Source of the DNA: Glutamicibacter sp. B1
GTDB lineage: Bacteria > Actinomycetota > Actinomycetes > Actinomycetales > Micrococcaceae
Direction: 5' to 3'
Assembly (NCBI RefSeq): GCF_039602135.1
Contig: NZ_CP125942.1
Coordinates: 2,542,001-2,606,000, forward strand
DNA: 64,000 bases
The translations under genes and the position numbers were made by a program. Below the pieces are notes generated by a model. The model was not told the DNA's origin. It was given only the letters and a program-made list of their open reading frames with translations, and ran no database searches. Shown here piece by piece: positions 1-64,000 of the stretch (position 1 is the stretch's first letter; each line of letters begins with the position of its first letter).

Positions 1-250
1 TCTCGCGGCTGAAGCGCTTGGACCGCTACAGGACTTTGATTCCACCCACGATTCGGATCTGCTTTTAACACTTCGCGAATACCTCAACCGCGATGGTTCG
101 GTAGGTGCGGTTGCCGAAGCCTTGGGCCTACATCGAAACACGGTGCGCTACCGGATGCAGCAGATTTCCGAGCTCTCGGGCTACGACCCAAATGTGACAA
201 GCGACCGAGTCCAGCTGTGGATCGCGTTGAGCGCACTTGAGCTTGGCTAA
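1..250 (+). CDS. PucR-family regulator, C-terminal HTH fragment
   Basis: Open from the window edge (codons in phase from base 2) to TAA at 248-250, giving the last 82 residues of a longer protein. The tail has the signature of the PucR C-terminal helix-turn-helix (HTH_30): a TLREYLNRDGSV segment, then AEALGLHRNTVRYRMQQI as recognition helix, ending in WIALSAL. In the PucR/CdaR family this domain sits at the end of a 400-550 residue transcriptional regulator whose upstream sensing domain is outside the window, so the effector cannot be inferred. It reads toward the SUKH-like gene 20 bp downstream. Confidence 0.85.
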   Translation, partial: LAAEALGPLQDFDSTHDSDLLLTLREYLNRDGSVGAVAEALGLHRNTVRYRMQQISELSGYDPNVTSDRVQLWIALSALELG

Positions 251-269
251 TCTCGAATAGGATTAACCT

Positions 270-704
270 ATGGCTGACATGTTTCTAGAGAAGTTCCGTT
301 CCTTGGTCCCCAAGTACTTGGATGACCAGTGGAATGAAGCCGACGGGTTAAACAGTGAAGAACTGCGTGAAGCCTTAGCCCAGTCCAAAGTATCCATTCC
401 CTTCGTACTCGAAGAGTTCTACCTTGCGCTAGGCAACAATGAAGATTTCATGGAGGCCTACCACTACTTCTTTGATCCCGAAGAGCTGGAAATCGAAGAC
501 GGACACCTACTGTTCCTAGAGGACGAAGAAGAAAAATTCGTCTGGGCTTTCAAGGCCTCGCAAGTGGATGTTCCTGATCCCATCGTTTACCGCCGCAATA
601 ATGCCAAGGGCACTTGGACCAGCGAAGAAGGCACGTTTAGCGAGTTCACGCTGGACATGTTCGCGTGGGTCTTTGACGAATTGGCAGCCGAACTGGAGGA
701 CTAG
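270..704 (+). CDS. SUKH (SMI1/KNR4)-like small protein
   Basis: 144-residue acidic soluble protein without signal peptide or membrane segment. The pattern resembles the SUKH superfamily: an amphipathic N-terminus, a VLEEFYLALGNNEDF segment at about 46-60 (the usual lP..l.efY...G stretch), a hydrophobic strand HLLFLEDE, a WAF strand, DPIVYRR (the dP.V strand) and a final SEFTLDMFAWVFDEL helix. SUKH proteins are often immunity proteins for contact-dependent or polymorphic toxins, but many are cellular housekeeping variants. No toxin gene is visible here. AGGA lies upstream of the ATG. The stop overlaps the GTG of the HIT gene by one base, so the two are probably translationally coupled. The family call is from pattern only. 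Confidence 0.6.
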   Translation: MADMFLEKFRSLVPKYLDDQWNEADGLNSEELREALAQSKVSIPFVLEEFYLALGNNEDFMEAYHYFFDPEELEIEDGHLLFLEDEEEKFVWAFKASQVDVPDPIVYRRNNAKGTWTSEEGTFSEFTLDMFAWVFDELAAELED

Positions 705-1216
705 TGCTTCACCGCTCCCATCAGCCGGCAGATTACCAATGCCCGTTTTGTGAACTGGTCCAAGGTCTGCCGTTTAGTCAGGATAATCTTTGCGCGCCCA
801 CTGATCTGATTTATCAGACTGAACTGGTGGCAGCGATTATGGCCTGCGATGGGTTTGGAAACTACGGTGGGCATGCGATGATTATCCCCACTGCTCATTT
901 GGAAGCACTCTATGATCTTGATGATGCCACCGGGGCAGCGATCATGAAAGAAACCAAACGGGTGGCCCTGGCCATGAAGCTAGCGTGGAACCCGGAAGGC
1001 ACCAGCACACGACAGCATAATGAGCCTGCGGGAAATCAGCATGTATGGCATTACCATCAGCACGTGTTCCCCCGCTATCACGATGACCAGTTGTATCAAC
1101 AGTTACGTCATCGGGTTTCTGTTGAGGACCGGGCGCGGAAGGCGCAAGAGCTACGCCGTGCACTGTTCTCCCCCGAGCACCCAGAACCACTTCAGGCTTC
1201 AGACCTGGTGCGTTAA
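704..1216 (+). CDS. HIT-family nucleotide-binding protein
   Basis: 170-residue histidine-triad protein. The N-terminus has CPFCELV (C13, C16), the middle has the GGHAMIIPTAHLEAL strand-helix, and the catalytic triad is H116-x-H118-x-H120 in VWHYHQHVFPRY. HIT proteins hydrolyse or transfer nucleotidyl groups (AMP-lysine, Ap4A and similar substrates); the substrate here is unknown. The start is GTG, overlapping the TAG of the upstream gene, with a GGAGGA ribosome site. It ends at a strong bidirectional terminator that separates it from the convergent polyprenyl synthase. Confidence 0.9.
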   Translation: MLHRSHQPADYQCPFCELVQGLPFSQDNLCAPTDLIYQTELVAAIMACDGFGNYGGHAMIIPTAHLEALYDLDDATGAAIMKETKRVALAMKLAWNPEGTSTRQHNEPAGNQHVWHYHQHVFPRYHDDQLYQQLRHRVSVEDRARKAQELRRALFSPEHPEPLQASDLVR

Positions 1217-1233
1217 TAGCTTCGTAGCAACGT

Positions 1234-1286
1234 AAAAGGGCAATGTGCGAAGACTTCTATTGAAGTCTTCGCACATTGCCCTTTTT
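1234..1286. terminator. Bidirectional intrinsic terminator
   Basis: Near-perfect inverted repeat with arms around AAGGGCAATGTGCGAAGACTTC and a TATT loop, flanked by A-tract on the left and T-tract on the right, between two convergent genes. It can terminate both the HIT operon and the polyprenyl synthase transcript. Confidence 0.9.
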
Positions 1287-1308
1287 GGATATTTCTTTGA
1301 TGCTTCTT

Positions 1309-2406
1309 CTAGGCGTCGCGGGTGACCACGGCGTCAGCGAAGGAAATCAAGGCTTGCTTCACGGTGCCTTCCGGCAACGGAGCTAGCGATTGGATCGCGT
1401 CGTCTGCCCACTGGCGTGCGACCTTCCACGCATCGTGCACAGCAGAGTGCCCACGAACAGCTTCTACGGCCTGGGCTAGCGCTTCATCGGTGGAAAGATC
1501 AGCGTCAACCAATGCAACGGCCCCGGCAGCTTGCTCATCGCCGTTGGCAGCAGCCTGACGCAGTAGCAAGATCGGTAGGGTTGGGACGCCTTCACGCAAA
1601 TCAGTGCCCGGGGTCTTGCCCGAGTCAGCCTTTTCCGAGGCAAGGTCAATCACGTCATCGGCCACTTGGAAGGCCACGCCAACCTTTTCACCGTACTCAC
1701 GCAGCACGTCGATGTATTCTGGTGCGCCACCGAAGCGGGCACCGAAGGCACCGGAGGTGGAGAGCAGGGATGCGGTCTTGTCGCTAATGACCTGCAAGTG
1801 GTGCTCGATCTCATCGTCGCCTTCACGCGGTCCAATGGATTCGTGCAGTTGTCCCAGGCACAGGCGTTCAAAGGTACGCGACTGCCACATCACGGCTTCC
1901 GGACCAAGGTCTGCACCGTATACCGAAGCACGGGCAAAGATCAGGTCACCAGCCAAAATGGCCACTGAGTTGCCCCAGACTTCGTGAGCGGTTGGTGCGC
2001 CACGACGCAGTGGAGCGGAGTCCATAACGTCATCGTGGTACAAAGTTGCAAGGTGCGTGAGTTCCACGATGGCTGCAGCCTTGATCACTTCATCGCTCAC
2101 GCCGTGACCGAGCAGAGAAGTCAGTAGCACCAGCAGTGGGCGAACACGTTTGCCACCAGCTTCGACAAGATGTCGGCTGGAAGCATCAATCAATGGATCG
2201 GAATTGGCCAGCGCATCGCGCAGCAGCTTCTCAACCTTCGCCATGCCCATGGAAATCGCCGGACCAAAGTCCGGGTCCTCGGCAAGCAGCGCAAAGCCCG
2301 AGGGAAGATTGATAGCCGCAGCTAATGCAGCGGTTTCAGGATTCAGCTCAATCGAGTCAGACACTTCGTGTCCGGCTGCGGTCCAGTTGCTCTTCGAATC
2401 AGTCAC
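1309..2406 (-). CDS. Polyprenyl diphosphate synthase (menaquinone side chain)
   Basis: 365-residue trans-isoprenyl diphosphate synthase. It has GGKRVRP (substrate binding) at about 84, the first Asp-rich motif DDVMD at about 125 followed by RRG, and the second Asp-rich region QVADDVIDLASEKADSGK at about 245. The family condenses IPP onto an allylic diphosphate with Mg2+ held by the two Asp-rich motifs. Long-chain members make the octa- or nonaprenyl tail for MenA. Context supports this, since the gene is divergent from menF and other men genes lie within 45 kb. It starts with GTG at 2406 and has a 60-residue N-terminal extension before the conserved core, so a later start is possible. Chain length cannot be read from the sequence. 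Confidence 0.88.
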   Translation of the reverse strand: MTDSKSNWTAAGHEVSDSIELNPETAALAAAINLPSGFALLAEDPDFGPAISMGMAKVEKLLRDALANSDPLIDASSRHLVEAGGKRVRPLLVLLTSLLGHGVSDEVIKAAAIVELTHLATLYHDDVMDSAPLRRGAPTAHEVWGNSVAILAGDLIFARASVYGADLGPEAVMWQSRTFERLCLGQLHESIGPREGDDEIEHHLQVISDKTASLLSTSGAFGARFGGAPEYIDVLREYGEKVGVAFQVADDVIDLASEKADSGKTPGTDLREGVPTLPILLLRQAAANGDEQAAGAVALVDADLSTDEALAQAVEAVRGHSAVHDAWKVARQWADDAIQSLAPLPEGTVKQALISFADAVVTRDA

Positions 2407-2465
2407 TGTTCTACGGCTTACTTATCTTTCATCGGGGTGGCCCTCGCGGTATGCGAAGACATTAA

Positions 2466-2484
2466 TGTCTGCATCATGCAGACA
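2466..2484. promoter_or_regulatory. Perfect 19-bp palindrome, candidate operator
   Basis: TGTCTGCAT-C-ATGCAGACA has perfect 9-bp arms around a single base. It is 60 bp upstream of the polyprenyl synthase start and about 210 bp upstream of menF, in the divergent intergenic region. The short centre and symmetry suit a dimeric repressor site rather than a terminator. The regulator is unknown. Confidence 0.5.
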
Positions 2485-2695
2485 AACATCTCTTCACTCT
2501 ATCCGATGCGGTCCACCACTGGTTGCTGGCACGGCACAAGACACGAAGGCCTTGCGGCTAGAGACCTAGCAGTTCGTTCTAGAGTTTACCGGCTTGAGCC
2601 AGTACTTATCACCAGACCCGCCACATCTCACATGCGTGACTGGGGACACCTGCAGGGCATTTTCCCCGGCATCGCGCGGTAGGCTTAGCCTTATC

Positions 2696-4033
2696 ATGTC
2701 TGCAGATTCGCCCGTTCTTAGCGCCAGCGCTCATCAGCCGTCGGCTCCTAGCCTCACCAGCATCACCTTTGAATATGTTGATGCTCCGCCAACATTGCTT
2801 GACGACTCATTGCGTCACCGAAGCCTCGTGTGGACCCGCAACGGTCACGGCTTGGTTGGATTCGGCACTGCAGCACGTCTACACACCCATGGTGAAGAGC
2901 GTTTTGCGCGAGCTCGTGCGTGGTTTGCTCAGCTCATCAAGAACGCTCAGATCACTGATCCGTTGAACCGTCCAGGCACTGGTTTGGTCAGCTTTGGATC
3001 ATTCGCCTTCTCCTTTACTAGCGTCTTTGAATCTCGCATGATCATTCCGCAGGTTGTTATTGGACGTGATGAACACACAGCCTGGATTACTCTGACGGGT
3101 ACCGCGGAGGAACTAAACGGGGTCACTTTCGAGCAGGCATTAAACCGAGCGAATAAAGCCATGGCAGATGCAGCCACTGCTGAAGGCTCGGCGGGGAGTA
3201 TCAAGTTAACCAGTGGGCAGCTGACTGCCGGTTCCTATGTCCAAGCAGTCAAGAAGGCGTTGGGTCATTTTGATGAGCGTGGAATTTCCAAGTTGGTCTT
3301 GGCCCGCGATGTCCTCGCCCACAGCAGTACCCCTATTGATCTGTCCAAGATCGTGCATGCCCTCACCGAACGCTATGGCAATTGTTGGACCTACAGCGTT
3401 GACGGTTTGGTCGGAGCAACCCCTGAGATGTTGGTACGGGTCACCGATGGTTTGGCCGAAGCCAGGGTATTGGCTGGAACTTTGGACAGGGCATCGCAGG
3501 GTGCCGATGAGCCAGACTTTGCACAGCATCATCTCTTCGAAGATCCTAAGCAACGCAATGAACACCAGCTGGCCATTGATTCGTTGACAGATTCATTGAA
3601 TCCAATTTCCCACGGCATGAGCGCACCAGAAGAGCCCTTCATTTTGCAGTTGCCTAATGTGTGGCATTTGGCCAGTGATGTCCGGGCTCAATTGCGGGCG
3701 GATGCCACAGGTGCCCTGCCTTCTGCGTTGGATGTTGCCGAGATTTTTCATCCGACGGCAGCAGTATGTGGTACTCCAACCAAAAAAGCCGGTGTGCTTT
3801 TGCGCGAATTAGAAGGCATGGATCGTGGCCCCTACGCTGGCCCCGTCGGTTGGGTGGATAGCAGGGGCGATGGAGAATTCGGCATCGCACTGCGTGGTGG
3901 AATCTTGGAAGATGAGAAGCTCATGCGTCTCTACGCGGGTTGCGGCATCGTTCCGGGTTCAGTCCCTGAAGATGAGCTGGCCGAGTCTTGGGCCAAAATG
4001 CGTCCGATGCGTCAGGCTCTCGGAGCCGAGTAG
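2696..4033 (+). CDS. menF: Isochorismate synthase MenF
   Basis: 445-residue chorismate-binding enzyme that converts chorismate to isochorismate, the entry step of menaquinone synthesis. Conserved C-terminal family blocks are present: GISKLVLARDVL, a TPEMLVR strand, RVLAGTLDR, then HPTAAVCGTPTK, DRGPYAGPVGWVD and the closing YAGCGIVPGSVPEDELAESWAKM. The reading frame is open further upstream, but ATG at 2696 (MSADSPVL) is the plausible start because the upstream codons look non-coding. A salicylate or siderophore isochorismate synthase is the main alternative. The menaquinone setting makes MenF more likely. Confidence 0.88.
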   Translation: MSADSPVLSASAHQPSAPSLTSITFEYVDAPPTLLDDSLRHRSLVWTRNGHGLVGFGTAARLHTHGEERFARARAWFAQLIKNAQITDPLNRPGTGLVSFGSFAFSFTSVFESRMIIPQVVIGRDEHTAWITLTGTAEELNGVTFEQALNRANKAMADAATAEGSAGSIKLTSGQLTAGSYVQAVKKALGHFDERGISKLVLARDVLAHSSTPIDLSKIVHALTERYGNCWTYSVDGLVGATPEMLVRVTDGLAEARVLAGTLDRASQGADEPDFAQHHLFEDPKQRNEHQLAIDSLTDSLNPISHGMSAPEEPFILQLPNVWHLASDVRAQLRADATGALPSALDVAEIFHPTAAVCGTPTKKAGVLLRELEGMDRGPYAGPVGWVDSRGDGEFGIALRGGILEDEKLMRLYAGCGIVPGSVPEDELAESWAKMRPMRQALGAE

Positions 4034-4207
4034 TACTTTCGGCAACTTGTCCGGGGTTATGTGTCGGGTGGATGTTTCACGAGCGTAAATTTTTCTTACC
4101 CTCGATGACACTTGTGTGAACTGTGTCTCATGCTGGTGTTAGCGCGGTTATGATGGGGGCATCGTAGTGATCCACTCGCATTAACCCGAAAGTAGGTTCT
4201 TGATCCT

Positions 4208-4996
4208 ATGCGTAGCCCCAAGAATAAGTTCGTAGCTGCCATCGCGCTCAGCTCCGTAGCACTATTGGCCATGACCGCTTGCGGTTCCGACAGCAGCTCC
4301 AGCTCCGAGTCGAGTGACTCATCCTTCGAGCTGAATAAGGGCAAGCTGACCGTTTGCTCGGATATCCCCTACGAACCATTCGAATTCAAAGAAGGCGACA
4401 AAATTGTCGGCTTCGATATGGACATCGCCGCGGAAATCGCCAAGGACGCAAAGCTAGACTTGGATGTCCTCGACGACAGCTTTGATTCCATTGAATCTGG
4501 CCTGTTCAATACCAGATGCGATATTGCGATCTCATCGATCTCTATCACTGACGCACGTAAAGCCAAGATGAATTTCTCCACTCCGTATATGGATGACGAC
4601 CTAGTCTTGATCGCACGAAACGATTCTGGCATTACCGATTTGGAAACGGCCAAGGATAAGAAGGTTGGCGTTCAGCAGGCAACCACCGGCGAAAAATACG
4701 GCAAAGAAAATGGTCTGGAAAACCTCGTAGGTTTCGAAGACGCTGGTCTGCAGACCCAAGCCTTACTCGCAAACCAGGTTGACGCGGTACTGGGCAACCA
4801 GTCAGTCCTCGGCTATGCAGTGAAGGACAAGCCTGATTACAAGGCTGTTGCGAACTTCAAGACGGGCGAGCAGCTTGGAGTTGCGGTCCCCAAGGACAAA
4901 GCAGAGACCTTGGACTTGGTCAACGGCACCCTCAAGCGTCTGACCGATGCCGGAACCATGGAAGAACTGACCGTGAAGTGGTTCGGCGAGAAGTAA
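4208..4996 (+). CDS. Polar amino-acid ABC transporter, substrate-binding lipoprotein
   Basis: 262-residue family 3 solute-binding protein. It has an N-terminal signal with lipobox LAMTAC, where C25 would be lipidated, then a Ser-rich linker. The mature domain has TVCSDIPYEPFEF, VGFDMDIAAEIAKD (the signature helix) and DIAISSISITDARKAKMNFS. It would capture a polar amino acid at the outer face of the membrane and pass it to the permease encoded next. The exact ligand (glutamate, glutamine, arginine or similar) cannot be decided. It is first in a three-gene operon and is separated from the permease by a 110-bp gap holding a large stem-loop. Confidence 0.92.
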   Translation: MRSPKNKFVAAIALSSVALLAMTACGSDSSSSSESSDSSFELNKGKLTVCSDIPYEPFEFKEGDKIVGFDMDIAAEIAKDAKLDLDVLDDSFDSIESGLFNTRCDIAISSISITDARKAKMNFSTPYMDDDLVLIARNDSGITDLETAKDKKVGVQQATTGEKYGKENGLENLVGFEDAGLQTQALLANQVDAVLGNQSVLGYAVKDKPDYKAVANFKTGEQLGVAVPKDKAETLDLVNGTLKRLTDAGTMEELTVKWFGEK

Positions 4997-5026
4997 TTCT
5001 GAGCTGAACACGCACTGATCTATCAG

Positions 5027-5083
5027 GCGAGGGTTCGCCACGCAACGAATGCCATCAAAATTCGTCGCTACACGGACCCTCGC
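5027..5083 (+). promoter_or_regulatory. Intercistronic stem-loop between binding protein and permease
   Basis: GCGAGGGT at 5027-5034 pairs with ACCCTCGC at 5076-5083, and ACGAAT (5045-5050) pairs with ATTCGT (5060-5065) inside. There is no T-run after it, so it is more likely an mRNA-stabilising or partial-attenuation hairpin than a full terminator. Such structures after a binding-protein gene often keep its transcript in excess over the permease mRNA; that role is inferred here. Confidence 0.65.
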
Positions 5084-5108
5084 TACCTTTACGAGAGGTA
5101 CATAACCC

Positions 5109-5900
5109 ATGGCAATGACTACTAGTCAGCGTGCCCGTACGAGCAAAATCGTGCAGATTGTGCTCTTCTTTGCCATCATCATCGCTGTAATTGCACTCGT
5201 TGATTGGGACAAAGCTTCTTATGCTTTCTTCTCCTTCGACAAACTGGGCCCGATGTTCCCAGACATGATTCTGGTGGGCCTGAAAAACACCGTCTTCTAC
5301 ACCATTATTGCTTTCGCCTTTGGCTTGGTGCTAGGTCTGATCCTAGCCCTGATGAAGATGGCCTCATTCGCGCCATATCGATGGTTTGCCACCGCATTCG
5401 TTGAGTTCTTCCGTGGCATCCCCGCCATCTTGGTGCTGTTAGCGTTTGGTGTGGGACTTCCACAGGCTTTCGGCACGCAGTGGCCACAGCCAGTCAACGT
5501 CATGTTTGCCTTGGGCTTGGTTTCAGCAGCCTATATCGCCGAAACACTGCGTGCTGGTTTGCAGGCAGTTCCTAAAGGACAGACAGAAGCTGCGCGCTCT
5601 CTGGGCATGCCAGCATGGCGCGCGATGGTCACCATCGTTATCCCGCAGGCCTTCAAAATCGTGCTTCCTCCGATGACTAACGAAATCATTTTACTCACCA
5701 AGGACACTTCTTTGGCGTTCATCCTCGGTGCGACGATGGCCCAGTACGAGATGACCAAATTCGGTCGAGATGGCATCACTCAACTGGACGCAGGTATCAC
5801 CCCACTGGTAGTGGCCGGCCTGTTCTACCTGGTGATCACCATTCCGCTGAGTTTGGTAGCCCGTAAGTTTGAATCCCGCGCTGCGAAGACCAAGCGATAG
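5109..5900 (+). CDS. Polar amino-acid ABC transporter permease
   Basis: 263-residue integral membrane protein of the HisM/GluC permease type. It has an N-terminal membrane segment (IVQIVLFFAIIIAVIALV), a periplasmic-type loop, then the BPD_transp domain starting at GLKNTVFYTIIAFAFGLVLGL. The EAA cytoplasmic loop that docks the ATPase is visible as EAARSLGMPAWRAMVTIVIPQA. About five to six transmembrane segments in total. A GAGAGG box lies 10 bases before the ATG; an alternative in-frame ATG sits two codons later. Only one permease gene is present, so the channel is probably a homodimer. Confidence 0.93.
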   Translation: MAMTTSQRARTSKIVQIVLFFAIIIAVIALVDWDKASYAFFSFDKLGPMFPDMILVGLKNTVFYTIIAFAFGLVLGLILALMKMASFAPYRWFATAFVEFFRGIPAILVLLAFGVGLPQAFGTQWPQPVNVMFALGLVSAAYIAETLRAGLQAVPKGQTEAARSLGMPAWRAMVTIVIPQAFKIVLPPMTNEIILLTKDTSLAFILGATMAQYEMTKFGRDGITQLDAGITPLVVAGLFYLVITIPLSLVARKFESRAAKTKR

Positions 5901-5913
5901 TTAGGACTTGAGA

Positions 5914-6696
5914 ATGTCGAATGACACTAATGCACTTTCAGTCCATGCCGCTGGCGTGGAGATTTCCGGCCTGCGAAAGTCCTACGGGGATAACGAGGTG
6001 CTCAAAGGCATTGACTTGAACGTCAAGCCAGGCGAAGTTGTCTGCCTTATCGGTCCTTCGGGATCAGGAAAATCCACTCTCCTGCGTTGCGTGAATCTGT
6101 TGGAGAAGCCCAACGGCGGAACCATCCTAGTCGGCGGTTTTAACGCCACTGACCCTGAAGTTAATCTGGATCAGATGCGCCAAAAGGTTGGAATGGTGTT
6201 CCAACAGTTCAATCTTTTCCCACACCTGACTGTGTTGGAAAACTGCACCGTGGCGCCAATCAAAGTGCTTAAGCGCAAAAAGGTAGATGCTCAAAAGGTC
6301 GCGAAGGGCCATTTGGATCGTGTTGGTTTGGACGATTTCAGCGAGCGCTACCCTGATCAGCTCTCTGGTGGTCAGCAGCAGCGTGTGGCCATTGCCCGCG
6401 CGTTGTCTATGGAACCAACCTTGATGCTCTTTGACGAGCCAACGAGTGCGCTGGATCCTGAGACCGTTGGTGAAGTTCTCGCCATTATGAAGAGCCTGGC
6501 TCAGGCTGGTATGACCATGTTGGTTGTGACTCACGAAATGGCTTTCGCCAAGGAAGTCGCTGATCGTGTGATCTTCATGGACGGTGGCGTCGTGGTGGAA
6601 GAAGGAAAGGCCGCTGAAGTTATCGGTAATCCTCAACAGCCGCGTACTCAGGACTTCTTGCGTCGAGTCTTGGATCCGACTCACGTGGACATCTAG
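5914..6696 (+). CDS. Polar amino-acid ABC transporter ATP-binding protein
   Basis: About 260-residue ABC ATPase. Walker A is GPSGSGKST at about residue 45, Q-loop VFQQFNLFP, signature [15 protein letters not shown], Walker [14 protein letters not shown] and switch His in VTHEM, all in family order (GlnQ/HisP group). The start chosen is ATG at 5914, seven bases after AGGA; the in-frame TTG six bases earlier is too close to that site. It starts 13 bp after the permease stop and is the last gene before a strong terminator. Confidence 0.95.
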
Positions 6697-6711
6697 TCAT
6701 TGTCAATAAAC

Positions 6712-6760
6712 CGCATCCCTTGCACTAAGAAACAGGAGGTTCTCAGTGCAAGGGATGCGT
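6712..6760 (+). terminator. Intrinsic terminator of the ABC operon
   Basis: CGCATCCCTTGCACTAAGA pairs with TCTCAGTGCAAGGGATGCG around an AACAGGAGGT loop, followed by CATTTT and a later TTTTT. It lies between the ATPase gene and the convergent menD and may serve both. Confidence 0.85.
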
Positions 6761-6775
6761 CATTTTAAGATCTTT

Positions 6776-8485
6776 TTACCCGCCTGCGCCTGGCCACGAA
6801 AGCTGCCCAATCGACTGGTTCAGGTTCTGGTTATCGGCACGTAGGTTTTCTCTAGAGGCAACGACTTCGATCAAACGTAACTTTGTATCTCCGGTGTGTT
6901 CCAGAATATTTTTTAGGTCTGACTTCGTCGTGGCCCGTTCATACTGCCATCCATAAGCCTTGGCCAAGTACTGAATATCAAACTTTTGAGGTGTTGCGAA
7001 CAAACGCTCCACTGCATCGGCGTACCGCCCGGAATCATCTACGGCCCCGTGTTCCAAGGTGGAGAAAATCGCGCCACCCGCGTCGTTGTACACCACGACA
7101 TCCAGTTCAGGTTGCGACTCCCCCGGCGTCCACGACAGTGCACTAGCATCATGTGCGAAAGTAATGTCTCCCATCACCGCCACCGTTCGTTGCTGGCTTC
7201 CAACGGCCAGGCCTAATGCGGTGGAGATGGTGCCGTCGATACCAGCTAAGCCACGGTTAGCAAACACTGTGCCTTCATGGTCCCCAGCTGGTGTGGCGGC
7301 AAGGTCAAAATCTCGAACGATATTCGAGGAGCCCAACAGCAAAACATTGGGCTGTTGCTCCCATATCGCTTGCGCAACATCCAACCCATTAATACTGGAT
7401 TCATTTTCCCGGCTGCTGCGAATGCGCTGTGCCTGAGAGTCTAGTTCTTGCCAGGCCGCTAGCCATCCCTGAGGAGCAGTACCAGCAAACTCTCGAAGCT
7501 CCTGCCACTTACCGATGGGAGTCTCGGATCTACGCCCTGCTTCATACCAAGCCACAGGCCCAGGTTGCCAGATCGCCGATTCGATCCGGGGATCAGCCAA
7601 GAGTTTAGCGACAGGGCGGCTGAGGGTGGGACGCCCAAATAGCACTACCCGTTCGATACGCTCCAGACCCACCGAAATCAGTGGCCGATAGTGAGCGATC
7701 GCGTGTTCTGAGTAGCGTGCGTTAGACGATGGCTCAGCGAACAATGGCAGCCCCAATTGACGGGCAAATATTTGGGCTTGCGCCCCGGCCTCGTGCCCAG
7801 CCACGACGACCGTGCGTCGTCGTGGCAAGTTTTCAGCTTGAACCTCGTCAGAAGCACTCTGAGCATGGACGGTATCAGGCCATACGCCTGGCCGAATCTC
7901 AGTCCAAAATTGATGCTTGATACTCTCGCTGTCTGCCGGAATCAAAGGATCCCGGAACTGTACATTGAGCTGGACTGGACCTGCTGGAACCAGCTGGGTG
8001 CCCTGCAGGTTAAGCAGTGCTTGTTTAATGGCTTCGATGGGCTCAGCCCCGGCTGAAACGTTGAGCGCCACGCGAACATGTTCACCAAACAGCGTTTTCT
8101 GTTTGGTGCTCTGGCTAGCTCCGGTCCCGTGAAGCTCATCAGGCCGGTCCGCAGAAACCACAAGTAATGGTGTGGCTGTATGGTTTGCTTCCATCACAGC
8201 AGGAAGCATCTGGCCAATGGCTGTTCCACTGGTGGCCGCGACGATGACGGGTCGCCGGGTGCTCTGGGCAAGGCCCAAAGCCATAAATGCTGCCGAGCGT
8301 TCATCGATGCGCACGTGGATGCGAAGCAACCCAGCGAATTCGGCTTCAGCTGCTGCATAGGCTATTGGGGCGCTGCGAGAGCCAGGAGAAATCACCAAAT
8401 CTTGAATACCAGCTTGGATCAGCGTGCCGAGCACCTGTCGTGCGGTGGTGATAGCAAGTTGTTGATCTACTGGTTGCGATCCCAC
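6776..8485 (-). CDS. menD: SEPHCHC synthase MenD
   Basis: 569-residue thiamine-diphosphate enzyme that joins 2-oxoglutarate to isochorismate, giving 2-succinyl-5-enolpyruvyl-6-hydroxy-3-cyclohexene-1-carboxylate. The N-terminal ThDP domain has VISPGSRSAPIAYAA and the cofactor-activating Glu in RIDERSAAFMALGLA at about 60. The C-terminal half carries ThDP/Mg binding in TVAVMGDITFAHD with the following VYNDAGGAIFS, and GLAGIDGTISTALGLA. The length is typical. It is transcribed alone on the minus strand, convergent with the ABC operon; menC lies 2.4 kb upstream on the same strand, beyond phoX. Confidence 0.95.
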   Translation of the reverse strand: MGSQPVDQQLAITTARQVLGTLIQAGIQDLVISPGSRSAPIAYAAAEAEFAGLLRIHVRIDERSAAFMALGLAQSTRRPVIVAATSGTAIGQMLPAVMEANHTATPLLVVSADRPDELHGTGASQSTKQKTLFGEHVRVALNVSAGAEPIEAIKQALLNLQGTQLVPAGPVQLNVQFRDPLIPADSESIKHQFWTEIRPGVWPDTVHAQSASDEVQAENLPRRRTVVVAGHEAGAQAQIFARQLGLPLFAEPSSNARYSEHAIAHYRPLISVGLERIERVVLFGRPTLSRPVAKLLADPRIESAIWQPGPVAWYEAGRRSETPIGKWQELREFAGTAPQGWLAAWQELDSQAQRIRSSRENESSINGLDVAQAIWEQQPNVLLLGSSNIVRDFDLAATPAGDHEGTVFANRGLAGIDGTISTALGLAVGSQQRTVAVMGDITFAHDASALSWTPGESQPELDVVVYNDAGGAIFSTLEHGAVDDSGRYADAVERLFATPQKFDIQYLAKAYGWQYERATTKSDLKNILEHTGDTKLRLIEVVASRENLRADNQNLNQSIGQLSWPGAGG

Positions 8486-8568
8486 GCGGTGTGGCTCCTT
8501 CGAATCCTAAGTTAAGGCAGTTCTCCCAGTCTATGCCTTGAGGTTGTTTCAGAACGTATGGTGATGCA

Positions 8569-8614
8569 CTAAGGCGCCGGTGTCATCAGTTACCTGATAA
8601 CACCGGCGCCTTAG
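8569..8614 (-). terminator. Terminator downstream of phoX
   Basis: Inverted repeat CTAAGGCGCCGGTGTCATCAG / CTGATAACACCGGCGCCTTAG (one bulge) with a TTAC-type loop, 19 bp past the phoX stop and upstream of menD on the same strand. It isolates menD transcription from phoX. Confidence 0.8.
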
Positions 8615-8632
8615 TGGCCAAAGAGCTAAAGG

Positions 8633-10768
8633 CTACTTGTTGTTGCCTTTACCATTGCCCTTTCCGTTACCCTTACCGTTTCCGTTGCCCTTACCTGAGT
8701 TCGAGTCTTCTTTGAAGACCTGAACTACCGTTGGACGCGGGCCGTAGAACTGGCCAGCCGAAGCTGCTTCCGGGTTCTTCAAGAAATCTGGGAACAACGA
8801 GGTAGGAGCAGCGAAGGTTCCACCTTCGCCTGGGTGCTGAACGGCGACAAATACCGAATTGTCCTTGTCATGCACCAGCGGGCCACAGGTTTCTGCGCCG
8901 GTTGGGACAGCGAGGAACTGTTCTACACGGCCGCGGTTCTTGCCGGTCAGGGTGACCTTGTGCAAAGCATCCGAGTAACCGATGGTGCTTGGGGCACCGT
9001 CGGTGGAGATCCACAGGTTGCCCTTGGAGTCGAATGCCAAGTTATCTGGGCAAGAAATGGGCGAAACCTTATCAGTTGGGTAACCCGAGAAGTAGGTGGA
9101 CCCGTTGACCTTTGGATCGCCGGCAACCAACAAGATGTTCCAAGTGAACTTGGTGCTGGTGGCGTCGTTTCCTGCTTCGGTCAGCTCAACGATGTGGCCA
9201 TCGCGGTTAGCGATACGTGGGTTGGTCTCGGTGGCGCCTTCCTTGCCAGCCTTGCCGCGATCTGAGTTATTGGTCAGTGCCACGTAGAGCTTGCCGGAGA
9301 TTGGGCTTGGCTCAACATCTTCTGGGCGGTCCATCTTGGTGGCGCCAACCTTGTCGGCTGCCAGACGGGTGTAGACCAGAACTTCTTCAACGCTCATGCC
9401 CTCAACCATGGAGGCACCGCCCTTGAGCAGTGGCAACCAGGTGCCGGTACCGTCGAACGCACCGTCGGATGGAACCTTACCGCTACCGTCAATTTCGCTT
9501 TCAGGCGAGTTGCCGGCGAACTTAGCGACGTAGAGGTCACCCTCAGAGAGCAGCTTCATGTTCTTCTTACGGTCATGCTTGGAGTAGGTGTTCTTGGAAA
9601 TGAACTTGTACAGGTACTCAAAGCGTGAGTCGTCACCGGAGTAGGCTACGGCCTTGCCATTTTTGGCGATGCGCACGTTGGCGCCTTCGTGCTTAAAGCG
9701 GCCCAGGTTGGTGTGCTTGACCGGGGTTGACTTTGGATCCTGTGGGTCGATTTCGATAACCCAGCCAAAACGGTTGACTTCGTTTTCGTAGCCTTCGTTG
9801 CTCAAACCGAAGCGCGGGTCAGTGTCTTCCCAACCGCGCTCAGTGGCGCCGGTAGCGATGCCGTAGCGAGCTTCTTCAGCGGTGCCCTTACCGCTGAAGT
9901 ACTGGTCGATGTTTTCTTCACCGGAGAGGATGGTTCCCCATGGGGTGGTGCCACCGGAGCAGTTGTTCAAGGTGCCTAGGACCTTGGTGCCGGTTGGATC
10001 AGCGACAGTCTTGAGCAGGTCACTTCCGGCTGCTGGTCCGTCAACAGTGAATTCAGTCTGCGCGGTGATACGGCGGTTACGCTCGCCGCCCTGGACGTAG
10101 GTCCACTTCTTGTCTTTCTTTTTGCGCTTGACCTCGACGACACTGAAACCATGAGCATTCATGGCGATGCGACGGGCTTCGTCTTTGTTCGCTTCGAACC
10201 AGTCAGCGTCAAACATCATGTCTTCGTTGGTGTATTCATGGTTTGCTACCAGCACACCGGTACGGCCCGAGTACTTGTCAACGATGATGTCCAAGTAATC
10301 GCAGTTATAACCGAACTGTTCGGCCTGCTTGCGCGCACTCTGCTTGGTCGCATCAAACTTTGCAGTGTTCTTGAATAGTGGATCACCCCAGCGGATGATG
10401 GCATTCCAGTCGTAGCCTTCAGGAACGGTGAGGTCATCTACTGAACGCGACACCGGCTCAATGGCGTCGAAGGACAGGTGACCACCGGCGTTATTGCCGT
10501 TCTTGGTTGGTACGAGTGCTACAGCGCTAGCGTCGGGGGCACCGAAGAACTGCGGTCCGACAACCAATGCGGAAGCACCGACGGCGCCAAGGCCGAGCAT
10601 GCTGCGGCGGGAAAGGGCTTTGTCTGCAACGTCTTTGAAGTAACTGTTGTTTGAGGTGTTGCAATCCGGCTTAACGCAGGCATCTCCACACTTGAAGTGG
10701 CAGGTAGCTGCGGAACGTCCGCCTCGGGTGTGGCCTAGCATTGGCAAAAGGGTACGGGTCGGATTCAT
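8633..10768 (-). CDS. PhoX-family (DUF839) secreted phosphatase
   Basis: 711-residue PhoX-type alkaline phosphatase, a Ca/Fe-dependent phosphomonoesterase family exported by the Tat pathway. The Tat motif SRRSMLGLG (R54, R55) precedes a hydrophobic segment, itself preceded by an unusual 50-residue N-region with four cysteines (C23, C27, C31, C36). The body shows family landmarks: LVANHEYTNEDMMF, NNCSGGTTPWGTILSGEEN, GRFKHEGANV, YSGDDSRFEYLYKF, MDRPEDVEPSP and CPDNLAFDSKGNLWISTDG. The C-terminus is a (GKGN)n low-complexity tail. It sits between menC and menD without an obvious functional tie. Phosphate control is likely for the family, but I could not identify a convincing Pho box. Confidence 0.9.
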   Translation of the reverse strand: MNPTRTLLPMLGHTRGGRSAATCHFKCGDACVKPDCNTSNNSYFKDVADKALSRRSMLGLGAVGASALVVGPQFFGAPDASAVALVPTKNGNNAGGHLSFDAIEPVSRSVDDLTVPEGYDWNAIIRWGDPLFKNTAKFDATKQSARKQAEQFGYNCDYLDIIVDKYSGRTGVLVANHEYTNEDMMFDADWFEANKDEARRIAMNAHGFSVVEVKRKKKDKKWTYVQGGERNRRITAQTEFTVDGPAAGSDLLKTVADPTGTKVLGTLNNCSGGTTPWGTILSGEENIDQYFSGKGTAEEARYGIATGATERGWEDTDPRFGLSNEGYENEVNRFGWVIEIDPQDPKSTPVKHTNLGRFKHEGANVRIAKNGKAVAYSGDDSRFEYLYKFISKNTYSKHDRKKNMKLLSEGDLYVAKFAGNSPESEIDGSGKVPSDGAFDGTGTWLPLLKGGASMVEGMSVEEVLVYTRLAADKVGATKMDRPEDVEPSPISGKLYVALTNNSDRGKAGKEGATETNPRIANRDGHIVELTEAGNDATSTKFTWNILLVAGDPKVNGSTYFSGYPTDKVSPISCPDNLAFDSKGNLWISTDGAPSTIGYSDALHKVTLTGKNRGRVEQFLAVPTGAETCGPLVHDKDNSVFVAVQHPGEGGTFAAPTSLFPDFLKNPEAASAGQFYGPRPTVVQVFKEDSNSGKGNGNGKGNGKGNGKGNNK

Positions 10769-10891
10769 GATCCATCACTTCCTCAGTTAGGGCTCGCTGT
10801 CAGGGGAACGACGCCATACGAGGTTTTCACCCCTAAGTGTGCAAATTGCAACACCAAAGTTAACTGCAGGGAAATAGATCGATGGTAGAAA

Positions 10892-11887
10892 CTAGACCCT
10901 GACTAGGTATTGATAACATTCCTCAACTCGGTGTCGCCACCAGTCAACGCGCTGTTGCTCTGGCGATAGCCGCGCTAGTTTTTCAAGATCAGCATCAACA
11001 CGTCGTACGGCAAGAAAACCTGCTGTAGCCAGCAAGGGCTCGTGTGAAACATCATCAGCAAAGAGCGTCCCCGTAGATAGCCCACAAGCGAAAGGCAGAT
11101 CTGGAAGTGCGCTGGCCAACGCAGCGGCCTGGGCCAGCCCAACAGAGGTGTCCAAGGCGCTTGAGACCACTACATCGAGTTCTGCTTGCTCAGCGATGTC
11201 GAGGACGGCTTGGATTCCCCCCAGTGGTTGGGCTTTGATCACCATGAGGTCAGCGGCACCAAGTCGGGAGACTTCCAAGGGGTCCGTGTGTTTGCGCACC
11301 GCCTCATCAGCAGCAATCCTCAGGTCAACTCCGGCGTTGCGCAATTTCTCTCGCACCTGGGCAAGGCCGGTTATTCCGGGCACAGGCTGTTCAGCGTATT
11401 GCAGATCAAATTCGCTCAGGGCCTTTAAGGCTTCCACCGCTTGATCAACGTCCCAACCCATGTTGGCATCTACGCGTAATGCTGCCTGTGGGTATAAACG
11501 TCGGGCTTCGGCAACACGAGCCATGTCATCATCGAAGCTTTGGCCTTGCTCGGCGACTTTGATCTTAATGGTGTGTGGCGCATCGTATTTCTCCAGCACC
11601 GTCCCCACCTGGTTTGCAGGCACCGCGGGCAGAGTTGCATTAACTGGTATGGAAGTACGACGAGGTTCCGGGAAAGGCTGGTAGGCCGCTTCGATCCCAG
11701 CAGCTAGCCAGCGTGATGCCTCTGCAGGTGCGTATTCGGTAAACGCAGAGAATTCGCCCCATCCTTCTGGACCTTTGATGAGTAATGCTTCTCGCTGGGT
11801 GATTCCTCTGAATTTAACCCTCATGGGAAGGCGGACCACAAAGCTATTTGCTAGCAGCTCATCAAGCGGTGGAAGTTCAGTACTCAT
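10892..11887 (-). CDS. menC: o-Succinylbenzoate synthase MenC
   Basis: 331-residue enolase-superfamily enzyme that dehydrates SHCHC to o-succinylbenzoate in menaquinone synthesis. Superfamily residues: Lys pair in HTIKIKVAE at about 110, metal ligands in LRVDANMGW at about 138, in the YAEQPV strand and in IAADEAVRKH, and the opposite-face base in MVIKAQPLGG. The short capping domain is typical of actinobacterial MenC. Its start is 80 bp from the divergent PAP2 gene. Confidence 0.93.
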   Translation of the reverse strand: MSTELPPLDELLANSFVVRLPMRVKFRGITQREALLIKGPEGWGEFSAFTEYAPAEASRWLAAGIEAAYQPFPEPRRTSIPVNATLPAVPANQVGTVLEKYDAPHTIKIKVAEQGQSFDDDMARVAEARRLYPQAALRVDANMGWDVDQAVEALKALSEFDLQYAEQPVPGITGLAQVREKLRNAGVDLRIAADEAVRKHTDPLEVSRLGAADLMVIKAQPLGGIQAVLDIAEQAELDVVVSSALDTSVGLAQAAALASALPDLPFACGLSTGTLFADDVSHEPLLATAGFLAVRRVDADLEKLARLSPEQQRVDWWRHRVEECYQYLVRV

Positions 11888-11967
11888 GGTCTAAGCCTAG
11901 CGAGCGTGGGCATAGTTACAGTCTCATTGACTGACGTTTGACCTAAAAGTTGTGTAAGGCTAGAGAT

Positions 11968-12831
11968 ATGCCTCGACATTCAGCAACGACACGCCCACAC
12001 CACCTTCGCTGGTGGTTGGCTGCATTGTTGTTGGTGATTTTCTTCTGCGTCGAGTACTTTTTCTTCGTACTTCTGCGCTCAGGTCAATGGGCCGATCAGG
12101 CTGGCTTCATGGCTTGGTCCCAATGGTGGCCACGTACCGAATTATTGGATCCGGTACGACAATTCCTGGACTTGCTTCCAGTTATTTGTGGTGTCATCGC
12201 TGCGATCTTTTTGCTTTACAGGGTGATTAGAGATCGTCATTTCCTGCGTGCGGTTGTTGCGATCTTGGCTTGCGCGGCTGCCTTGGCTAGCACACAGTTG
12301 TTGAAGCACGGCGTCTTGATCCGCCCAGACTTCAATTTTGGGACCACAGGCAATTCGTTTCCTTCCGGACATACCACGGCCGCTGCTGCGGCTATGGGGC
12401 TCATGTATGTCATTTCCCCGCCGAAGTTGCGTCCGGTAGTTCAACCCATTGCGTGGCTGTTTGCCACGATCACTGGTGTAGCCACCTTGGTGTGTGGTTG
12501 GCACCGTCCCAGCGACATCGCAGCAGGTTTTCTGGTGGCGGCCTTTTGGATGGTGCTAGCCAGTGCCATCTTGCAGCGCATTCAGCCGTTGAGTCAGGAG
12601 ACGCCGAAGACCAGCTGGTCTAGAAGCCTTGGGGTTACCAACTTGATCGTTTGGGCCGTCATTATTGGCTTGTCGTTTTTCCTGCCACACCCGCACATCC
12701 AAAAGATTCCGGATACTTTGCAGTTGGTTTACGCGGGGCTAGGGATTCTCCACGTTGTGGCCGCTTCGCTGATCTCTTCCTTAGTCTTGCGTTCGGTAGT
12801 CATAGGCCCGACGCGCACTTTCGCGAACTAA
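11968..12831 (+). CDS. PAP2-family membrane phosphatase
   Basis: 287-residue protein with about six transmembrane segments. The phosphatase motifs are KHGVLIRP (C1), SFPSGHTTAAAA (C2) and CGWHRPSD (C3). In C3 the His and Asp are kept, but the usual SR six to seven residues before the His reads AT, a variant also found in other actinobacterial PAP2 proteins. Likely substrates are undecaprenyl pyrophosphate or another lipid phosphate at the membrane face; the exact one is unknown. ATG at 11968 was chosen over the in-frame TTG at 11950 because AAGG lies eight bases before it. Confidence 0.88.
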   Translation: MPRHSATTRPHHLRWWLAALLLVIFFCVEYFFFVLLRSGQWADQAGFMAWSQWWPRTELLDPVRQFLDLLPVICGVIAAIFLLYRVIRDRHFLRAVVAILACAAALASTQLLKHGVLIRPDFNFGTTGNSFPSGHTTAAAAAMGLMYVISPPKLRPVVQPIAWLFATITGVATLVCGWHRPSDIAAGFLVAAFWMVLASAILQRIQPLSQETPKTSWSRSLGVTNLIVWAVIIGLSFFLPHPHIQKIPDTLQLVYAGLGILHVVAASLISSLVLRSVVIGPTRTFAN

Positions 12832-12860
12832 ATTTTCAGATTGCAGTCGCATCACGTAAT

Positions 12861-13880
12861 TCAGGATTCGCGCTGGGACAATAATGTGTTGAGTTTTTCA
12901 GCGCCACGTTGGGCGTTGGGAATGGTAACTGCAAATCGCGAAGAGTTCTTCAGCTCAAAGGCCAATCCTTCGGCTCGTCTCAAGACCACTGCAGATCCGC
13001 CCGGGAAGAAACGCCATCCCCATCCGCCCCAAGCCATGGGATTGATCTCAGCATGAGTCACCGACTGAATGTCGTCCAAGTTGATGGTGCGCAGGGGGAA
13101 TCCCAAGATTGCTGAACTCACCCTAGTTCGTTGGTCAGTGATGGTTACTCGAATCATGCACAATCCCAGCACGAGCGGAGTAACGATGAAACATGTCGCC
13201 AGGCCGATGATGGCTGATGTCCAATTGATTGAGTCTGGTTGCACGAGCATTTCTACGAATACATAAACCCCGGTGACAGCAATAATCAACCCAAGCGCCC
13301 ATAACCACCATGGACCTTTCATGGTTTCGCTAAATTCCGAGTCTTCAAGAATTTCGGGGGCCTGCGATGGGGGCACTGCAAGAACTTGTCCCGCCGCGAT
13401 ACGAGCTTGCCGCTGATCCTGCAGTTGCTTCGAATAGGTCTGATAGACCCCACAAATCCACAGTGGAGTTAAGGCTACAAGTGTGCAGGCCACCGTTGGA
13501 ATAATCCAGTACCCAATGACGGCTGTTTCAGGTGATTCTGCCAGCGCGGTCGGCACAGCTGAACCGATGAAGACCCCTACCGTGGTCCATGAAAGAAGGG
13601 AACCAATAAACATGAGCGTGAGCAGCAGGGCAGGCTTGCGGTGCTGAGCTAACGAAACTAAAGAAATGATGGTCCCGAGAATGCTCAGCCCAATGCAAGT
13701 TGGCACGAAGAGCTCTGCACGGGTGAATCCATCCGGATAGGTGGATGACCAATGCGTGGCAATAACTTCCGGCAACTGATCTGCCAAGGGCATGTAAATG
13801 CCTAGCACTACGAAGACCGGCAGGATCAACAGAACGTATACCCATGGTCGATTCTTCACTGTGTGCCCAGCCACCGTCAT
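12861..13880 (-). CDS. DUF1648 membrane protein with PH-like C-terminal domain
   Basis: 339-residue membrane protein. The first 75 residues match the DUF1648 pattern: a transmembrane segment, then LPEVIATHWSSTYPDGF, then another membrane segment. Three to four further membrane spans follow (LLTLMFIGSLLSW, IPTVACTLVALTPLWICGV, LWALGLIIAVTGVYVFV, IIGLATCFIVTPLVLG). The C-terminal 90 residues read like a bacterial PH-like fold: TDQRTRVSSAILGFPLRTINLDDI, then SAVVLRRAEGLAFELKNSSRFAVTI. Function unknown. It is monocistronic and convergent with the PAP2 gene, with 29 bp between them. Confidence 0.75.
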   Translation of the reverse strand: MTVAGHTVKNRPWVYVLLILPVFVVLGIYMPLADQLPEVIATHWSSTYPDGFTRAELFVPTCIGLSILGTIISLVSLAQHRKPALLLTLMFIGSLLSWTTVGVFIGSAVPTALAESPETAVIGYWIIPTVACTLVALTPLWICGVYQTYSKQLQDQRQARIAAGQVLAVPPSQAPEILEDSEFSETMKGPWWLWALGLIIAVTGVYVFVEMLVQPDSINWTSAIIGLATCFIVTPLVLGLCMIRVTITDQRTRVSSAILGFPLRTINLDDIQSVTHAEINPMAWGGWGWRFFPGGSAVVLRRAEGLAFELKNSSRFAVTIPNAQRGAEKLNTLLSQRES

Positions 13881-14039
13881 TTCGGTCCTACTCCCCTAAG
13901 ATCCAACCCTGCAAGCGGCTTCTAGAACGGTCGCACACAGGCCTGTGTATCGCTAAACAAAGCTTGTCAGCTATTCATCCACACTAACTTGACTTGGGAA
14001 TAAAAGTTCAACTCGTGCGGAAATTTCAGCATTAAGAAT

Positions 14040-14074
14040 GATGCCCGCCAAACCGGATTGGTTTGGCGGGCATC
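14040..14074 (-). terminator. Terminator of the bkd operon
   Basis: GATGCCCGCCAAACC-GGATT-GGTTTGGCGGGCATC, perfect 15-bp arms with a five-base loop, 40 bp after the E2 stop on the minus strand. Confidence 0.85.
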
Positions 14075-14114
14075 AGCAACCCTTGACAAAGTATCAAGGT
14101 ATCGAAAGCTCTTG

Positions 14115-15554
14115 TTAGAGAGTCGCTAAGGCTCGTTTAGGGTCGGTCATCGCGTCAGCAACGTAGCGCAGGAACCCAGCAGCAGTCCCGCCATCACAAA
14201 CCCGATGGTCAAAGCTCAATGTCAGTTCGCAGACAGAACGGACTTTAAGCCGGCCGTTGACCACCCATGGTTTTTCGATGATGCGTCCGATGCCGAGAAT
14301 TGCTGCCTCAGGATAATTGATGATAGCTGCCGATCCGTCGACGTTGAACACACCGTAGTTATTGATGGTGAAGGTGCTTCCGGAAAGATCAGCCACTGAG
14401 GCCTTGCCTTCACGAGCAACCGTGGCGAGGCGAGCGAACTCAGCAGATAGCTCTTGAGCATTGAGCTTATGAGCATCGCGTACATTCGGTACTACCAAAC
14501 CACGGTCGGTTTGCGCAGCGAAACCAAGATTAACCCCTTCGAAAAGGGTATGGCGTAGGGCGCCATTAGCCTCGGTATCAATTCGGCTATTAAGTTCTGG
14601 GAAGCGTTGCAGTCCAGCCACGGCGAATCGTGAAATCAAGGCCATGACGCTCGGCGCCCGCCCATCAGCTTCCTTGATCTTAGACCGCAGTTTCAGCAGC
14701 TTGGTCACGTCCACATCGACCCACACGGTGGCCTCAGGGATTTCGCGACGCGAAGTGCTCATGGCGTTAGCAATAGTCTTGCGAACACCGGAAAGAACCT
14801 GTGATGAAGCCACTGGCAGACCAGTACGGGAATCCGCCTCGCCCATTGCTGCTACCTGCTCTGGGCGTGCAGACGCCGCGGGAGCCTCGGACTGCGCAGC
14901 AGTCTCGGTCACAGGTGCGCTCATAGAGGTGTCGGTATTAGAACCAGCCAATGCGGCTTCAACATCAGAACGCAGGATCAGTCCCTGCGGACCGCTGCCC
15001 TTCACCGAATTGATGTCTAGTGAATTCTCGCGTGCCAGCTTGCGGACCAATGGATTGATCACGCGAACTGCTTCGCTCGGTTCCTGAACGGCTGCTCTGG
15101 CCCCACCGACCGCGGTCCGTGGCTTGCGTCGACGACTAGTCTTACGCTGCGCGGAACCAGTTCCGTATCCGATGAGCACGTTGCCACTGCCCTCATCTGC
15201 TTCAGAATCGCCCTCGGTGTCTTCGGATGGAGCCTGAGTTCCTGCCAGTTCTTCTTCGCGATAAGACTGAGCCCGCTCGCTAGGAGCCTCTGGAGTAGTT
15301 GAGGCTTCCTCCCCACCAGTATTCACAGAGATAAAAGGCTCATCAACCAACATCATCTGACCGGCTTCACCGTGCAGGGTCGATACAACGCCCTCAAAAG
15401 GGCAAGGAATCTCTACTAGTGATTTGGCAGTTTCAACTTCAGCAATCGGCTGATCCACTGCGACATTGTCACCAGCTGCAACCATCCAGCGTACAAGCTC
15501 TGCCTCGGTCAGTCCTTCACCGAGGTCGGGCAGCAGGAAAGTTTTGACAGTCAT
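14115..15554 (-). CDS. bkdC: 2-oxoacid dehydrogenase E2 (dihydrolipoyl acyltransferase)
   Basis: 479 residues with the standard three-part E2 layout. A single lipoyl domain has the lipoylated K44 in EVETAKSLVEIP. A Ser/Ala/Glu-rich linker follows. The peripheral subunit-binding domain is RVINPLVRKLARENSLDINSVKGSGPQG in two consecutive parts at about 165-195. The catalytic domain ends in SFDHRVCDGG (catalytic His and Asp). It transfers the acyl group from E1 to CoA. One lipoyl domain plus a separate E1alpha/E1beta pair and an adjacent Lrp regulator point to a branched-chain 2-oxoacid complex rather than pyruvate dehydrogenase. The E1beta stop abuts this ATG (TAAATG). No E3 gene lies in the operon. 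Confidence 0.85.
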   Translation of the reverse strand: MTVKTFLLPDLGEGLTEAELVRWMVAAGDNVAVDQPIAEVETAKSLVEIPCPFEGVVSTLHGEAGQMMLVDEPFISVNTGGEEASTTPEAPSERAQSYREEELAGTQAPSEDTEGDSEADEGSGNVLIGYGTGSAQRKTSRRRKPRTAVGGARAAVQEPSEAVRVINPLVRKLARENSLDINSVKGSGPQGLILRSDVEAALAGSNTDTSMSAPVTETAAQSEAPAASARPEQVAAMGEADSRTGLPVASSQVLSGVRKTIANAMSTSRREIPEATVWVDVDVTKLLKLRSKIKEADGRAPSVMALISRFAVAGLQRFPELNSRIDTEANGALRHTLFEGVNLGFAAQTDRGLVVPNVRDAHKLNAQELSAEFARLATVAREGKASVADLSGSTFTINNYGVFNVDGSAAIINYPEAAILGIGRIIEKPWVVNGRLKVRSVCELTLSFDHRVCDGGTAAGFLRYVADAMTDPKRALATL

Positions 15555-16637
15555 TTATGCCTCCCATTGAAGCTGGTCAACGGCATCGAGGATGCGTTCT
15601 GCGCTAGGCAGGTGGAATTTCTCCAGTGTCGGAGCTGGGTACGGAATATCAAAGCCGGTCACACGCAAGACCGGAGCAGCCAGTGAATGGAAACAACGTT
15701 CCTGCACTCGTGCAACGATTTCGCTGGCCACAGAAGCGAATCCTTGTGCTTCGGCCACTACAATGGCGCGGCCAGTCTTACGCACCGAGGCGCTCACAGT
15801 CTCATCGTCGAAGGGGACGATGCTACGAATGTCGACAACTTCTAAGCTGATGCCTTCTTCGGCGGCCATCTTGGCTGCGTCCAAGGCAGTGGAGACGCTT
15901 GGCCCATAGGTAATTAACGTGGCATCACTACCGGCGCGAGCAATACGTGCACGCCCCTCGGTCCGAGCGCTCTTTTGCGCTTCATAGGAGCGCGCTAGAT
16001 CTTCAAGGTCTACCTGCTCCTTGGACCAATACAGCTTCTTAGGTTCAAAGAAGACCACTGGATCATCCGAATCAATGGCTTCACGCAACATCAGGTAAGC
16101 GTCCTCCACGCAGGATGGCGTGAACACTTTTAGTCCTGGCGTATGGGCGTAGTAAGCTTCCGAAGAATCGCAGTGGTGCTCCACGCCGCCGACTCCACCG
16201 GCGTACGGAATGCGGATCACCATTGGCAAGGACAATTTGCCCTGAGTACGGTTGCGCATCTTGGCCACATGCGATGCAACCTGTTCAAAGGCCGGGTATG
16301 CGAAAGCATCAAACTGCATCTCGATGACTGGGCGCATACCGTTAATGGCCATGCCTACGGCCATTCCAACAATTCCCGACTCGGCCAATGGAGTATCAAA
16401 ACAACGCTCCGACCCAAAGCGTGCTGTCAGACCGTCTGTAATACGGAAGACACCGCCTAGGGTTCCTACGTCTTCACCAAAAATGACGACGGACTCATCG
16501 GCAACCAATGCGTCGGCGAGCGCCGTGTTCAAGGCCTTGCCGAAGGTCACCGGCTGGTTTTCGTTGGCAGCTTTTGCAGCCGCTCGGGCGGTAGCGGCGC
16601 TCACGTTCGGATTCACGCTCGATGTCGTGGCAGTCAA
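15555..16637 (-). CDS. bkdB: 2-oxoacid dehydrogenase E1 beta subunit
   Basis: About 360 residues. It has E1beta hallmarks: FGEDVGTLGGVFRITDGL, RCFDTPLAESGIVGMAVGMA, FDAFAYPAFEQ, GGVGGVEHHCDSSEAYYAHTPGLKV in consecutive blocks, FEPKKLYW, and a C-terminal transketolase domain with VDIRSIVPFDDE. With E1alpha it decarboxylates the 2-oxoacid on ThDP. The frame is open to a GTG at 16652 inside the E1alpha gene, but TTG at 16637 has GAGGAGG six bases upstream and removes the overlap, so I use that start. Confidence 0.87.
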   Translation of the reverse strand: MTATTSSVNPNVSAATARAAAKAANENQPVTFGKALNTALADALVADESVVIFGEDVGTLGGVFRITDGLTARFGSERCFDTPLAESGIVGMAVGMAINGMRPVIEMQFDAFAYPAFEQVASHVAKMRNRTQGKLSLPMVIRIPYAGGVGGVEHHCDSSEAYYAHTPGLKVFTPSCVEDAYLMLREAIDSDDPVVFFEPKKLYWSKEQVDLEDLARSYEAQKSARTEGRARIARAGSDATLITYGPSVSTALDAAKMAAEEGISLEVVDIRSIVPFDDETVSASVRKTGRAIVVAEAQGFASVASEIVARVQERCFHSLAAPVLRVTGFDIPYPAPTLEKFHLPSAERILDAVDQLQWEA

Positions 16638-16638
16638 C

Positions 16639-17802
16639 TTAGGCCTCCTCACGGTCTAGTTCGTCAGCAAGTAGTGCTTGCTGCTCTGCGAGCTGAGTGC
16701 TCTTGGTGGAATAGACATGTTCAAACAGTTCACGAGGATCCGTATTGGCATCCTGATTCATGCCATCGCGCAGCGTCTTGGCAACTTCTTCGGCATCCTG
16801 CGCGATTCTGTCAGCGGCTTCATCAGTGAGTAGGCCGGCGTCTTCGAGGTAGGCCTTCATTCGTGTCACCGGGTCTTTGGCGATCCACGCCTGGACTTCG
16901 GAGTCTTCGCGGTATCGCTTGTCATCATCCGCGTTGGTATGAGCCTGCATACGGTAGGTGTGGGCTTCAATCAAGAGTGGACCGTTACCTTCGCGGGCCA
17001 TACGAACGGCACGAGTCATGATGGCCATCAGAGCCATCAAGTCGTTGCCATCCACGCGCTCGCCGGCCATGCCGTAGCCCACAGCCTTGTGTGCGAGTGA
17101 TGGGGCTGCGCTCTGCTGAGAGAGTGGAACGGAGATGGCGTACTTGTTGTTCTGCACAAAGAAGATCACCGGCAGATTGAATACTGCAGCAAAATTCAGT
17201 GCTTCGTGGAAGTCGCCTTCACTGGTGGCGCCGTCACCGCACATCGCGACGACTACGGTATTTTCACCGCGTAGTTTGGCTGCGTGTGCAACTCCCACCG
17301 CGTGTAAGAGCTGGGTGGTCAGTGGGGTGGACATCGGCGCACATTTGTAGGCTTTAGGGTCATAACCACAATGCCATTCGCCACGGAAGCTAGTCATCAC
17401 TTCCATCGGCGCAACGCCCTTGGTCAGCACGGCTACCGTGTCGCGATACGTAGGGAAGAGCCAGTCGTTTTCTTCAAGGCAAAGTGCGGCTGCGATCTGG
17501 CATGCTTCTTGGCCGTGGCTTGATGGGTATACGGCCATGCGGCCCTGGCGGACTAGTGCCGAGTTCTGGTCGTTGACTCGGCGGCCGGTGACGAGTGCGG
17601 CGTAGGCTTCCATGAGTCTGGCTGGGGAAGGCAGTGGATACTCGTGACCTGGTTCGGTGCCCTGTTCATTCTCCGGGCGTAGTGTTCCATCCGGGTTCAA
17701 CAGGTTGATCATGTGCCGTGCTGGCAGCATGTAGTCTTCTGGGCTAATGCCGAACTTTTTGCTGACTTCAGAAATTCGATCCGAGGTTGCGTCCGCGCTC
17801 AT
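16639..17802 (-). CDS. bkdA: 2-oxoacid dehydrogenase E1 alpha subunit
   Basis: 387-residue ThDP-dependent decarboxylase subunit. The ThDP-binding motif runs from MCGDGATSEGDFHEALNFAA to VQNNKYA at about 190-225, and SHGQEACQIAAAL is the conserved helix before it. The phosphorylation-loop counterpart YRMQAHTNADDDKRYR follows. The substrate is probably the oxoacids of Val, Leu and Ile, giving acyl-CoA starters for branched-chain fatty acids, which dominate Micrococcaceae membranes (established for the group; inferred for this gene). ATG at 17802 follows GAAGGTGGGGG; the upstream in-frame GTG lacks a ribosome site. First gene of the operon. Confidence 0.85.
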   Translation of the reverse strand: MSADATSDRISEVSKKFGISPEDYMLPARHMINLLNPDGTLRPENEQGTEPGHEYPLPSPARLMEAYAALVTGRRVNDQNSALVRQGRMAVYPSSHGQEACQIAAALCLEENDWLFPTYRDTVAVLTKGVAPMEVMTSFRGEWHCGYDPKAYKCAPMSTPLTTQLLHAVGVAHAAKLRGENTVVVAMCGDGATSEGDFHEALNFAAVFNLPVIFFVQNNKYAISVPLSQQSAAPSLAHKAVGYGMAGERVDGNDLMALMAIMTRAVRMAREGNGPLLIEAHTYRMQAHTNADDDKRYREDSEVQAWIAKDPVTRMKAYLEDAGLLTDEAADRIAQDAEEVAKTLRDGMNQDANTDPRELFEHVYSTKSTQLAEQQALLADELDREEA

Positions 17803-17876
17803 CTCCCCCACCTTCCATCTTTTGGGCTCAGTCCACGGGCACACACCCTTGTGACTCAGTTCACCTAAACATCATT

Positions 17877-17979
17877 TGCAATCAATTATGCGTAGCGATT
17901 GCATTCTGTATCCAGTCGGGTCGGAAATCATGGAAAGTTGAGAATCAGATACGTATACTTGTGGACGAAACGTTGCATT
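17877..17979. promoter_or_regulatory. TTGCA elements in the bkd/Lrp divergent promoter region
   Basis: TGCAATC (17877-17883) and GATTGCA (17897-17903) form an inverted repeat with 13-bp spacing, and a third related element, TTGCATT, lies at 17973-17979 close to the regulator start. Spaced, AT-rich half-sites of this kind are usual for Lrp/AsnC dimers. The location between the bkd operon and the Lrp gene suggests regulator binding and autoregulation; this is inference. Confidence 0.4.
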
Positions 17980-18026
17980 AAATTGTGTTTAGCGCTGAGA
18001 CGTCAGACACATTGAAAAGGGGAGTT

Positions 18027-18479
18027 ATGGCCGCGGAAGCGGAACTTAAACTTGATGATGTTGACCGGGCCATATTGGCAGAATTAACCCGTGACGGGCG
18101 CCAGTCGGTAACAACGGTGGCGCAAAAAGTTCACGTGTCACGTGCCCATGCCTATTCACGGATCGCCAAGTTACAAGATGCCGGGGTGATCACGCGTTAT
18201 ACGGCCGTGGTTGACCCAGTCAAAGCTGGGCTCAAGGCCAGCGCCTACGTCACGTTGAAGCTTCGCCAACACTCGTGGAGAGAGCTACGCAATCACCTTG
18301 CCTCGATCCCGGAGGTCCAGCACATTGGTCTGGTCGGTGGAAACTTTGACGTGATTCTTTTGGTGCGTGCTAAAGATAATCTCGATTTACGGCGCGTAGT
18401 TTTCGAAGAGCTACAAGCACTTCCCACCGTGCTCGACACACAGACTCATTTGATCTTCGAGGACACCGATACTCGCTAG
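18027..18479 (+). CDS. Lrp/AsnC-family regulator, probable bkd regulator
   Basis: 150-residue regulator. The N-terminal winged HTH is LDDVDRAILAELTRDGRQS followed by VAQKVHVSRAHAYSRIAKL. The C-terminal RAM domain has the beta-alpha-beta pattern with HIGLVGGNFDVILLVRA, the ligand-binding GxxD-type segment. Lrp-family proteins respond to amino acids or their oxoacids. It is divergent from the bkd operon with a 224-bp intergenic region, the same arrangement as bkdR in Streptomyces and pseudomonads. ATG at 18027 is preceded by AAGGGGAG; the upstream in-frame GTG at 17985 has no such site. Confidence 0.88.
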   Translation: MAAEAELKLDDVDRAILAELTRDGRQSVTTVAQKVHVSRAHAYSRIAKLQDAGVITRYTAVVDPVKAGLKASAYVTLKLRQHSWRELRNHLASIPEVQHIGLVGGNFDVILLVRAKDNLDLRRVVFEELQALPTVLDTQTHLIFEDTDTR

Positions 18480-18492
18480 ACCGAGAACACAA

Positions 18493-18549
18493 GAAGCTGC
18501 TCCCCCGACCATAGGTTCACAGAGAACCATCGGCCTTGGAAGCAGCTTC
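18493..18549. terminator. Possible terminator between Lrp gene and paaG-like gene
   Basis: Imperfect inverted repeat with outer arms GAAGCTGCT / AGCAGCTTC and inner GGTTC / GAACC between two convergent genes. Several internal mismatches and no strong T-run, so it is only a candidate. Confidence 0.45.
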
Positions 18550-18580
18550 ATGTTGTATTTGAGAACTGAATTCTCTGGGT

Positions 18581-19366
18581 TTACTTCTTGCCAGTGAATA
18601 CTGGCTGTCGTTTCTCCTGGAAAGACTTAAATCCTTCGGCATAGTCTGCCGTGTCGCATAGGGCAGCTTGAGCACGATTTTCGTTAGCCATAGAAGCCCA
18701 GAGCCCAACACGCTGGTCACGAATTTCTTGCACGAGCTGCTTTGAAGCAACAAAGGCTTGGGTAGCACCCCGAGCGACTTTTCCGATCAATGCTTCAGAA
18801 CGACTCACAAGTTCCTCCGCAGGGAACGCCCGCGAAAACAGGCCCGAGCGCACGGCTTCAGCACCAGAAATCAATTCGGCCGTGTAAATCATGTCCAAGG
18901 TGCGGTGAGCCCCCAGGCGCTCGGTCAGCAACCAATGGCCACCGGAGTCAAGGGTTGCCCCAAGATTGGCAAAGGGCGACCCAATTTTTGCATTCTCGGC
19001 GACATAGACCACGTCGGTGGCGATCGCTAGACCCAGTCCGACGCCCAGACAAGCTCCCTGTACCAAGGCAAAGGTTGGTGCCGGAAAGGTCGACATCTTC
19101 TCAAGTAAGGGTTGTACCTTACCTTCCAAATAGCCGATGACGTCATCATCTGCCGGATTCACGCCAGAGATATCTCGTCCTGCACAAAATCCCCGGCCTT
19201 CGCCGGTGAGTATCAACGCGCGAACGCTTCCATCGGCAACTCCAGCAGCCGCAGTGTCATAGGCTTCAGCAAGCTCAGCCAGTGCCGCTTCGTCTAAGGA
19301 ATTCATCTTCTGCGGTGCGTTAAGCACCACGCGAGCAATTGAGTCAGCAATCGTCAATTCGATCAT
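18581..19366 (-). CDS. paaG: PaaG-like enoyl-CoA isomerase/hydratase
   Basis: 261-residue crotonase-fold protein. The oxyanion-hole segments are GRGFCAGRDIS at about 60 and QGACLGVGLGLAIATD at about 105. The position of the PaaG catalytic Asp is kept as TLDSGGHWLL, and the C-terminus ends DYAEGFKSFQEKRQPVFTGKK-like, as in E. coli PaaG. PaaG converts ring-1,2-epoxyphenylacetyl-CoA to oxepin-CoA. It lies 18 bp downstream of paaE as the last gene of the epoxidase operon, which favours PaaG over a generic beta-oxidation hydratase. Confidence 0.8.
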   Translation of the reverse strand: MIELTIADSIARVVLNAPQKMNSLDEAALAELAEAYDTAAAGVADGSVRALILTGEGRGFCAGRDISGVNPADDDVIGYLEGKVQPLLEKMSTFPAPTFALVQGACLGVGLGLAIATDVVYVAENAKIGSPFANLGATLDSGGHWLLTERLGAHRTLDMIYTAELISGAEAVRSGLFSRAFPAEELVSRSEALIGKVARGATQAFVASKQLVQEIRDQRVGLWASMANENRAQAALCDTADYAEGFKSFQEKRQPVFTGKK

Positions 19367-19384
19367 GATGGTTCGTGAACCTTC

Positions 19385-20545
19385 CTAGGCGTCAAAATCG
19401 ACGGTGAGCTTTTCGCTGGTTGGATGCGACTGGCAGGTCAGCACGTAGCCGGCTTCGACTTCTTCTGGCTCCAACGCATAGTTTTCGGCCATCGTCACCG
19501 AACCACAGGTCACCTTGGCACGGCAGGTACCACACACGCCACCGGCACAAGCAAAAGGAACATCCGGACGCACTCGCAAAGCAGCATTCAGCACCGTTTC
19601 GTTTGCGCGAACTGGGGATTTCACTTCACCCTTGAGCCCATCGAGGTTAAAGCTAATCTCATAGCTTTCCTCGTTTTCATCCACCGTCACTGGGCGTCCA
19701 ATGTGTCCCTGTGGTTTGTTCGGCTCACCCGTAGTAAAGAGTTCGAAACGAACCTTTTCGGCCGGGACTTCCAAGGCCGTAAGTTGATCTCGGACCAGCT
19801 GAACAAGTTCGAATGGCCCACAGAGGAACCACTCATCAACTGTTGGAGCCTGCACGACATTGGTCAACAGGGTGCTCAGCTTTTCCGCGTCAATGCGTCC
19901 CGAGAGCAAAGGAGAGATGCGCTGTTCTCGGCTGAGCACGTGGTGCAATGCCAGTCGTGATGGATACCGATCTTTCAGATCCGCTAGCTCTTCTAAGAAC
20001 ATGACGTCCATAGCCGCTTTATTCGCATAGATCAGATCAAAGCGAGAATGATCATTAGCTTCGAGGATCGTGCGGGCAATGGCCAACACGGGGGTAATAC
20101 CCGAGCCAGCTGCAACGGCCACAAATCGGTCCTGGCTGGTCGTATTGATCTTCGTTGGATCGTTGATCTCGGTGAGCTTGTGCTTGGAAATAAATGCACC
20201 AGCAGGGCTCATCACATCAATCTGATTGCCAGCGGTGAGTTCTTCGTTAGCCCAGGTAGAGAAGAGACCGCCAAGGTCGCGCTTGATAGCAACCTTGATT
20301 TCATCGCCGGTCGGTGCGGCACAGATCGAGTAAGAGCGACGCAGCTCTACGAGTTCACCTTCCGCATTGGGCAGTTCTTTGCGTAATGCCACGTATTGGC
20401 CGGCTACATAGTCATATTCATCGCTGAGTGCTTCGGGAATATCAAAGGTTACTTCGATGGAATCTTTGGTCAGTCGGCGCACGTTCGAAACGGTGAGGCG
20501 ATGAAATGAGGCCCTACGGCGTGTGGAAGTTTGTTGTTCGGTCAT
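19385..20545 (-). CDS. paaE: Phenylacetyl-CoA epoxidase reductase PaaE
   Basis: 386-residue electron-transfer subunit. The N-terminal FAD domain has RRSYSICAAP, the NAD(P) domain has AAGSGITPVLAIARTIL and FLCGPFELVQLVRDQL, and the C-terminal plant-type [2Fe-2S] domain has CAGGVCGTC with a fourth Cys in LTCQSHP. It moves electrons from NADPH to the di-iron oxygenase PaaA. The start ATG overlaps the paaD stop (ATGA). Confidence 0.95.
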   Translation of the reverse strand: MTEQQTSTRRRASFHRLTVSNVRRLTKDSIEVTFDIPEALSDEYDYVAGQYVALRKELPNAEGELVELRRSYSICAAPTGDEIKVAIKRDLGGLFSTWANEELTAGNQIDVMSPAGAFISKHKLTEINDPTKINTTSQDRFVAVAAGSGITPVLAIARTILEANDHSRFDLIYANKAAMDVMFLEELADLKDRYPSRLALHHVLSREQRISPLLSGRIDAEKLSTLLTNVVQAPTVDEWFLCGPFELVQLVRDQLTALEVPAEKVRFELFTTGEPNKPQGHIGRPVTVDENEESYEISFNLDGLKGEVKSPVRANETVLNAALRVRPDVPFACAGGVCGTCRAKVTCGSVTMAENYALEPEEVEAGYVLTCQSHPTSEKLTVDFDA

Positions 20546-21039
20546 GAGAGCACCTTGAAGTAGTCGAAGGGTTCCAAGCAGTCTTTGCAGGTATAGAGCG
20601 CTTTACAAGAAGTCGATGCGAAGCGGGCTAGTTCACGGGTATTGAGCGAGTGGCACCGCGGACACTTCACGCTCATACCTAGGGTGATGCGCCCAGCATG
20701 GCCCCGCCCGGTCGGCGGAGCAATACCGTATTCTTCGAGCTTCTTTTTGCCTTCCTCGCTCATCCAGTCAGTCGACCAGGCAGGCGTCAGCACGAGCTTG
20801 ATGTCCACCTTGTTGTACCCGGCTTGCTCAAATACCCGGTGCAGATCTTCGGTGATCACGTCCATGGCAGGGCATCCGGAATACGTAGGTGTGATGACAA
20901 CCTGCACCTGTCCATCATCGTCGAGAGTAACTTCTCGCAGAATCCCGAGATCCGCAATGGACAGCACGGGAATTTCTGGGTCGTTAACGTTCGCGGCGAT
21001 GGCGAACAGCTTTGTGGTGTCAGCGATCAGTTTGCTCAA
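20542..21039 (-). CDS. paaD: Phenylacetyl-CoA epoxidase maturation protein PaaD
   Basis: 165-residue protein with an N-terminal DUF59/MIP18-type domain (NVNDPEIPVLSIADLGIL, TPTYSGCPAMDVI) and a C-terminal Cys-rich segment, CPRCHSLNTREL then CKALYTCKDC, likely a metal site. PaaD is thought to help mature the epoxidase metal centres. An ATG 21 codons upstream would overlap paaC by 32 bp; TTG at 21039 follows a strong AGAGGGGGAG box and aligns with the usual family N-terminus, so I chose it. Confidence 0.88.
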   Translation of the reverse strand: MSKLIADTTKLFAIAANVNDPEIPVLSIADLGILREVTLDDDGQVQVVITPTYSGCPAMDVITEDLHRVFEQAGYNKVDIKLVLTPAWSTDWMSEEGKKKLEEYGIAPPTGRGHAGRITLGMSVKCPRCHSLNTRELARFASTSCKALYTCKDCLEPFDYFKVLS

Positions 21040-21070
21040 GACTGCTCCCCCTCTTGGGCTTAATGTGTGG

Positions 21071-21931
21071 TTACCAGCTGGCGCCGGGATGTTTGCGGGC
21101 AAGTACTTGCATTTCGGCTAGCAAATAGCCAAGGTGCTCGGAGTGCTCACCGCGACGGCCAAAAGCCATGGCTTGACCGGTTGCTGGAATTTCCAAACCA
21201 GCTTCAGCCAACACGGCCGAGATTTCTTCCTGCCAGGCATTTCGCAAAGATGATGGGAGAACTGCAATTGATTCCAGATTCTGATGAACCGGTTCGTCGC
21301 GGAACATTTCATCAACATAGGGCCAGAGAATTTCTAATGCATGGCGCATCTTCTGGGCTGACTCTTCGGTGCCTTGACCTAAGCGAATGGTCCACTGGAT
21401 CGCATGGTCACGGTGGTAGTCCACTTCTTTGACTGCCTTGGCCGCGATGGCTGCGAGGGTTTCATCCTGGGAAGTAGCCAGCTTTTGGTAAAGCAGGTGC
21501 TGGTAGATGGAAACGATGAGCTGCCGAATAATTGTGACGCCGAAGTGTCCGTTGGGCTGTTCGACGATCCATAGTGAAGTGAATTCTTCTTCTTCACGCC
21601 AGTACGCCAAGTCGTCTTCGCTCTTATCCCAGGCCAGTCCGGCATAGGTAAGGAAAGAGCGGGCGTGACCGAGGATGTCTAGGGCAATGTTGCCCATTGC
21701 AACGTCTTCTTCTAGTTCCGGTGCTCGTGAAATCCAATGTGCCAACCGCTGGGCCAGGATCAGTGCGTCATCGCCCAGGGTCAGCGCATACTGCGCAACC
21801 TCGTCACTCGGTGCAACGCCGTCAACCGCAATGTCTTCCGGGCGCAATGCGTTGCCGGGGGTAACGCGGGTGGCTGATGCCAGCGCATCGCCGAAGCTGT
21901 CCAGGGCGGCATCTAGTTCTTCGTGCTTCAC
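21071..21931 (-). CDS. paaC: Phenylacetyl-CoA epoxidase structural subunit PaaC
   Basis: 286-residue ferritin-like subunit: QYALTLGDDALILAQRLAHWISRAPELEED, read in two blocks, then MGNIALDILGHARSFLTYAG, DLAYWREEEEF, and NGHFGVTIIRQLIVS. PaaC pairs with PaaA as the non-catalytic structural partner. The GTG start overlaps the paaB stop as GTGA, so translation is coupled. Confidence 0.93.
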   Translation of the reverse strand: MKHEELDAALDSFGDALASATRVTPGNALRPEDIAVDGVAPSDEVAQYALTLGDDALILAQRLAHWISRAPELEEDVAMGNIALDILGHARSFLTYAGLAWDKSEDDLAYWREEEEFTSLWIVEQPNGHFGVTIIRQLIVSIYQHLLYQKLATSQDETLAAIAAKAVKEVDYHRDHAIQWTIRLGQGTEESAQKMRHALEILWPYVDEMFRDEPVHQNLESIAVLPSSLRNAWQEEISAVLAEAGLEIPATGQAMAFGRRGEHSEHLGYLLAEMQVLARKHPGASW

Positions 21932-22218
21932 AGGTGCTTCACCCCTTCACTGGCCTTGTAGTACGTGGCATGGCGATAATCCTTGCCCTGTGGCGATTCA
22001 AAGAACGAATCCTTTTCATCCGGATCAGAGCTAATAATGTCCGATGACTTCACTACCCAGAGGGAGACTCCCTCATTGCGCCTGGTGTACAGGTCACGGG
22101 CATTGCGTACCGCCATCTGTTCATCTGGTGCATGTAAGGACCCAGCATGAACATGCGAGAGACCTCGGGAGGAACGGACAAAAACTTCCCATAGAGGCCA
22201 ATTGTTTGACTGGCTCAT
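21928..22218 (-). CDS. paaB: Phenylacetyl-CoA epoxidase subunit PaaB
   Basis: 96-residue small subunit beginning MSQSNNWPLWEVFVRSSRGL and containing HVHAGSLHAPDEQMAVRNARDLYTRRNEG in consecutive blocks, typical of PaaB, which bridges PaaAC heterodimers. The reading frame extends 21 codons upstream into paaA, but ATG at 22218, just past the paaA stop and preceded by GAGGT, is the natural start. Confidence 0.93.
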   Translation of the reverse strand: MSQSNNWPLWEVFVRSSRGLSHVHAGSLHAPDEQMAVRNARDLYTRRNEGVSLWVVKSSDIISSDPDEKDSFFESPQGKDYRHATYYKASEGVKHL

Positions 22219-22220
22219 AA

Positions 22221-23207
22221 TTAGGCGACCTCGCTCTGTGCTTGTTTTGCGGCGTACGCCGATGCTGCTTCCCTGACCCATGCGCCTTCGCGGTGTGCCT
22301 CGCGGCGACGTTCTAGACGCTGGGAGTTCACCGGGCCATTGCCCTTGATCACTGCCATGAACTCATCCCAGTTCAAATCCTTGTGGATCCACTGCTTCTT
22401 CTCTTCGTCATAGTGCAGTTCTGGATCTGGCAGGGTCATCCCCAGAACCTTGACCTGTTCTGCAATCATGCCCACGAAGCGCTGGCGCAGTTCATCGTTG
22501 GAGAATCGCTTGATGTTCCAAGCCATGGACTGCTGGGAGTTAGGCGACTGGTCATCTGGTGGCCCAAACATCATCAGCGATGGCTCGTAAAAACGATTAA
22601 TGGCGTCTTGGGCCATCTTCTTCTGCGCCTCAGTTCCCCGGGACAAGGAAAGCAGGATTTCAAAGCCTTGACGCTGGTGGAAGGATTCTTCCTTGCAGAT
22701 ACGTACCATTGCACGGCCATACGGTCCGTAGGATGCACGGCACAGCGGTACCTGGTTTGCGATAGCTGCGCCGTCGACTAACCATCCAATGGCACCCATA
22801 TCAGCCCAGGAACGAGCCGGGTAATTAAAGATTGACGAGTACTTTGCACGGCCGGTCAGTAGTTGCTCGTTGAGCTCGTCGCGACTGGTACCTAGGGTTT
22901 CAGCGGCGGAGTACAGGTATAGGCCGTGGCCTGCTTCATCCTGCACCTTGGCCATCAAAATGGATTTGCGCTTCAACGATGGAGCGCGGGTAATCCAGTT
23001 AGCTTCTGGCTGCATGCCAATAATTTCAGAGTGCGCATGCTGGGAGACCTGGCGGGTCAGAGTCTTGCGGTAGGGCTCAGGCATCCAGTCGCGTGGTTCC
23101 ACGCGGGAGTCCTGATCAATCAAGGCATCAAAGCGAGCTTTAGACTGCTCTTCTTCGTAGCTAGGGACGGCACTTAGTCCCGGTTCCTGCGGTGTGGTCG
23201 GAGCCAT
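22221..23207 (-). CDS. paaA: Phenylacetyl-CoA 1,2-epoxidase catalytic subunit PaaA
   Basis: 328-residue di-iron oxygenase that epoxidises the ring of phenylacetyl-CoA. Two ExxH iron-binding motifs are visible, in [12 protein letters not shown] at about 93 and [13 protein letters not shown] at about 175, with matching Glu helices ([27 protein letters not shown]). It heads the operon paaA-B-C-D-E-G, with the next start only two bases after its stop. The promoter carries the operator at 23233-23258, so expression is probably induced by phenylacetyl-CoA through the TetR-family repressor at 31551. Confidence 0.96.
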
Positions 23208-23232
23208 GGGTTCACCTCATCGATTACAAATT

Positions 23233-23258
23233 ACATACTGACCGTTCGTTCAGTATGT
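23233..23258. promoter_or_regulatory. PaaR-type operator at paaA promoter
   Basis: 26-bp inverted repeat (11 of 13 base pairs symmetric), halves ACATACTGACCGT and TCGTTCAGTATGT. On the minus strand it overlaps a possible -10 (CATACT, 23252-23257) with TTGACG (23276-23281) as -35, 26 bp before the paaA ATG. The same motif recurs at 29677, 37401 and 42318. Confidence 0.75.
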
Positions 23259-23300
23259 CAGAGTGCGCTCCATCACGTCAACATGGCTTGCCCAGGTAAA

Positions 23301-23334
23301 GCAAAACCCCAAGGAAGATTCCTTGGGGTTTTGC
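23301..23334 (-). terminator. Terminator downstream of doxX-like gene
   Basis: GCAAAACCCCAAGGAA-GA-TTCCTTGGGGTTTTGC, perfect 16-bp arms, 16 bp past the DoxX-family stop. Confidence 0.85.
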
Positions 23335-23349
23335 CTAAAGCACTATCAA

Positions 23350-23799
23350 CTAGGCGTTAACTGAATCGCGCTGCGCGCCCTTTCGGCGAACAAACAGTCG
23401 ATCCAATGCCCAGCTACCTGGACCCATCAATGCCAAGGCAGCTGCACCTGCACCCAGTGCGAGGACTAGTTCAAAACCGCCCTCAGCAACAAAAACGCCA
23501 CCTTGGGCGTGAACCAAAACAATAGCGCCAAACATATCCAGAGCCAAGAGAGCTCCGAAGATTCGAGTTGCGATACCAAGAATCAACGCAATACCGCCAA
23601 CAAGTTCCAAGGTTGCCACGACAGGCGCGACAAGGTTTGCCACCGGGACACCCATCTCGGTAAAGCTGGCAGTGGTACCCGCGATGGTGAATTGTGAGAA
23701 TTTTTGCCATCCGTGAGCTGCGAAGAGGAAACCGATCGCCAAGCGCAAGACGATCTGCGCCGCGGCAAGCAAGCGGTGATTATTTTCCAACGTGGTCAT
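23350..23799 (-). CDS. DoxX-family membrane protein
   Basis: 149-residue protein with four transmembrane segments (IVLRLAIGFLFAAHGWQKF at the start, LVAPVVATLELVGGIALILGI, IFGALLALDMFGAIVLVHA, LVLALGAGAAALALMG). The FAAHGWQK motif in helix 1 is typical of DoxX/SURF4-like proteins. Some family members take part in redox or thiol-stress systems; the role here is unknown. Monocistronic between paaA and the second ABC operon. Confidence 0.88.
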   Translation of the reverse strand: MTTLENNHRLLAAAQIVLRLAIGFLFAAHGWQKFSQFTIAGTTASFTEMGVPVANLVAPVVATLELVGGIALILGIATRIFGALLALDMFGAIVLVHAQGGVFVAEGGFELVLALGAGAAALALMGPGSWALDRLFVRRKGAQRDSVNA

Positions 23800-23872
23800 G
23801 GTCTAGCTCCTAAATAGAGACTTCCGGCCAGGGGTTCCAGCTCGTTTTCCTACCCCACGCTATTCACATCAA

Positions 23873-23900
23873 CTTGAACCTTCAAGCACATTGACGTCAA
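23873..23900. promoter_or_regulatory. Palindromes upstream of the DoxX gene
   Basis: CTTGAA-CC-TTCAAG (23873-23886) followed by TTGACGTCAA (23891-23900), 74-101 bp upstream of the DoxX start. Read on the minus strand, TTGACG could serve as a -35 element. They may be a repressor or activator site; no regulator gene is adjacent. Confidence 0.35.
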
Positions 23901-23922
23901 AAGTCAGTAAGCTTCCTCACGC

Positions 23923-23977
23923 AAAAAGCCGTACTGCCCATGCCCAGAACAAGCTGGAATGGACAGTACGGCTTTTG
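23923..23977 (-). terminator. Terminator of the second ABC operon
   Basis: AAAAGCCGTACTG pairs with CAGTACGGCTTTT around a long loop containing secondary pairing, directly downstream of the ATPase gene on the minus strand. Confidence 0.75.
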
Positions 23978-23998
23978 AAGAAACCACTAGGTTAGACG

Positions 23999-24754
23999 CT
24001 AGAGAACCTTGGAAAGGAAGTCACGGGTGCGTTCTTGTTGAGGGTTACCAAAGAGCTGCTCAGGCTCCCCCTGCTCGCAGACGACACCATCAGCCATAAA
24101 GATCACGCGGTCACCCACTTCACGGGCAAAGCCCATTTCGTGAGTCACCAAGACCATCGTCATACCCGACTCGGCCAGCTCCTTAATAACTTGGAGCACT
24201 TCACCGACCATCTCCGGGTCAAGAGCACTGGTGGCCTCATCAAAGAGCATGATGCCAGGAGCCATAGCTAGGGCTCGGGCGATGGCCACACGCTGCTTCT
24301 GACCACCGGACAACGAGACCGGCCGAGCATCCGCTTTATCGCGCAGGCCAACGCGCTCCAGCAGCTCTAGGGCACGTTCACGCGCCTGTGCCTTGTTCAT
24401 CTTCTTTAGTTCCACCGGGGCGAGCATGATGTTCTCGGCCACGGACATGTGTGGGAAGAGGTTAAAGTGCTGGAACACCATGCCCACGTGACGGCGGACT
24501 TCATTGATATCCACCTTGGGATCGGTGACATCAAAACCGTCAACGACCACCTTGCCGGAGGTGATATCTTCCAACTTGTTCAGGCACCGCAACAGGGTGG
24601 ACTTACCGGAACCCGAAGGCCCAATCACGCACACGACTTCGCCTTCACGGATATCAATATCAATACCCTTGAGGACATTGTTAGAGCCGAATGACTTGTG
24701 CAGGTCTTTGACCTGAATTTTCACCTCGGAGCTTTTGACAGTTTCAGTGCTCAT
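23999..24754 (-). CDS. Amino-acid ABC transporter ATP-binding protein
   Basis: 251-residue ABC ATPase of the polar amino-acid group, close in layout to the one at 5914. Walker A is GPSGSGKST at about 44, Q-loop [10 protein letters not shown], signature [15 protein letters not shown], Walker [14 protein letters not shown], switch His VTHEM. The Walker B distal Pro seen in its paralogue (DEPTSALDP) is Ala here, a common variant. It overlaps the upstream fused permease gene by 4 bp. Confidence 0.95.
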
Positions 24755-26217
24755 TTGTTGAACCTCCGATCGGCGTAGTTAGCCAGCTTGGTTAGGGCCA
24801 TGATGGCGATGAAGTAGATGACACCCACAATGAGCAGGGTTTCGGTGACGCGGAAGTTCGCTGCGTAGATCTGCTGACCTTGGTAGAGCAGTTCGCCGAA
24901 GCCGATGGCCAATAGAAGCGACGAGTCTTTCAGGCTGATGATCAACTGGTTGATCAGCGACGGAGTCATCATCTTGAAGGCCTGCGGAACCACGACCTTC
25001 TGCATCGACTTGCCGTAGCCCAGACCCAGCGAACGTGATGCTTCAAGCTGTCCTGGATCCACCGACTGGATACCACCGCGCACGATTTCAGCCACGTAGG
25101 CGCCAGCGTTCAGCGACAGGGTCAAAACACCCGCGGTCCACACGCTGATATCAACGTGCAACAGCTGTGGCAGGCCGAAGTAGAACATGAACGCCCATAG
25201 CAACAATGGGGTTCCGCGGAAGATGTTCACGAAGGTCGTGGCAATACCGCGCAATACGATGTTGCTGGAGATCTTCATGAAGCCGAAGAGTAAGCCCAAG
25301 ACCATCGCAATGGCGAAGGAGATCGCGGTGACTAGCAGGGTGTGCCACAAACCGCTCATCAACGCTGGGAAGGACTTCACTACGAGGTCAAAGAAGTTAC
25401 TCGGAACTGCAGCGCTTGGATCTGCGAGATACTCATCGAGGATCTTCTGGTACTCGCCGCTTGCCTTCAACTCGGCTAGGCCGTCATTAAAGGCTGCCAG
25501 CAGCGCGGTGTTCTCGCCCTTATTAACTGCAAAGCCGTAGGATCCGCCGGGAACCTTATCGGTCACGGTCTTCAGCCCATTGCCCTGCGCAATGCCATAG
25601 GCCAGCACCGGATAGTCATCGAAGACCGCCACTGCTGAACCGGCCTTGACTGACTCGTACATCGTTGCCGACTGATCTAGCGACTTGACGGTGAACCCAT
25701 ATTCCTTAGAAATGGACTTCGCGTAGGTTTCACCTTCGGAGCCAGTTTTAGCTACTACCGTCTTGCCATCAAGATCTTCATAGCTTTTGACGTCCTCATT
25801 ATTTTGGGCCACGGCCATCTGAACGCCGGACTCGAAGTAAGGCTCGGAGAAATCATAAATTGCTTTACGTTCATCGGTGATCGACATGCCTGCGATCACG
25901 CCGTCCACCTGGTTAGCCGACAAGGCAGCTAGGGCAGCGCTAAAACCGAGCGAGCGGACTTCAACCTTGAAACCCTGATCTTCGGCAATCGCGTTCAGAA
26001 TATCCATGTCGATACCGGTCAGTTCCCCATCCTTGCGGAATTCGAAGGGGGCGAAGGTGGTATCGGTACCAATAACGTAGGTCTGACCTTCGACGCTTTC
26101 ACTGCCTTGGGCCATTGCAGATGGTGCGCCAACAACCAGGGCCATTAGGCCAATGGTTGCGGCGGCAACCCATCGCCTCAGGCGCCCGGTGTAGGCAACT
26201 CTTTGTTTCTTTTCCAC
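24751..26217 (-). CDS. Fused substrate-binding protein/permease of amino-acid ABC transporter
   Basis: 488-residue two-domain protein. A signal sequence ([21 protein letters not shown], cut before Q) leads into a family 3 binding domain ([49 protein letters not shown]) to about residue 270. A HisM-type permease domain fills the remainder ([24 protein letters not shown] loop [21 protein letters not shown]). Fused SBP-permeases are known in Gram-positives and place one binding domain on each permease protomer. GTG at 26217 gives a good signal peptide; an in-frame TTG at 26256 would add 13 residues. Confidence 0.9.
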
Positions 26218-26418
26218 TGATGATCGCTTTCTCGTGCTGAAGGGCGAGTGGCCCAAGCTGCAGATAGGTTCCTATTCCAGCAAGCCTAAGCGCAATAAAG
26301 TCTAGCCGGAACCCTTTGTCCCTCGTTGCCACAGGTTTTCAGTTTTGGATCTGGCGAATCTGTCCGCGCTGAGCATAGCTTGTGTCCAACAGTCACAGAG
26401 GTGAGATTGAATAGGGTT

Positions 26419-28572
26419 ATGACTGAACCATCGTTGACCGCTATTCCACCGCGCGCCGTGCAGAGTCCGACTACTCGCAGCTTCCATGATGATGATTTCA
26501 TCGACAACTATGAGTGGCTCCGCGAAAAGTCCAGCCCTGAGGTGATCGACCACCTTAAAGCCGAGAATGAGTACACCGATGCAGTCACCTCCAACCAGCA
26601 ACCCTTGCGCGATGAACTTTTCAACGAGATCAAGAAACGTACCGTAGAGACCGATCTGTCGGTTCCAGTACGTCGCCGCGGCTGGTGGTATTTCACCCGT
26701 TCTGCCGAGGGCAAGCCCTACACGGTGCAGTGCCGAGTCAAAGCAAACGATTCCTCGGATCTGGTGGCCGATTGGACCCCACCGGTCATCGACCCGGAAC
26801 ACAGCTTGCCCGCCGAAGAAGTTTTGCTCGATGGCAATGCACTAGCCGAGGGCCAACCATTCTTCTCCCTGGGTGGCATGGCACTGAACGAAGAAGCGAA
26901 CCTGCTGGCCTACTGTGTGGACAACGCCGGCGACGAACGCTTCACCCTGTACATCAAGGATTTGAACACCGGGGAACTCTTGCCCGATGTCATTGAAGGC
27001 GTCTTTTATGGGCTTGCATTCTCCCCTGATTCCTCGACCGTTTTCTACACCGTCGTCGACGAGACCTGGCGCCCACATCAGATTCGCGCGCACCGCCTCG
27101 GTACCGATGCTTCCCAGGATCAACTGGTCTTTGAAGAAAACGACCCCGGAATGTGGTTGGGCTTCGAGCTGAGTCCGGACCGCAAAACTCTGATGATCTC
27201 CAGCGGCAACTCTGAATACTCAGAATCCAGCATGCTCGATCTGGTGGCGCAAGACGCTGAAGTAACCGTGTTGGTTCCCCGTACTTTGCGAGTGTTGCAC
27301 GGTATTGACCTCATGCCGGGTACCGATCAAGCGCTCATTACCCACGATTACCAGGCACCGAACAACATGGTTTCGCTGGCCTCCTTGGATCAGCTAGGGC
27401 AGCACACCACACCCGAACAGTGGCAGACCGTGGTGGCCCATGAAAACACCGTCAAGGTTGAAGGCACCGCGCTCAGCGGTTCCCACGTGATCCTTTCGGT
27501 CCGTCGAGACACCTGCGAACGCGTCCAGCTGCTACCACTTGAAGGGTTGGGCACGGAGCAACAGGCTTCGGTCATCGAGCCAGAGTTTGATGATGAGCTG
27601 TTCACCGCTTCACCTACCTTCGCTGAACCTGATGCACCACTGATCCGCATTAGCTACACCGCGGACTTCACGCCAGCTCGCGTCTACGACCTGTGGTTGG
27701 AAGATCAGTCATTGGTGCTACGCAAACAAACGCCAGTCAACGATTATGATGCGTCGAAGTACGTGTCCACCCGCGAATGGGCCACGGCCGCCGATGGCAC
27801 CAAGATTCCTCTGACCATCATGCGTCGTGCGGATCTGGATACCTCGGTGCCGCAGCCGGTCTTGATTTACGGATATGGTTCCTACGAAGCTTCAATGGAT
27901 CCGGGCTTCGGCATTCCTCGTTTGAGCGTGCTGGATCGTGGTGTGGTGTTTGTCATTGCGCATGTACGCGGTGGCGGCGAATTGGGTCGCGACTGGTACC
28001 TACAGGGCAAGAAGCTGCACAAGAAAAACACTTTCACCGATTTCATCGATTCCACCCGGTATTTGATTGACGCCGGATGGGCTGATCCACACCGCATTGT
28101 TGCTCTTGGCGGATCTGCCGGTGGACTACTGATGGGCGCCATCGCGAATATGGCACCGCAGCTGTACACCGCGATCATCGCCCAGGTTCCCTTCGTTGAC
28201 GCACTGACGTCAATCTTGGATCCAGAGCTTCCCCTGTCCGCCTTGGAATGGGAAGAATGGGGTAATCCGATTGAGAGCAAGGAAGTCTATGACTACATGA
28301 AGTCCTACTCTCCTTACGAGAATGTCACGGCCCAGGCCTACCCCAAGATCGCCGCGGTGACATCACTGAATGACACTCGCGTGCTCTACGTCGAGCCAGC
28401 CAAGTGGGTGGCCAAGCTGCGCGAAGTTGGAACCGGGGATGCACCGATTGTGCTCAAGACCGAGATGGATGGTGGCCACGGTGGAGCTTCGGGCCGCTAC
28501 GAATCGTGGAAGTCGCGGGCGTGGGATTACGCCTTTGCCCTAGATGCCTTGGGCTGCACCAAACTCATCTAG
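26419..28572 (+). CDS. ptrB: Oligopeptidase B-like S9 serine peptidase
   Basis: 717-residue cytosolic prolyl-oligopeptidase-family enzyme. It has an N-terminal beta-propeller (about 70-410) after the conserved DDDFIDNYEWLREKSSPEV. The catalytic alpha/beta-hydrolase domain has HVRGGGELGRDWY, nucleophile Ser in ALGGSAGGLLMGA, Asp in SLNDTRVLY and His in MDGGHGG. Oligopeptidase B cuts short peptides after basic residues. ATG at 26419 (MTEPSLTA) preceded by AGGG is preferred to an in-frame codon 31 residues earlier. It is divergent from the ABC operon and followed 21 bp later by the GNAT-GrpB gene. Confidence 0.9.
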   Translation: MTEPSLTAIPPRAVQSPTTRSFHDDDFIDNYEWLREKSSPEVIDHLKAENEYTDAVTSNQQPLRDELFNEIKKRTVETDLSVPVRRRGWWYFTRSAEGKPYTVQCRVKANDSSDLVADWTPPVIDPEHSLPAEEVLLDGNALAEGQPFFSLGGMALNEEANLLAYCVDNAGDERFTLYIKDLNTGELLPDVIEGVFYGLAFSPDSSTVFYTVVDETWRPHQIRAHRLGTDASQDQLVFEENDPGMWLGFELSPDRKTLMISSGNSEYSESSMLDLVAQDAEVTVLVPRTLRVLHGIDLMPGTDQALITHDYQAPNNMVSLASLDQLGQHTTPEQWQTVVAHENTVKVEGTALSGSHVILSVRRDTCERVQLLPLEGLGTEQQASVIEPEFDDELFTASPTFAEPDAPLIRISYTADFTPARVYDLWLEDQSLVLRKQTPVNDYDASKYVSTREWATAADGTKIPLTIMRRADLDTSVPQPVLIYGYGSYEASMDPGFGIPRLSVLDRGVVFVIAHVRGGGELGRDWYLQGKKLHKKNTFTDFIDSTRYLIDAGWADPHRIVALGGSAGGLLMGAIANMAPQLYTAIIAQVPFVDALTSILDPELPLSALEWEEWGNPIESKEVYDYMKSYSPYENVTAQAYPKIAAVTSLNDTRVLYVEPAKWVAKLREVGTGDAPIVLKTEMDGGHGGASGRYESWKSRAWDYAFALDALGCTKLI

Positions 28573-28593
28573 CCGAAAACAGGAGGAGCGGCC

Positions 28594-29607
28594 ATGCGCC
28601 ATATCAACATCAAGGACTATCGTAACGATCCGTCGGTACGCCAGTTATTGGTGCTGGCCGCCGATCCTGTGGGCGCACAAGGACTCGAAGACTTGCTCGA
28701 TGAATGTCAGAACCTTCAAGTGCTGGCTCATTTCACCGAGGATGAATCCATCACAGCCCTGGCCGCTTATCGGCCCAGCGACCGATATTCGCTCTGTCTG
28801 GAGTATCTAGCAGTACTTCCTGAATTCCAGCAGCGGGGTTTGGGACGAGCCGTGGTCGAAGAATTACGCACCGTGCACCACAAAAGCGTGTGGGCCACCA
28901 CGGACGATGATGCCATCGATTTTTATCGGTCTTTGGGTTGCGTCATCTCATCTGGCCCCGAAGATCCACGGTGGCCCGGAATTTCACGTTATCTGTGCAC
29001 TCTGCCCTATCTTCCACTGCTGACCAGTCAGCCGGACGAAGATCCCGAGTATGAGGCAGTTGGTGGTCAACTGATGCGGAGAAAAATTGTCCTTGAGGAT
29101 CCTTCTGAGAGCTGGCCACAGGAGTTCAACGTGCTCGCAGAAACGATCAGGGCTGCACTAGGCCCGGCCGCCATGGCCATCGAGCATACTGGTTCCACCT
29201 CAGTTCCAGGTCTTGCTGCCAAACCCATTATTGATATTGCCTTACTGGTACTAGATGCCAATGATGAAGCCAGCTACGTTCCCGCACTGGAAAAAGCGGG
29301 GCTAGTGTTTTGGCATCGCGAGCCCGGTTGGTATGCACATCGCATGTTCAAGCCACGGGCTGAGCATGATCGTATGGATGCCAATATCCATGTGTTTTCG
29401 GTTGGTAGCCCAGAATATCTACGCATGATGCTCTTTCGTGAGCATCTACGTACCGATGCTGTTGATCGAACGGCGTATGCCCGCGTCAAGCGTCAGGCGG
29501 CCGCTCAGTTATTACGTGAGCAGGGCGAAGATGGTCTCGTCATGGATTACAACCGGGTCAAGGAACCCTTCATTCTTCGGCTGCACGAAAAGCTCTTCCG
29601 CCACTAG
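28594..29607 (+). CDS. GNAT-GrpB two-domain protein
   Basis: 337 residues with two domains. Residues 1-145 read as a GNAT acetyltransferase, with the acetyl-CoA motif LEYLAVLPEFQQRGLGRAVV and a later DDDAIDFYRSLGC. Residues 165-335 match the GrpB (UPF0157) nucleotidyltransferase-like family: VLEDPSESWPQEF, then IEHTGSTSVPGLAAKPIIDI (the GSTSVPGL signature with nearby Asp), REPGWYAHRMF, NIHVFSVGSPE. GrpB domains are usually stand-alone and their reaction is unknown. The GGAGGAG ribosome site is strong. It may be co-transcribed with ptrB. Confidence 0.82.
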   Translation: MRHINIKDYRNDPSVRQLLVLAADPVGAQGLEDLLDECQNLQVLAHFTEDESITALAAYRPSDRYSLCLEYLAVLPEFQQRGLGRAVVEELRTVHHKSVWATTDDDAIDFYRSLGCVISSGPEDPRWPGISRYLCTLPYLPLLTSQPDEDPEYEAVGGQLMRRKIVLEDPSESWPQEFNVLAETIRAALGPAAMAIEHTGSTSVPGLAAKPIIDIALLVLDANDEASYVPALEKAGLVFWHREPGWYAHRMFKPRAEHDRMDANIHVFSVGSPEYLRMMLFREHLRTDAVDRTAYARVKRQAAAQLLREQGEDGLVMDYNRVKEPFILRLHEKLFRH

Positions 29608-29653
29608 TCTGCACTTCTTATTCGCAACAGAGCGTTGTTTAGCATTTCAAAAC

Positions 29654-29698
29654 TTGACTTAGCTCACATTATGTTATTACCTAATGATCGTTCGGTAA
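29654..29698 (+). promoter_or_regulatory. paaI promoter with PaaR-type operator
   Basis: TTGACT at 29654-29659 can act as -35. The 22-bp inverted repeat at 29677-29698 (halves TTACCTAATGA and TCGTTCGGTAA, 9 of 11 pairs symmetric) covers the expected -10 and ends 21 bp before the paaI start. It matches the sites upstream of paaA, paaZ and the thiolase gene. Confidence 0.7.
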
Positions 29699-29719
29699 AT
29701 AAATCGGCGAAGGACAATG

Positions 29720-30160
29720 ATGACCAAAGCACAAGTAGAAGAACCAGTACCGCACGCCATTCTCCGTAATGACTACGCCACCCAGTGGATGGGCATCAAT
29801 GTCATCGAAGTACGTGACGGGCACGCTGTCATCACCATGGAGCTGCGCCCCGAAATGCTCAACGGTTTCGGCATTGGACACGGCGGAATGATCTTCGCCC
29901 TCGCCGATACCGCCTTCGCGTTAAGTTGCAATCCAGTAGAAGGTTCCGAGCAGAACATCACCGTCGCCTCCGGCGCAGACATCAACTTCCTACGGCCGGC
30001 AATTCCAGGACGAACGCTCACCGCCACCGGTAAACGAGTCTCGCAACAAGGACGTAGCGGGGTTTATGACATTACCGTGACCCAAGAATCACCCGAGGGC
30101 ACCACCGAAGTCGTGGCTGAATTCCGCGGCCGATCCCGCACCGTTCCCAAGCCCCAGTAG
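29720..30160 (+). CDS. paaI: Hydroxyphenylacetyl-CoA thioesterase PaaI
   Basis: 146-residue hotdog-fold thioesterase. The helix GFGIGHGGMIFALADTAFALSCN carries the HGG and catalytic Asp of PaaI. PaaI hydrolyses dead-end or accumulated hydroxyphenylacetyl-CoA, freeing CoA. Two consecutive ATGs exist; the second (29720) is five bases after GAAGGA and is preferred. First gene of paaI-paaK-paaR. Confidence 0.92.
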   Translation: MTKAQVEEPVPHAILRNDYATQWMGINVIEVRDGHAVITMELRPEMLNGFGIGHGGMIFALADTAFALSCNPVEGSEQNITVASGADINFLRPAIPGRTLTATGKRVSQQGRSGVYDITVTQESPEGTTEVVAEFRGRSRTVPKPQ

Positions 30161-30198
30161 CGCCTACTCTTCAGTTCACTCCACACGAAAGTTTCACC

Positions 30199-31518
30199 AT
30201 GTCCCAGACTTCCAGCCGCGATTCCCTTCCTAATCCATTGGATCCCGAAGAGACCATGAGTCGTGATCAGATCGAAGCTATCCAGCTTGAACGGCTCAAG
30301 GAAACACTGAACCACGCCTACACCAACGTTCCGTATTACAAAGAAAAATACGACGCCGCTGGAGTTCATCCAGAGGACCTGAAGGAACTGGGCGATCTTG
30401 CGCTTTTCCCCTTCACCGATAAAGAAGACCTGCGCAAGAACTACCCCTTCGGAATGTTTGCTGTTCCCCAGCATGAAATCTCAAGGATCCACGCGTCTTC
30501 AGGGACTACCGGACAACCAACAGTCGTGGGCTATACCCAAAAGGATTTGGACGACTGGGCCAAGCTCGGGGCGCGGTGCCTTCGCCTATCTGGAGTGAAG
30601 CCAGGCTGGAAAGTTCACAATGCTTACGGTTACGGACTTTTCACGGGTGGCTTGGGCGCCCATGCTGCTGCCGAACGTTTGGGAGCCACGGTCATCCCCA
30701 TGTCCGGTGGCCAAACGGATAAGCAGATTTCACTGATCCAAGACTTCGCTCCGGATGCGATTCTGTGCACACCTACCTACCTGTTGACCATCGGAGATGC
30801 GATGCAGCGTAAGGGACTGGATCCGCGCAATACTTCGCTGAAGGTCGCAGTCCTTGGTGCTGAACCGTGGACCGAGGAAATGCGTCACGAGCTCGAAGAG
30901 ATGTTCAACATCGATGCCTGTGACATTTATGGTCTCTCAGAGGTCATGGGCCCAGGCGTTGCCGGTGAATCTAACGAACGCAAAGACGGTAGCCACATCT
31001 GGGAAGATCATTTCCGCCCAGAAATCATTGATGCCTTTGATTCCAGCAAGGTATTAGGCGACGGTGAACACGGAGAGCTGGTCTTTACCTCGTTGACCAA
31101 GCAGGCCCTGCCAATTATCCGTTACCGCACCCACGACCTGACTCGCCTTCTTCCCGGCAGTGTTCGACCGGGCCACCGCCGTATGGGACGTATTACCGGA
31201 CGCAGTGATGACATGATCATTCTGCGCGGAGTCAATCTCTTCCCGAGCCAGATTGAAGAACTCATCTTGAAGGTTCCAGGCCTCTCCCCTCACTTCCAGC
31301 TGATTCTCACGCGTCCAGACCGCATGGACCAGTTGGCAGTAAAAGTTGAGCGACGTTCGGATGCTACCGCTGAGCAGGCAGCACTTGCCGGCAAGGAATT
31401 GGCCAAACTGATCAAGATCCACATTGGTTCTTCCTGCGCCATCGATGTTGTAGAGCCAGAGTCTCTCGAACGTTCCATGGGTAAACTCAAGCGCATCTAT
31501 GACCTACGTAACCAGTAA
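30199..31518 (+). CDS. paaK: Phenylacetate-CoA ligase PaaK
   Basis: 439-residue ANL-family ligase activating phenylacetate with ATP and CoA, the first step of the pathway. The ATP-binding loop is IHASSGTTGQPTVVGYT at about 95, CTPTYLL and DIYGLSEVMGPGVA in the middle, then the hinge region TGRSDDMIILRGVNLFPSQIEE and a C-terminal catalytic Lys in ERSMGKLKR. Typical PaaK length. It follows paaI by 38 bp. Confidence 0.95.
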   Translation: MSQTSSRDSLPNPLDPEETMSRDQIEAIQLERLKETLNHAYTNVPYYKEKYDAAGVHPEDLKELGDLALFPFTDKEDLRKNYPFGMFAVPQHEISRIHASSGTTGQPTVVGYTQKDLDDWAKLGARCLRLSGVKPGWKVHNAYGYGLFTGGLGAHAAAERLGATVIPMSGGQTDKQISLIQDFAPDAILCTPTYLLTIGDAMQRKGLDPRNTSLKVAVLGAEPWTEEMRHELEEMFNIDACDIYGLSEVMGPGVAGESNERKDGSHIWEDHFRPEIIDAFDSSKVLGDGEHGELVFTSLTKQALPIIRYRTHDLTRLLPGSVRPGHRRMGRITGRSDDMIILRGVNLFPSQIEELILKVPGLSPHFQLILTRPDRMDQLAVKVERRSDATAEQAALAGKELAKLIKIHIGSSCAIDVVEPESLERSMGKLKRIYDLRNQ

Positions 31519-31550
31519 TATCCTCAGGGACATGGAATAATCGATTCATC

Positions 31551-32168
31551 ATGGACACAACCGACATTGCTAGTCGCCCAGTAAAACGCGGGCGCCCCGG
31601 GTACGATCAGGAAACCGTACTAAGAATTGCCGTCGAGGCTTTTAATGAATACGGCTACGACGCGACCTCAATGGGCAAGCTCGCCGACCGATTGGGCATT
31701 AGCAAGTCCGCGATTTATCACCATGTTCCTTCAAAAGAGGATTTGCTCCGCCTGGCCTTAGATGAGGCACTGTTTCCACTGGAAGCGGTCATCAGCGAAG
31801 TACGCACACACGCAGGTAGCGCCGATGAACGTTTGGAATTTTTCTTACGTTCGACCATCCGCATTCTGATCGACAAGCGCCCTTACGTGACCTTGTTGTT
31901 GCGCCTGCGCGGTAATACCGAGTTGGAACGCGATGCGTTGCAACGCCGTCGTGCAATGGACCGTCAGTTGGCGGAATTGGTCACTGCGGCGCAAAGCGAC
32001 GGCAAACTGCGAGACGACCTAGAACCGCGTTCCACCGCTCGTTTGCTGTTCGGCATGATCAACTCAGTGGTTGACTGGTATCGCGTTGATGGCCCGATCG
32101 AAGCTTCGTCGTTGGAAAACCAGGCGGTATCGCTACTCTTTGATGGTCTGCATACTGTAGCGAAGTAG
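31551..32168 (+). CDS. paaR: TetR-family regulator, probable PaaR
   Basis: 205-residue TetR-family protein. The N-terminal HTH is at about 20-60: VLRIAVEAFNEYGYDATSMG then LADRLGISKSAIYHHVPSKEDLL. An all-helical ligand domain follows. It is last in paaI-paaK-paaR, 32 bp after paaK, with only a weak ribosome site. TetR-type PaaR repressors sensing phenylacetyl-CoA are established in Corynebacterium and Thermus. The four matching inverted repeats in this window are its probable targets, including the one controlling its own operon. Confidence 0.88.
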   Translation: MDTTDIASRPVKRGRPGYDQETVLRIAVEAFNEYGYDATSMGKLADRLGISKSAIYHHVPSKEDLLRLALDEALFPLEAVISEVRTHAGSADERLEFFLRSTIRILIDKRPYVTLLLRLRGNTELERDALQRRRAMDRQLAELVTAAQSDGKLRDDLEPRSTARLLFGMINSVVDWYRVDGPIEASSLENQAVSLLFDGLHTVAK

Positions 32169-32188
32169 GAATTCTTACATAATCACTG

Positions 32189-32221
32189 ATGGGCCCTCTG
32201 TTCGTTGAACAGAGGGCCCAT
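32189..32221 (+). terminator. Terminator of paaI-paaK-paaR
   Basis: ATGGGCCCTCTGTTC-GTT-GAACAGAGGGCCCAT, perfect 15-bp arms, 20 bp after the paaR stop. Confidence 0.9.
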
Positions 32222-32359
32222 TGGTCTTCAACCGATAAATATCTAACGCCCTGTGGTACATGCAACCTTGGGGAATTCACGTACTCACAGGTTTCACCGC
32301 TAGCATCTAAGGGGTGCCTTTTGCACCTGTCGTTGCCAATCAATCGAGTGAAGAGCACC
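32222..32359 (+). promoter_or_regulatory. Possible structured 5' leader of the PnuC-like gene
   Basis: 138 bp between a strong terminator and the next gene. CCTGTG (32250-32255) can pair with CACAGG (32286-32291), and GGTGC-CTTTT-GCACC forms a hairpin at 32312-32326. No known riboswitch consensus (TPP, FMN, NAD-type, preQ1) fits by eye. A vitamin-related leader would be plausible for a PnuC-like gene, but this is speculative. Confidence 0.25.
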
Positions 32360-33100
32360 GTGGATTCCATCTTAGAAACCCTGTTCATGACTACTGCGGA
32401 CGGCAGTAGTTCCTACGTTCAGATCCTGCTGTCTGCCGCTAGCATGTTGTTAGTTTTCGTCTCCGCAATTTTGCTTGCGCATCGCAATGATCTGGGCTGG
32501 TGGACTCTAATCCTCTCGGTATTTGTCGGCCCGATGATCTCGGCCTTGCAGTACGATCTGATGGGTTTGATCTACGCGATCCCACTGTTGTTGCTCCCTA
32601 TTTTTGGGCTTTGGCGGTTCTCGCAGTTCAAACTTCGCGGCAAGTTCACCCGTGAGGTGACCAAAACATCTGTGACCCTATGGTCTGGAATCGGCATGGT
32701 CGTGGGTTTGATCTTGCTTGTCGCCCTTCGCTTTGGCCCATTCCTGTTCAACTCTGGTTTCCTCTCCGCAACGCCTGAAGTCTGGGTCATGTACTTTGCG
32801 GACGCAGCCATTTTTGCTTCCTTCGTCATGGTTGCCCGCGGCGTTCGCGAAGGCTGGTTGCTACTGGCTGTGGCTGCCATCGCCGATTTGGTGGTTTACT
32901 TCCTGATTTCACCAATGCTTGGCATGCTGGGCCTATATGTCTTTATTGCGTTATCCGCGCTCTACGGCTACTTCCTGTGGCGCAATTTGCCGGTGGCAGG
33001 AAGCGAAGTCGAAGGTGTAGAGCTGAGCGAGGAAGAGCTGGCACTGCAAAAAGCTAAGCAGGCAACCTTGGATAAGTTGAACACCAAAACCGAAAACTAA
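32360..33100 (+). CDS. PnuC-like integral membrane protein
   Basis: About 246 residues with seven predicted membrane segments and a charged C-terminal tail. Its two halves recall the PnuC vitamin/nucleoside transporter fold: MGLIYAIPLLLLPIFGLWRFSQF in the first half, and VREGWLLLAVAAIADLVVYF followed by LYVFIALSALYGYFLWRN in the second, where PnuC proteins carry a similar W...D...Y / GY..W pattern. The substrate is unknown and the family call is tentative. The start is uncertain: GTG at 32360 (AAGAG upstream), GTG at 32348 or ATG at 32387 are possible; codons further upstream overlap the paaR terminator. Confidence 0.6.
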   Translation: MDSILETLFMTTADGSSSYVQILLSAASMLLVFVSAILLAHRNDLGWWTLILSVFVGPMISALQYDLMGLIYAIPLLLLPIFGLWRFSQFKLRGKFTREVTKTSVTLWSGIGMVVGLILLVALRFGPFLFNSGFLSATPEVWVMYFADAAIFASFVMVARGVREGWLLLAVAAIADLVVYFLISPMLGMLGLYVFIALSALYGYFLWRNLPVAGSEVEGVELSEEELALQKAKQATLDKLNTKTEN

Positions 33101-33108
33101 TTCAGTGC

Positions 33109-33146
33109 AAAAAGTGTTCCCGACATTGTGCCGGGAACACTTTTTT
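33109..33146. terminator. Bidirectional terminator between PnuC-like gene and amylase
   Basis: AAAAAGTGTTCCCG pairs with CGGGAACACTTTTTT around a nine-base loop; A-tract on one side and T-tract on the other serve the two convergent genes. Confidence 0.88.
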
Positions 33147-33151
33147 GTTGC

Positions 33152-34936
33152 CTAGTTACGCCAGCTGTCAGCCAGCTTGAGAGAGCCGTCGGCTTTCACC
33201 GTGGCGGTGCGATTGCTTCCCGATTCCCACACGGTGTTGCCGCTTTGGTCACATTTGACGTACTTGTATTCAAATTGGGTGCCGGCCGGCAGATCAACCG
33301 TCCCAGTCCAACTGGGGTAATTCTTGGCAGATAACTGAACTGCCTTAGCTGGATTCCAACTTCCAAGTTCTGGCTGATTGCCAACGATGCGGATGTTCTG
33401 CCCCATGACGGTTTCAGCAGTCACTGCCACACTAACATCGGCTGAGCCTTCAGTCGGATCTGGGGTTTCCGTCCCACCACCGGTGCCATCGGAGAGAGCA
33501 CCGACGTGTAATGCAAGAGCACCGTAGGCTGGCAGGGTCGCGGTGAACTTTCCGTCGGCACCGACGGTTATAGTCTTTGAGCAATCCCCATCAGCAACCA
33601 CATCGCAATAGGTTCCTGCCGCCAGAGCGCTGGTGTATTCGTGGGTGGTGGCAGACCCAGTGTTATTAATGGCTACGAATCCCTTATTGCCTCGGCCGTA
33701 AGCGATTTGGTTGCTCCCGTCGTCCCACCAGTTACCAACCGCAGCGTCTCCCACAGCATTGTTGAATCCAACCATGCCGGTAATTTCGTCTTGGCGCTGC
33801 TCGCAGGTCCAGGATGAAGAATCGCAGTTTGCGTTTGGCACGGAAGCATCGCTCGCACCAGGTGCACCGGCTTCCTTGTCGGTGAAGGTGAACCCTGAGT
33901 ACACGGTGGGCGACCCATAAGGCCAGGAAAGCATAAAGACGTTGGCCAATAGGTACTTGGCACCCCATTTGTAGTTCATGGACTCGCCATTACGTTCGGT
34001 GTCGTGGTTGGTCACAAAGACGCCGGCACGGTCGCTGGTGAGTTTGCCATCACCGATGAAGCGTAAGTTGGCGATCTGCGCGTCAAAATCATGCTTGAGC
34101 TGGCGGGCATAGTCGAACTCATGAGAGTCACCACTGCCAAGATATTCGGTTTCTTGAATTGGTTCTCCGGACGCTCCGATGACTTCATGCACCCAGAAGA
34201 CGCCCGGGTTTTTCATCTTGGACTTGATGGCTTCGAGATCCGTTGCTGGAATGTGTTTTGAAGCATCGATGCGGAATCCTGAGACTCCGAGTGAAACGAG
34301 ATCATCCAGGTAATCGGCGATGTTCTGTTGAACGTAGCTGCTTGAGGTCTTGAGGTCCTGTAGGCCCACTAGGCGGCAGTTCTGCACCTGCCAACGGTCA
34401 GAGTAGTTGGAGATGTTGGTGCGGCAGTCATTGAAGTCTTGTGCCGAGTACTCTGGAAAATTGTCATCTGAGAAGGGCGATCCGGCGGTTCCTGTTCCCG
34501 ACTGTCCAGCACCGGTCATATGGTTGACCACCGCGTCAGCTATCACTTTGACCCCTGCATCATTGCAGCTTTTGACCATGGCAGAGAATTCTTCACGGTT
34601 ACCTAGCTTCGAATCAATTTTGTAGCTGACCGGTTGGTACGAGGTCCACCATGCTGTGCCGCGCAAATGCTCGGCCGGAGGGGAAACCTGCACATAGCCG
34701 TAACCTGCGGGGGCAATGGATGACTTGCACTCTTGCGCAACAGAATTCCAGTTCCACTGGAACAAATTGAGGATAACGTCTTTCCCGTCATTGGACGGGG
34801 TAGCAGCCTGGGCAGGTGCAGAGAACAGCGGGGCAGCAAGCAAAGCCAGGGAGGCTCCCAAAGCTGCGGCTGGTTTGGCAATCTTTGTACCTTTTCGTCG
34901 TTGTGTTGGGTTAGCACGCGATGACAAGAGTCCCAC
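33152..34936 (-). CDS. Secreted alpha-amylase with C-terminal starch-binding domain
   Basis: 594-residue GH13 amylase. A Sec signal ends at APAQA-A (about 44/45). The barrel carries conserved region I DAVVNH, nucleophile Asp in GFRIDASKHI, acid/base Glu in WVHEVIG and the third Asp in VTNHDTERNG. After a Thr/Pro linker (GGGTETPDPTEG) the last 95 residues are a CBM20: VGNQPELGSWNPAKAVQLS, GTQFEYKYVKCD, TVWESGSNRT. It hydrolyses starch outside the cell. The GTG start is seven bases after AGGAG. Upstream LacI/cre-like sites suggest sugar repression. The gene sits between two paa loci without functional link. Confidence 0.95.
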   Translation of the reverse strand: MGLLSSRANPTQRRKGTKIAKPAAALGASLALLAAPLFSAPAQAATPSNDGKDVILNLFQWNWNSVAQECKSSIAPAGYGYVQVSPPAEHLRGTAWWTSYQPVSYKIDSKLGNREEFSAMVKSCNDAGVKVIADAVVNHMTGAGQSGTGTAGSPFSDDNFPEYSAQDFNDCRTNISNYSDRWQVQNCRLVGLQDLKTSSSYVQQNIADYLDDLVSLGVSGFRIDASKHIPATDLEAIKSKMKNPGVFWVHEVIGASGEPIQETEYLGSGDSHEFDYARQLKHDFDAQIANLRFIGDGKLTSDRAGVFVTNHDTERNGESMNYKWGAKYLLANVFMLSWPYGSPTVYSGFTFTDKEAGAPGASDASVPNANCDSSSWTCEQRQDEITGMVGFNNAVGDAAVGNWWDDGSNQIAYGRGNKGFVAINNTGSATTHEYTSALAAGTYCDVVADGDCSKTITVGADGKFTATLPAYGALALHVGALSDGTGGGTETPDPTEGSADVSVAVTAETVMGQNIRIVGNQPELGSWNPAKAVQLSAKNYPSWTGTVDLPAGTQFEYKYVKCDQSGNTVWESGSNRTATVKADGSLKLADSWRN

Positions 34937-35216
34937 AGAAAAGCTCCTTCGATGTGATGATTGGGCTGCGATCGAACGACGCGACTGCGTCGATATCGCT
35001 CAACCACACGCTCCCCATCAACGTGTGACCTGCGACATAACTGTAAACGCTTTCCTAAGGTAAACCAACAAGTAAATTTCTGTAAATACCTTAAATGCGC
35101 GAATCTACACGCCTATATCAACGAAATAATTTTTCGGAATCTCAAAGAACACGTCAGAGATGGAAACGCTTCCACGATGTTTTGGAGAGAAAAATGCTGC
35201 TCTGAACATAAGAAAA
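34937..35216 (-). promoter_or_regulatory. Amylase upstream region with two LacI/cre-like operators
   Basis: This gene-free stretch, which with the adjacent paaZ terminator is the longest in the window, holds TGTAAACGCTTTCC (35042-35055) and TGGAAACGCTTCCA (35161-35174), both close to the TGWAANCGNTWNCA type of LacI-family/CcpA operator. They lie about 105 and 225 bp upstream of the amylase start. The regulator is presumably a MalR-like LacI protein encoded elsewhere. The remainder is AT-rich and shows no ORF I would call. Confidence 0.6.
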
Positions 35217-35246
35217 GGGTGGATACCGCATGCGCGGTATCCACCC
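35217..35246 (-). terminator. Terminator of paaZ
   Basis: GGGTGGATACCGC-ATGC-GCGGTATCCACCC, perfect 13-bp arms, 16 bp past the paaZ stop. Confidence 0.85.
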
Positions 35247-35262
35247 GTGAAAGGACTATCGA

Positions 35263-37392
35263 TTAGCTCTGGAAGTTGGCGTAGGTGACGTCTTCTTTCT
35301 CCACGAGAGTCAAGACATCATAGGTTGCGACAATTTCGCCATTTTGGTTGTGCAAGATGGCATCCCAGGCGACTTCACCATATTCGTCGGTGACACGAGG
35401 CGTGATCTTCTTGGCCGTGAGTGTCACGCGAATCGCGTCTCCTGCGGCCACAGGGGTGATGAAGCGCAAGGACTCTAATCCATAGTTGGCCAATACCGGC
35501 CCCGGAGCTGGCTCAACGAACAGGCCAGCTGCCCAAGACACCAAGAGGTAGCCGTGAGCGACGATGCCAGGGAAGAACGGATTAGCTTCTGCTGCCTTAG
35601 CATCAGTATGCGCATAGAACGTATCACCGGTCTTCTGCGCAAACTCGCTGATGTCTTCCAGATTCACAGTACGTAAGTCGGAGGCAAAGCCGTCGCCTAC
35701 GCGCAATTCGGCCAGTGATTTCCGGAATGGGTGAGTGTATTTCGCTTCCCCACCGAATTCTTCACAACCTGCCAAACGCTGTTCGGCCCCCGTATGCCAG
35801 ACCCCGCTGAGCGCCGTCAACATGTTGGGTGAGCCCTGTACGGCGGTACGCTGCATGTGGTGCTTGACCGATCGAATTCCGCCTAGTTCTTCACCACCGC
35901 CGGCTCGACCTGGACCGCCATGGACCAAATGAGGCACCGGCGAGCCATGGCCGGTCGTTGAACGAGCGGTCTCTCGATTGAGGATGTGCACGCGACCATG
36001 GTGGGCAGCAATACCCAAAGCGAGCTTGCGCACGCTGTCAGTGTTATTACTGCACACGGTGGCGACCAATGAACCGGAGCCCATTGCAGCAAGTTCCACT
36101 GCTTCTTCAAGGTTCTCGTAACCGATCACAGAACTGACTGGTCCGAAGGCTTCGCGAGAGTGCACGAGTGGATTGCGCGCATCTGCCCAGCGAAGAACAA
36201 CGGGAGACATAAACGCACCTGACTCCGCCACGGCGTCTTTTTCAGGAGCCACGCGTACCGCAGGGGCATCCAGACGACCATAGGCCAGCTCGCCACCGGC
36301 GTCGATCATGTCTTGAACCGCCGAGCGTACATCCGCCAGCTGTTCCAAAGATGCCAGCGCACCCATGTTTACGCCCTCAACACGTGGATCACCAATGACT
36401 ACTCGCTCGTCAATGCGTTTTCCGATAGCAGCGATGACTGGCTCAACCAGCTCAGCAGGGACGATGTTTCGACGGATAGCAGTACATTTCTGGCCAGCTT
36501 TAGAGGTCATCTCGGTCACCACGACTTTGACGAAGGCCTCAAATTCTGGGCTACCTTCCACCGCGTCCGGCGCCAGAATTGCAGCGTTGAGCGAGTCAGT
36601 TTCTGCCGCGAACTTCACTCCCCCATCAATGACGTTTGGATGAGACTTGAGCTTACTGGCGGTGGCAGCCGAACCCGTAAAGGCGAACATGTCGCGATAG
36701 TCCAGGTGATCCATGAGGTCTCGGGCCGAGCCGGAAAGTAACTGCAAGGACCCCTCTGGAAGAATTCCAGATTCAAGCATGAGTCGGACGGTAGCCTCGG
36801 TGAGGTAGCCCGTTGGAGTTGCCGGCTTCACGATAGTCGGCACGCCGGCAATAAAGGCTGGGGCGAATTTTTCGAGCATGCCCCAGACAGGGAAGTTAAA
36901 AGCGTTGACCTGAACCACAACACCACTCATTGCAGTGTAGATGTGGGTGCCCACAAATGAGCCGTCCTTGCTCAATGGCTCGCTGGGTCCATCAAGAATG
37001 ACGTTGCTGTTGGGTAGTTCGCGACGACCCTTGGAAGAAAAGGTGAAGAGCACGCCGATGCCGCCATCAATATCCACCATGGAATCAATTTTGGTGGCGC
37101 CGGTCTTAAAAGAGACCTCGTAGAGGTCTTTTCGTAGATCATTCAGATACAGCGCTAGCTCCTTGAGCTTGAGCGCACGCTCATGCAAGGAGAGCTTAGC
37201 TAGTTCTTGTTGCCCGGTGCTACGGCCATAGTGCACGGCAGCCGCGACATCTAATTTGTCGTTGGTGACTGTGGCAAGTAGTTCGCCGGTATTAGCATCT
37301 CGGACTTCTGTTCCGCCCGCGGCGGCGGGGGTCCACCATTGTCCTGCGATGAAGCTTGGGACTACGCTGATCTGTTTTGTCGACATTGACAC
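35263..37392 (-). CDS. paaZ: Bifunctional oxepin-CoA hydrolase / aldehyde dehydrogenase PaaZ
   Basis: About 709 residues, full length for PaaZ. The N-terminal ALDH domain (1-530) has Glu in KFAAETDSLNAA and catalytic Cys in GQKCTAIRRN. The C-terminal MaoC-type hydratase domain (about 550-709) has the Asp/His pair in YAHTDAKAAEANPFFPGIVAHG. PaaZ opens the oxepin ring and oxidises the resulting semialdehyde to 3-oxo-5,6-dehydrosuberyl-CoA. GTG (37392) and ATG (37386) both fit after AGGAAGG. It is monocistronic, with the operator immediately upstream. Confidence 0.95.
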   Translation of the reverse strand: MSMSTKQISVVPSFIAGQWWTPAAAGGTEVRDANTGELLATVTNDKLDVAAAVHYGRSTGQQELAKLSLHERALKLKELALYLNDLRKDLYEVSFKTGATKIDSMVDIDGGIGVLFTFSSKGRRELPNSNVILDGPSEPLSKDGSFVGTHIYTAMSGVVVQVNAFNFPVWGMLEKFAPAFIAGVPTIVKPATPTGYLTEATVRLMLESGILPEGSLQLLSGSARDLMDHLDYRDMFAFTGSAATASKLKSHPNVIDGGVKFAAETDSLNAAILAPDAVEGSPEFEAFVKVVVTEMTSKAGQKCTAIRRNIVPAELVEPVIAAIGKRIDERVVIGDPRVEGVNMGALASLEQLADVRSAVQDMIDAGGELAYGRLDAPAVRVAPEKDAVAESGAFMSPVVLRWADARNPLVHSREAFGPVSSVIGYENLEEAVELAAMGSGSLVATVCSNNTDSVRKLALGIAAHHGRVHILNRETARSTTGHGSPVPHLVHGGPGRAGGGEELGGIRSVKHHMQRTAVQGSPNMLTALSGVWHTGAEQRLAGCEEFGGEAKYTHPFRKSLAELRVGDGFASDLRTVNLEDISEFAQKTGDTFYAHTDAKAAEANPFFPGIVAHGYLLVSWAAGLFVEPAPGPVLANYGLESLRFITPVAAGDAIRVTLTAKKITPRVTDEYGEVAWDAILHNQNGEIVATYDVLTLVEKEDVTYANFQS

Positions 37393-37400
37393 AATTCCTT

Positions 37401-37420
37401 CCTGAACGGTCGGTCAGTAT
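37401..37420. promoter_or_regulatory. PaaR-type operator at paaZ
   Basis: On the minus strand ATACTGACCGACCGTTCAGG, nearly identical to the paaA site. It ends 8 bp before the GTG start and runs into the AGGAAGG ribosome box. A possible -10 (TACTGA) lies within it, with TTGCTG as -35. Confidence 0.72.
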
Positions 37421-37530
37421 TACCGTTAACCTTATCAGCAAGATCGTGACGGAGGACACCCAAATCTTCCGCGGCGTAATTTTCGCGCCTAGCGCCATTC
37501 AAAAGTTATGGGAGATAGGGCAGGAATACA

Positions 37531-38253
37531 TCAACTGCTCTTGGTCAGCGAACGCAACCGCTCAATGGCATGCTCACTCATCCCCTGGCCTAGCAGGTAC
37601 GAACTCGCTGTTCCGATCCAGTCGCAGAATTCCTCAAGCGCTGCGGCACGCTCGGAAATAATTGCCTGTAGCTCATCCTCCTGCTGGTAACTCTCGTAGG
37701 GATGCTTTCGTGGCGAAACTCGGTGCCATTCGTTAATGCCCCGCACGGCCAACTCGTCATGCTCCAGGATCTGATTCCTACGTCCAGCAAGGTCAAGTAA
37801 GAGTGTGGCGATGAGCCCGGAGCGATCGCGCCCTGCGGAGCAGTGGATGACAGTAGAGCCTTGGGAGGACGCTAAGTTCTCAAATACTGCACGCACGTGC
37901 CCGCCGAACTCCTCACAAACCAGTTGGTACATGCCCGTGTGGTTCATATAAGGCACAGCGATAGCTTCAAATCGTGGATTACCAGCGGTTTCCAGCGGAA
38001 GGTTAACCAGTTCTATGCCGGATAGACTGGCCGCGGGCACCTCAGGGTCATATTCGCGCCGGTGAATCTCCTGCGGGTTACGTAGGTCGATCACCTTAGT
38101 AATGCCGTCCTCGCGCATGCGTTCCCAGCCTGAGGCGCTGAGCCATTCATGACGGCCCATGCGGTAAAAAGCGCCGCAGATATGTCGTGCGTTGACAGCC
38201 CCTGCCCATGACAAGTCCCCGGATTGCTTTTGATAGTTCACCATTTGGCCCAT
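37531..38253 (-). CDS. Tyrosine-protein phosphatase (Y_phosphatase3 type)
   Basis: About 240-residue dual-specificity/tyrosine phosphatase. The P-loop is VIHCSAGRDRSG (catalytic Cys and Arg of the CxxGxxR motif), with the upstream conserved VIDLRNPQEI strand and NARHICGAFYRMGR near the N-terminus. MptpB/LipA-type phosphatases share this layout and act on phosphotyrosine or phosphoinositides; the substrate here is unknown. The start is ambiguous (TTG 38274, ATG 38253, ATG 38244), none with a strong ribosome site. It is divergent from the RIO kinase. Confidence 0.85.
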   Translation of the reverse strand: MGQMVNYQKQSGDLSWAGAVNARHICGAFYRMGRHEWLSASGWERMREDGITKVIDLRNPQEIHRREYDPEVPAASLSGIELVNLPLETAGNPRFEAIAVPYMNHTGMYQLVCEEFGGHVRAVFENLASSQGSTVIHCSAGRDRSGLIATLLLDLAGRRNQILEHDELAVRGINEWHRVSPRKHPYESYQQEDELQAIISERAAALEEFCDWIGTASSYLLGQGMSEHAIERLRSLTKSS

Positions 38254-38337
38254 AGACCCATTGCAACACACCAATTCTCTAATGTAGAGTTACAGCCATT
38301 GGCAAATGTCAATCAGTCTATTGAAGGAGGGGTAACG

Positions 38338-38436
38338 ATGATTGTTTACCGCCGTTCCCAGTCACGTATCTCCCTTTCTAAGGACTTCCCCCAATGCATT
38401 TTCCAGCTGGAGAAAAATCCACCAGCGCACAGCTGA
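38338..38436 (+). CDS. Possible 32-residue leader ORF before RIO kinase
   Basis: ATG at 38338 lies seven bases after a perfect AAGGAGG (38324-38330), the best ribosome site in this region. It encodes 32 basic residues starting MIVYRRSQSRISLSKDF and ends with TGA at 38434-38436, overlapping the first 43 bases of the RIO kinase gene in another frame. The RIO start has its own weaker AAGGA. It may be a translationally coupled leader peptide or a tiny protein. There is no recognisable family. Confidence 0.4.
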   Translation: MIVYRRSQSRISLSKDFPQCIFQLEKNPPAHS

Positions 38437-39296
38437 TCACTTCTGACTTCGCTGACAACGACAGTCAACTCAAATTCCTCAAGCGTAAGCCCGTTTGGAA
38501 AGAGTCTGCGCCCGATGAGCCTCCTGCCGGCCAACGGTACTCCACCTGGCCATTCGTCGAGAAGGGTTTGCGCGGTCCGCAACCCTATCCAGTGTGGTTG
38601 ATCGAGGATGCAGCGGCCATTGACACCGAGCTAGGCATCCTCAAGACGGGCAAAGAGGGCGATGTCTTTTTGCTTGAACGGGCCACTGCCGAACGCAAGA
38701 GCCTACTGGCTGCCAAACGCTATCGTTCCCGCGAGCACCTGCAATTTAGCCGCTCGCAAGCCTATAGTGACGGTCGCTCGGCCCGGCGATCCCGAGATAA
38801 TCGAGCTATCCGCAATAATTCCACGTATGGTCGGGACATCGCCGCCCTTCAGTGGGCTAATGCTGAATGGACGTACCTGTTGCGGTGTTATGCCGCTGGC
38901 ATTCCGGTTCCGTATCCGGTGCAGATTGATGGCACCGAAATCTTGATGGAGTTCATTGCTGACCCGGATAATCCATTGACCGCAGCGCCACGCCTTCAGC
39001 AGCTCTCGCGCTTTGACCCACGCCTACCGTCACTGTGGGAACAGCTCACCGAAGCCTTGGAAAAGTTCGCTAGCTTGGGTGTGGCGCACGGTGACCTCTC
39101 TGCCTACAACCTTTTGGTTTCCGGCGAGCGCTTGGTCGTCATTGATGTACCGCAGTGTGTCGATCTGGCCGGTAACCCGCAAGGAATGGACTTCCTTCAT
39201 CGCGATTGTGTGAACCTGTGTGATTGGTTCGCCTCCAAGGGACTATCCAACGATCCTGATGAGCTCTTTGCTTCCCTTCTAGGGCACCTGTTCTAG
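38394..39296 (+). CDS. RIO-type serine protein kinase
   Basis: 300-residue atypical kinase. It has the RIO nucleotide loop in ILKTGKEGDVFLLER at about 83, the catalytic loop VAHGDLSAYNLLV at about 232 (Asp, Asn) and the metal-binding segment LVVIDVPQCVDL. A basic YRSREHLQFSRSQAYSDGRS stretch replaces the flexible loop. The first 60 residues look disordered. RIO kinases act in ribosome maturation in eukaryotes and archaea; bacterial members are poorly characterised. A tyrosine phosphatase gene is divergent with about 140 bp between the starts. Confidence 0.88.
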   Translation: MHFPAGEKSTSAQLITSDFADNDSQLKFLKRKPVWKESAPDEPPAGQRYSTWPFVEKGLRGPQPYPVWLIEDAAAIDTELGILKTGKEGDVFLLERATAERKSLLAAKRYRSREHLQFSRSQAYSDGRSARRSRDNRAIRNNSTYGRDIAALQWANAEWTYLLRCYAAGIPVPYPVQIDGTEILMEFIADPDNPLTAAPRLQQLSRFDPRLPSLWEQLTEALEKFASLGVAHGDLSAYNLLVSGERLVVIDVPQCVDLAGNPQGMDFLHRDCVNLCDWFASKGLSNDPDELFASLLGHLF

Positions 39297-39308
39297 TAGC
39301 TCATCGCA

Positions 39309-39351
39309 GGACAGTCCCCGCCGGAACCTTTGCTCCGACGGGGACTGTCCT
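39309..39351. terminator. Terminator between RIO kinase and PaaH-like gene
   Basis: AGGACAGTCCCCGCCGGA pairs with TCCGACGGGGACTGTCCT (one mismatch) around ACCTTTGC, between convergent genes. Confidence 0.85.
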
Positions 39352-39374
39352 ATTGGTGTCAGGCTACCTGCGAT

Positions 39375-40247
39375 TTACCAGGAGTAGAACCCTTGACCGC
39401 TCTTACGGCCTAATTTGCCCTGGGCCACCATGTCTTTGAGGATCTGCGGTGGTGCAAACCGATCCCCCAAGGTCTCATGAAGATATTCGGCAATTCCCAG
39501 ACGCACATCCAATCCGACAATATCGGTAGTTTTCAGTGGGCCTGTCGGATGCTTATATCCGAGCACCATGGCGTTATCGATGTCTTCAGCCGAGGCGACA
39601 CCTTCTTCCACCATGCGCATGGCTTCCAATGCGATAGCCACCCCCAAACGCGAGGAAGCAAAGCCTGGAGCATCGTTAACCACCACAGCAGTCTTACCCA
39701 GGGCCTGGACCCAACCGCGCGATGCTTCGACCAAGTTTTCGTCGGTCTGTTCACCGATAACCACTTCAATAAGCGTTGATGCCGGCACCGGATTGAAGAA
39801 ATGCAATCCAAGGAACTTACCCGGTCGCACTAATTCTTTGGCCAACCCGCTGACCGAGAGTGAGGAAGTATTTGATGCCAGCACAGCATTGGGATCCAGC
39901 ACCTTTTCTACGGCCTGGAGCGAGGAAACTTTCAGTTCCCAAATTTCCGGCACCGCTTCAATCACCAATTGCGCGGTAGCGAACTGCGCATAATCCGTAC
40001 TGACCGAGAAACGCTGCATCAGCTGATCTTTGGACTCGCTGACCACGGCACGCGCGATGGACTTGTCCACGGACTCAGAAACTCGTTCGTATGCGGCTTG
40101 TGCGGAGGCTTCGTCTCGTTCAACGACCACAACGGTACTGCCGCTGATGAGTAGCGCGTGGGCGATGCCGGCACCCATGCGGCCACCGCCGAGCACACCA
40201 CTATTCTGTGGAAGTTGACCTGATGCGATGCTGTTACTTGCACTCAT
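39375..40247 (-). CDS. paaH: 3-hydroxyacyl-CoA dehydrogenase (PaaH-like)
   Basis: 290-residue NAD-dependent dehydrogenase. The Rossmann motif is VLGGGRMGAGIAHALL at about 19. Conserved segments are LVIEAVPEIWELK, SNTSSLSVSGLAKEL, FLGLHFFNPVPASTLIEVV (catalytic His), and VNDAPGFASSRLG. Context with thiolase and hydratase supports oxidation of 3-hydroxyadipyl-CoA in the phenylacetate lower pathway; 3-hydroxybutyryl-CoA dehydrogenase is the alternative. Last gene of the three-gene operon. Confidence 0.85.
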   Translation of the reverse strand: MSASNSIASGQLPQNSGVLGGGRMGAGIAHALLISGSTVVVVERDEASAQAAYERVSESVDKSIARAVVSESKDQLMQRFSVSTDYAQFATAQLVIEAVPEIWELKVSSLQAVEKVLDPNAVLASNTSSLSVSGLAKELVRPGKFLGLHFFNPVPASTLIEVVIGEQTDENLVEASRGWVQALGKTAVVVNDAPGFASSRLGVAIALEAMRMVEEGVASAEDIDNAMVLGYKHPTGPLKTTDIVGLDVRLGIAEYLHETLGDRFAPPQILKDMVAQGKLGRKSGQGFYSW

Positions 40248-40249
40248 AG

Positions 40250-41044
40250 TTACTTCTTCTTTCGATCAAGAAAATCTTGCATGCGGTCAAACTTAGCCTG
40301 CGATTCAAAGAGCATTCCTTGCGCAAGGGTGTCGATCACCGGATGGACTTCGCGCGGGGTATGGAATACCGATTTGGTGATCCGAACGGCCAATGGGTCT
40401 TGTGACGCGATGCGATCTGCCAACGCATTTGCAGCTTGTTCTAGCTCTGCCGCAGGATGCAACTCGGTAATCAGGTTTGCTGCCAAGCACTGCTCACCGG
40501 TAAGCACCTTGCCAGCCAAAAGGATTTCCTTGGCCAAGGGCTCGCCTACGAGCTCTTTGAGCCTCCAGGTTGCCCCGGCTGCTGCCATGATGCCCAGGTT
40601 GGTTTCGGGGTTACCCATGCGCAATTCTGGGGTACCAATACGGAAGTCTGCCGCGTAAGCCAGCTCGGCACCACCACCTAGAGCGAACCCGTCGAGAGCT
40701 GCGATCACCGGCATAGGTAGTTTGGCGATACGGTCAAAAATCCCGGAATTGATTCCGGCGAGCGCGTCATCACGGCGACGCTCACGTAACTGTGAAATAT
40801 CCGCGCCGGAAGCAAAGATTCCCTTAGCCCCCTTTGGATTCTGATCGCTGGGTGCTTGGCTGGCAGTCCCTGCCAAGATCAGAACTTTCGGATTCTTTTC
40901 TAGATAACTACACACGGCATGCAGCTCATCGACCATGGTTTGATCAATGGCGTTACGCACCTCCGGGCGATGCAACCGAATCCACAGCCGGTCCTCGGTT
41001 TCACTGGCAAGAAGCGTTTGAAACTCGGTCTCGAAACTCGCCAT
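40250..41044 (-). CDS. paaF: Enoyl-CoA hydratase (PaaF-like)
   Basis: 264-residue crotonase. It has RPEVRNAIDQTM near the N-terminus, oxyanion hole FASGADISQL, and AALDGFALGGGAELAYAADF. The two catalytic Glu positions appear as GAELA and NPETNLGIM. It would hydrate 2,3-dehydroadipyl-CoA. ATG at 41044 follows AAGGGG; an in-frame start 17 codons upstream would overlap the thiolase gene. It lies between the thiolase and dehydrogenase genes with 2-bp gaps. Confidence 0.85.
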   Translation of the reverse strand: MASFETEFQTLLASETEDRLWIRLHRPEVRNAIDQTMVDELHAVCSYLEKNPKVLILAGTASQAPSDQNPKGAKGIFASGADISQLRERRRDDALAGINSGIFDRIAKLPMPVIAALDGFALGGGAELAYAADFRIGTPELRMGNPETNLGIMAAAGATWRLKELVGEPLAKEILLAGKVLTGEQCLAANLITELHPAAELEQAANALADRIASQDPLAVRITKSVFHTPREVHPVIDTLAQGMLFESQAKFDRMQDFLDRKKK

Positions 41045-41046
41045 CT

Positions 41047-42270
41047 TTAGGCCCCTTCCAGCAAGATGGCAGATCCCTGCCCAACGCCAACACACATGGT
41101 AGCCACGCCGAGCTTACGCTCTGCTGTTGCCAACTCACGTTCCATCCGGCCCAAAAGGGTGATGACAATTCGCGAACCGCTTGATCCCAAAGGATGTCCT
41201 AGCGCAATCGCTCCACCGTCACGGTTCACGATCTGTGGGTCCACCCCAAGTTCACGGATGCTGGCCAGGGATTGGCTTGCAAAGGCTTCATTGATCTCCA
41301 TGGCTCCGAGCTCACCGATCGTTAGCCCGGCACGATCAAGAACCTTGTTAGTGGCCGGCACCGGTCCCATACCCATGATCTCTGGTTCCAGACCTGCAGA
41401 CTGTCCGTCAACAATTCGGGCGCGAGCGTTCAATGAGTACTTCTTCAGGGCCCGTTCGGAGACCACCAGAATCGCCGAGGCCCCGTCATTAAGCGAGGAC
41501 GCGTTCCCGGCAGTAACGACTTCGCCGCCACGAACCACTGGCCGAAGCCCGGACAGAACATCCATGCTGGTTCCAGGGCGCGGACCTTCATCAGTATCTA
41601 CGATGGTTTCGCCCTTACGATGCTTTACGGTCACCGGCACTATTTCATCTTTGAAATGCCCAGCGTCAATCGCAGCTATGGCTTTGGCATGAGAATCAAC
41701 CGCAAACCGGTCGCAGTCTTCGCGGGAGATTCCGTAAACACGCGCCACTTCCTCGGCAGTCTCTGGCATGGAGAAGGTCGCTTTGCCATCACGGGAGAGC
41801 TCACCAGAGAGGAATTGTGGATTGGTGAAGCGCCAGCCAATGGAGGTATCGAATACCGCTCCGGGCTTAGCAAAAGCCTTATCCGGTTTTTCCATGACCC
41901 ATGGTGCACGAGACATTGACTCCACGCCACCTGCGATCACCACGTCCGCAGCACCAGCCTTGATCATGTGGCTAGCCATCGTAATGGCGCTCATTCCAGA
42001 AGCACACAAACGATTGACGGTAATGCCCGGCACACTCACCGGCAGACCGGCCAGCAATGAAGCCATGCGAGCGACATTGCGATTCTCTTCCCCCGCGCCG
42101 TTTGCATTACCGAGAATGACTTCATCAACCGCTGACGGATCGATGCCAGATTCTTCAACGAGAGTCCGAATGGTCAGCGCGGCTAGATCATCGGGGCGCA
42201 CTGCACTGAGCGCTCCACCGTAGCGTCCTACCGGGGTACGGGTCCCGCCGACGAGATATGCTTCAGTCAT
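41047..42270 (-). CDS. paaJ: 3-oxoadipyl-CoA/acetyl-CoA thiolase (PaaJ-like)
   Basis: 407-residue thiolase. Nucleophilic Cys is in TVNRLCASGMSAI at about 92, His in ALGHPLGSSGSRI and the second Cys in MCVGVGQGSAI at the C-terminus. The N-terminal AYLVGGTRTPVGRYGG is characteristic. The operon and shared operator indicate the terminal thiolysis of 3-oxoadipyl-CoA and 3-oxo-5,6-dehydrosuberyl-CoA. ATG at 42270 has AAAGGAG five bases upstream. First gene of the operon. Confidence 0.88.
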   Translation of the reverse strand: MTEAYLVGGTRTPVGRYGGALSAVRPDDLAALTIRTLVEESGIDPSAVDEVILGNANGAGEENRNVARMASLLAGLPVSVPGITVNRLCASGMSAITMASHMIKAGAADVVIAGGVESMSRAPWVMEKPDKAFAKPGAVFDTSIGWRFTNPQFLSGELSRDGKATFSMPETAEEVARVYGISREDCDRFAVDSHAKAIAAIDAGHFKDEIVPVTVKHRKGETIVDTDEGPRPGTSMDVLSGLRPVVRGGEVVTAGNASSLNDGASAILVVSERALKKYSLNARARIVDGQSAGLEPEIMGMGPVPATNKVLDRAGLTIGELGAMEINEAFASQSLASIRELGVDPQIVNRDGGAIALGHPLGSSGSRIVITLLGRMERELATAERKLGVATMCVGVGQGSAILLEGA

Positions 42271-42317
42271 TTGTGCTCCTTTGGCCAAAACTGTTCAGTG
42301 ATCCTCAACACCTAAAC

Positions 42318-42341
42318 TTACCGACCATTCGTTCAATAATA
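42318..42341. promoter_or_regulatory. PaaR-type operator at thiolase operon promoter
   Basis: TTACCGACCAT / TCGTTCAATAA (42318-42339), the same motif as at paaA, paaI and paaZ. On the minus strand it overlaps a good -10, TATTAT (42336-42341), 48 bp upstream of the thiolase start. The divergent menB promoter begins about 30 bp away. Confidence 0.7.
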
Positions 42342-42371
42342 AAGTCGAAGGCTACAGGAATTTTCAGATTC

Positions 42372-42400
42372 TTAGAGATCGGGCGGAAACCGACTAGCAT
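42372..42400 (+). promoter_or_regulatory. menB promoter, possibly leaderless transcript
   Basis: TTAGAG (42372-42377) and TAGCAT (42395-42400) are 17 bp apart. The menB GTG begins at 42408, where transcription would be expected to start, and no ribosome site precedes it. Confidence 0.45.
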
Positions 42401-42407
42401 TCATAGG

Positions 42408-43370
42408 GTGAGTAGCCAGAATAATTCCGCAGTGCCCCAGAAGGTTTCCGATGTCTTTGATCCCGTGCGTTGGCGCGTGGTTGAAGGATTCGATTTCACC
42501 GACATCACCTACCACCGCCAGGTAGAACGTGATGCCCAAGGCAACATCCTGCGTGATCTACCAACGGTGCGCATCGCCTTTGACCGCCCCGAGGTACGCA
42601 ACGCATTCCGCCCACATACCGTGGATGAGCTTTATCGAGCCATGGATCATGCGCGCATGACCAGCAATGTTGCCACGGTGCTACTCACCGGCAATGGTCC
42701 TTCGCCCAAGGATGGAGGACACGCGTTCTGCTCCGGCGGTGACCAGCGTATTCGCGGGCGCGACGGCTACCGCTATGCCGAGGGTGAGACCCGTGAATCG
42801 ATCGATCCCGCCCGCGCCGGACGTCTGCACATTCTTGAAGTACAGCGCCTGATGCGCACCATGCCGAAGGTTGTCTTGTGCGTCGTCAACGGTTGGGCCG
42901 CTGGCGGTGGACACTCCTTGCACGTGGTTTCCGACCTAACGATCGCTTCCAAGGAACACGGAAAGTTCAAGCAGACCGACGCCACCGTAGGTTCTTTTGA
43001 TGCCGGTTACGGCTCCGCGCTGCTGGCCCGCCAGGTGGGACAGAAGACCGCGCGTGAGATCTTCTTCCTCGCCCGTGAATACTCCGCAGACGATATGGTC
43101 CGCATGGGCGCTGTCAACGAATCGGTGGACCACGAGCGGCTTGAAGAAGTTGCCTTGGAATACGCAGCGGACATTGCCAAGCAGTCCCCACAGGCCATTC
43201 GTATGCTGAAGTTCGCCTTCAATCTGGCCGATGACGGGCTCGCTGGACAGCAGGTCTTCGCCGGTGAAGCCACTCGTATGGCGTATATGACCGATGAAGC
43301 AGTAGAAGGACGCGACGCGTTCTTAGGCAAACGCGACCCCGACTGGTCCGACTACCCTTACTACTTCTAA
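42408..43370 (+). CDS. menB: 1,4-Dihydroxy-2-naphthoyl-CoA synthase MenB
   Basis: 320-residue crotonase-family enzyme that closes the second ring of the naphthoquinone. It has RPEVRNAFRPHTVDEL, HAFCSGGDQRIRGRDGY (active-site loop), VVNGWAAGGGHSLHVVSDL, and DATVGSFDAGYGSALLARQVG, and ends with the typical FLGKRDPDW. The N-terminus is longer than in E. coli MenB, as in mycobacteria. GTG at 42408 is chosen; the frame stays open upstream but the sequence there overlaps the divergent thiolase promoter. It is followed by menE after 28 bp. Confidence 0.94.
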   Translation: MSSQNNSAVPQKVSDVFDPVRWRVVEGFDFTDITYHRQVERDAQGNILRDLPTVRIAFDRPEVRNAFRPHTVDELYRAMDHARMTSNVATVLLTGNGPSPKDGGHAFCSGGDQRIRGRDGYRYAEGETRESIDPARAGRLHILEVQRLMRTMPKVVLCVVNGWAAGGGHSLHVVSDLTIASKEHGKFKQTDATVGSFDAGYGSALLARQVGQKTAREIFFLAREYSADDMVRMGAVNESVDHERLEEVALEYAADIAKQSPQAIRMLKFAFNLADDGLAGQQVFAGEATRMAYMTDEAVEGRDAFLGKRDPDWSDYPYYF

Positions 43371-43398
43371 GCGGCGGCGCCGGCACAAGGACGACTCT

Positions 43399-44526
43399 AT
43401 GGACGCACTGCATCAAGAACTGCTTGCCGCATTGGCTAACGTCGCCAATGACAACGGACCGGCACTGGAAGTTATTGCCGACGACACCACCAGCACAGGC
43501 TGGCGCATTGAGTATCTTCACGACCAAGACCTGCCCGGGTTCGAAAATCCCATGGTCGTGGTACGCACCTCCGGATCTACTGGTCGTGCCAAGCGCACCG
43601 TCTTGAGCGTTCAGGCACTAGCCTCTAGCGCCCAAGCCACCGCAGAATTCCTTGGGTTTGAAGGTCAATGGTTATTGGCGCTCCCGGTGCACTATGTCGC
43701 TGGGCTCAGTGTACTCACGCGCTCCCTGTTCGCTGGAACCAAGCCGGTGGTCATGGACCTAGACGGTAGCTTCTCCGCCTCCGAGTTCACCCGAGCAGCC
43801 AACCAGATGGTAGAAACTCATCGACTGACCTCACTGGTGCCAACCCAGTTGGCGCGACTGCTCGATAGTCCAGACCCGGAAACTCTTCAGACGCTCAAAC
43901 GTTTTGATGTCATCCTGCTTGGTGGCGCCCGCGCCAGCAAAGACTTGCTGATACGCGCACGCCACCACGGGCTGAAGATCTTCCAAACCTATGGGTCTTC
44001 AGAGACTTCGGGTGGGCTGGTTTATAACGGCACGGCACTTCCTGGAGTGCAACTGGCTGAGCATGACTCACGCATTTGGGTTTCTGGACCGATGCTGGCC
44101 GATGGTTATGCCAATGCTCCAGAAGCCACGGCCGAACACTTTGTCCATAGCGAAGGACGTCGTTGGTACGTGACCGATGATCTAGGCACCGTTGACGGGC
44201 AAAGACTAAGTATCGTCGGACGCATTGATGATGTCATCAACACCGGTGGGATCAAACTTTCAGCTTCCAAGATTGAAGGGCTGCTCGAAGAATTCTTCAC
44301 CCAAACTCTCGTCGTCTCCGTACCTGATCCACAGTGGGGTCAGAGTGTCGGTCTGGCTTATTCCGGCCCTACAAAAACGGACGATGCCTTCGACGCGGTA
44401 CGCCGAACGCTGGGCAAAGAAGCTGTTCCCAAGCATGTGCGCCACTATCCACACGGCTTACCTCTGCTTCCTAATGGTAAGTTCGACCGCCGGTTGATCA
44501 TTGATGAATTAGCGGTTCACGAGTAG
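43399..44526 (+). CDS. menE: o-Succinylbenzoate-CoA ligase MenE (short actinobacterial form)
   Basis: 375-residue ANL-family ligase, shorter than the 450-500 residues of enterobacterial MenE but usual for actinobacteria. The ATP loop is VVRTSGSTGRAKRTVLS at about 55, then LALPVHYVAGLSVLTRSL, QTYGSSETSGG, the hinge VGRIDDVINTGGIKLS and the C-terminal catalytic Lys in LPNGKFDRR. It activates o-succinylbenzoate for MenB. AAGGACG precedes the ATG. Confidence 0.9.
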   Translation: MDALHQELLAALANVANDNGPALEVIADDTTSTGWRIEYLHDQDLPGFENPMVVVRTSGSTGRAKRTVLSVQALASSAQATAEFLGFEGQWLLALPVHYVAGLSVLTRSLFAGTKPVVMDLDGSFSASEFTRAANQMVETHRLTSLVPTQLARLLDSPDPETLQTLKRFDVILLGGARASKDLLIRARHHGLKIFQTYGSSETSGGLVYNGTALPGVQLAEHDSRIWVSGPMLADGYANAPEATAEHFVHSEGRRWYVTDDLGTVDGQRLSIVGRIDDVINTGGIKLSASKIEGLLEEFFTQTLVVSVPDPQWGQSVGLAYSGPTKTDDAFDAVRRTLGKEAVPKHVRHYPHGLPLLPNGKFDRRLIIDELAVHE

Positions 44527-44601
44527 TCTCGATTCGCCTTGCCTGCATAATCGCGGGAAACTAGAGGGTACGATTTTTCTTTTGCCCTGAAAGGACTGAA
44601 A

Positions 44602-45486
44602 GTGGCCACACTTTCCCAATGGGTTTCGGGTGCACGCCTGCGCACCTTGCCTATCGTCATTGCCCCGGTTGTTATCGGCACCGCGGCCGCCCTGGGCGAA
44701 ACAGGAACCATTCATTGGTTGCGTTTTGTTCTCGCCTTGCTGGTCGGACTGCTACTGCAAATTGGTGTGAACTACTCCAATGACTACTCCGACGGCATCC
44801 GCGGCACTGACGATGACCGAGTTGGCCCCTTGCGTCTGACCGGTTCCAAACTCACCGATCCGAAAAACGTGCGCAATGTTGCCTTTGGTTGCTTTGGTCT
44901 TGCCGCAGTATTCGGTTTGGCTCTGGTCATCATTTCGGCATCGTGGCCACTGTTGCTCGTCGGCGTGGCTGCGATATTTGCCGCATGGGGGTACACCGGA
45001 GGTAAGAACCCCTACGGCTACCGAGGCCTAGGAGATATTTATGTCTTCATCTTCTTCGGCCTGGTCGCAACCTTAGGCACGACGTTCACCCAGATCAACG
45101 AGCTGACGCTGACCTCGTTATGGGGTGCCATTGGTACGGGTCTGATTGGTTGCGCCCTGCTGATGGCTAATAACGTGCGTGATATTCCCACTGATAAAGA
45201 GGTTGGGAAGATTACTCTTGCGGTTCGTCTCGGGGAAAATAACGCCCGACTCAGCTACGTAGTTATGCTCACGATAGCTATCTTGTTGCCCTTGCTATCT
45301 ACTGGAACTTTCCCTTGGATGTGGCTGGTACTTATTACCTTCGTCCCAGCTATCGCACCGTCCATGCTCATGCTGCGTGAACCCCAACTTCCAAAGCTCG
45401 TACAGGTCCTCAAACAGACCGGTATCTTGAACATGGTTTATGCAGTCTTGTTTGCCTTGGCAATCATTCTTGATGTGTGGTTCTAA
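44602..45486 (+). CDS. menA: DHNA polyprenyltransferase MenA
   Basis: 294-residue UbiA-family membrane enzyme with about nine membrane spans. The first Asp motif is NDYSDGIRGTDDDRVGPLRLTGS in two parts at about 57-80, and the second NNVRDIPTDKEVGK at about 190. It joins the polyprenyl tail (from the synthase at 1309-2406) to 1,4-dihydroxy-2-naphthoate. The GTG start follows AAAGGACTGAAA. It ends at a strong terminator. Confidence 0.95.
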   Translation: MATLSQWVSGARLRTLPIVIAPVVIGTAAALGETGTIHWLRFVLALLVGLLLQIGVNYSNDYSDGIRGTDDDRVGPLRLTGSKLTDPKNVRNVAFGCFGLAAVFGLALVIISASWPLLLVGVAAIFAAWGYTGGKNPYGYRGLGDIYVFIFFGLVATLGTTFTQINELTLTSLWGAIGTGLIGCALLMANNVRDIPTDKEVGKITLAVRLGENNARLSYVVMLTIAILLPLLSTGTFPWMWLVLITFVPAIAPSMLMLREPQLPKLVQVLKQTGILNMVYAVLFALAIILDVWF

Positions 45487-45507
45487 CTAGCGTCAAGCGT
45501 TCACACG

Positions 45508-45560
45508 CAAAAAGCCTTGGTTTCTCAGTCCGTTTAGGGACTGAGAAACCAAGGCTTTTT
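45508..45560. terminator. Terminator between menA and DUF4229 gene
   Basis: AAAAAGCCTTGGTTTCTCAG pairs with CTGAGAAACCAAGGCTTTTT around TCCGTTTAGGGA, A-tract and T-tract on the two sides. Confidence 0.92.
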
Positions 45561-45618
45561 CCTTTGAACTCTGCAGTGCTGACTTCCTCGCTCACACTGT
45601 TCAAGCACCAACCAGTAT

Positions 45619-45909
45619 TTACTCGGCAGGTGGCTGCATCTTTCGTTGTGCTTCGTCGTATTCGTCCTCGATCGCCTCTTCAGCCAGCTGCTTGTTGGTC
45701 TTATTCGCGGAGGTCTTATTGAAAGCCTTACGCACATCTTCACTGGCCTTGAGGCGTAGCTTGTTGAAGAACAAGTAGGCAACGGCGAAGGCAAAAATCA
45801 GGCCAATAATTCCGGAGACGAAGATTGGCCAGTTCAGGCCAAGGAACAGACCTAGGAACACCACGCAGAATATGCCTAGACGAAGAACTGTATATTTCAG
45901 AAACTGCAT
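45619..45909 (-). CDS. DUF4229 membrane protein
   Basis: 96-residue protein with two membrane segments (VLRLGIFCVVFLGLFLGL and WPIFVSGIIGLIFAFAVAYLFF) and a charged cytoplasmic tail. It matches the actinobacterial DUF4229 pattern, which is commonly found beside menA; function unknown. Confidence 0.75.
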   Translation of the reverse strand: MQFLKYTVLRLGIFCVVFLGLFLGLNWPIFVSGIIGLIFAFAVAYLFFNKLRLKASEDVRKAFNKTSANKTNKQLAEEAIEDEYDEAQRKMQPPAE

Positions 45910-45962
45910 AGCTTCAAGTCTACCGATGAAGCTGTGAACAGGATTATCACTAGAATGGAATC

Positions 45963-46406
45963 ATGGTCCGCTTCTTTATATTTGCAGCAGTAGTTTCGGT
46001 CGCATTGATGATTTACACCTTGATCGAATGCAGCCGTGCGCCGAAGCATCTCGTGCGTTCCTTGCCGAAGTCAGCATGGTTCGCGGTCATCATCGTCCTG
46101 CCACTGGTGGGCGCAGTCTTATGGTTCATTCTGGGTCGCCCTGCGAGCACCGCCAATCAGCCAAGCGCACAGCAAACGGCTCCCGACGACGATGAAGATT
46201 TCTTGCGCCAATTAGAAGTCTGGCGTCGCCAGCAACAACGCGAAGCAGAGTCCAAGGCTCGTGAGCAAGAACTCAATTCCCAGGCCAAAAATAAGAAGAA
46301 TGATGATTCTGCATCCGAACCAGAATCCAATCGCGCTTCGGGCGCTGAGAAGCCCTCCCACAAGTCCGAGGACACTGACAGTGACTCACCGGATACGAAG
46401 GCCTAG
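45963..46406 (+). CDS. PLDc_N-domain membrane protein
   Basis: 147 residues. The first 62 are a PLDc_N domain: a membrane segment FFIFAAVVSVALMIYTLIEC, a short charged loop (SLPKSAWFAVII) and a second span ending WFILGRP. The remaining 85 are highly charged and Ser/Glu/Lys-rich, probably disordered. PLDc_N is normally the N-terminal anchor of cardiolipin synthases; here no catalytic domain follows. Role unknown; neighbours are menA and the cytochrome c genes. Confidence 0.8.
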   Translation: MVRFFIFAAVVSVALMIYTLIECSRAPKHLVRSLPKSAWFAVIIVLPLVGAVLWFILGRPASTANQPSAQQTAPDDDEDFLRQLEVWRRQQQREAESKAREQELNSQAKNKKNDDSASEPESNRASGAEKPSHKSEDTDSDSPDTKA

Positions 46407-46521
46407 AAACTACCTTTAGAGGCTTGTGACAGTATCTGTTCTGTCTCCGGACCCTAGTCTTGCCCCGTGAAGTACCGCTACTTCCGGGCCATGTAGCTTT
46501 CCTCTGAATGCTTTGAATTAA

Positions 46522-46567
46522 ACGTAATGAGCGATACCCCGCCGAGGCGGGGTATCGCTCATTACGT
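46522..46567 (-). terminator. Terminator of the cytochrome c maturation operon
   Basis: ACGTAATGAGCGATACCCCGCC pairs perfectly with its complement around GA, 22-bp arms, 19 bp after the ccsB stop; convergent with the PLDc_N gene. Confidence 0.88.
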
Positions 46568-46586
46568 CTTAAGCTTTGTCTAAGAC

Positions 46587-47651
46587 TTAGACTCCGGCGT
46601 AAGAGTGTAGGCCGTTGAAGTAGATGTTTACGATAGTGAAGTTGAAGACGACGCACAGGAAGCCGACAATCGACAGCCACGCCGAACGCGGACCGGTCCA
46701 ACCACCGGTGGCGCGTGCGTGCAGGTAACCTGCGTAAACAACCCAGATCACGAAGGACCAAACTTCCTTCGGGTCCCAGCCCCAGTAGCGGCCCCAGGCG
46801 GCTTCAGCCCAGATAGCTCCGGCCATCACGGTGAAGGTCCACATGACGAACGCGATGGTGTTGATACGGTAAGCGAAGTTCTCCAATGCGCCAGCACCGG
46901 GAACAACACGCATGAACGGAAGCCTGTCGCTGAGTCCAGCGGACAGTCGGTTCATACGCGAGTGCTGCATCAGCTGAAGTACGTTCATGGCAAAGCTAAT
47001 GGCAAACAGTGACGAGGACAGTACGGCGATGGAAACGTGGATGACGATCCATGGCGACTGCAGGGCAGGAACCAGGTGACCCACAGGTGTTGGGAATCCG
47101 ATGGTTGCAGCGCACAGCATCAAGGTCACGAGACCAGAAATGAATGTTCCCATGAAGCGCAGATCCTTGAAGATCAGCACCACCAGGTACACCAAGGCCA
47201 CCAGGAAAGCACCGGTGGTCAAGAACTCGTACATGTTGCCCCACGGCACGCGGTGGGCTGCCAGTGCACGAGAGACGACACCGAAACCGTGCAGAGCCAC
47301 GGCCAGCCACATCAGGACCACTGCGATGCGAGCCATCGGACGCTTGGATGAGAACTCTGTGTAGGTCATCTTGTCGGTCACGATGTCATCGCTGATGTTA
47401 TCGGCACGTTCGGCCACACCGCGACGCTTGCGGCCCGCACCGGCAACGGCGCCGTTAGCTCCAACAAGTAATTCTTCGTCGCGCTTGAGCGCTGCGGAAT
47501 CCATTTCGGAGATCGACTTGTTGGTTTTTGCCAGGTCCAAGGCAAAGACAATGAAGACCACTCCATAGACCATGGCTGCCAGCAGCATGAATAGCTGGCT
47601 GTATTCACCCAGCGATTCATTAATTGGTGCTAATGCCCCAGCGTTACCCAT
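46587..47651 (-). CDS. ccsB: Cytochrome c biogenesis protein CcsB/ResC
   Basis: 354-residue membrane protein with about eight spans. The haem-handling WWD motif is WGRYWGWDPKEVWSFVIW at about 295, and His ligands flank it (HGFGVVSRALAAHRVPWGNMYE, VIHVSIAVLSSSLFA). With ResB it moves haem across the membrane and ligates it to apocytochrome c (system II). It overlaps the resB stop by 8 bp. Confidence 0.94.
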   Translation of the reverse strand: MGNAGALAPINESLGEYSQLFMLLAAMVYGVVFIVFALDLAKTNKSISEMDSAALKRDEELLVGANGAVAGAGRKRRGVAERADNISDDIVTDKMTYTEFSSKRPMARIAVVLMWLAVALHGFGVVSRALAAHRVPWGNMYEFLTTGAFLVALVYLVVLIFKDLRFMGTFISGLVTLMLCAATIGFPTPVGHLVPALQSPWIVIHVSIAVLSSSLFAISFAMNVLQLMQHSRMNRLSAGLSDRLPFMRVVPGAGALENFAYRINTIAFVMWTFTVMAGAIWAEAAWGRYWGWDPKEVWSFVIWVVYAGYLHARATGGWTGPRSAWLSIVGFLCVVFNFTIVNIYFNGLHSYAGV

Positions 47652-49272
47652 TTACTGCTCCTTGGTTCTGCTCCTGGCTTGCCAGTGGCCAAGCCTTGTC
47701 AAAGATCTTCTGTAGTTCTGCTGCTTCGCGTTCCAGGCGCGGATCTTCGCCACGTGTCAACAATGCATATTCGATCTTACGCTTGTCGTCTTCGTGCTTC
47801 AGCTTGACCCAAACTCGACGACGTGGAGTGAACAATGAGACTCCCAATCCGAGCAAGGCCAGGGCCGCAAAGATGCCGATAGGAAGTTTGCCCGGATCAT
47901 AGTTCACGTCCAAGGCCACGTAGCGCTTGAGATCGTCAAAACTGATGCTACCTTTACCGTCCGGCAGTTCATAGGTTTGTCCAGCTTCGAGGATGATGCC
48001 ACCGGTATCGAGTTCACGACTGTTCAGCTTGGTCATCTTGTCGGTATCCAGCACAAACACGTTCTGCGGATTACCACTATCCAGACCCAAATCGCCGTAG
48101 AAGGAGTTTAGGTGCAACTGCGGGTTAATAGCATTAGGGTCGCCCGAAATGCCGAAACCGTTCTCGTCAACCAGTGCGGTTGGCAGCAAGAAGCCCTGGA
48201 AGCCCAGCTGGTCCGGGACTGCGTCGGGAACCTTCAGTACGAACATCGAGGTGTAAACCGAGTCCTGTGGAACTGATACGGCCGGACCCGAGTAAGCGAT
48301 ATTGCCCTTACCATCGCGCACAGTAATCACCGGTGCGTAGCCATTACCCACCAGGTACACGTCAGCACCGTTGATGCGCAGTGGGTGGTTGACCTTCAGG
48401 TCCTGCTTTTCCGGCTCAGACTGTGCGGTCTTGCGGACCTCAACATGCGCGGTGAAGTCTAGTGGCTGGCCAAAGTGTGATTCGGATTCACGGTCAAAAA
48501 CAATGTCGAACTTGTCCAGCTTCACCGAATAACCTGGCAACTTATCGGCGTTAAAAGTCGTGCCAGGGGTGAATGAATCGTAGGCAACCAGCGAGTTGAC
48601 GAAGGTCTCCCCTTCGACCAGCACACGCTGGCCGGTGTATCCAAATGCGCCACCAACTGCGGCAGAAACAAGGACACCGATCAGGGAAATATGGAACACC
48701 AAGTTACCGATTTCACGGGTGTACCCGCGTTCCGCCGAGACCGAGCGGCCGCTGGCATCTTCACGACGTTCCACACGGTAGCCGCGTTTTTTCAGAATCT
48801 TGAATGAGTCATCAATGATCTGATCATCGTCGGGAGTGTCCGACTCGCCTTCAAGGATTTCATGGGACGCGTACTGTGGCAGCCTGTCCAGACGTGCCGG
48901 AGTACGTGGTGGAGGGGTGCGCAAGGCCTGAGCGTGCTTCTTCACACGCGGGACGATACAGCCGACGAGGGAAACGAACAGCAGGATGTAAATGGCGGAG
49001 AACCAGACGGAGGAATACACCTCAAACATCTGGAATCGGTCAAGCCAAGGACCTGCGACAGGGTGCTGATCCAGATACTGCACGACCGTCTCTGGATTTG
49101 ATGCGCGCTGCGGGAAAATTGAACCCGGTACTGCGGCCACGGCCAGCAACAATAGCAAGAACAATGCTGTTGGCATCGAGGTCAGCTGGGTCCAGATCCA
49201 GCGCATGAACCCTACGAATCCTAGCGCTGGGGCGTCCTGGTGCCCTTTGATTTTCCGTTGTTGTTTCGCCAT
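47644..49272 (-). CDS. resB: Cytochrome c biogenesis protein ResB
   Basis: 542-residue system II partner. It has N-terminal membrane segments (LTSMPTALFLLLLLAVAAVPGS, YSSVWFSAIYILLFVSLVGC), RRVED-type cytoplasmic stretch, LVFHISLIGVLVSAAVGGAFGY and a large extracytoplasmic domain (about 220-440). A last span is IGIFAALALLGLGVSLFTPRRRVWV. The start codon abuts the ccdA stop. Confidence 0.93.
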   Translation of the reverse strand: MAKQQRKIKGHQDAPALGFVGFMRWIWTQLTSMPTALFLLLLLAVAAVPGSIFPQRASNPETVVQYLDQHPVAGPWLDRFQMFEVYSSVWFSAIYILLFVSLVGCIVPRVKKHAQALRTPPPRTPARLDRLPQYASHEILEGESDTPDDDQIIDDSFKILKKRGYRVERREDASGRSVSAERGYTREIGNLVFHISLIGVLVSAAVGGAFGYTGQRVLVEGETFVNSLVAYDSFTPGTTFNADKLPGYSVKLDKFDIVFDRESESHFGQPLDFTAHVEVRKTAQSEPEKQDLKVNHPLRINGADVYLVGNGYAPVITVRDGKGNIAYSGPAVSVPQDSVYTSMFVLKVPDAVPDQLGFQGFLLPTALVDENGFGISGDPNAINPQLHLNSFYGDLGLDSGNPQNVFVLDTDKMTKLNSRELDTGGIILEAGQTYELPDGKGSISFDDLKRYVALDVNYDPGKLPIGIFAALALLGLGVSLFTPRRRVWVKLKHEDDKRKIEYALLTRGEDPRLEREAAELQKIFDKAWPLASQEQNQGAVNG

Positions 49273-50039
49273 TAAATTGGCAACCTCACTTCATTGGCAA
49301 ACCAGTTTTGCAGTTCCGAAACCCATGATCCCCACAGGCCGGTCATCATGACCACGCCCAGTGCGATGAGCAATGCGCCGCCAAAACGCATGATGAACAA
49401 CTGGTGTTTTCGGAAGAACGCCAGTGCCTGCATTCCACGTTGCAATCCCAGTGCAATGAGGATGAATGGCAGACCGAGTCCCAGACAATAGAACACCGTC
49501 AGGAGGGTACCTCGGGCCACATTGGCATCAGTTCCCGTCGACATAATCAACACGGCGCTCAAGGTTGGACCGATACACGGGGCCCAGCCAAGCCCAAAGG
49601 TCAGGCCAAGAACCGGTGCTCCCCATAGACCTGCAGGTGGTTTTTTGTGAATTTTGCGATCTCGTTGCATCCAGGAGAATCCGCCCATGAACACAATGCC
49701 CATGAACACAACAACGAGTCCCAAGATTTGGGTGACCCAGGAACCGTTAAACCTCAACCAGGCGGTCGCTTGGCTAAAGAGGACGCCTGCGGCAATGAAG
49801 ACCACCGAGAATCCCAAAACGAAGAGCAAGATCCCCAAGACGACACGGCCGCGACGGTGCTCTTTCAAATCGGCACCGGTCAGACCGGTGACATATCCAA
49901 GGTATCCGGGCACCAATGGCAGCACGCAGGGAGAAAGGAAAGATACCAAACCTGCCAATAGCGCCACGGGCGCAGCAAGCAAGAGCGACCCGTCTAAGAC
50001 GATGTCGGCAAATGGATTAGAAGTCACCGTCCAGATCAC
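49272..50039 (-). CDS. ccdA: Thiol-disulfide transmembrane carrier CcdA
   Basis: 255-residue CcdA/DsbD-type protein with six spans. The two redox Cys motifs are FLSPCVLPLVPGYLGYVTG at about 36 and GWAPCIGPTLSAVL at about 155. It passes reducing power from cytosolic thioredoxin to ResA. The GTG start overlaps the resA stop (GTGA). Confidence 0.94.
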   Translation of the reverse strand: MIWTVTSNPFADIVLDGSLLLAAPVALLAGLVSFLSPCVLPLVPGYLGYVTGLTGADLKEHRRGRVVLGILLFVLGFSVVFIAAGVLFSQATAWLRFNGSWVTQILGLVVVFMGIVFMGGFSWMQRDRKIHKKPPAGLWGAPVLGLTFGLGWAPCIGPTLSAVLIMSTGTDANVARGTLLTVFYCLGLGLPFILIALGLQRGMQALAFFRKHQLFIMRFGGALLIALGVVMMTGLWGSWVSELQNWFANEVRLPI

Positions 50040-50659
50040 AACTTCTCGGTCAGGGCGGTGTCAATCAGCGACTTCAAGGTGCCAGGTTCAACGGCGCCAA
50101 TGATTCGCGCGCGAACGCGACCCTCACGGTCCAAAACCAAGGTAGACGGGACTGCCTGCAGTGGCACGTACTTGGTCATGGCCAACTGTACATCACCGTT
50201 GGTGTCCTGAATTGATTCGTAGGGAAGATCAAAGGTTCGTTCGAAGGCCTTCGCGGCTTCAGCTTCGTCGCGAACATTGATACCGATGAATTCGACCTTA
50301 TCGCCAAAGTCGTTGGCCAGCTTCTTCAGATCCGGTGCTTCAATCCGGCAAGGTGCACAGGCGGCATACCAGAAGTTCATCACAATTGGCTTGCCCTGCC
50401 AATCGCTGAAATCAACGTCAGTACCGTGATACGTCTTTGACTTGAGCTCTACAGGATCACTGCGTTTGGCAACTTCGTATTCTTCAACGGCGCCATCGCC
50501 AGCGATGTAGTTTTTGCCATCGCCACTATTAGCTTGTGCGGTCAAGGTATCTTCCTTGCCACTGCATGCTGCCAGGGGGACGATGGCGGCAGCTACCATC
50601 AGCGAACGCAGCATGGTGCGTCGGCTCAGATCACGAGGATTAGGCACAGGACTAGTCAT
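50036..50659 (-). CDS. resA: ResA/TlpA-like thioredoxin lipoprotein
   Basis: 207-residue exported thioredoxin. The N-terminus LSRRTMLRSLMVAAAIVPLAAC combines a twin-Arg motif with a lipobox (read here in two overlapping parts, ending LAAC). The redox motif is FWYAACAPCRIEAPDL (CAPC), and the cis-Pro segment is AVPSTLVLDREG. It keeps apocytochrome c haem-binding Cys reduced. ATG at 50659 follows CAGGAG; an in-frame start ten codons upstream would overlap the phosphatase gene. Confidence 0.9.
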   Translation of the reverse strand: MTSPVPNPRDLSRRTMLRSLMVAAAIVPLAACSGKEDTLTAQANSGDGKNYIAGDGAVEEYEVAKRSDPVELKSKTYHGTDVDFSDWQGKPIVMNFWYAACAPCRIEAPDLKKLANDFGDKVEFIGINVRDEAEAAKAFERTFDLPYESIQDTNGDVQLAMTKYVPLQAVPSTLVLDREGRVRARIIGAVEPGTLKSLIDTALTEKL

Positions 50660-50663
50660 TTCC

Positions 50664-51326
50664 TTAGGCTCCTGGAATATTTGCGGCACCGGCCAATAGC
50701 TCGGGGCATGGTTCGGTGTACCGCACGGAAACTAATTCGTCCCCGTCAAAATCAAAGCTGGTAATAGAGGCGAGGGTGCATTCGCGTTGCCGCGGATCGT
50801 GCCACAACGGCTTATTTTCGGCGTCCCGTCGGGTCACCCAGATCGGCAACTGGTGGCTCACGATGATGACCTCAGCATCAGCACCGTGTTCGGCAACAGC
50901 AGTACGACGGTGGTCATCCATCGCTTCACGCATGCGCTGCACCTGCTGAACGTAAGGCTCACCCCATGAAGGCTTGAGTGGGTTGACCAATAGTGGCCAG
51001 TACTTTGGCTGGCGTAGATGGTCAGCAACCTTGGATAAGCCCTGAAGTTTGTTGCCGGCTTCAATGACTCGGTCATCAGAATGAATCGGAAGGTTCAAAG
51101 CTTGACTGGTCGGTGCGGCAGTCTGCTGCGCACGAATCAATGGAGACGCCACGAGCCGAACCACATTGGCTCCCTCGGCCTGACGCTGTGCGAAGAATTC
51201 ACCAGCAGCATCAGCCATCTTGAAACCCAGCTCCGAGAGTCCGAAACCGGGGATCCGTCCGTAGAGGATACGGTCAGGGTTGAAAACTTCCCCATGGCGC
51301 AACAAATGGACGGTCGTTAAAGGCAT
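50664..51326 (-). CDS. Histidine phosphatase family protein
   Basis: 220-residue phosphoglycerate-mutase-like enzyme. Catalytic LLRHGEVFNPDRILYG at about 8, second Arg in ASPLIRAQQTA, Glu in EAGNKLQGL and the second His in IIVSHQLPIWV. The substrate is unknown. It is first in an operon with resA-ccdA-resB-ccsB, a linkage common in Micrococcaceae, but no biochemical link to cytochrome c is apparent. Confidence 0.88.
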   Translation of the reverse strand: MPLTTVHLLRHGEVFNPDRILYGRIPGFGLSELGFKMADAAGEFFAQRQAEGANVVRLVASPLIRAQQTAAPTSQALNLPIHSDDRVIEAGNKLQGLSKVADHLRQPKYWPLLVNPLKPSWGEPYVQQVQRMREAMDDHRRTAVAEHGADAEVIIVSHQLPIWVTRRDAENKPLWHDPRQRECTLASITSFDFDGDELVSVRYTEPCPELLAGAANIPGA

Positions 51327-51502
51327 GAGTCCAGTGTCTCAAAGATTCAGTGCGAAACCGCCATATTGTGTCCACCATCAACTATTCACAGCGCATGCAT
51401 GGGATTCCCATATGGAAAAACCATCCTTTCGGAGGGCTTGCTCACAAAGCTGTGCCACTAGTCTTAGTAATAAAGGTAATTCGACCCAAAGGATGATGAA
51501 TT

Positions 51503-52261
51503 ATGAGCAACTACGATCCGAACCAACCGGGCCAGCCATATAACCCGGAATCAGGTGCTCAGAACCCGGCCCCGAACCCGTATGGTGAAAACCCATACGC
51601 GCAACAGCCTTCCTCGTACCAGCAGAACCCTTACGGGCAGTCTCCGATGGCACCTGGTTTTAACCAGTACCCAAATCAGGGCGGTTACGCTGCAGTTCAG
51701 GCACCCAAAGAGCGTCCGAAGACTCTGCAGATTTCCTTCTTGCTGATTCTGCTTTCAGGAGTCGTGGGCGCGATCGCCAGTTGGATGATTTCTACCTCCA
51801 ACATGTTTGGCAACATGATTTCCACGCAGTGGTCATTGATTGAGCCAGAATTACAATCACAAATGCAGTCCACGCCTGAGATGGCTCAGGACCCTACCTT
51901 GCAGCAGATGATGAGCAGCCCTGAGGCTTTCATTTCACAGGCCAACACCATGTTGTCCAGCTTTGCTTTGGTGGGGGCCGTTATTTCGGTCATCCTGTAC
52001 TTCTTGGTTGGTTTCTTTGTTGGCCGTGGTGTCGGAGCCATGCGTGTCATTGCCACGATCTTGGCTGTACTCTCGCTCTTCGGTCTGTTCTCCACGGTGC
52101 CGATGATCAGCATGTACGCTGACAGCGAGGCCGGTGCCCTGAACGCGGTCTACATCATCGGGATCTTGCTCGGCATCGCCGGTGTAGTCTTCGCGTGGTT
52201 GCGTCCGTCATCGGAATACATTGCACAACGTCGTATGGCACGTCGCGCTGGCTACCGCTAA
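51503..52261 (+). CDS. Pro/Gln-rich four-span membrane protein (DUF4064-like)
   Basis: 252 residues. The first 70 are low-complexity Asn/Pro/Gln/Tyr (YNPESG, NPYGENPYAQ, YQQNPYGQ repeats), probably a disordered cytoplasmic tail. Four membrane spans follow: LQISFLLILLSGVVGAIASWMI, FALVGAVISVILYFLVGFFVG, VIATILAVLSLFGLFSTVPMI and AVYIIGILLGIAGVVFAWL. Resembles actinobacterial DUF4064-type proteins. Function unknown; monocistronic and convergent with rex. Confidence 0.7.
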   Translation: MSNYDPNQPGQPYNPESGAQNPAPNPYGENPYAQQPSSYQQNPYGQSPMAPGFNQYPNQGGYAAVQAPKERPKTLQISFLLILLSGVVGAIASWMISTSNMFGNMISTQWSLIEPELQSQMQSTPEMAQDPTLQQMMSSPEAFISQANTMLSSFALVGAVISVILYFLVGFFVGRGVGAMRVIATILAVLSLFGLFSTVPMISMYADSEAGALNAVYIIGILLGIAGVVFAWLRPSSEYIAQRRMARRAGYR

Positions 52262-52285
52262 ACCGATAGCTCGTCCATAGCCAAA

Positions 52286-52332
52286 AATAGCGTTGTTCTT
52301 TCGTCAAAACTGACGAAAGAACAACGCTATTG
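52286..52332. terminator. Bidirectional terminator between membrane-protein gene and rex
   Basis: AATAGCGTTGTTCTTTCGTCA pairs perfectly with its complement around AAAC; 21-bp arms between convergent genes. Confidence 0.9.
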
Positions 52333-52348
52333 GTTTATCTGCTTGGAT

Positions 52349-52984
52349 TTAGCCTTGAACCGCTAGGTAGGCCAAGATCTGAAGTTCTGTAGACAGATCA
52401 ACCCTGCGCAGGTTCATACCAGTTGGAACTTTCAGTGGCTTAGGAGCGAAGGACAGTACTGAACGCACCGACAGGTCCGCTAATGAGTCAACCAAGTCTT
52501 GGGCGGCATCGCCCGGGACCGCGAGCACCGCGATATTGATTTCTTCGCGGGCCACCACCGTGGCGAGTTCGCTGATGGGTTCAACACGTAGTGCACCAAC
52601 GGGCTCACCGATGAGAGCTGGGTCCACGTCCAAGATGGCTTTGACGTTAAAACCACGTGAGGTGAATCCGGCGTAACCGCTGAGCGCGCGTCCGAGGTTA
52701 CCGGCGCCGAGGATGGCGACTTTCCAGTCTTGGTTCAGGCCTAGGGTTCTGCTGATGTGTTCGGCTAATTCACGCACAACATAGCCGACGCCCCGGGTGC
52801 CGTAGGAGCCAAGCCATGAAAGGTCTTTGCGTAGAATCGATGGGTTCACGCCGGCTTCTTTAGCCAGCACTCCGGAACTAGTGCGCTCTAAGCCTTGAGC
52901 TTCTAAAGCATTTAAAGCACGCAAATACTGTGTGAGTCGAGCCAATGTGGCTTCAGGCAGGACACGAGCTTCAAGCTCAGACAT
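52349..52984 (-). CDS. rex: Redox-sensing transcriptional repressor Rex
   Basis: 211-residue Rex. The N-terminal winged helix has LERTSSGVLAKEAGVNPSILRKDLSWLG then YGTRGVGY. The Rossmann domain has AILGAGNLGRAL at about 90 and IAVLAVPGDAAQDLVD. Rex binds DNA when NADH/NAD+ is low and represses respiratory and fermentative genes. The glutaredoxin-like gene lies 67 bp upstream on the same strand; the hemA gene often linked to rex is not next to it here. Confidence 0.95.
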   Translation of the reverse strand: MSELEARVLPEATLARLTQYLRALNALEAQGLERTSSGVLAKEAGVNPSILRKDLSWLGSYGTRGVGYVVRELAEHISRTLGLNQDWKVAILGAGNLGRALSGYAGFTSRGFNVKAILDVDPALIGEPVGALRVEPISELATVVAREEINIAVLAVPGDAAQDLVDSLADLSVRSVLSFAPKPLKVPTGMNLRRVDLSTELQILAYLAVQG

Positions 52985-53051
52985 CTTGATTCTCCTGCAC
53001 TTTCCAATGGGCTACTCGAGCACAACACATCGTCATTCTTTACTGCTGCGG

Positions 53052-53297
53052 TTAGTTGCTCAGCAGACGTTCTAGCCGTTGCGGATCGATGGTCCAGAAA
53101 TCTCGAACCTGCCCATCGATAAACAACACTGGCACTTCCTCGTGGTGTTTGCTCAGAAGTTCTGGATGCTCGTCAATATCAAGTTCCGAAAATTCCATGT
53201 TCAAGCGGCTCGTTACCTCAGCAACCGTCGCTCTTGCAGCATGACAAAGATGACAATCTTTACGAACTAACAGCTGAATCTGATGCAATGTACTCAC
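53052..53297 (-). CDS. Glutaredoxin-like protein
   Basis: 81-residue thioredoxin-fold protein with redox motif C15-HL-C18 (VRKDCHLCHAAR) and the cis-Pro segment EVPVLFIDGQVRDFW. It probably works as a small thiol-disulfide oxidoreductase. The GTG start lacks a clear ribosome site and has GATTAT six bases upstream, so it may be leaderless. Likely co-transcribed with rex. Confidence 0.85.
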   Translation of the reverse strand: MSTLHQIQLLVRKDCHLCHAARATVAEVTSRLNMEFSELDIDEHPELLSKHHEEVPVLFIDGQVRDFWTIDPQRLERLLSN

Positions 53298-53359
53298 CTG
53301 ACTATAATCTCACGAGCCGTAACCTCACTTGAACTTTACGATGAAATAAACTGGATCAA

Positions 53360-54166
53360 ATGCCTTCCATCGATAACAACACCTCGCCGGCCTCGACACA
53401 GGCTCAAGGAACCGTTGCCGCCTTTTTTGACGTGGACAACACCCTGGTGCGTGGTGCTTCACTGTATTTGCTCGCGCGAAAGCTTCATGAACATCGCTTC
53501 TTTCAGTTCCGAGAGATCCTCTGGTTCGCGTTAAAGCAATTGCGCTTCGCCGCGCGCGGTGAACATTTGGGAGATATCCATCAGATTCGAGACCGCGCCT
53601 TGATGATGGTGCGTGGCATCCCGGTTGCCGATATTGAACAAATCGGCAATGAAATCTATGACGAATACATTGAACCGAAGCTGTGGTCCGGAACGGTGGC
53701 CATTGCCCGGCAACATTTACGTGTGGGTCGGGAGGTATGGCTGGTCACGGCCACTCCCCTAGAAGTGGCGAATGTCATTTCAAATCGTCTCGAACTTTCC
53801 GGCGCATTAGGCACTGTGGTGGAAAGCCGGGATGGTTTATACACCGGAGCGTTGGCCAGTCCCATCTTGCATGCCGCTGAAAAAGCGCAGGCAGTAAGGT
53901 CGCTGGCCAAAGACCGCGGGATCTCTCTCTCGCGTTCCTGGGCGTACTCGGATTCTTATAACGACGTTCCCCTGCTCGAAGCAGTTGGTCACCCGGTCTG
54001 CATTAATCCAGACGCGCGTCTACGTTCCTACGCCAAGCGTCGTGGCTGGCAGGTTTATGACTTCCGCACCGGCCAACGCGCCGCAAAATTCGGTCTACGG
54101 GCCGCTGGCGTGTTTGGAGCCTTGTGGGCTGCTAGACGCTCAATTCTGCGCCGTTCCGGCTCCTAG
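53360..54166 (+). CDS. HAD-IB family hydrolase (SerB-like)
   Basis: 268-residue HAD phosphatase. Motif I is FFDVDNTLVRGAS at about 22, motif II VTATPLEVANVIS, then LAKDRGISLSRSWAYSDSYNDVPLLEAVGHPVCINPD containing motif IV (given in part: AYSDSYNDVPLL). It resembles the SerB1-type actinobacterial proteins encoded near proC and bS22 in mycobacteria. Substrate unknown. Confidence 0.9.
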   Translation: MPSIDNNTSPASTQAQGTVAAFFDVDNTLVRGASLYLLARKLHEHRFFQFREILWFALKQLRFAARGEHLGDIHQIRDRALMMVRGIPVADIEQIGNEIYDEYIEPKLWSGTVAIARQHLRVGREVWLVTATPLEVANVISNRLELSGALGTVVESRDGLYTGALASPILHAAEKAQAVRSLAKDRGISLSRSWAYSDSYNDVPLLEAVGHPVCINPDARLRSYAKRRGWQVYDFRTGQRAAKFGLRAAGVFGALWAARRSILRRSGS

Positions 54167-54193
54167 CGGGCCGTACAAGGTCGTAGGGATAAA

Positions 54194-54242
54194 GCAATCG
54201 CCACCGTTTGCAGGTGAACTGCGAATCGGTGGCGATGATTGC
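54194..54242. terminator. Terminator between HAD and bS22 genes
   Basis: Left arm GCAATC-GCCACCGTTTGCAG and right arm CTGCGAATCGGTGGC-GATGATTGC pair with one bulge and one mismatch; between convergent genes. Confidence 0.75.
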
Positions 54243-54268
54243 CTAGCGGCAACGTGCTCGAAGTATAT

Positions 54269-54367
54269 TTACTTCTTATTGCGACGCTGGTGGCGAGTCT
54301 TACGAAGCAATTTGCGGTGCTTCTTCTTGGACATACGCTTGCGGCGCTTCTTGATAACAGAGCCCAT
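54269..54367 (-). CDS. Small ribosomal subunit protein bS22
   Basis: 32-residue, extremely basic peptide beginning [20 protein letters not shown] and ending in NKK. It corresponds to the actinobacterial bS22 (AURKAIP1/COX24-like) protein first seen in mycobacterial 30S structures, where it sits near the decoding region. AGGAA precedes the ATG. The neighbouring BldC-like gene and nearby proC reproduce the mycobacterial gene order (Rv0500-Rv0500A-Rv0500B). Confidence 0.9.
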
Positions 54368-54506
54368 AATGGTTCCTCACAAACTAATTAAATGCGTCAA
54401 CCTTAAGCTTCCGCTTGCACTAAAGCAAGAGGGCAAGGTTGACCGGACGTTAAACGTTCCTTAATAGATTACCCGCTTTTCGGCCATGCTCTGACCATCG
54501 CGCGGA

Positions 54507-54731
54507 CTATCGACCGTATGAACCGGTACCGTGCTGCGGATCAATGGCCGCAGCGCTGAGGTAAGATTCCACAGCGTTCTCTGGAACGCGATAGGAGCGG
54601 CCGAACTGAACGGCAGGCAGATCGCCTGCGTGAATCAGCCGATAAACCGTCATTTTGGAAACACGCATCATGTCAGCCACTTCGGCCACCGTCATGAAAC
54701 GGGCTCCTGCAAAATTCTGTTTATCCGTCAT
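54507..54731 (-). CDS. Excisionase-fold (BldC-like) DNA-binding protein
   Basis: 74-residue MerR/excisionase-type HTH: FMTVAEVADMMRVSKMTVYRLIHAG, then LPAVQFGRSYRVPENAVESYL (each over consecutive positions from residue 12). No integrase is near, so this is the chromosomal actinobacterial family related to Rv0500A and BldC, not a phage excisionase. It probably acts as a transcriptional regulator; targets unknown. Adjacent to bS22 on the same strand. Confidence 0.88.
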   Translation of the reverse strand: MTDKQNFAGARFMTVAEVADMMRVSKMTVYRLIHAGDLPAVQFGRSYRVPENAVESYLSAAAIDPQHGTGSYGR

Positions 54732-54922
54732 GCGGGATATTCTCCTGACGCTGATCTCTATTTCGTCGCGTTACTAGCGAAGGTGAACTTACACGACTTT
54801 GGATCAACATCGGCGATCTGGTTCACGTTCGCTTTGTCCTAGTCTAATCGCACTTTAGTAACTTTTGCATCACGAAACACTTCAGGACTCTTCAGAATCA
54901 GAACTTTGTTGCTTAAACGAGA

Positions 54923-54970
54923 CAATCCGCACGCCAAACCTCAACTCAATGAGGCACGACGTACGGATTG
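54923..54970 (-). terminator. Possible terminator of gdhA
   Basis: CAATCCGCACG and CGTACGGATTG can pair around a long interior (one mismatch), 17 bp after the gdhA stop. No T-run is obvious. Confidence 0.45.
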
Positions 54971-54986
54971 AGACGCGAACTATTTC

Positions 54987-56457
<1,471 letters not shown>

Positions 56458-56521
56458 TATGGTCGTAACGTAAATCACTGACCATATTGCCTGACCGTGT
56501 CCGCGTCAGTTGAACAATTGG

Positions 56522-56962
56522 CTAACGACGTCGTCCAAAACGAGGAAGCCGCTCCAAGAATTCTTGCGCACGACCAGTAACTTGCTCCAGCCCTCGCCCA
56601 ACGCTTCGACTGATTTGCTGGGCGGTCGGGTTGGCAGGGGAAACTTGAGCACTCGAATTCGAAGTCTGAACATCGATCTGCTCGTCACTCTCTGGGGCCG
56701 GCACTAAATCGGCGCACCAATGTACGAGATCTTCCAAAGCCGCAGTGTCAATGCTGTAGATACGGCGTTGGCCGGCGGCCGCCATGCTGACCAGCTGCGC
56801 TTCACGCAACACCTTTAAATGCTTTGAGACCGTAGGCTGAGAAATCTCCAGTTCAGTCACCAGAGTGCCTACGGCTTTAGGCTCATTCTTGAGCGCTTCG
56901 ATTATCTTGCGACGGGTTGGCTCTGCCAACGCCGAAAAAACTTCATCAATTGCCACATACAT
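56522..56962 (-). CDS. ArsR-family transcriptional regulator
   Basis: 146 residues. Winged HTH at about 5-85: VFSALAEPTRRKIIEALKN, then VTELEISQPTVSKHLKVLREAQLV and a wing with GQRRIYSI. No obvious metal-binding Cys pair, so it is probably not a classical arsenic or zinc sensor. A 55-residue Gln/Ser-rich C-terminal extension ends in a basic LPRFGRRR. The start is uncertain (ATG 56962 or GTG six bases later). Targets unknown. Confidence 0.85.
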   Translation of the reverse strand: MYVAIDEVFSALAEPTRRKIIEALKNEPKAVGTLVTELEISQPTVSKHLKVLREAQLVSMAAAGQRRIYSIDTAALEDLVHWCADLVPAPESDEQIDVQTSNSSAQVSPANPTAQQISRSVGRGLEQVTGRAQEFLERLPRFGRRR

Positions 56963-57057
56963 AACCCTAACGGCATATGACCATCTGGCCATTGATTACG
57001 TGGCCCGTTCCGTCATGAAATTCAACCGTCGAGTAATTTCGGCTGACTTATCTGCGC

Positions 57058-58260
57058 TTAGTCAAACCATGGGTCAAGACCGAAGAGTGGAAAGACTTCC
57101 TTACGTGTAGCAATTATCGTTCGGTCTACAGGGTCAGCAGGGTCATAACCAACTTCCCAATTGCGCCACCACAGTTGCGCGTCTTCACCCATCAGATACG
57201 GCATAGCCCGGCCGTAGCGCTCAAGAACGTATCGGCGAAAAGTCTCGGGCACATACGTGCGAAGAGGTACAGGCTTTCCGGCGACGATGGCTGTTAGATG
57301 AGTCCAAGTTCGCGGCACCACAGCGGTGACGTTATATCCACCACCACCGGTGGCAAGCCATCGTCCTTCGCACAAGTCGTCAGCCAGTTGGGCGATATCG
57401 AGTGCGACCTGGCGCTGCGCATCAACCGATAACTTCAAATTGGTCATGTCATCATCTCGATGGGCATCACAACCATGCTGAGACACAATAATTTCTGGTT
57501 TGAAGGCATGAACCAATTGCGGAACTATCGCATGGAAGGCACGCATCCATCCCGAATCCCCGGTCATCGCAGGCAAAGCAACATTCACTGCGCTGCCCTG
57601 GGCATTCTGTCCGCCAATTTCATTGGCAAATCCCGTTCCCGGGAACAGGGATAGCCCGGACTCATGCAATGAAATCGTCAGGACTCGTTCGTCATCCCAA
57701 AAAATAGATTCGGTGCCATCCCCATGGTGAGCGTCAACGTCAATGTAGACCACCCGTTGAGCACCGTTATCCAGCATGCGCCGGATCGCGGCGGCCGCGT
57801 CATTGTAAATGCAGAAGCCGCTCGCCTTTTTCTTGGCGGCATGGTGCATGCCACCGGCAAAGTTCACTGCCCGTACTGTGCTCTGATCCATAATGGCTTG
57901 GGCCGCGATCACCGAACCGCCAACGATGCGACTAGCCGCGTCGTGCATTCCAGCAAACACTGGATCATCTTCGGTGCCAAGACCGTATTCTTCAGCTATG
58001 AGTGATGGATCATCACTAACACGCCGCACCTGATCGATGTAGTCCTGCTCGTGAACTGTCCTAAGTACTGCATCGCTGGCAATCTCGGGCACATGCATGC
58101 TCACGTTGTCGGCGCTCAGTACTCCCAGTTCTGAGCTGAGCCGATGCGTCAGTTCAAGTCGGGAAGGGTGCATGGGATGCCAGTCGCTGAATTTATATTT
58201 CAGATACTCTTCATCCCACATGACCATCGTTGGTCGTGGGGCCTGTTGTGGATCTAACAC
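57058..58260 (-). CDS. acuC: AcuC-type class I/II deacetylase
   Basis: 400-residue zinc-dependent deacetylase of the histone deacetylase superfamily. It has NFAGGMHHAAKKKASGFCIYN in two parts (tandem active-site His), VVYIDVDAHHGDGTESIFW (zinc Asp/His), IVSQHGCDAHRDDDMTN (second zinc Asp) and ATGGGGYN (catalytic Tyr region). AcuC family members deacetylate acetyl-CoA synthetase and other proteins. The GTG start is six bases after TAGCCT without a ribosome site, so it may be leaderless. Confidence 0.92.
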   Translation of the reverse strand: MLDPQQAPRPTMVMWDEEYLKYKFSDWHPMHPSRLELTHRLSSELGVLSADNVSMHVPEIASDAVLRTVHEQDYIDQVRRVSDDPSLIAEEYGLGTEDDPVFAGMHDAASRIVGGSVIAAQAIMDQSTVRAVNFAGGMHHAAKKKASGFCIYNDAAAAIRRMLDNGAQRVVYIDVDAHHGDGTESIFWDDERVLTISLHESGLSLFPGTGFANEIGGQNAQGSAVNVALPAMTGDSGWMRAFHAIVPQLVHAFKPEIIVSQHGCDAHRDDDMTNLKLSVDAQRQVALDIAQLADDLCEGRWLATGGGGYNVTAVVPRTWTHLTAIVAGKPVPLRTYVPETFRRYVLERYGRAMPYLMGEDAQLWWRNWEVGYDPADPVDRTIIATRKEVFPLFGLDPWFD

Positions 58261-58434
58261 TTTTTCAGGCTACCCGATAGTGATGCAACTCATGAATTCG
58301 TGGTTCATTTGACGACGTAGCGATTCTCTAAAGTCAGAAGGCAAGCGTTTGGCGCCCGAAACGCGTAAATTACTAGGAGGACTTCAACTTCCACCCTTGT
58401 TATCCACTTGTCCCGAAGAAACAGCGAGTTACAG

Positions 58435-59868
58435 ATGAGCACTGCCAGTGATCTAGGCCCTCGGGCCCAGGCAGCTGAACTGCGCGAACGACGTCGTAAA
58501 AGATGGCTAAAGTTCCGCATGTCCATTGCTGACTTCACAGTGCGCTCCCCCGCACGCTTAACCCTCGGCGTGTTCGTTCTGGCCATCACGATCTTCACGT
58601 CATTGCTCGCTGCCCCGTTTTCCTCGGCGTCGGGAGACGCCACGCCACTGCACGATGCACTGTTTACGGCAGTATCCGCCGTCTGCGTCACTGGTCTCAC
58701 AACGGTTTCGACCGCTGCCCATTGGTCATTCCTCGGACAATTGATCATGCTTATTGCAACTTTCATGGGCGGTTTGGGCATTCTGACCTTGGCATCCATC
58801 ATGTCGCTGGCAGTCTCTCGAAAGCTTGGCGTTCGTGCCAAGCTCATGGCTCAAAAGTCCATGGATAGTTCCGGGGCTTCCGCGCTGGGCGAGGTTAGTT
58901 CGCTGTTGCGCATTGTCATCCTGACCGCCATCAGTCTTCAGGGGCTTATCGCGCTTTTGCTCATCCCCCGCTTCTACATCTTGGGCGAAAGCGTCCTGTC
59001 ATCCATATGGCACGGTATCTTTTACGCGGTGTCAGCATTCAACAATGCTGGTTTCACCCCGCACTCCGATGGCCTGGTTCCCTATGAAACTGACCTGTGG
59101 ATCCTCATCCCTTTGATGGGCGGAGTTTTTATTGGCTCTTTGGGTTTCCCGGTGATCATGGTCCTGTTGGCCCATAAGTTCAACGTCAAGAAATGGAACC
59201 TGCATACCAAGCTGACCATGCTGGTCACCACGATCTTGCTCTTCGCTGGAGCCTTCTTATGGCTCGTTTTTGAATGGTCTAACCCACGGACTCTGGGTGA
59301 GATGTCCGTGAGCGACAAGATCATACATGCGTTATTCGCTTCGACGATGACACGTTCTGGCGGCTTCAATCTTGTTGATCAGAACGATATTCATCAGGTC
59401 ACGGTCTTGCTGACCGACGCTCTCATGTTCGCAGGTGGCGGTTCGGCTTCGACCGCTGGCGGTATCAAGGTCACCACCATCGCCGTGATGTTCTTGGCCA
59501 TCCTGGCAGAGGTTCGAGGCGATACCGACGTGAAGGCTTTTGGACGCCAGATTCCCCAAGGCACCATGCGTGTTGCGATCTCTGTGGTCGCCATGGGTGC
59601 TTCCCTCGTCATGGTGGCTACTGGTGCCTTGGTCACCATCGATGAATCGGTGGGATTCTCTCGGGCACTTTTTGAATCCATCTCAGCATTCGCCACCGTG
59701 GGTTTGAGCTCCGGCGTTTCTCAGGAGATGCCTCCTGCAGGTAAATATGTACTTAGTGTTCTCATGTTTGCCGGTCGTATCGGCAGTATTACCCTAGCCA
59801 GCGCATTGACCATGCGACACCGTAATTCACTATTCAAACTTCCAGAAGAAAGGCCACTCATTGGCTGA
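58435..59868 (+). CDS. trkH: TrkH/KtrB-family potassium transporter
   Basis: 477-residue membrane protein with the four-fold pore repeat of Trk/Ktr: selectivity-filter segments around SAVCVTGLTTVST, SAFNNAGFTPHSD, TMTRSGGFNLVD and SAFATVGLSSGVS. It takes up K+ across the membrane and is gated by the RCK protein encoded next. ATG at 58435 is preferred; an in-frame TTG lies 27 bases upstream with no ribosome site. Confidence 0.93.
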   Translation: MSTASDLGPRAQAAELRERRRKRWLKFRMSIADFTVRSPARLTLGVFVLAITIFTSLLAAPFSSASGDATPLHDALFTAVSAVCVTGLTTVSTAAHWSFLGQLIMLIATFMGGLGILTLASIMSLAVSRKLGVRAKLMAQKSMDSSGASALGEVSSLLRIVILTAISLQGLIALLLIPRFYILGESVLSSIWHGIFYAVSAFNNAGFTPHSDGLVPYETDLWILIPLMGGVFIGSLGFPVIMVLLAHKFNVKKWNLHTKLTMLVTTILLFAGAFLWLVFEWSNPRTLGEMSVSDKIIHALFASTMTRSGGFNLVDQNDIHQVTVLLTDALMFAGGGSASTAGGIKVTTIAVMFLAILAEVRGDTDVKAFGRQIPQGTMRVAISVVAMGASLVMVATGALVTIDESVGFSRALFESISAFATVGLSSGVSQEMPPAGKYVLSVLMFAGRIGSITLASALTMRHRNSLFKLPEERPLIG

Positions 59869-60532
59869 CAAGAATATTGATCACAATGCCCCAGTCCTGG
59901 TCATTGGTCTGGGTCGGTTCGGTGCCTCGGTGGCTGAAACACTAGTCAAGCAGGGACGAGAAGTCCTAGCCATTGAGCGTAGCCCCGAATTGGTTCAGCA
60001 ATGGGCTAGCACCCTAACCCACGTCGTAGCGGCCGATGCTACGAACATTGATGCTCTGCGTCAGCTCGGTGCTCAGGAGTTCTCTTCTGCTGTTGTTGGT
60101 GTGGGTACCTCGATCGAGTCTTCCGTGCTGATCACGGTGAATCTTGTGGATCTTGGCATTGAGCACTTGTGGGTCAAGGCCATCACTCCCTCGCATGGCA
60201 AGATCTTGACCCGCATCGGTGCCAATCACGTGATTTATCCCGAGGCTGATGCCGGTGTGCGTGCTGCGCACCTAGTTGGCGGACGCATGCTGGACTTCAT
60301 TGAATTTGATGACGGATTCGCCATCGTCAAAATGTATCCACCCAAGGAAACCCAGGGGTTCACGCTGGCCCAGTCCCAGGTCCGTTCAAAGTATGGCGTG
60401 ACCATCGTTGGTGTGAAGTCTCCCGGTGAAGATTTCACCTATGCAGTGCCTGACACCATCGTGACTCGTCGAGACGTTTTGATCGTTTCGGGGCACGTGG
60501 ATCTCCTCGAGCGTTTTGCCGCTCGGCCCTAA
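59861..60532 (+). CDS. trkA: TrkA/KtrA-family potassium channel regulator
   Basis: 223-residue cytoplasmic RCK protein. TrkA-N Rossmann motif VIGLGRFGASVAETL at about 14, with AIERSPELVQQW and VAADATNIDALRQLG, then a TrkA-C domain ending in RRDVLIVSGHVDLLERF. It binds NAD(H) or ATP and gates the pore. The TTG start, seven bases after AAAGG, overlaps the trkH stop by 8 bp, so the pair is translationally coupled. Confidence 0.93.
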   Translation: MADKNIDHNAPVLVIGLGRFGASVAETLVKQGREVLAIERSPELVQQWASTLTHVVAADATNIDALRQLGAQEFSSAVVGVGTSIESSVLITVNLVDLGIEHLWVKAITPSHGKILTRIGANHVIYPEADAGVRAAHLVGGRMLDFIEFDDGFAIVKMYPPKETQGFTLAQSQVRSKYGVTIVGVKSPGEDFTYAVPDTIVTRRDVLIVSGHVDLLERFAARP

Positions 60533-60548
60533 TTTCTGCACAAAAGAC

Positions 60549-60598
60549 AATCGTGGTCGGTACCCCTTCGTTCAAGAAGTGGGTACCGACCACGATTT
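60549..60598. terminator. Terminator between trkA and proC
   Basis: ACAATCGTGGTCGGTACCC pairs with GGGTACCGACCACGATTTT around a 14-base loop, between convergent genes. Confidence 0.88.
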
Positions 60599-60622
60599 TC
60601 TAGTTAATTGCGTTGAGAGGCT

Positions 60623-61465
60623 CTAGCCAAGCTCTTCGCTCAACTGTGCTGCCCGGGCGGCAGCTGCCTGCGTGCCGGCAGCGATGATCTTCGGAATGCC
60701 CTGCTCGTCGAAGGTCTTGATGGCCTGTTCTGTGGTCCCCTTAGGGCTCGTGACGGCCTTACGCAGCTCGCCTGGGACAGCCTGTGGGTCAGAGAGCATT
60801 TTGCCCGCACCCGCGACGGTAGCCCGAGCTAGGTCAATGGCCAGCTTTTCGTCCAAGCCCATGGCCACACCAGCATTAGCCATCGCTTCAGCCAGGTAGA
60901 AGGCATAGGCCGGTCCTGAACCGGAGATCGCTGACAGAGCGTTCTGCTGGTCTTCATCGATGACGTGGACGTCGCCGGAGCCAGAAAGCAGCTCGGTCAC
61001 CAGCTTGGTCTGTTCTTCGCTGACGCTTTGTGCCGGGCTCAAGCCAACAACTCCAGCGCCAACCATCAACGGGGTGTTCGGCATGGAACGAATGACCGGC
61101 TGGTTAGCAGGCAGGTGTGACTGCATACTGTCGAGGGTGATGGCTGCTGCGACAGACACAACCACCTTATCCGGGCTCAATGCGCCGGAGATCTCATCGC
61201 AGAGATCAGTGATCCCCACCGGCTTTACGCCAAGGAAGATGATGTCTGTTTGTGCGACCGCTTTGGCGTTGGCTTCAGCATCTTGATCGCTGACCAGTAC
61301 GTTGATACCAAGTTCGCGAAGCTCCGCAGCACGCTTGTCACTACGCAGAGTTGCAGTGATCAGCTTGGGGTCATGACCCGAAGCGACAATGCCACGAAGG
61401 ATGGCACCGTTCATTGAACCGGCACCGAGGAAGGACAGTTTCAGGTTTTTTGTTGCTTCACTCAT
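60623..61465 (-). CDS. proC: Pyrroline-5-carboxylate reductase ProC
   Basis: 280-residue enzyme, last step of proline synthesis (P5C to proline with NAD(P)H). N-terminal FLGAGSMNGAILRGIV at about 13, VIRSMPNTPLMVGAGVVGLS, and the signature ALSAISGSGPAYAFYLAEAM at about 170. It follows the sugar-phosphate isomerase by 4 bp, as in mycobacteria. Confidence 0.95.
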   Translation of the reverse strand: MSEATKNLKLSFLGAGSMNGAILRGIVASGHDPKLITATLRSDKRAAELRELGINVLVSDQDAEANAKAVAQTDIIFLGVKPVGITDLCDEISGALSPDKVVVSVAAAITLDSMQSHLPANQPVIRSMPNTPLMVGAGVVGLSPAQSVSEEQTKLVTELLSGSGDVHVIDEDQQNALSAISGSGPAYAFYLAEAMANAGVAMGLDEKLAIDLARATVAGAGKMLSDPQAVPGELRKAVTSPKGTTEQAIKTFDEQGIPKIIAAGTQAAAARAAQLSEELG

Positions 61466-61469
61466 AAGT

Positions 61470-62294
61470 TCATTGTTTCATTGGATCGCGCTCAGGGCTG
61501 GTAGATAAGTGCTCTCGTGCAAATTCGAGGGTCTTTCCCAGCCATTCTTCTTTCTGGCCCGCGTTTTTGGCCTTTCGCGTGGAAACTTCCACGGCCATGG
61601 TTCCCTTCCAGGCAACATCACGTAAATATTGCAAGGATTCGGCCACCCGCTGGGTTCCCAAACCGGGTACGAGGTGTTCGTCTTTTCCGTTATCCAAACC
61701 ATCGCACAGGTGTACGTGTGCCAGTCGATCACCTAGATCTTCGACCGCCTGCCGAGAATCCATGTTGGCGATGGCCGCATGGGAGAAGTCCCAGGTCACG
61801 TGTTGGTATGACTCAGGAACCGGGTTCCAGTGTGGAAGATACATCTTGGCTTCACGGCCTCGAGCACGCCACGGATACATGTTTTCTACGGCAATTTTCA
61901 TACCGGTGGTATCGATGAGGCGTTGCACGCCCTCACCAAATCCTTCAGCGTAAGAGCCTTGCCATCTAAAGGGCGGGTGTGCCACAACAACGCTAGCACC
62001 CACAGCTTGTGCAAGGATCACCGAACGCTCAACTTTTGCCCATGCAGAACCCCAGACTTGCTGGGTGAGCAACAAGGTTGGTGCGTGAATAGCCATGATG
62101 GGCAGTTGGTACTTGTCCATCAATTCTTTGAGTGCACCTGCCGACTGACTCGCAGCATTTCCGGTCACTAAAACTTCGATACCGTCGTATCCAACGTCTT
62201 TGGCCATTGCGAAGGCATCATGAACGCTCAGCGGATAAACTGATGCGCTGGATAAGGTGACCGGCACCTTATAAGAACTCTTCTGGTCTTCCAT
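61470..62294 (-). CDS. Sugar phosphate isomerase/epimerase-like TIM-barrel protein
   Basis: 274 residues of the xylose-isomerase-like (AP endonuclease 2) fold: DVGYDGIEVLVTGNA, IMAIHAPTLLL, VVVAHPPFRWQGSY, KIAVENMYPWR, TWDFSHAAIANMD and HVHLCDGLDNGKDEHLVPG in order, giving His/Glu/Asp metal ligands. The substrate is unknown. ATG at 62294 follows GGAGG. It lies in a conserved actinobacterial block Ppx-isomerase-proC. Confidence 0.85.
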   Translation of the reverse strand: MEDQKSSYKVPVTLSSASVYPLSVHDAFAMAKDVGYDGIEVLVTGNAASQSAGALKELMDKYQLPIMAIHAPTLLLTQQVWGSAWAKVERSVILAQAVGASVVVAHPPFRWQGSYAEGFGEGVQRLIDTTGMKIAVENMYPWRARGREAKMYLPHWNPVPESYQHVTWDFSHAAIANMDSRQAVEDLGDRLAHVHLCDGLDNGKDEHLVPGLGTQRVAESLQYLRDVAWKGTMAVEVSTRKAKNAGQKEEWLGKTLEFAREHLSTSPERDPMKQ

Positions 62295-62353
62295 GCCTTG
62301 CCTCCTGTTACCGCGACCCATCTTCAGCGGGACACCTGTATCACCGAGAAAGT

Positions 62354-63373
62354 TTAGTTACTCGGCTCAGACAGAAACTGATGTTTCTCATGTGCCAAGG
62401 CAACCTCTCCCACTCCAACGCTACTACTGAGCGGTGTCGCAGAGTCAAACATCACGTGATCAAAACGTCGCAACATCAAACCTTCACGAATAGCCCAAGG
62501 GCAGATACGTACGGTTTTCAGTTTCAAAGCGCTCATTGCTTCATGCGCAACGATGGCTCCAGCCAATAGTTGAGGTGCACGAATTTCGGAGACACCCGGC
62601 AATTCAGCCCGTTCAGACCAGCTCATGGCCGTCAGACGGTTAGTCCAAATTTTCAGTGCCTCACGGTTGAGCACGCGCTTGACGTAAGGACCTTCGTCGC
62701 TAGGTGCCGCGCCGGTGATACGCGCTAATGAACGGAAAGTCTTTGAGGTAGCAGTTGCCAATGTTGGTTTCCCATACTGGCGCAGTTCAGTCGTCGGATC
62801 GTTGAGCACGTCACGGACGTACATGCGCAATTCTTTGACTTCCTTGATGGAAGGCAAGTCATTGGGTAGCCATTCGCGAGTCAAGCGGCCAGCGCCCAAT
62901 GGAACCGAGTAGGCCGTCTGAGGAAATTCATCGGTACCCCACGCAAGCTCCAGCGAACCGCCACCCATATCAAGGTTGAGGATTGATTCCGAGGACCACC
63001 CGAACCAGCGACGTACCGAGTAGAAAGTCATCCCGGCTTCTTCTTCACCGGTCAGTTCCATCAGGCTTACGCCGGTTTCGCTTTTTACCCGGTCCAGCAC
63101 GCTGGCACCATTGGACGATTCGCGAATTGCCGAGGTACAAAAAGCCATAAAGTCTTCCACCTGATGACTGCCAGCGAACTTTACCGCCTCATTGATAAAT
63201 GAGATCAATTCCCGCTGGCCCTCATCGGTGATTGCGCCGTATTCATTGAGGTAGCGCACCAAGGACAGCGGGCGCTTGTGCGACGCGTAAGGAACCGGGC
63301 GGGCTCCTGGGTATGCATCGACGAGCAAAAGGTGAACGGTATTTGAACCGATATCCAGGACACCTAGTCTCAT
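62354..63373 (-). CDS. Ppx/GppA family phosphatase
   Basis: 339-residue ASKHA-fold protein. Phosphate-1 motif LGVLDIGSNTVHLLLVD at the N-terminus, catalytic Glu region TGEEEAGMTFY and phosphate-2 motif LNLDMGGGSLELAWG at about 145. It lacks the C-terminal HD extension of E. coli Ppx. Family members hydrolyse polyphosphate or pppGpp; the short actinobacterial form (Rv0496-like) has exopolyphosphatase activity. Next to topA on one side. Confidence 0.9.
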   Translation of the reverse strand: MRLGVLDIGSNTVHLLLVDAYPGARPVPYASHKRPLSLVRYLNEYGAITDEGQRELISFINEAVKFAGSHQVEDFMAFCTSAIRESSNGASVLDRVKSETGVSLMELTGEEEAGMTFYSVRRWFGWSSESILNLDMGGGSLELAWGTDEFPQTAYSVPLGAGRLTREWLPNDLPSIKEVKELRMYVRDVLNDPTTELRQYGKPTLATATSKTFRSLARITGAAPSDEGPYVKRVLNREALKIWTNRLTAMSWSERAELPGVSEIRAPQLLAGAIVAHEAMSALKLKTVRICPWAIREGLMLRRFDHVMFDSATPLSSSVGVGEVALAHEKHQFLSEPSN

Positions 63374-63405
63374 GGTGCGCTCCTCATTAGGCCGTGCAAG
63401 AACTG

Positions 63406-64000
63406 TTAGTCAGTCTTTTTTGCGGTGGTCGTTTTTGCTGTGGTCTTCTTGGCTGGGGCTTTTTTGGCCGGAGCCTTCTTAGCCGGCGCCTTTTTCGCGG
63501 TGCGCTTGACCGGGCCACGCGCACGCTTATCGGCCAACAGCTCGATGGCACGCTCTCGAGTCAGCTCTTCCAACGACGTTCCGCGCGGAACAGTAATGTT
63601 GGTGACCCCATCGGTGATGTATGGGCCGAAGCGACCATCCTTGACCACGATGTTCTTCTCGCTGGTTGGATCCACTCCGAACTCGGCCAGTGGTGGCACC
63701 GCAGCACGACGGCCACGTTGCTTTGGCTGGGAGTAAATCTCCAGGGCTTCATCCAAGGTAATCGTGAAGATCTGCTCTTCACTTTCGATGGATCGTGAAT
63801 CGCTGCCCTTCTTCAGGTATGGGCCAAAACGACCGTTCTGAACGGTGATTTCTTCGCCTTCAGCGTCAGCACCCACAATGCGTGGCAAGCTCATCAGCTT
63901 GAGCGCATCCTCCAAAGTCACCGTTTCCACGCTCATCGATTTGAACAACGAGGCGGTGCGTGGCTTGATCTTGGCAGGCTTCTTTGGTGGCTTCGGCTTG
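63406..64000 (-). CDS. topA: DNA topoisomerase I, C-terminal part
   Basis: The frame is open from the window edge to the stop at 63406; the last 197 residues are visible. It shows the actinobacterial topoisomerase C-terminal repeats: VQNGRFGPYLKKGSDSRSI, then VKDGRFGPYITDGVTNITVP, each followed by LEEL/LDEAL helices. A Lys/Ala/Pro tail of tandem AKKAP units follows, as needed for strand passage in mycobacterial TopA. The catalytic Tyr lies outside the window. Confidence 0.9.
   Translation of the reverse strand, partial: KPKPPKKPAKIKPRTASLFKSMSVETVTLEDALKLMSLPRIVGADAEGEEITVQNGRFGPYLKKGSDSRSIESEEQIFTITLDEALEIYSQPKQRGRRAAVPPLAEFGVDPTSEKNIVVKDGRFGPYITDGVTNITVPRGTSLEELTRERAIELLADKRARGPVKRTAKKAPAKKAPAKKAPAKKTTAKTTTAKKTD

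Follow-up and report, generated by a model that had tools for sequence, protein, structure and literature searches.

A single operator motif is predicted to place five transcription units of Glutamicibacter sp. B1 under PaaR, a TetR-family repressor encoded within the phenylacetate (paa) genes. We hold with high confidence that this regulon comprises four paa units and an unlinked MHS-family symporter gene, and that PaaR would act as a repressor at all five, blocking the -10 element at paaA and being released by phenylacetyl-CoA; binding, repression, inducer and transported substrate are all predictions from sequence. PaaR control of paa genes is already known. The first-pass annotation had tied the four paa units together by one operator motif, a proposal supported here by the ranking of the sites, their conservation and their association with the PaaR gene across the class. 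That interpretation appears incomplete solely in missing the apparent fifth member.

Operators in the paa region

The window is a stretch of 64,000 nucleotides (contig NZ_CP125942.1, positions 2,542,001 to 2,606,000). Inverted repeats of 20 bp, with the half-site TAYYGAMCG and a two-base centre, lie 5' of paaA, paaI-paaK-paaR, paaZ and paaJ-paaF-paaH (n = 4; Table 1).

Table 1. Genes and predicted operators of the paa region (window coordinates)
Feature	Coordinates	Strand	Basis or remark
paaB, paaC, paaD, paaE and PaaG-like enoyl-CoA hydratase, 3' of paaA	18581..22281	-	paaB-paaE over cut-off, PaaG below
paaA, first gene of epoxidase operon	22221..23207	-	TIGR02156 over cut-off
Predicted PaaR operator, paaA operon	core 23236-23255, palindrome 23233..23258	-	TACTGACCGTTCGTTCAGTA; overlaps CATACT -10
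Predicted PaaR operator, paaI-paaK-paaR (autoregulatory)	29678..29697	+	TACCTAATGATCGTTCGGTA; asymmetric
paaI, thioesterase	29717..30160	+	TIGR02286, 119.6 bits (cut-off 118.9)
paaK, phenylacetate-CoA ligase; its product phenylacetyl-CoA is the presumed inducer	30199..31518	+	TIGR02155, 635.2 bits, just below cut-off (646.3)
paaR, TetR-family repressor, 205 aa	31551..32168	+	TetR_N PF00440 and TetR_C_24 PF17932, both over cut-off
paaZ	35263..37386	-	TIGR02278 over cut-off
Predicted PaaR operator, paaZ	37400..37419	-	TCCTGAACGGTCGGTCAGTA; matrix rank and genus conservation
paaH-type 3-hydroxyacyl-CoA dehydrogenase	39375..40247	-	262.8 bits for the best match (below cut-off) and 187.8 bits for the PaaH model (far below its own cut-off)
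paaF-type hydratase	40250..41095	-	PaaF best match, 137.4 bits (cut-off 371)
paaJ-type thiolase	41047..42270	-	3-oxoadipyl-CoA thiolase best, 521.7 bits, below cut-off (605); TIGR01930 acetyl-CoA C-acyltransferase over cut-off
Predicted PaaR operator, paaJ-paaF-paaH	42319..42338	-	TACCGACCATTCGTTCAATA; in paaJ/menB divergent gap

A symmetric matrix was built from the four sites, all window positions were ranked with it, and the ranking was repeated with each site left out in turn. The four sites occupied ranks 1-4 (24.5-30.1 bits) and kept these ranks in 4/4 leave-one-out tests, in which the paaI site scored 17.8 bits and the other three 19.3, 21.0 and 27.7 bits. Directly below them came the paaI site itself in a 4-bp-shifted register (16.2 bits). 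The best independent position reached just 10.7 bits, in agreement with the earlier remark that the window holds no further copy of comparable quality. The repeats had also been described as near-identical at four promoters; all four are present, although the description overstates the likeness of the paaI site, in which the left half deviates (CCTAATG in TACCTAATG). The sites were found where they had been placed, except that the paaZ repeat had been set one base off, at 37401-37420.

Motif number was rejected as proof of specificity, as whole-genome counts equalled those of controls. A first pattern gave 15 forward and 13 reverse matches with up to two mismatches, versus 22 and 20 in controls (no excess), and a palindromic pattern matched 7 places versus 6 at up to two mismatches (no clear excess) and 42 versus 48 at up to three (no excess). 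Because these counts do not exceed controls, site specificity rests on position and conservation. Matches of the palindromic pattern with 0-1 mismatch were confined genome-wide to paaA, paaZ and paaJ. Among the matches listed, the sequences at two 2-mismatch places (1985703 and 3110200) did not recur in genomes of the genus, and place 2067383 (L025) was dropped for its low matrix score. The matches listed within the genus also included TAGCGACCGATCGTTCAAGA, present in at least two genomes (G001 and G007), and TATCCAACGCGCGGTAAGTA, present in at least two others (G005 and G006) and with a 3-mismatch relative in the B1 genome.

Promoter scanning of the region returned 3 promoter-like matches versus a shuffle mean of 11.4, and this general scan gave nothing beyond paaA, where TTGACG-18-CATACT was the sole sigma-70-like match touching an operator. 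In 29 family paaA operators, a hexamer resembling TATNCT shares bases with the left half; the first -35 position is T in 26/29 of these loci and the remaining -35 positions are not conserved. The proposal that the repeat overlaps the likely -10 everywhere is therefore well supported for paaA alone, while the overlap at paaI, paaZ and paaJ, judged by eye, is plausible but not established.

Conservation of the sites and their probable reader

Within the genus, identity is 97-100% at the four paa sites against 36-90% in the 20-base blocks on either side. The paaJ site was found in 18/18 genus genomes, and the paaI 20-mer is identical in 11/11 loci (L001-L011) as well as in 8/8 Paeniglutamicibacter-type loci (L012-L017, L020, L021). 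From the 137 family genomes with paaA, 30 loci were sampled, and a site lies upstream of paaA in all 30 (29 genera). With gene starts estimated by extrapolating the alignment, the paaA site was recovered in 29/30 loci, the missed one (L090) having its site when counted from the alignment start. Extrapolated starts also gave the paaI site in 16/17 family loci, several of which represent a common paaA-paaI intergenic site, the paaZ site in 8/11 (9/12 before removal of the L065 row, a coordinate artefact) and the paaJ site in 4/6.

The gene at 31551 had been singled out as the only TetR-family gene of the window, and indeed just 1 of 31 TetR_N matches in the genome (30 over cut-off) falls there. 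By sequence, the closest solved structure to PaaR is 2IAI (SCO3833; E 2.7e-49). The order site-paaI-paaK-paaR is present in the window and recurs in many relatives. The wider class was sampled with 20 loci of 20 kb, out of 74 genomes with paaA, a site being any position above 14 bits. A site occurred anywhere in 12/12 loci with a PaaR gene versus 3/8 without (Fisher p 0.0036, without ancestry correction), and within 400 bp upstream of paaA in 10/12 versus 2/8 (Fisher p 0.019, likewise uncorrected). PaaR is most likely the reader of the four paa sites, because it is the sole TetR gene in the window, lies in a site-bearing operon and co-occurs with the site across the class. A different TetR protein might instead read the repeats, with the 31551 gene regulating something else: the genome offers many TetR_N matches, PaaR binding is itself a prediction, and in three class loci the site stands with no PaaR gene in 20 kb. 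We consider this very improbable given the site in every class locus that has the gene, the placement of paaR behind a site, and the stronger conservation of the helix-turn-helix region of PaaR than of its C-terminal part (0.78 versus 0.64, 50 sequences), although such a difference is common among TetR proteins.

An apparent fifth member: an unlinked symporter gene

A fifth operator-like site (G000:C1:1347976-1347995) lies 1.2 Mb outside the window, 5' of an MHS-family symporter gene at about 1348019-1349356. The site scores 17.1 bits in the B1 genome and was found in 18/18 genus genomes, across which it is 95.5% identical between flanks of 36-38%. Sites of at least 13 bits precede the symporter in 30/36 family loci (28 genera), with 6/36 lacking one, whereas paralogous MHS genes had such a site upstream in 0/20 cases (best 12.6 bits). 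Lowering the threshold to 12.5 bits gave 30/36 versus 1/20. Two of the paralogue controls (G139 and G153) are the best MHS match of their genome, and without both the count is 0/18. The symporter's own best match is TIGR00883 (metabolite/H+ symporter family), at 394.7 bits and below the cut-off of 443.45.

Presence of the symporter tends to follow that of paaA, in counts uncorrected for ancestry. Any match at E 1e-130 or better was accepted in a looser count, which placed the symporter in 128/137 genomes with paaA and found it missing in 11/12 without. In nine genomes, including one that lacks paaA, the best match is just a weaker, paralogue-like one; restricting the count to ortholog-like matches gave 120/137 and absence in 12/12. 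Genomes with paaA and no symporter thus number 9/137, or 17/137 under the stricter count. Depending on the genus, the gene is either remote from the paa cluster or part of it. A count by eye gave 26 genomes (8 genera) with at most 40 kb between symporter and paaA (linkage uncorrected for ancestry), and paa genes adjoin the symporter in 9/36 family loci. We regard the symporter, on these sequence comparisons, as a likely candidate phenylacetate importer. No connection between PaaR and an MHS transporter was found in the titles and abstract beginnings searched, and we know of no unlinked symporter in the PaaR regulon of Corynebacterium glutamicum.

The symporter site bears a T where all eight window half-sites have A, and this T is conserved in one half-site across the genus. 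An IclR-type gene lies near the symporter, on the opposite strand in the B1 locus, and is present in 14/36 family loci; its product may also control the symporter. The paa sites could accordingly be PaaR operators and the symporter site merely similar, read by the neighbouring IclR-type protein or by another of the TetR proteins encoded in the genome. This we judge unlikely, since in other genera the symporter site is often of the plain paa type, for example AACCGACCGCTCGGTCAGTA in an 8-kb locus with no IclR match (L119), paa genes adjoin the symporter in a quarter of the loci, the gene tends to be missing along with paaA, and the closest TetR_N match is about 10 kb off. Conservation of promoter elements or common ancestry, with no operator involved, could be invoked where the left half of the paaA operator overlaps the -10, but is hardly credible in view of the two-fold symmetry, the recurrence of one motif at five promoters, the divergent flanks of the symporter site and the paralogue control. 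The preferred reading is a PaaR regulon of five units.

Comparison with known regulators and proposed mechanism

The regulator resembles what is reported of C. glutamicum PaaR, also a TetR protein encoded with a paa cluster and with the half-site ACTNACCG, for which Chen et al. in 2012 reportedly described a 22-bp motif, ACTNACCGNNCGNNCGGTNAGT; this string was not found in the literature text searched. The paaA, paaZ and paaJ sites match the reported 22-mer with 2-3 mismatches and the paaI site with more than 3; the window holds 5 matches where 0.21 would be expected, including one within paaJ at 42034. The sites here are best captured by a repeat of 18-20 bp around a two-base centre; the 22-mer, by contrast, can be read as a pair of these repeats in registers 4 bp apart. 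Compared with it, the 29 family paaA sites average 3.28/16 mismatches in the better register and 4.52 in the other. The A and T flanking the paaA 20-mer are kept in 28/29 and 29/29 family loci and agree with the outermost positions of the reported motif. The family sites gave no support for extending the paaA operator symmetrically, the left side being mostly ATA and the right AWT.

According to the available text of a survey, PaaR, as a predicted regulator, dominates among the local regulators of paa clusters in Actinomycetes, including the Arthrobacter group; that text gives no operator and does not contain the term 'binding site' (PMC13186573). Burkholderia cenocepacia PaaR (BCAL0210) is described as repressing paa promoters via inverted repeats, of 14-15 bp and located between -35 and -10 (PMC2770484), whereas the repeat here is of 18-20 bp and, at paaA, overlaps the -10. 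For Thermus thermophilus PaaR (TTHA0973), with just two promoters known in the account available, the reported site CNAACGNNCGTTNG shares the two-base centre and ACG core of the operators here, whereas a later selection yielded AACnAACGTTnGTT, which lacks the two-base gap (PMC6651687). A review has Thermus PaaR released by phenylacetyl-CoA (PMC9493321), which is also the presumed effector of Glutamicibacter PaaR. PaaX of Escherichia coli and Pseudomonas shares pathway and inducer with PaaR here, but is of the GntR type, a different family (PMC9493321).

We propose that the repressor made from paaI-paaK-paaR would bind its two-fold symmetric operator at paaA, paaI, paaZ, paaJ and the symporter gene. 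At paaA, where the operator covers the -10, bound PaaR would block RNA polymerase. Entering phenylacetate would be converted by PaaK to phenylacetyl-CoA, and the CoA ester would free PaaR and switch on the five units. Induction of PaaR would be self-limiting, and induction of the symporter would import more substrate, a positive loop. Evenly poised, in our estimation, is the joint proposal that a family-wide, PaaR-controlled symporter is the phenylacetate importer, with uptake, activation and degradation under one switch that has a positive loop, and that two PaaR dimers read the paaA operator, at dual sites overlapping with a 4-bp offset, in keeping with the conserved outer A and T.

One operator design is kept throughout an actinobacterial family, a specific candidate gene can be named for phenylacetate uptake, and the operator matrix may be used for calling the regulon in other genomes.

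Operator repeats of the paa units

The first-pass annotation proposed that one operator motif joins four paa transcription units into a regulon, and this reading was right in substance. The inverted repeats at paaA, paaI, paaZ and paaJ are real, and all were located in the window. They share the half-site TAYYGAMCG, with two bases between halves. With a symmetric matrix, the four repeats took ranks 1-4 among window positions and kept them with each of four leave-one-out matrices. They scored 24.5-30.1 bits versus 10.7 bits for the best independent place, which bears out the claim that no comparable copy lies elsewhere in the window. The paaI repeat, the lowest of the four in the leave-one-out test, is asymmetric; it may be an autoregulatory site that is kept weaker on purpose. 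Other genera show a comparable asymmetry (TACCTAATGA..., half-site with T and AATG).

Positions of operator repeats and associated genes (window coordinates unless a genome or locus is named)
Feature	Position	Remark
paaA repeat	23236-23255	TACTGACCGTTCGTTCAGTA, written as palindrome
paaI repeat	29678-29697	TACCTAATGATCGTTCGGTA, written as palindrome
paaZ repeat	37400-37419	TCCTGAACGGTCGGTCAGTA, written as palindrome
paaJ repeat	42319-42338	TACCGACCATTCGTTCAATA, written as palindrome
Fifth site	own genome 1347976-1347995	directly upstream of MHS-family symporter gene, ~23 bp from start
IclR-type regulator gene	L024:3058-3753 (G000:C1 about 1347057-1347752)	strand opposite symporter, beyond fifth site
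paaR	31551-32168	TetR_N and TetR_C_24 domains
Lrp/AsnC-type regulator gene	17985-18479	convergent with end of paaABCDE-paaG-like operon
GNAT/GrpB gene	28594-29607	upstream of paaI; N-terminal GNAT, C-terminal GrpB domain
PnuC-like (weak match) and alpha-amylase-like genes	32189-34936	between paaR and paaZ
menB-like gene	42258-43370	divergent to paaJ across operator-bearing gap
MHS-like gene, G. creatinolyticus	L011:19619-20581	different gene, 36% identity; replaces menB-like gene opposite paaJ

In the strain's own genome, the palindromic pattern TAYYGAMCGNNCGKTCRRTA matched only paaA, paaZ and paaJ at 0-1 mismatch. With up to two mismatches it matched 7 places versus 6 for the reversed pattern, the four 2-mismatch places including the paaI and fifth sites; with up to three it matched 42 versus 48. 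With a looser first pattern, forward matches numbered 15 versus 22 for the control. Since genome-wide counts were no higher than those of the controls, counting alone cannot prove specificity. Two other 20-mers that resemble the operator are each shared by a pair of genus genomes (G001:C3:2314323 with G007:C11:71001; G005:C1:2010348 with G006:C1:59604).

The PaaR protein and the paa genes

PaaA, PaaB, PaaC, PaaD, PaaE, PaaI and PaaZ exceeded their NCBIfam cut-offs; PaaK fell slightly under, the PaaG-like hydratase was below its cut-off, and the PaaJ/F/H-type enzymes scored under the specific cut-offs. PaaR, the presumed reader of the repeats, is the only TetR_N match in the window, as first noted, of 31 genome-wide (30 over cut-off). 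Among solved structures, SCO3833 (2IAI) is nearest to it in sequence. A TetR protein of Arthrobacter sp. NIO-1057 matches PaaR at 100% identity, and ten other loci (L002-L011; strains named Glutamicibacter or Arthrobacter) encode versions 74-90% identical to it, which points to Glutamicibacter as the host genus. Among 50 PaaR sequences, conservation was 0.78 in the helix-turn-helix region versus 0.64 for residues 75-200.

The class was sampled with 20 loci out of 74 genomes with paaA. A site above 14 bits, a cut-off chosen after scores were seen, occurred anywhere in the locus in 12/12 loci with a PaaR-like gene in 20 kb and in 3/8 without (p = 0.0036), and within 400 bp upstream of paaA in 10/12 and 2/8, respectively (p = 0.019).

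Of the 30 paaA loci from the family, 18 contained a relative of the Lrp/AsnC-type gene. The PnuC-like and alpha-amylase-like genes had no match between paaR and paaZ in two Kocuria loci.

A fifth site before a symporter gene

The symporter is encoded in 18/18 genus genomes at 81% identity or more, and the fifth site was found in all 18 (14.3-22.2 bits). Mean pairwise identity there was 0.955 versus 0.36-0.38 in four flanking 20-base blocks; conservation so confined to the site is, at the level of sequence, a sharp footprint. The paa sites gave 0.97-1.00 versus 0.36-0.90 in flanks (paaA, paaI and paaZ, 11 loci, L001-L011; paaJ, 18 genomes).

Across the family, presumably Micrococcaceae, paaA was found in 137/149 genomes (E 1e-80) and the symporter in 129/149 (E 1e-130). 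All 30 fetched paaA loci (29 genera) carried a site of at least 22 bits about 175 bp or less upstream of the paaA alignment start, and 30 of 36 symporter loci (28 genera) carried one of at least 13 bits within 350 bp, the exceptions being L100, L102, L111, L120, L125 and L126. Random 380-base pieces of symporter loci reached 13 bits in 4% of 1080 cases, true sites included. In a matched control of 20 family MHS genes that are paralogues (50-58% identity), none had such a site (best 12.6; Fisher p = 3e-10); at 12.5 bits the comparison was 30/36 versus 1/20 (p = 7e-9).

The symporter was missing in 11 of 12 genomes without paaA (six genera) and present in 128 of 137 with it (p = 1.4e-10, kinship ignored). 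Nine symporter matches are weak and paralogue-like; with these dropped, it was missing in 12/12 and present in 120/137 (p = 3e-10, kinship ignored). In at least 26 genomes of 8 genera it shares a contig with paaA at a distance of no more than 40 kb (by eye; kinship ignored), a linkage with an estimated chance of ~2.4% per genome, and paa genes adjoin it in L107, L111, L113, L114, L121, L123, L124, L125 and L126.

The IclR-type gene, labelled from its sequence, had no NCBIfam match at 1e-20. Its relatives adjoin the symporter in 14/36 family loci, and it is possibly a second control on the symporter gene.

Operator design and proposed circuit

The repeats had been said to overlap the -10 elements. 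This is well supported at paaA, where the window promoter reads TTGACG-18-CATACT. In the 29 family paaA operators TATNCT lies in the left half, and the first -35 position T is kept in 26. The overlap of -10 and operator, together with these conserved elements, speaks for RNA polymerase being occluded at paaA; for the paaI, paaZ and paaJ promoters the same arrangement is plausible. Directly to the right of the 20-mer at paaA stand an A and a T, conserved in 28/29 and 29/29 loci. The operator motif of C. glutamicum PaaR is reportedly 22 bp long; its outer bases fit this A and T, and it reads as two repeats of the present type offset by 4 bp. The Burkholderia PaaR operator is described by its authors (PMC2770484) as a dual overlapping repeat, QacR-like. 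On this basis, two PaaR dimers may bind each operator.

We infer that PaaR binds the five sites and would repress, among others, its own operon. PaaK forms phenylacetyl-CoA, which releases PaaR in relatives (PMC9493321); with PaaR off the DNA, all five units would be expressed, and the symporter would supply further substrate. For paa clusters of actinobacteria, PaaR has already been reported to be the predominant regulator (PMC13186573). The regulon is thus of a known kind for this host group, and the symporter is its newly predicted member, a prediction that makes phenylacetate uptake testable.
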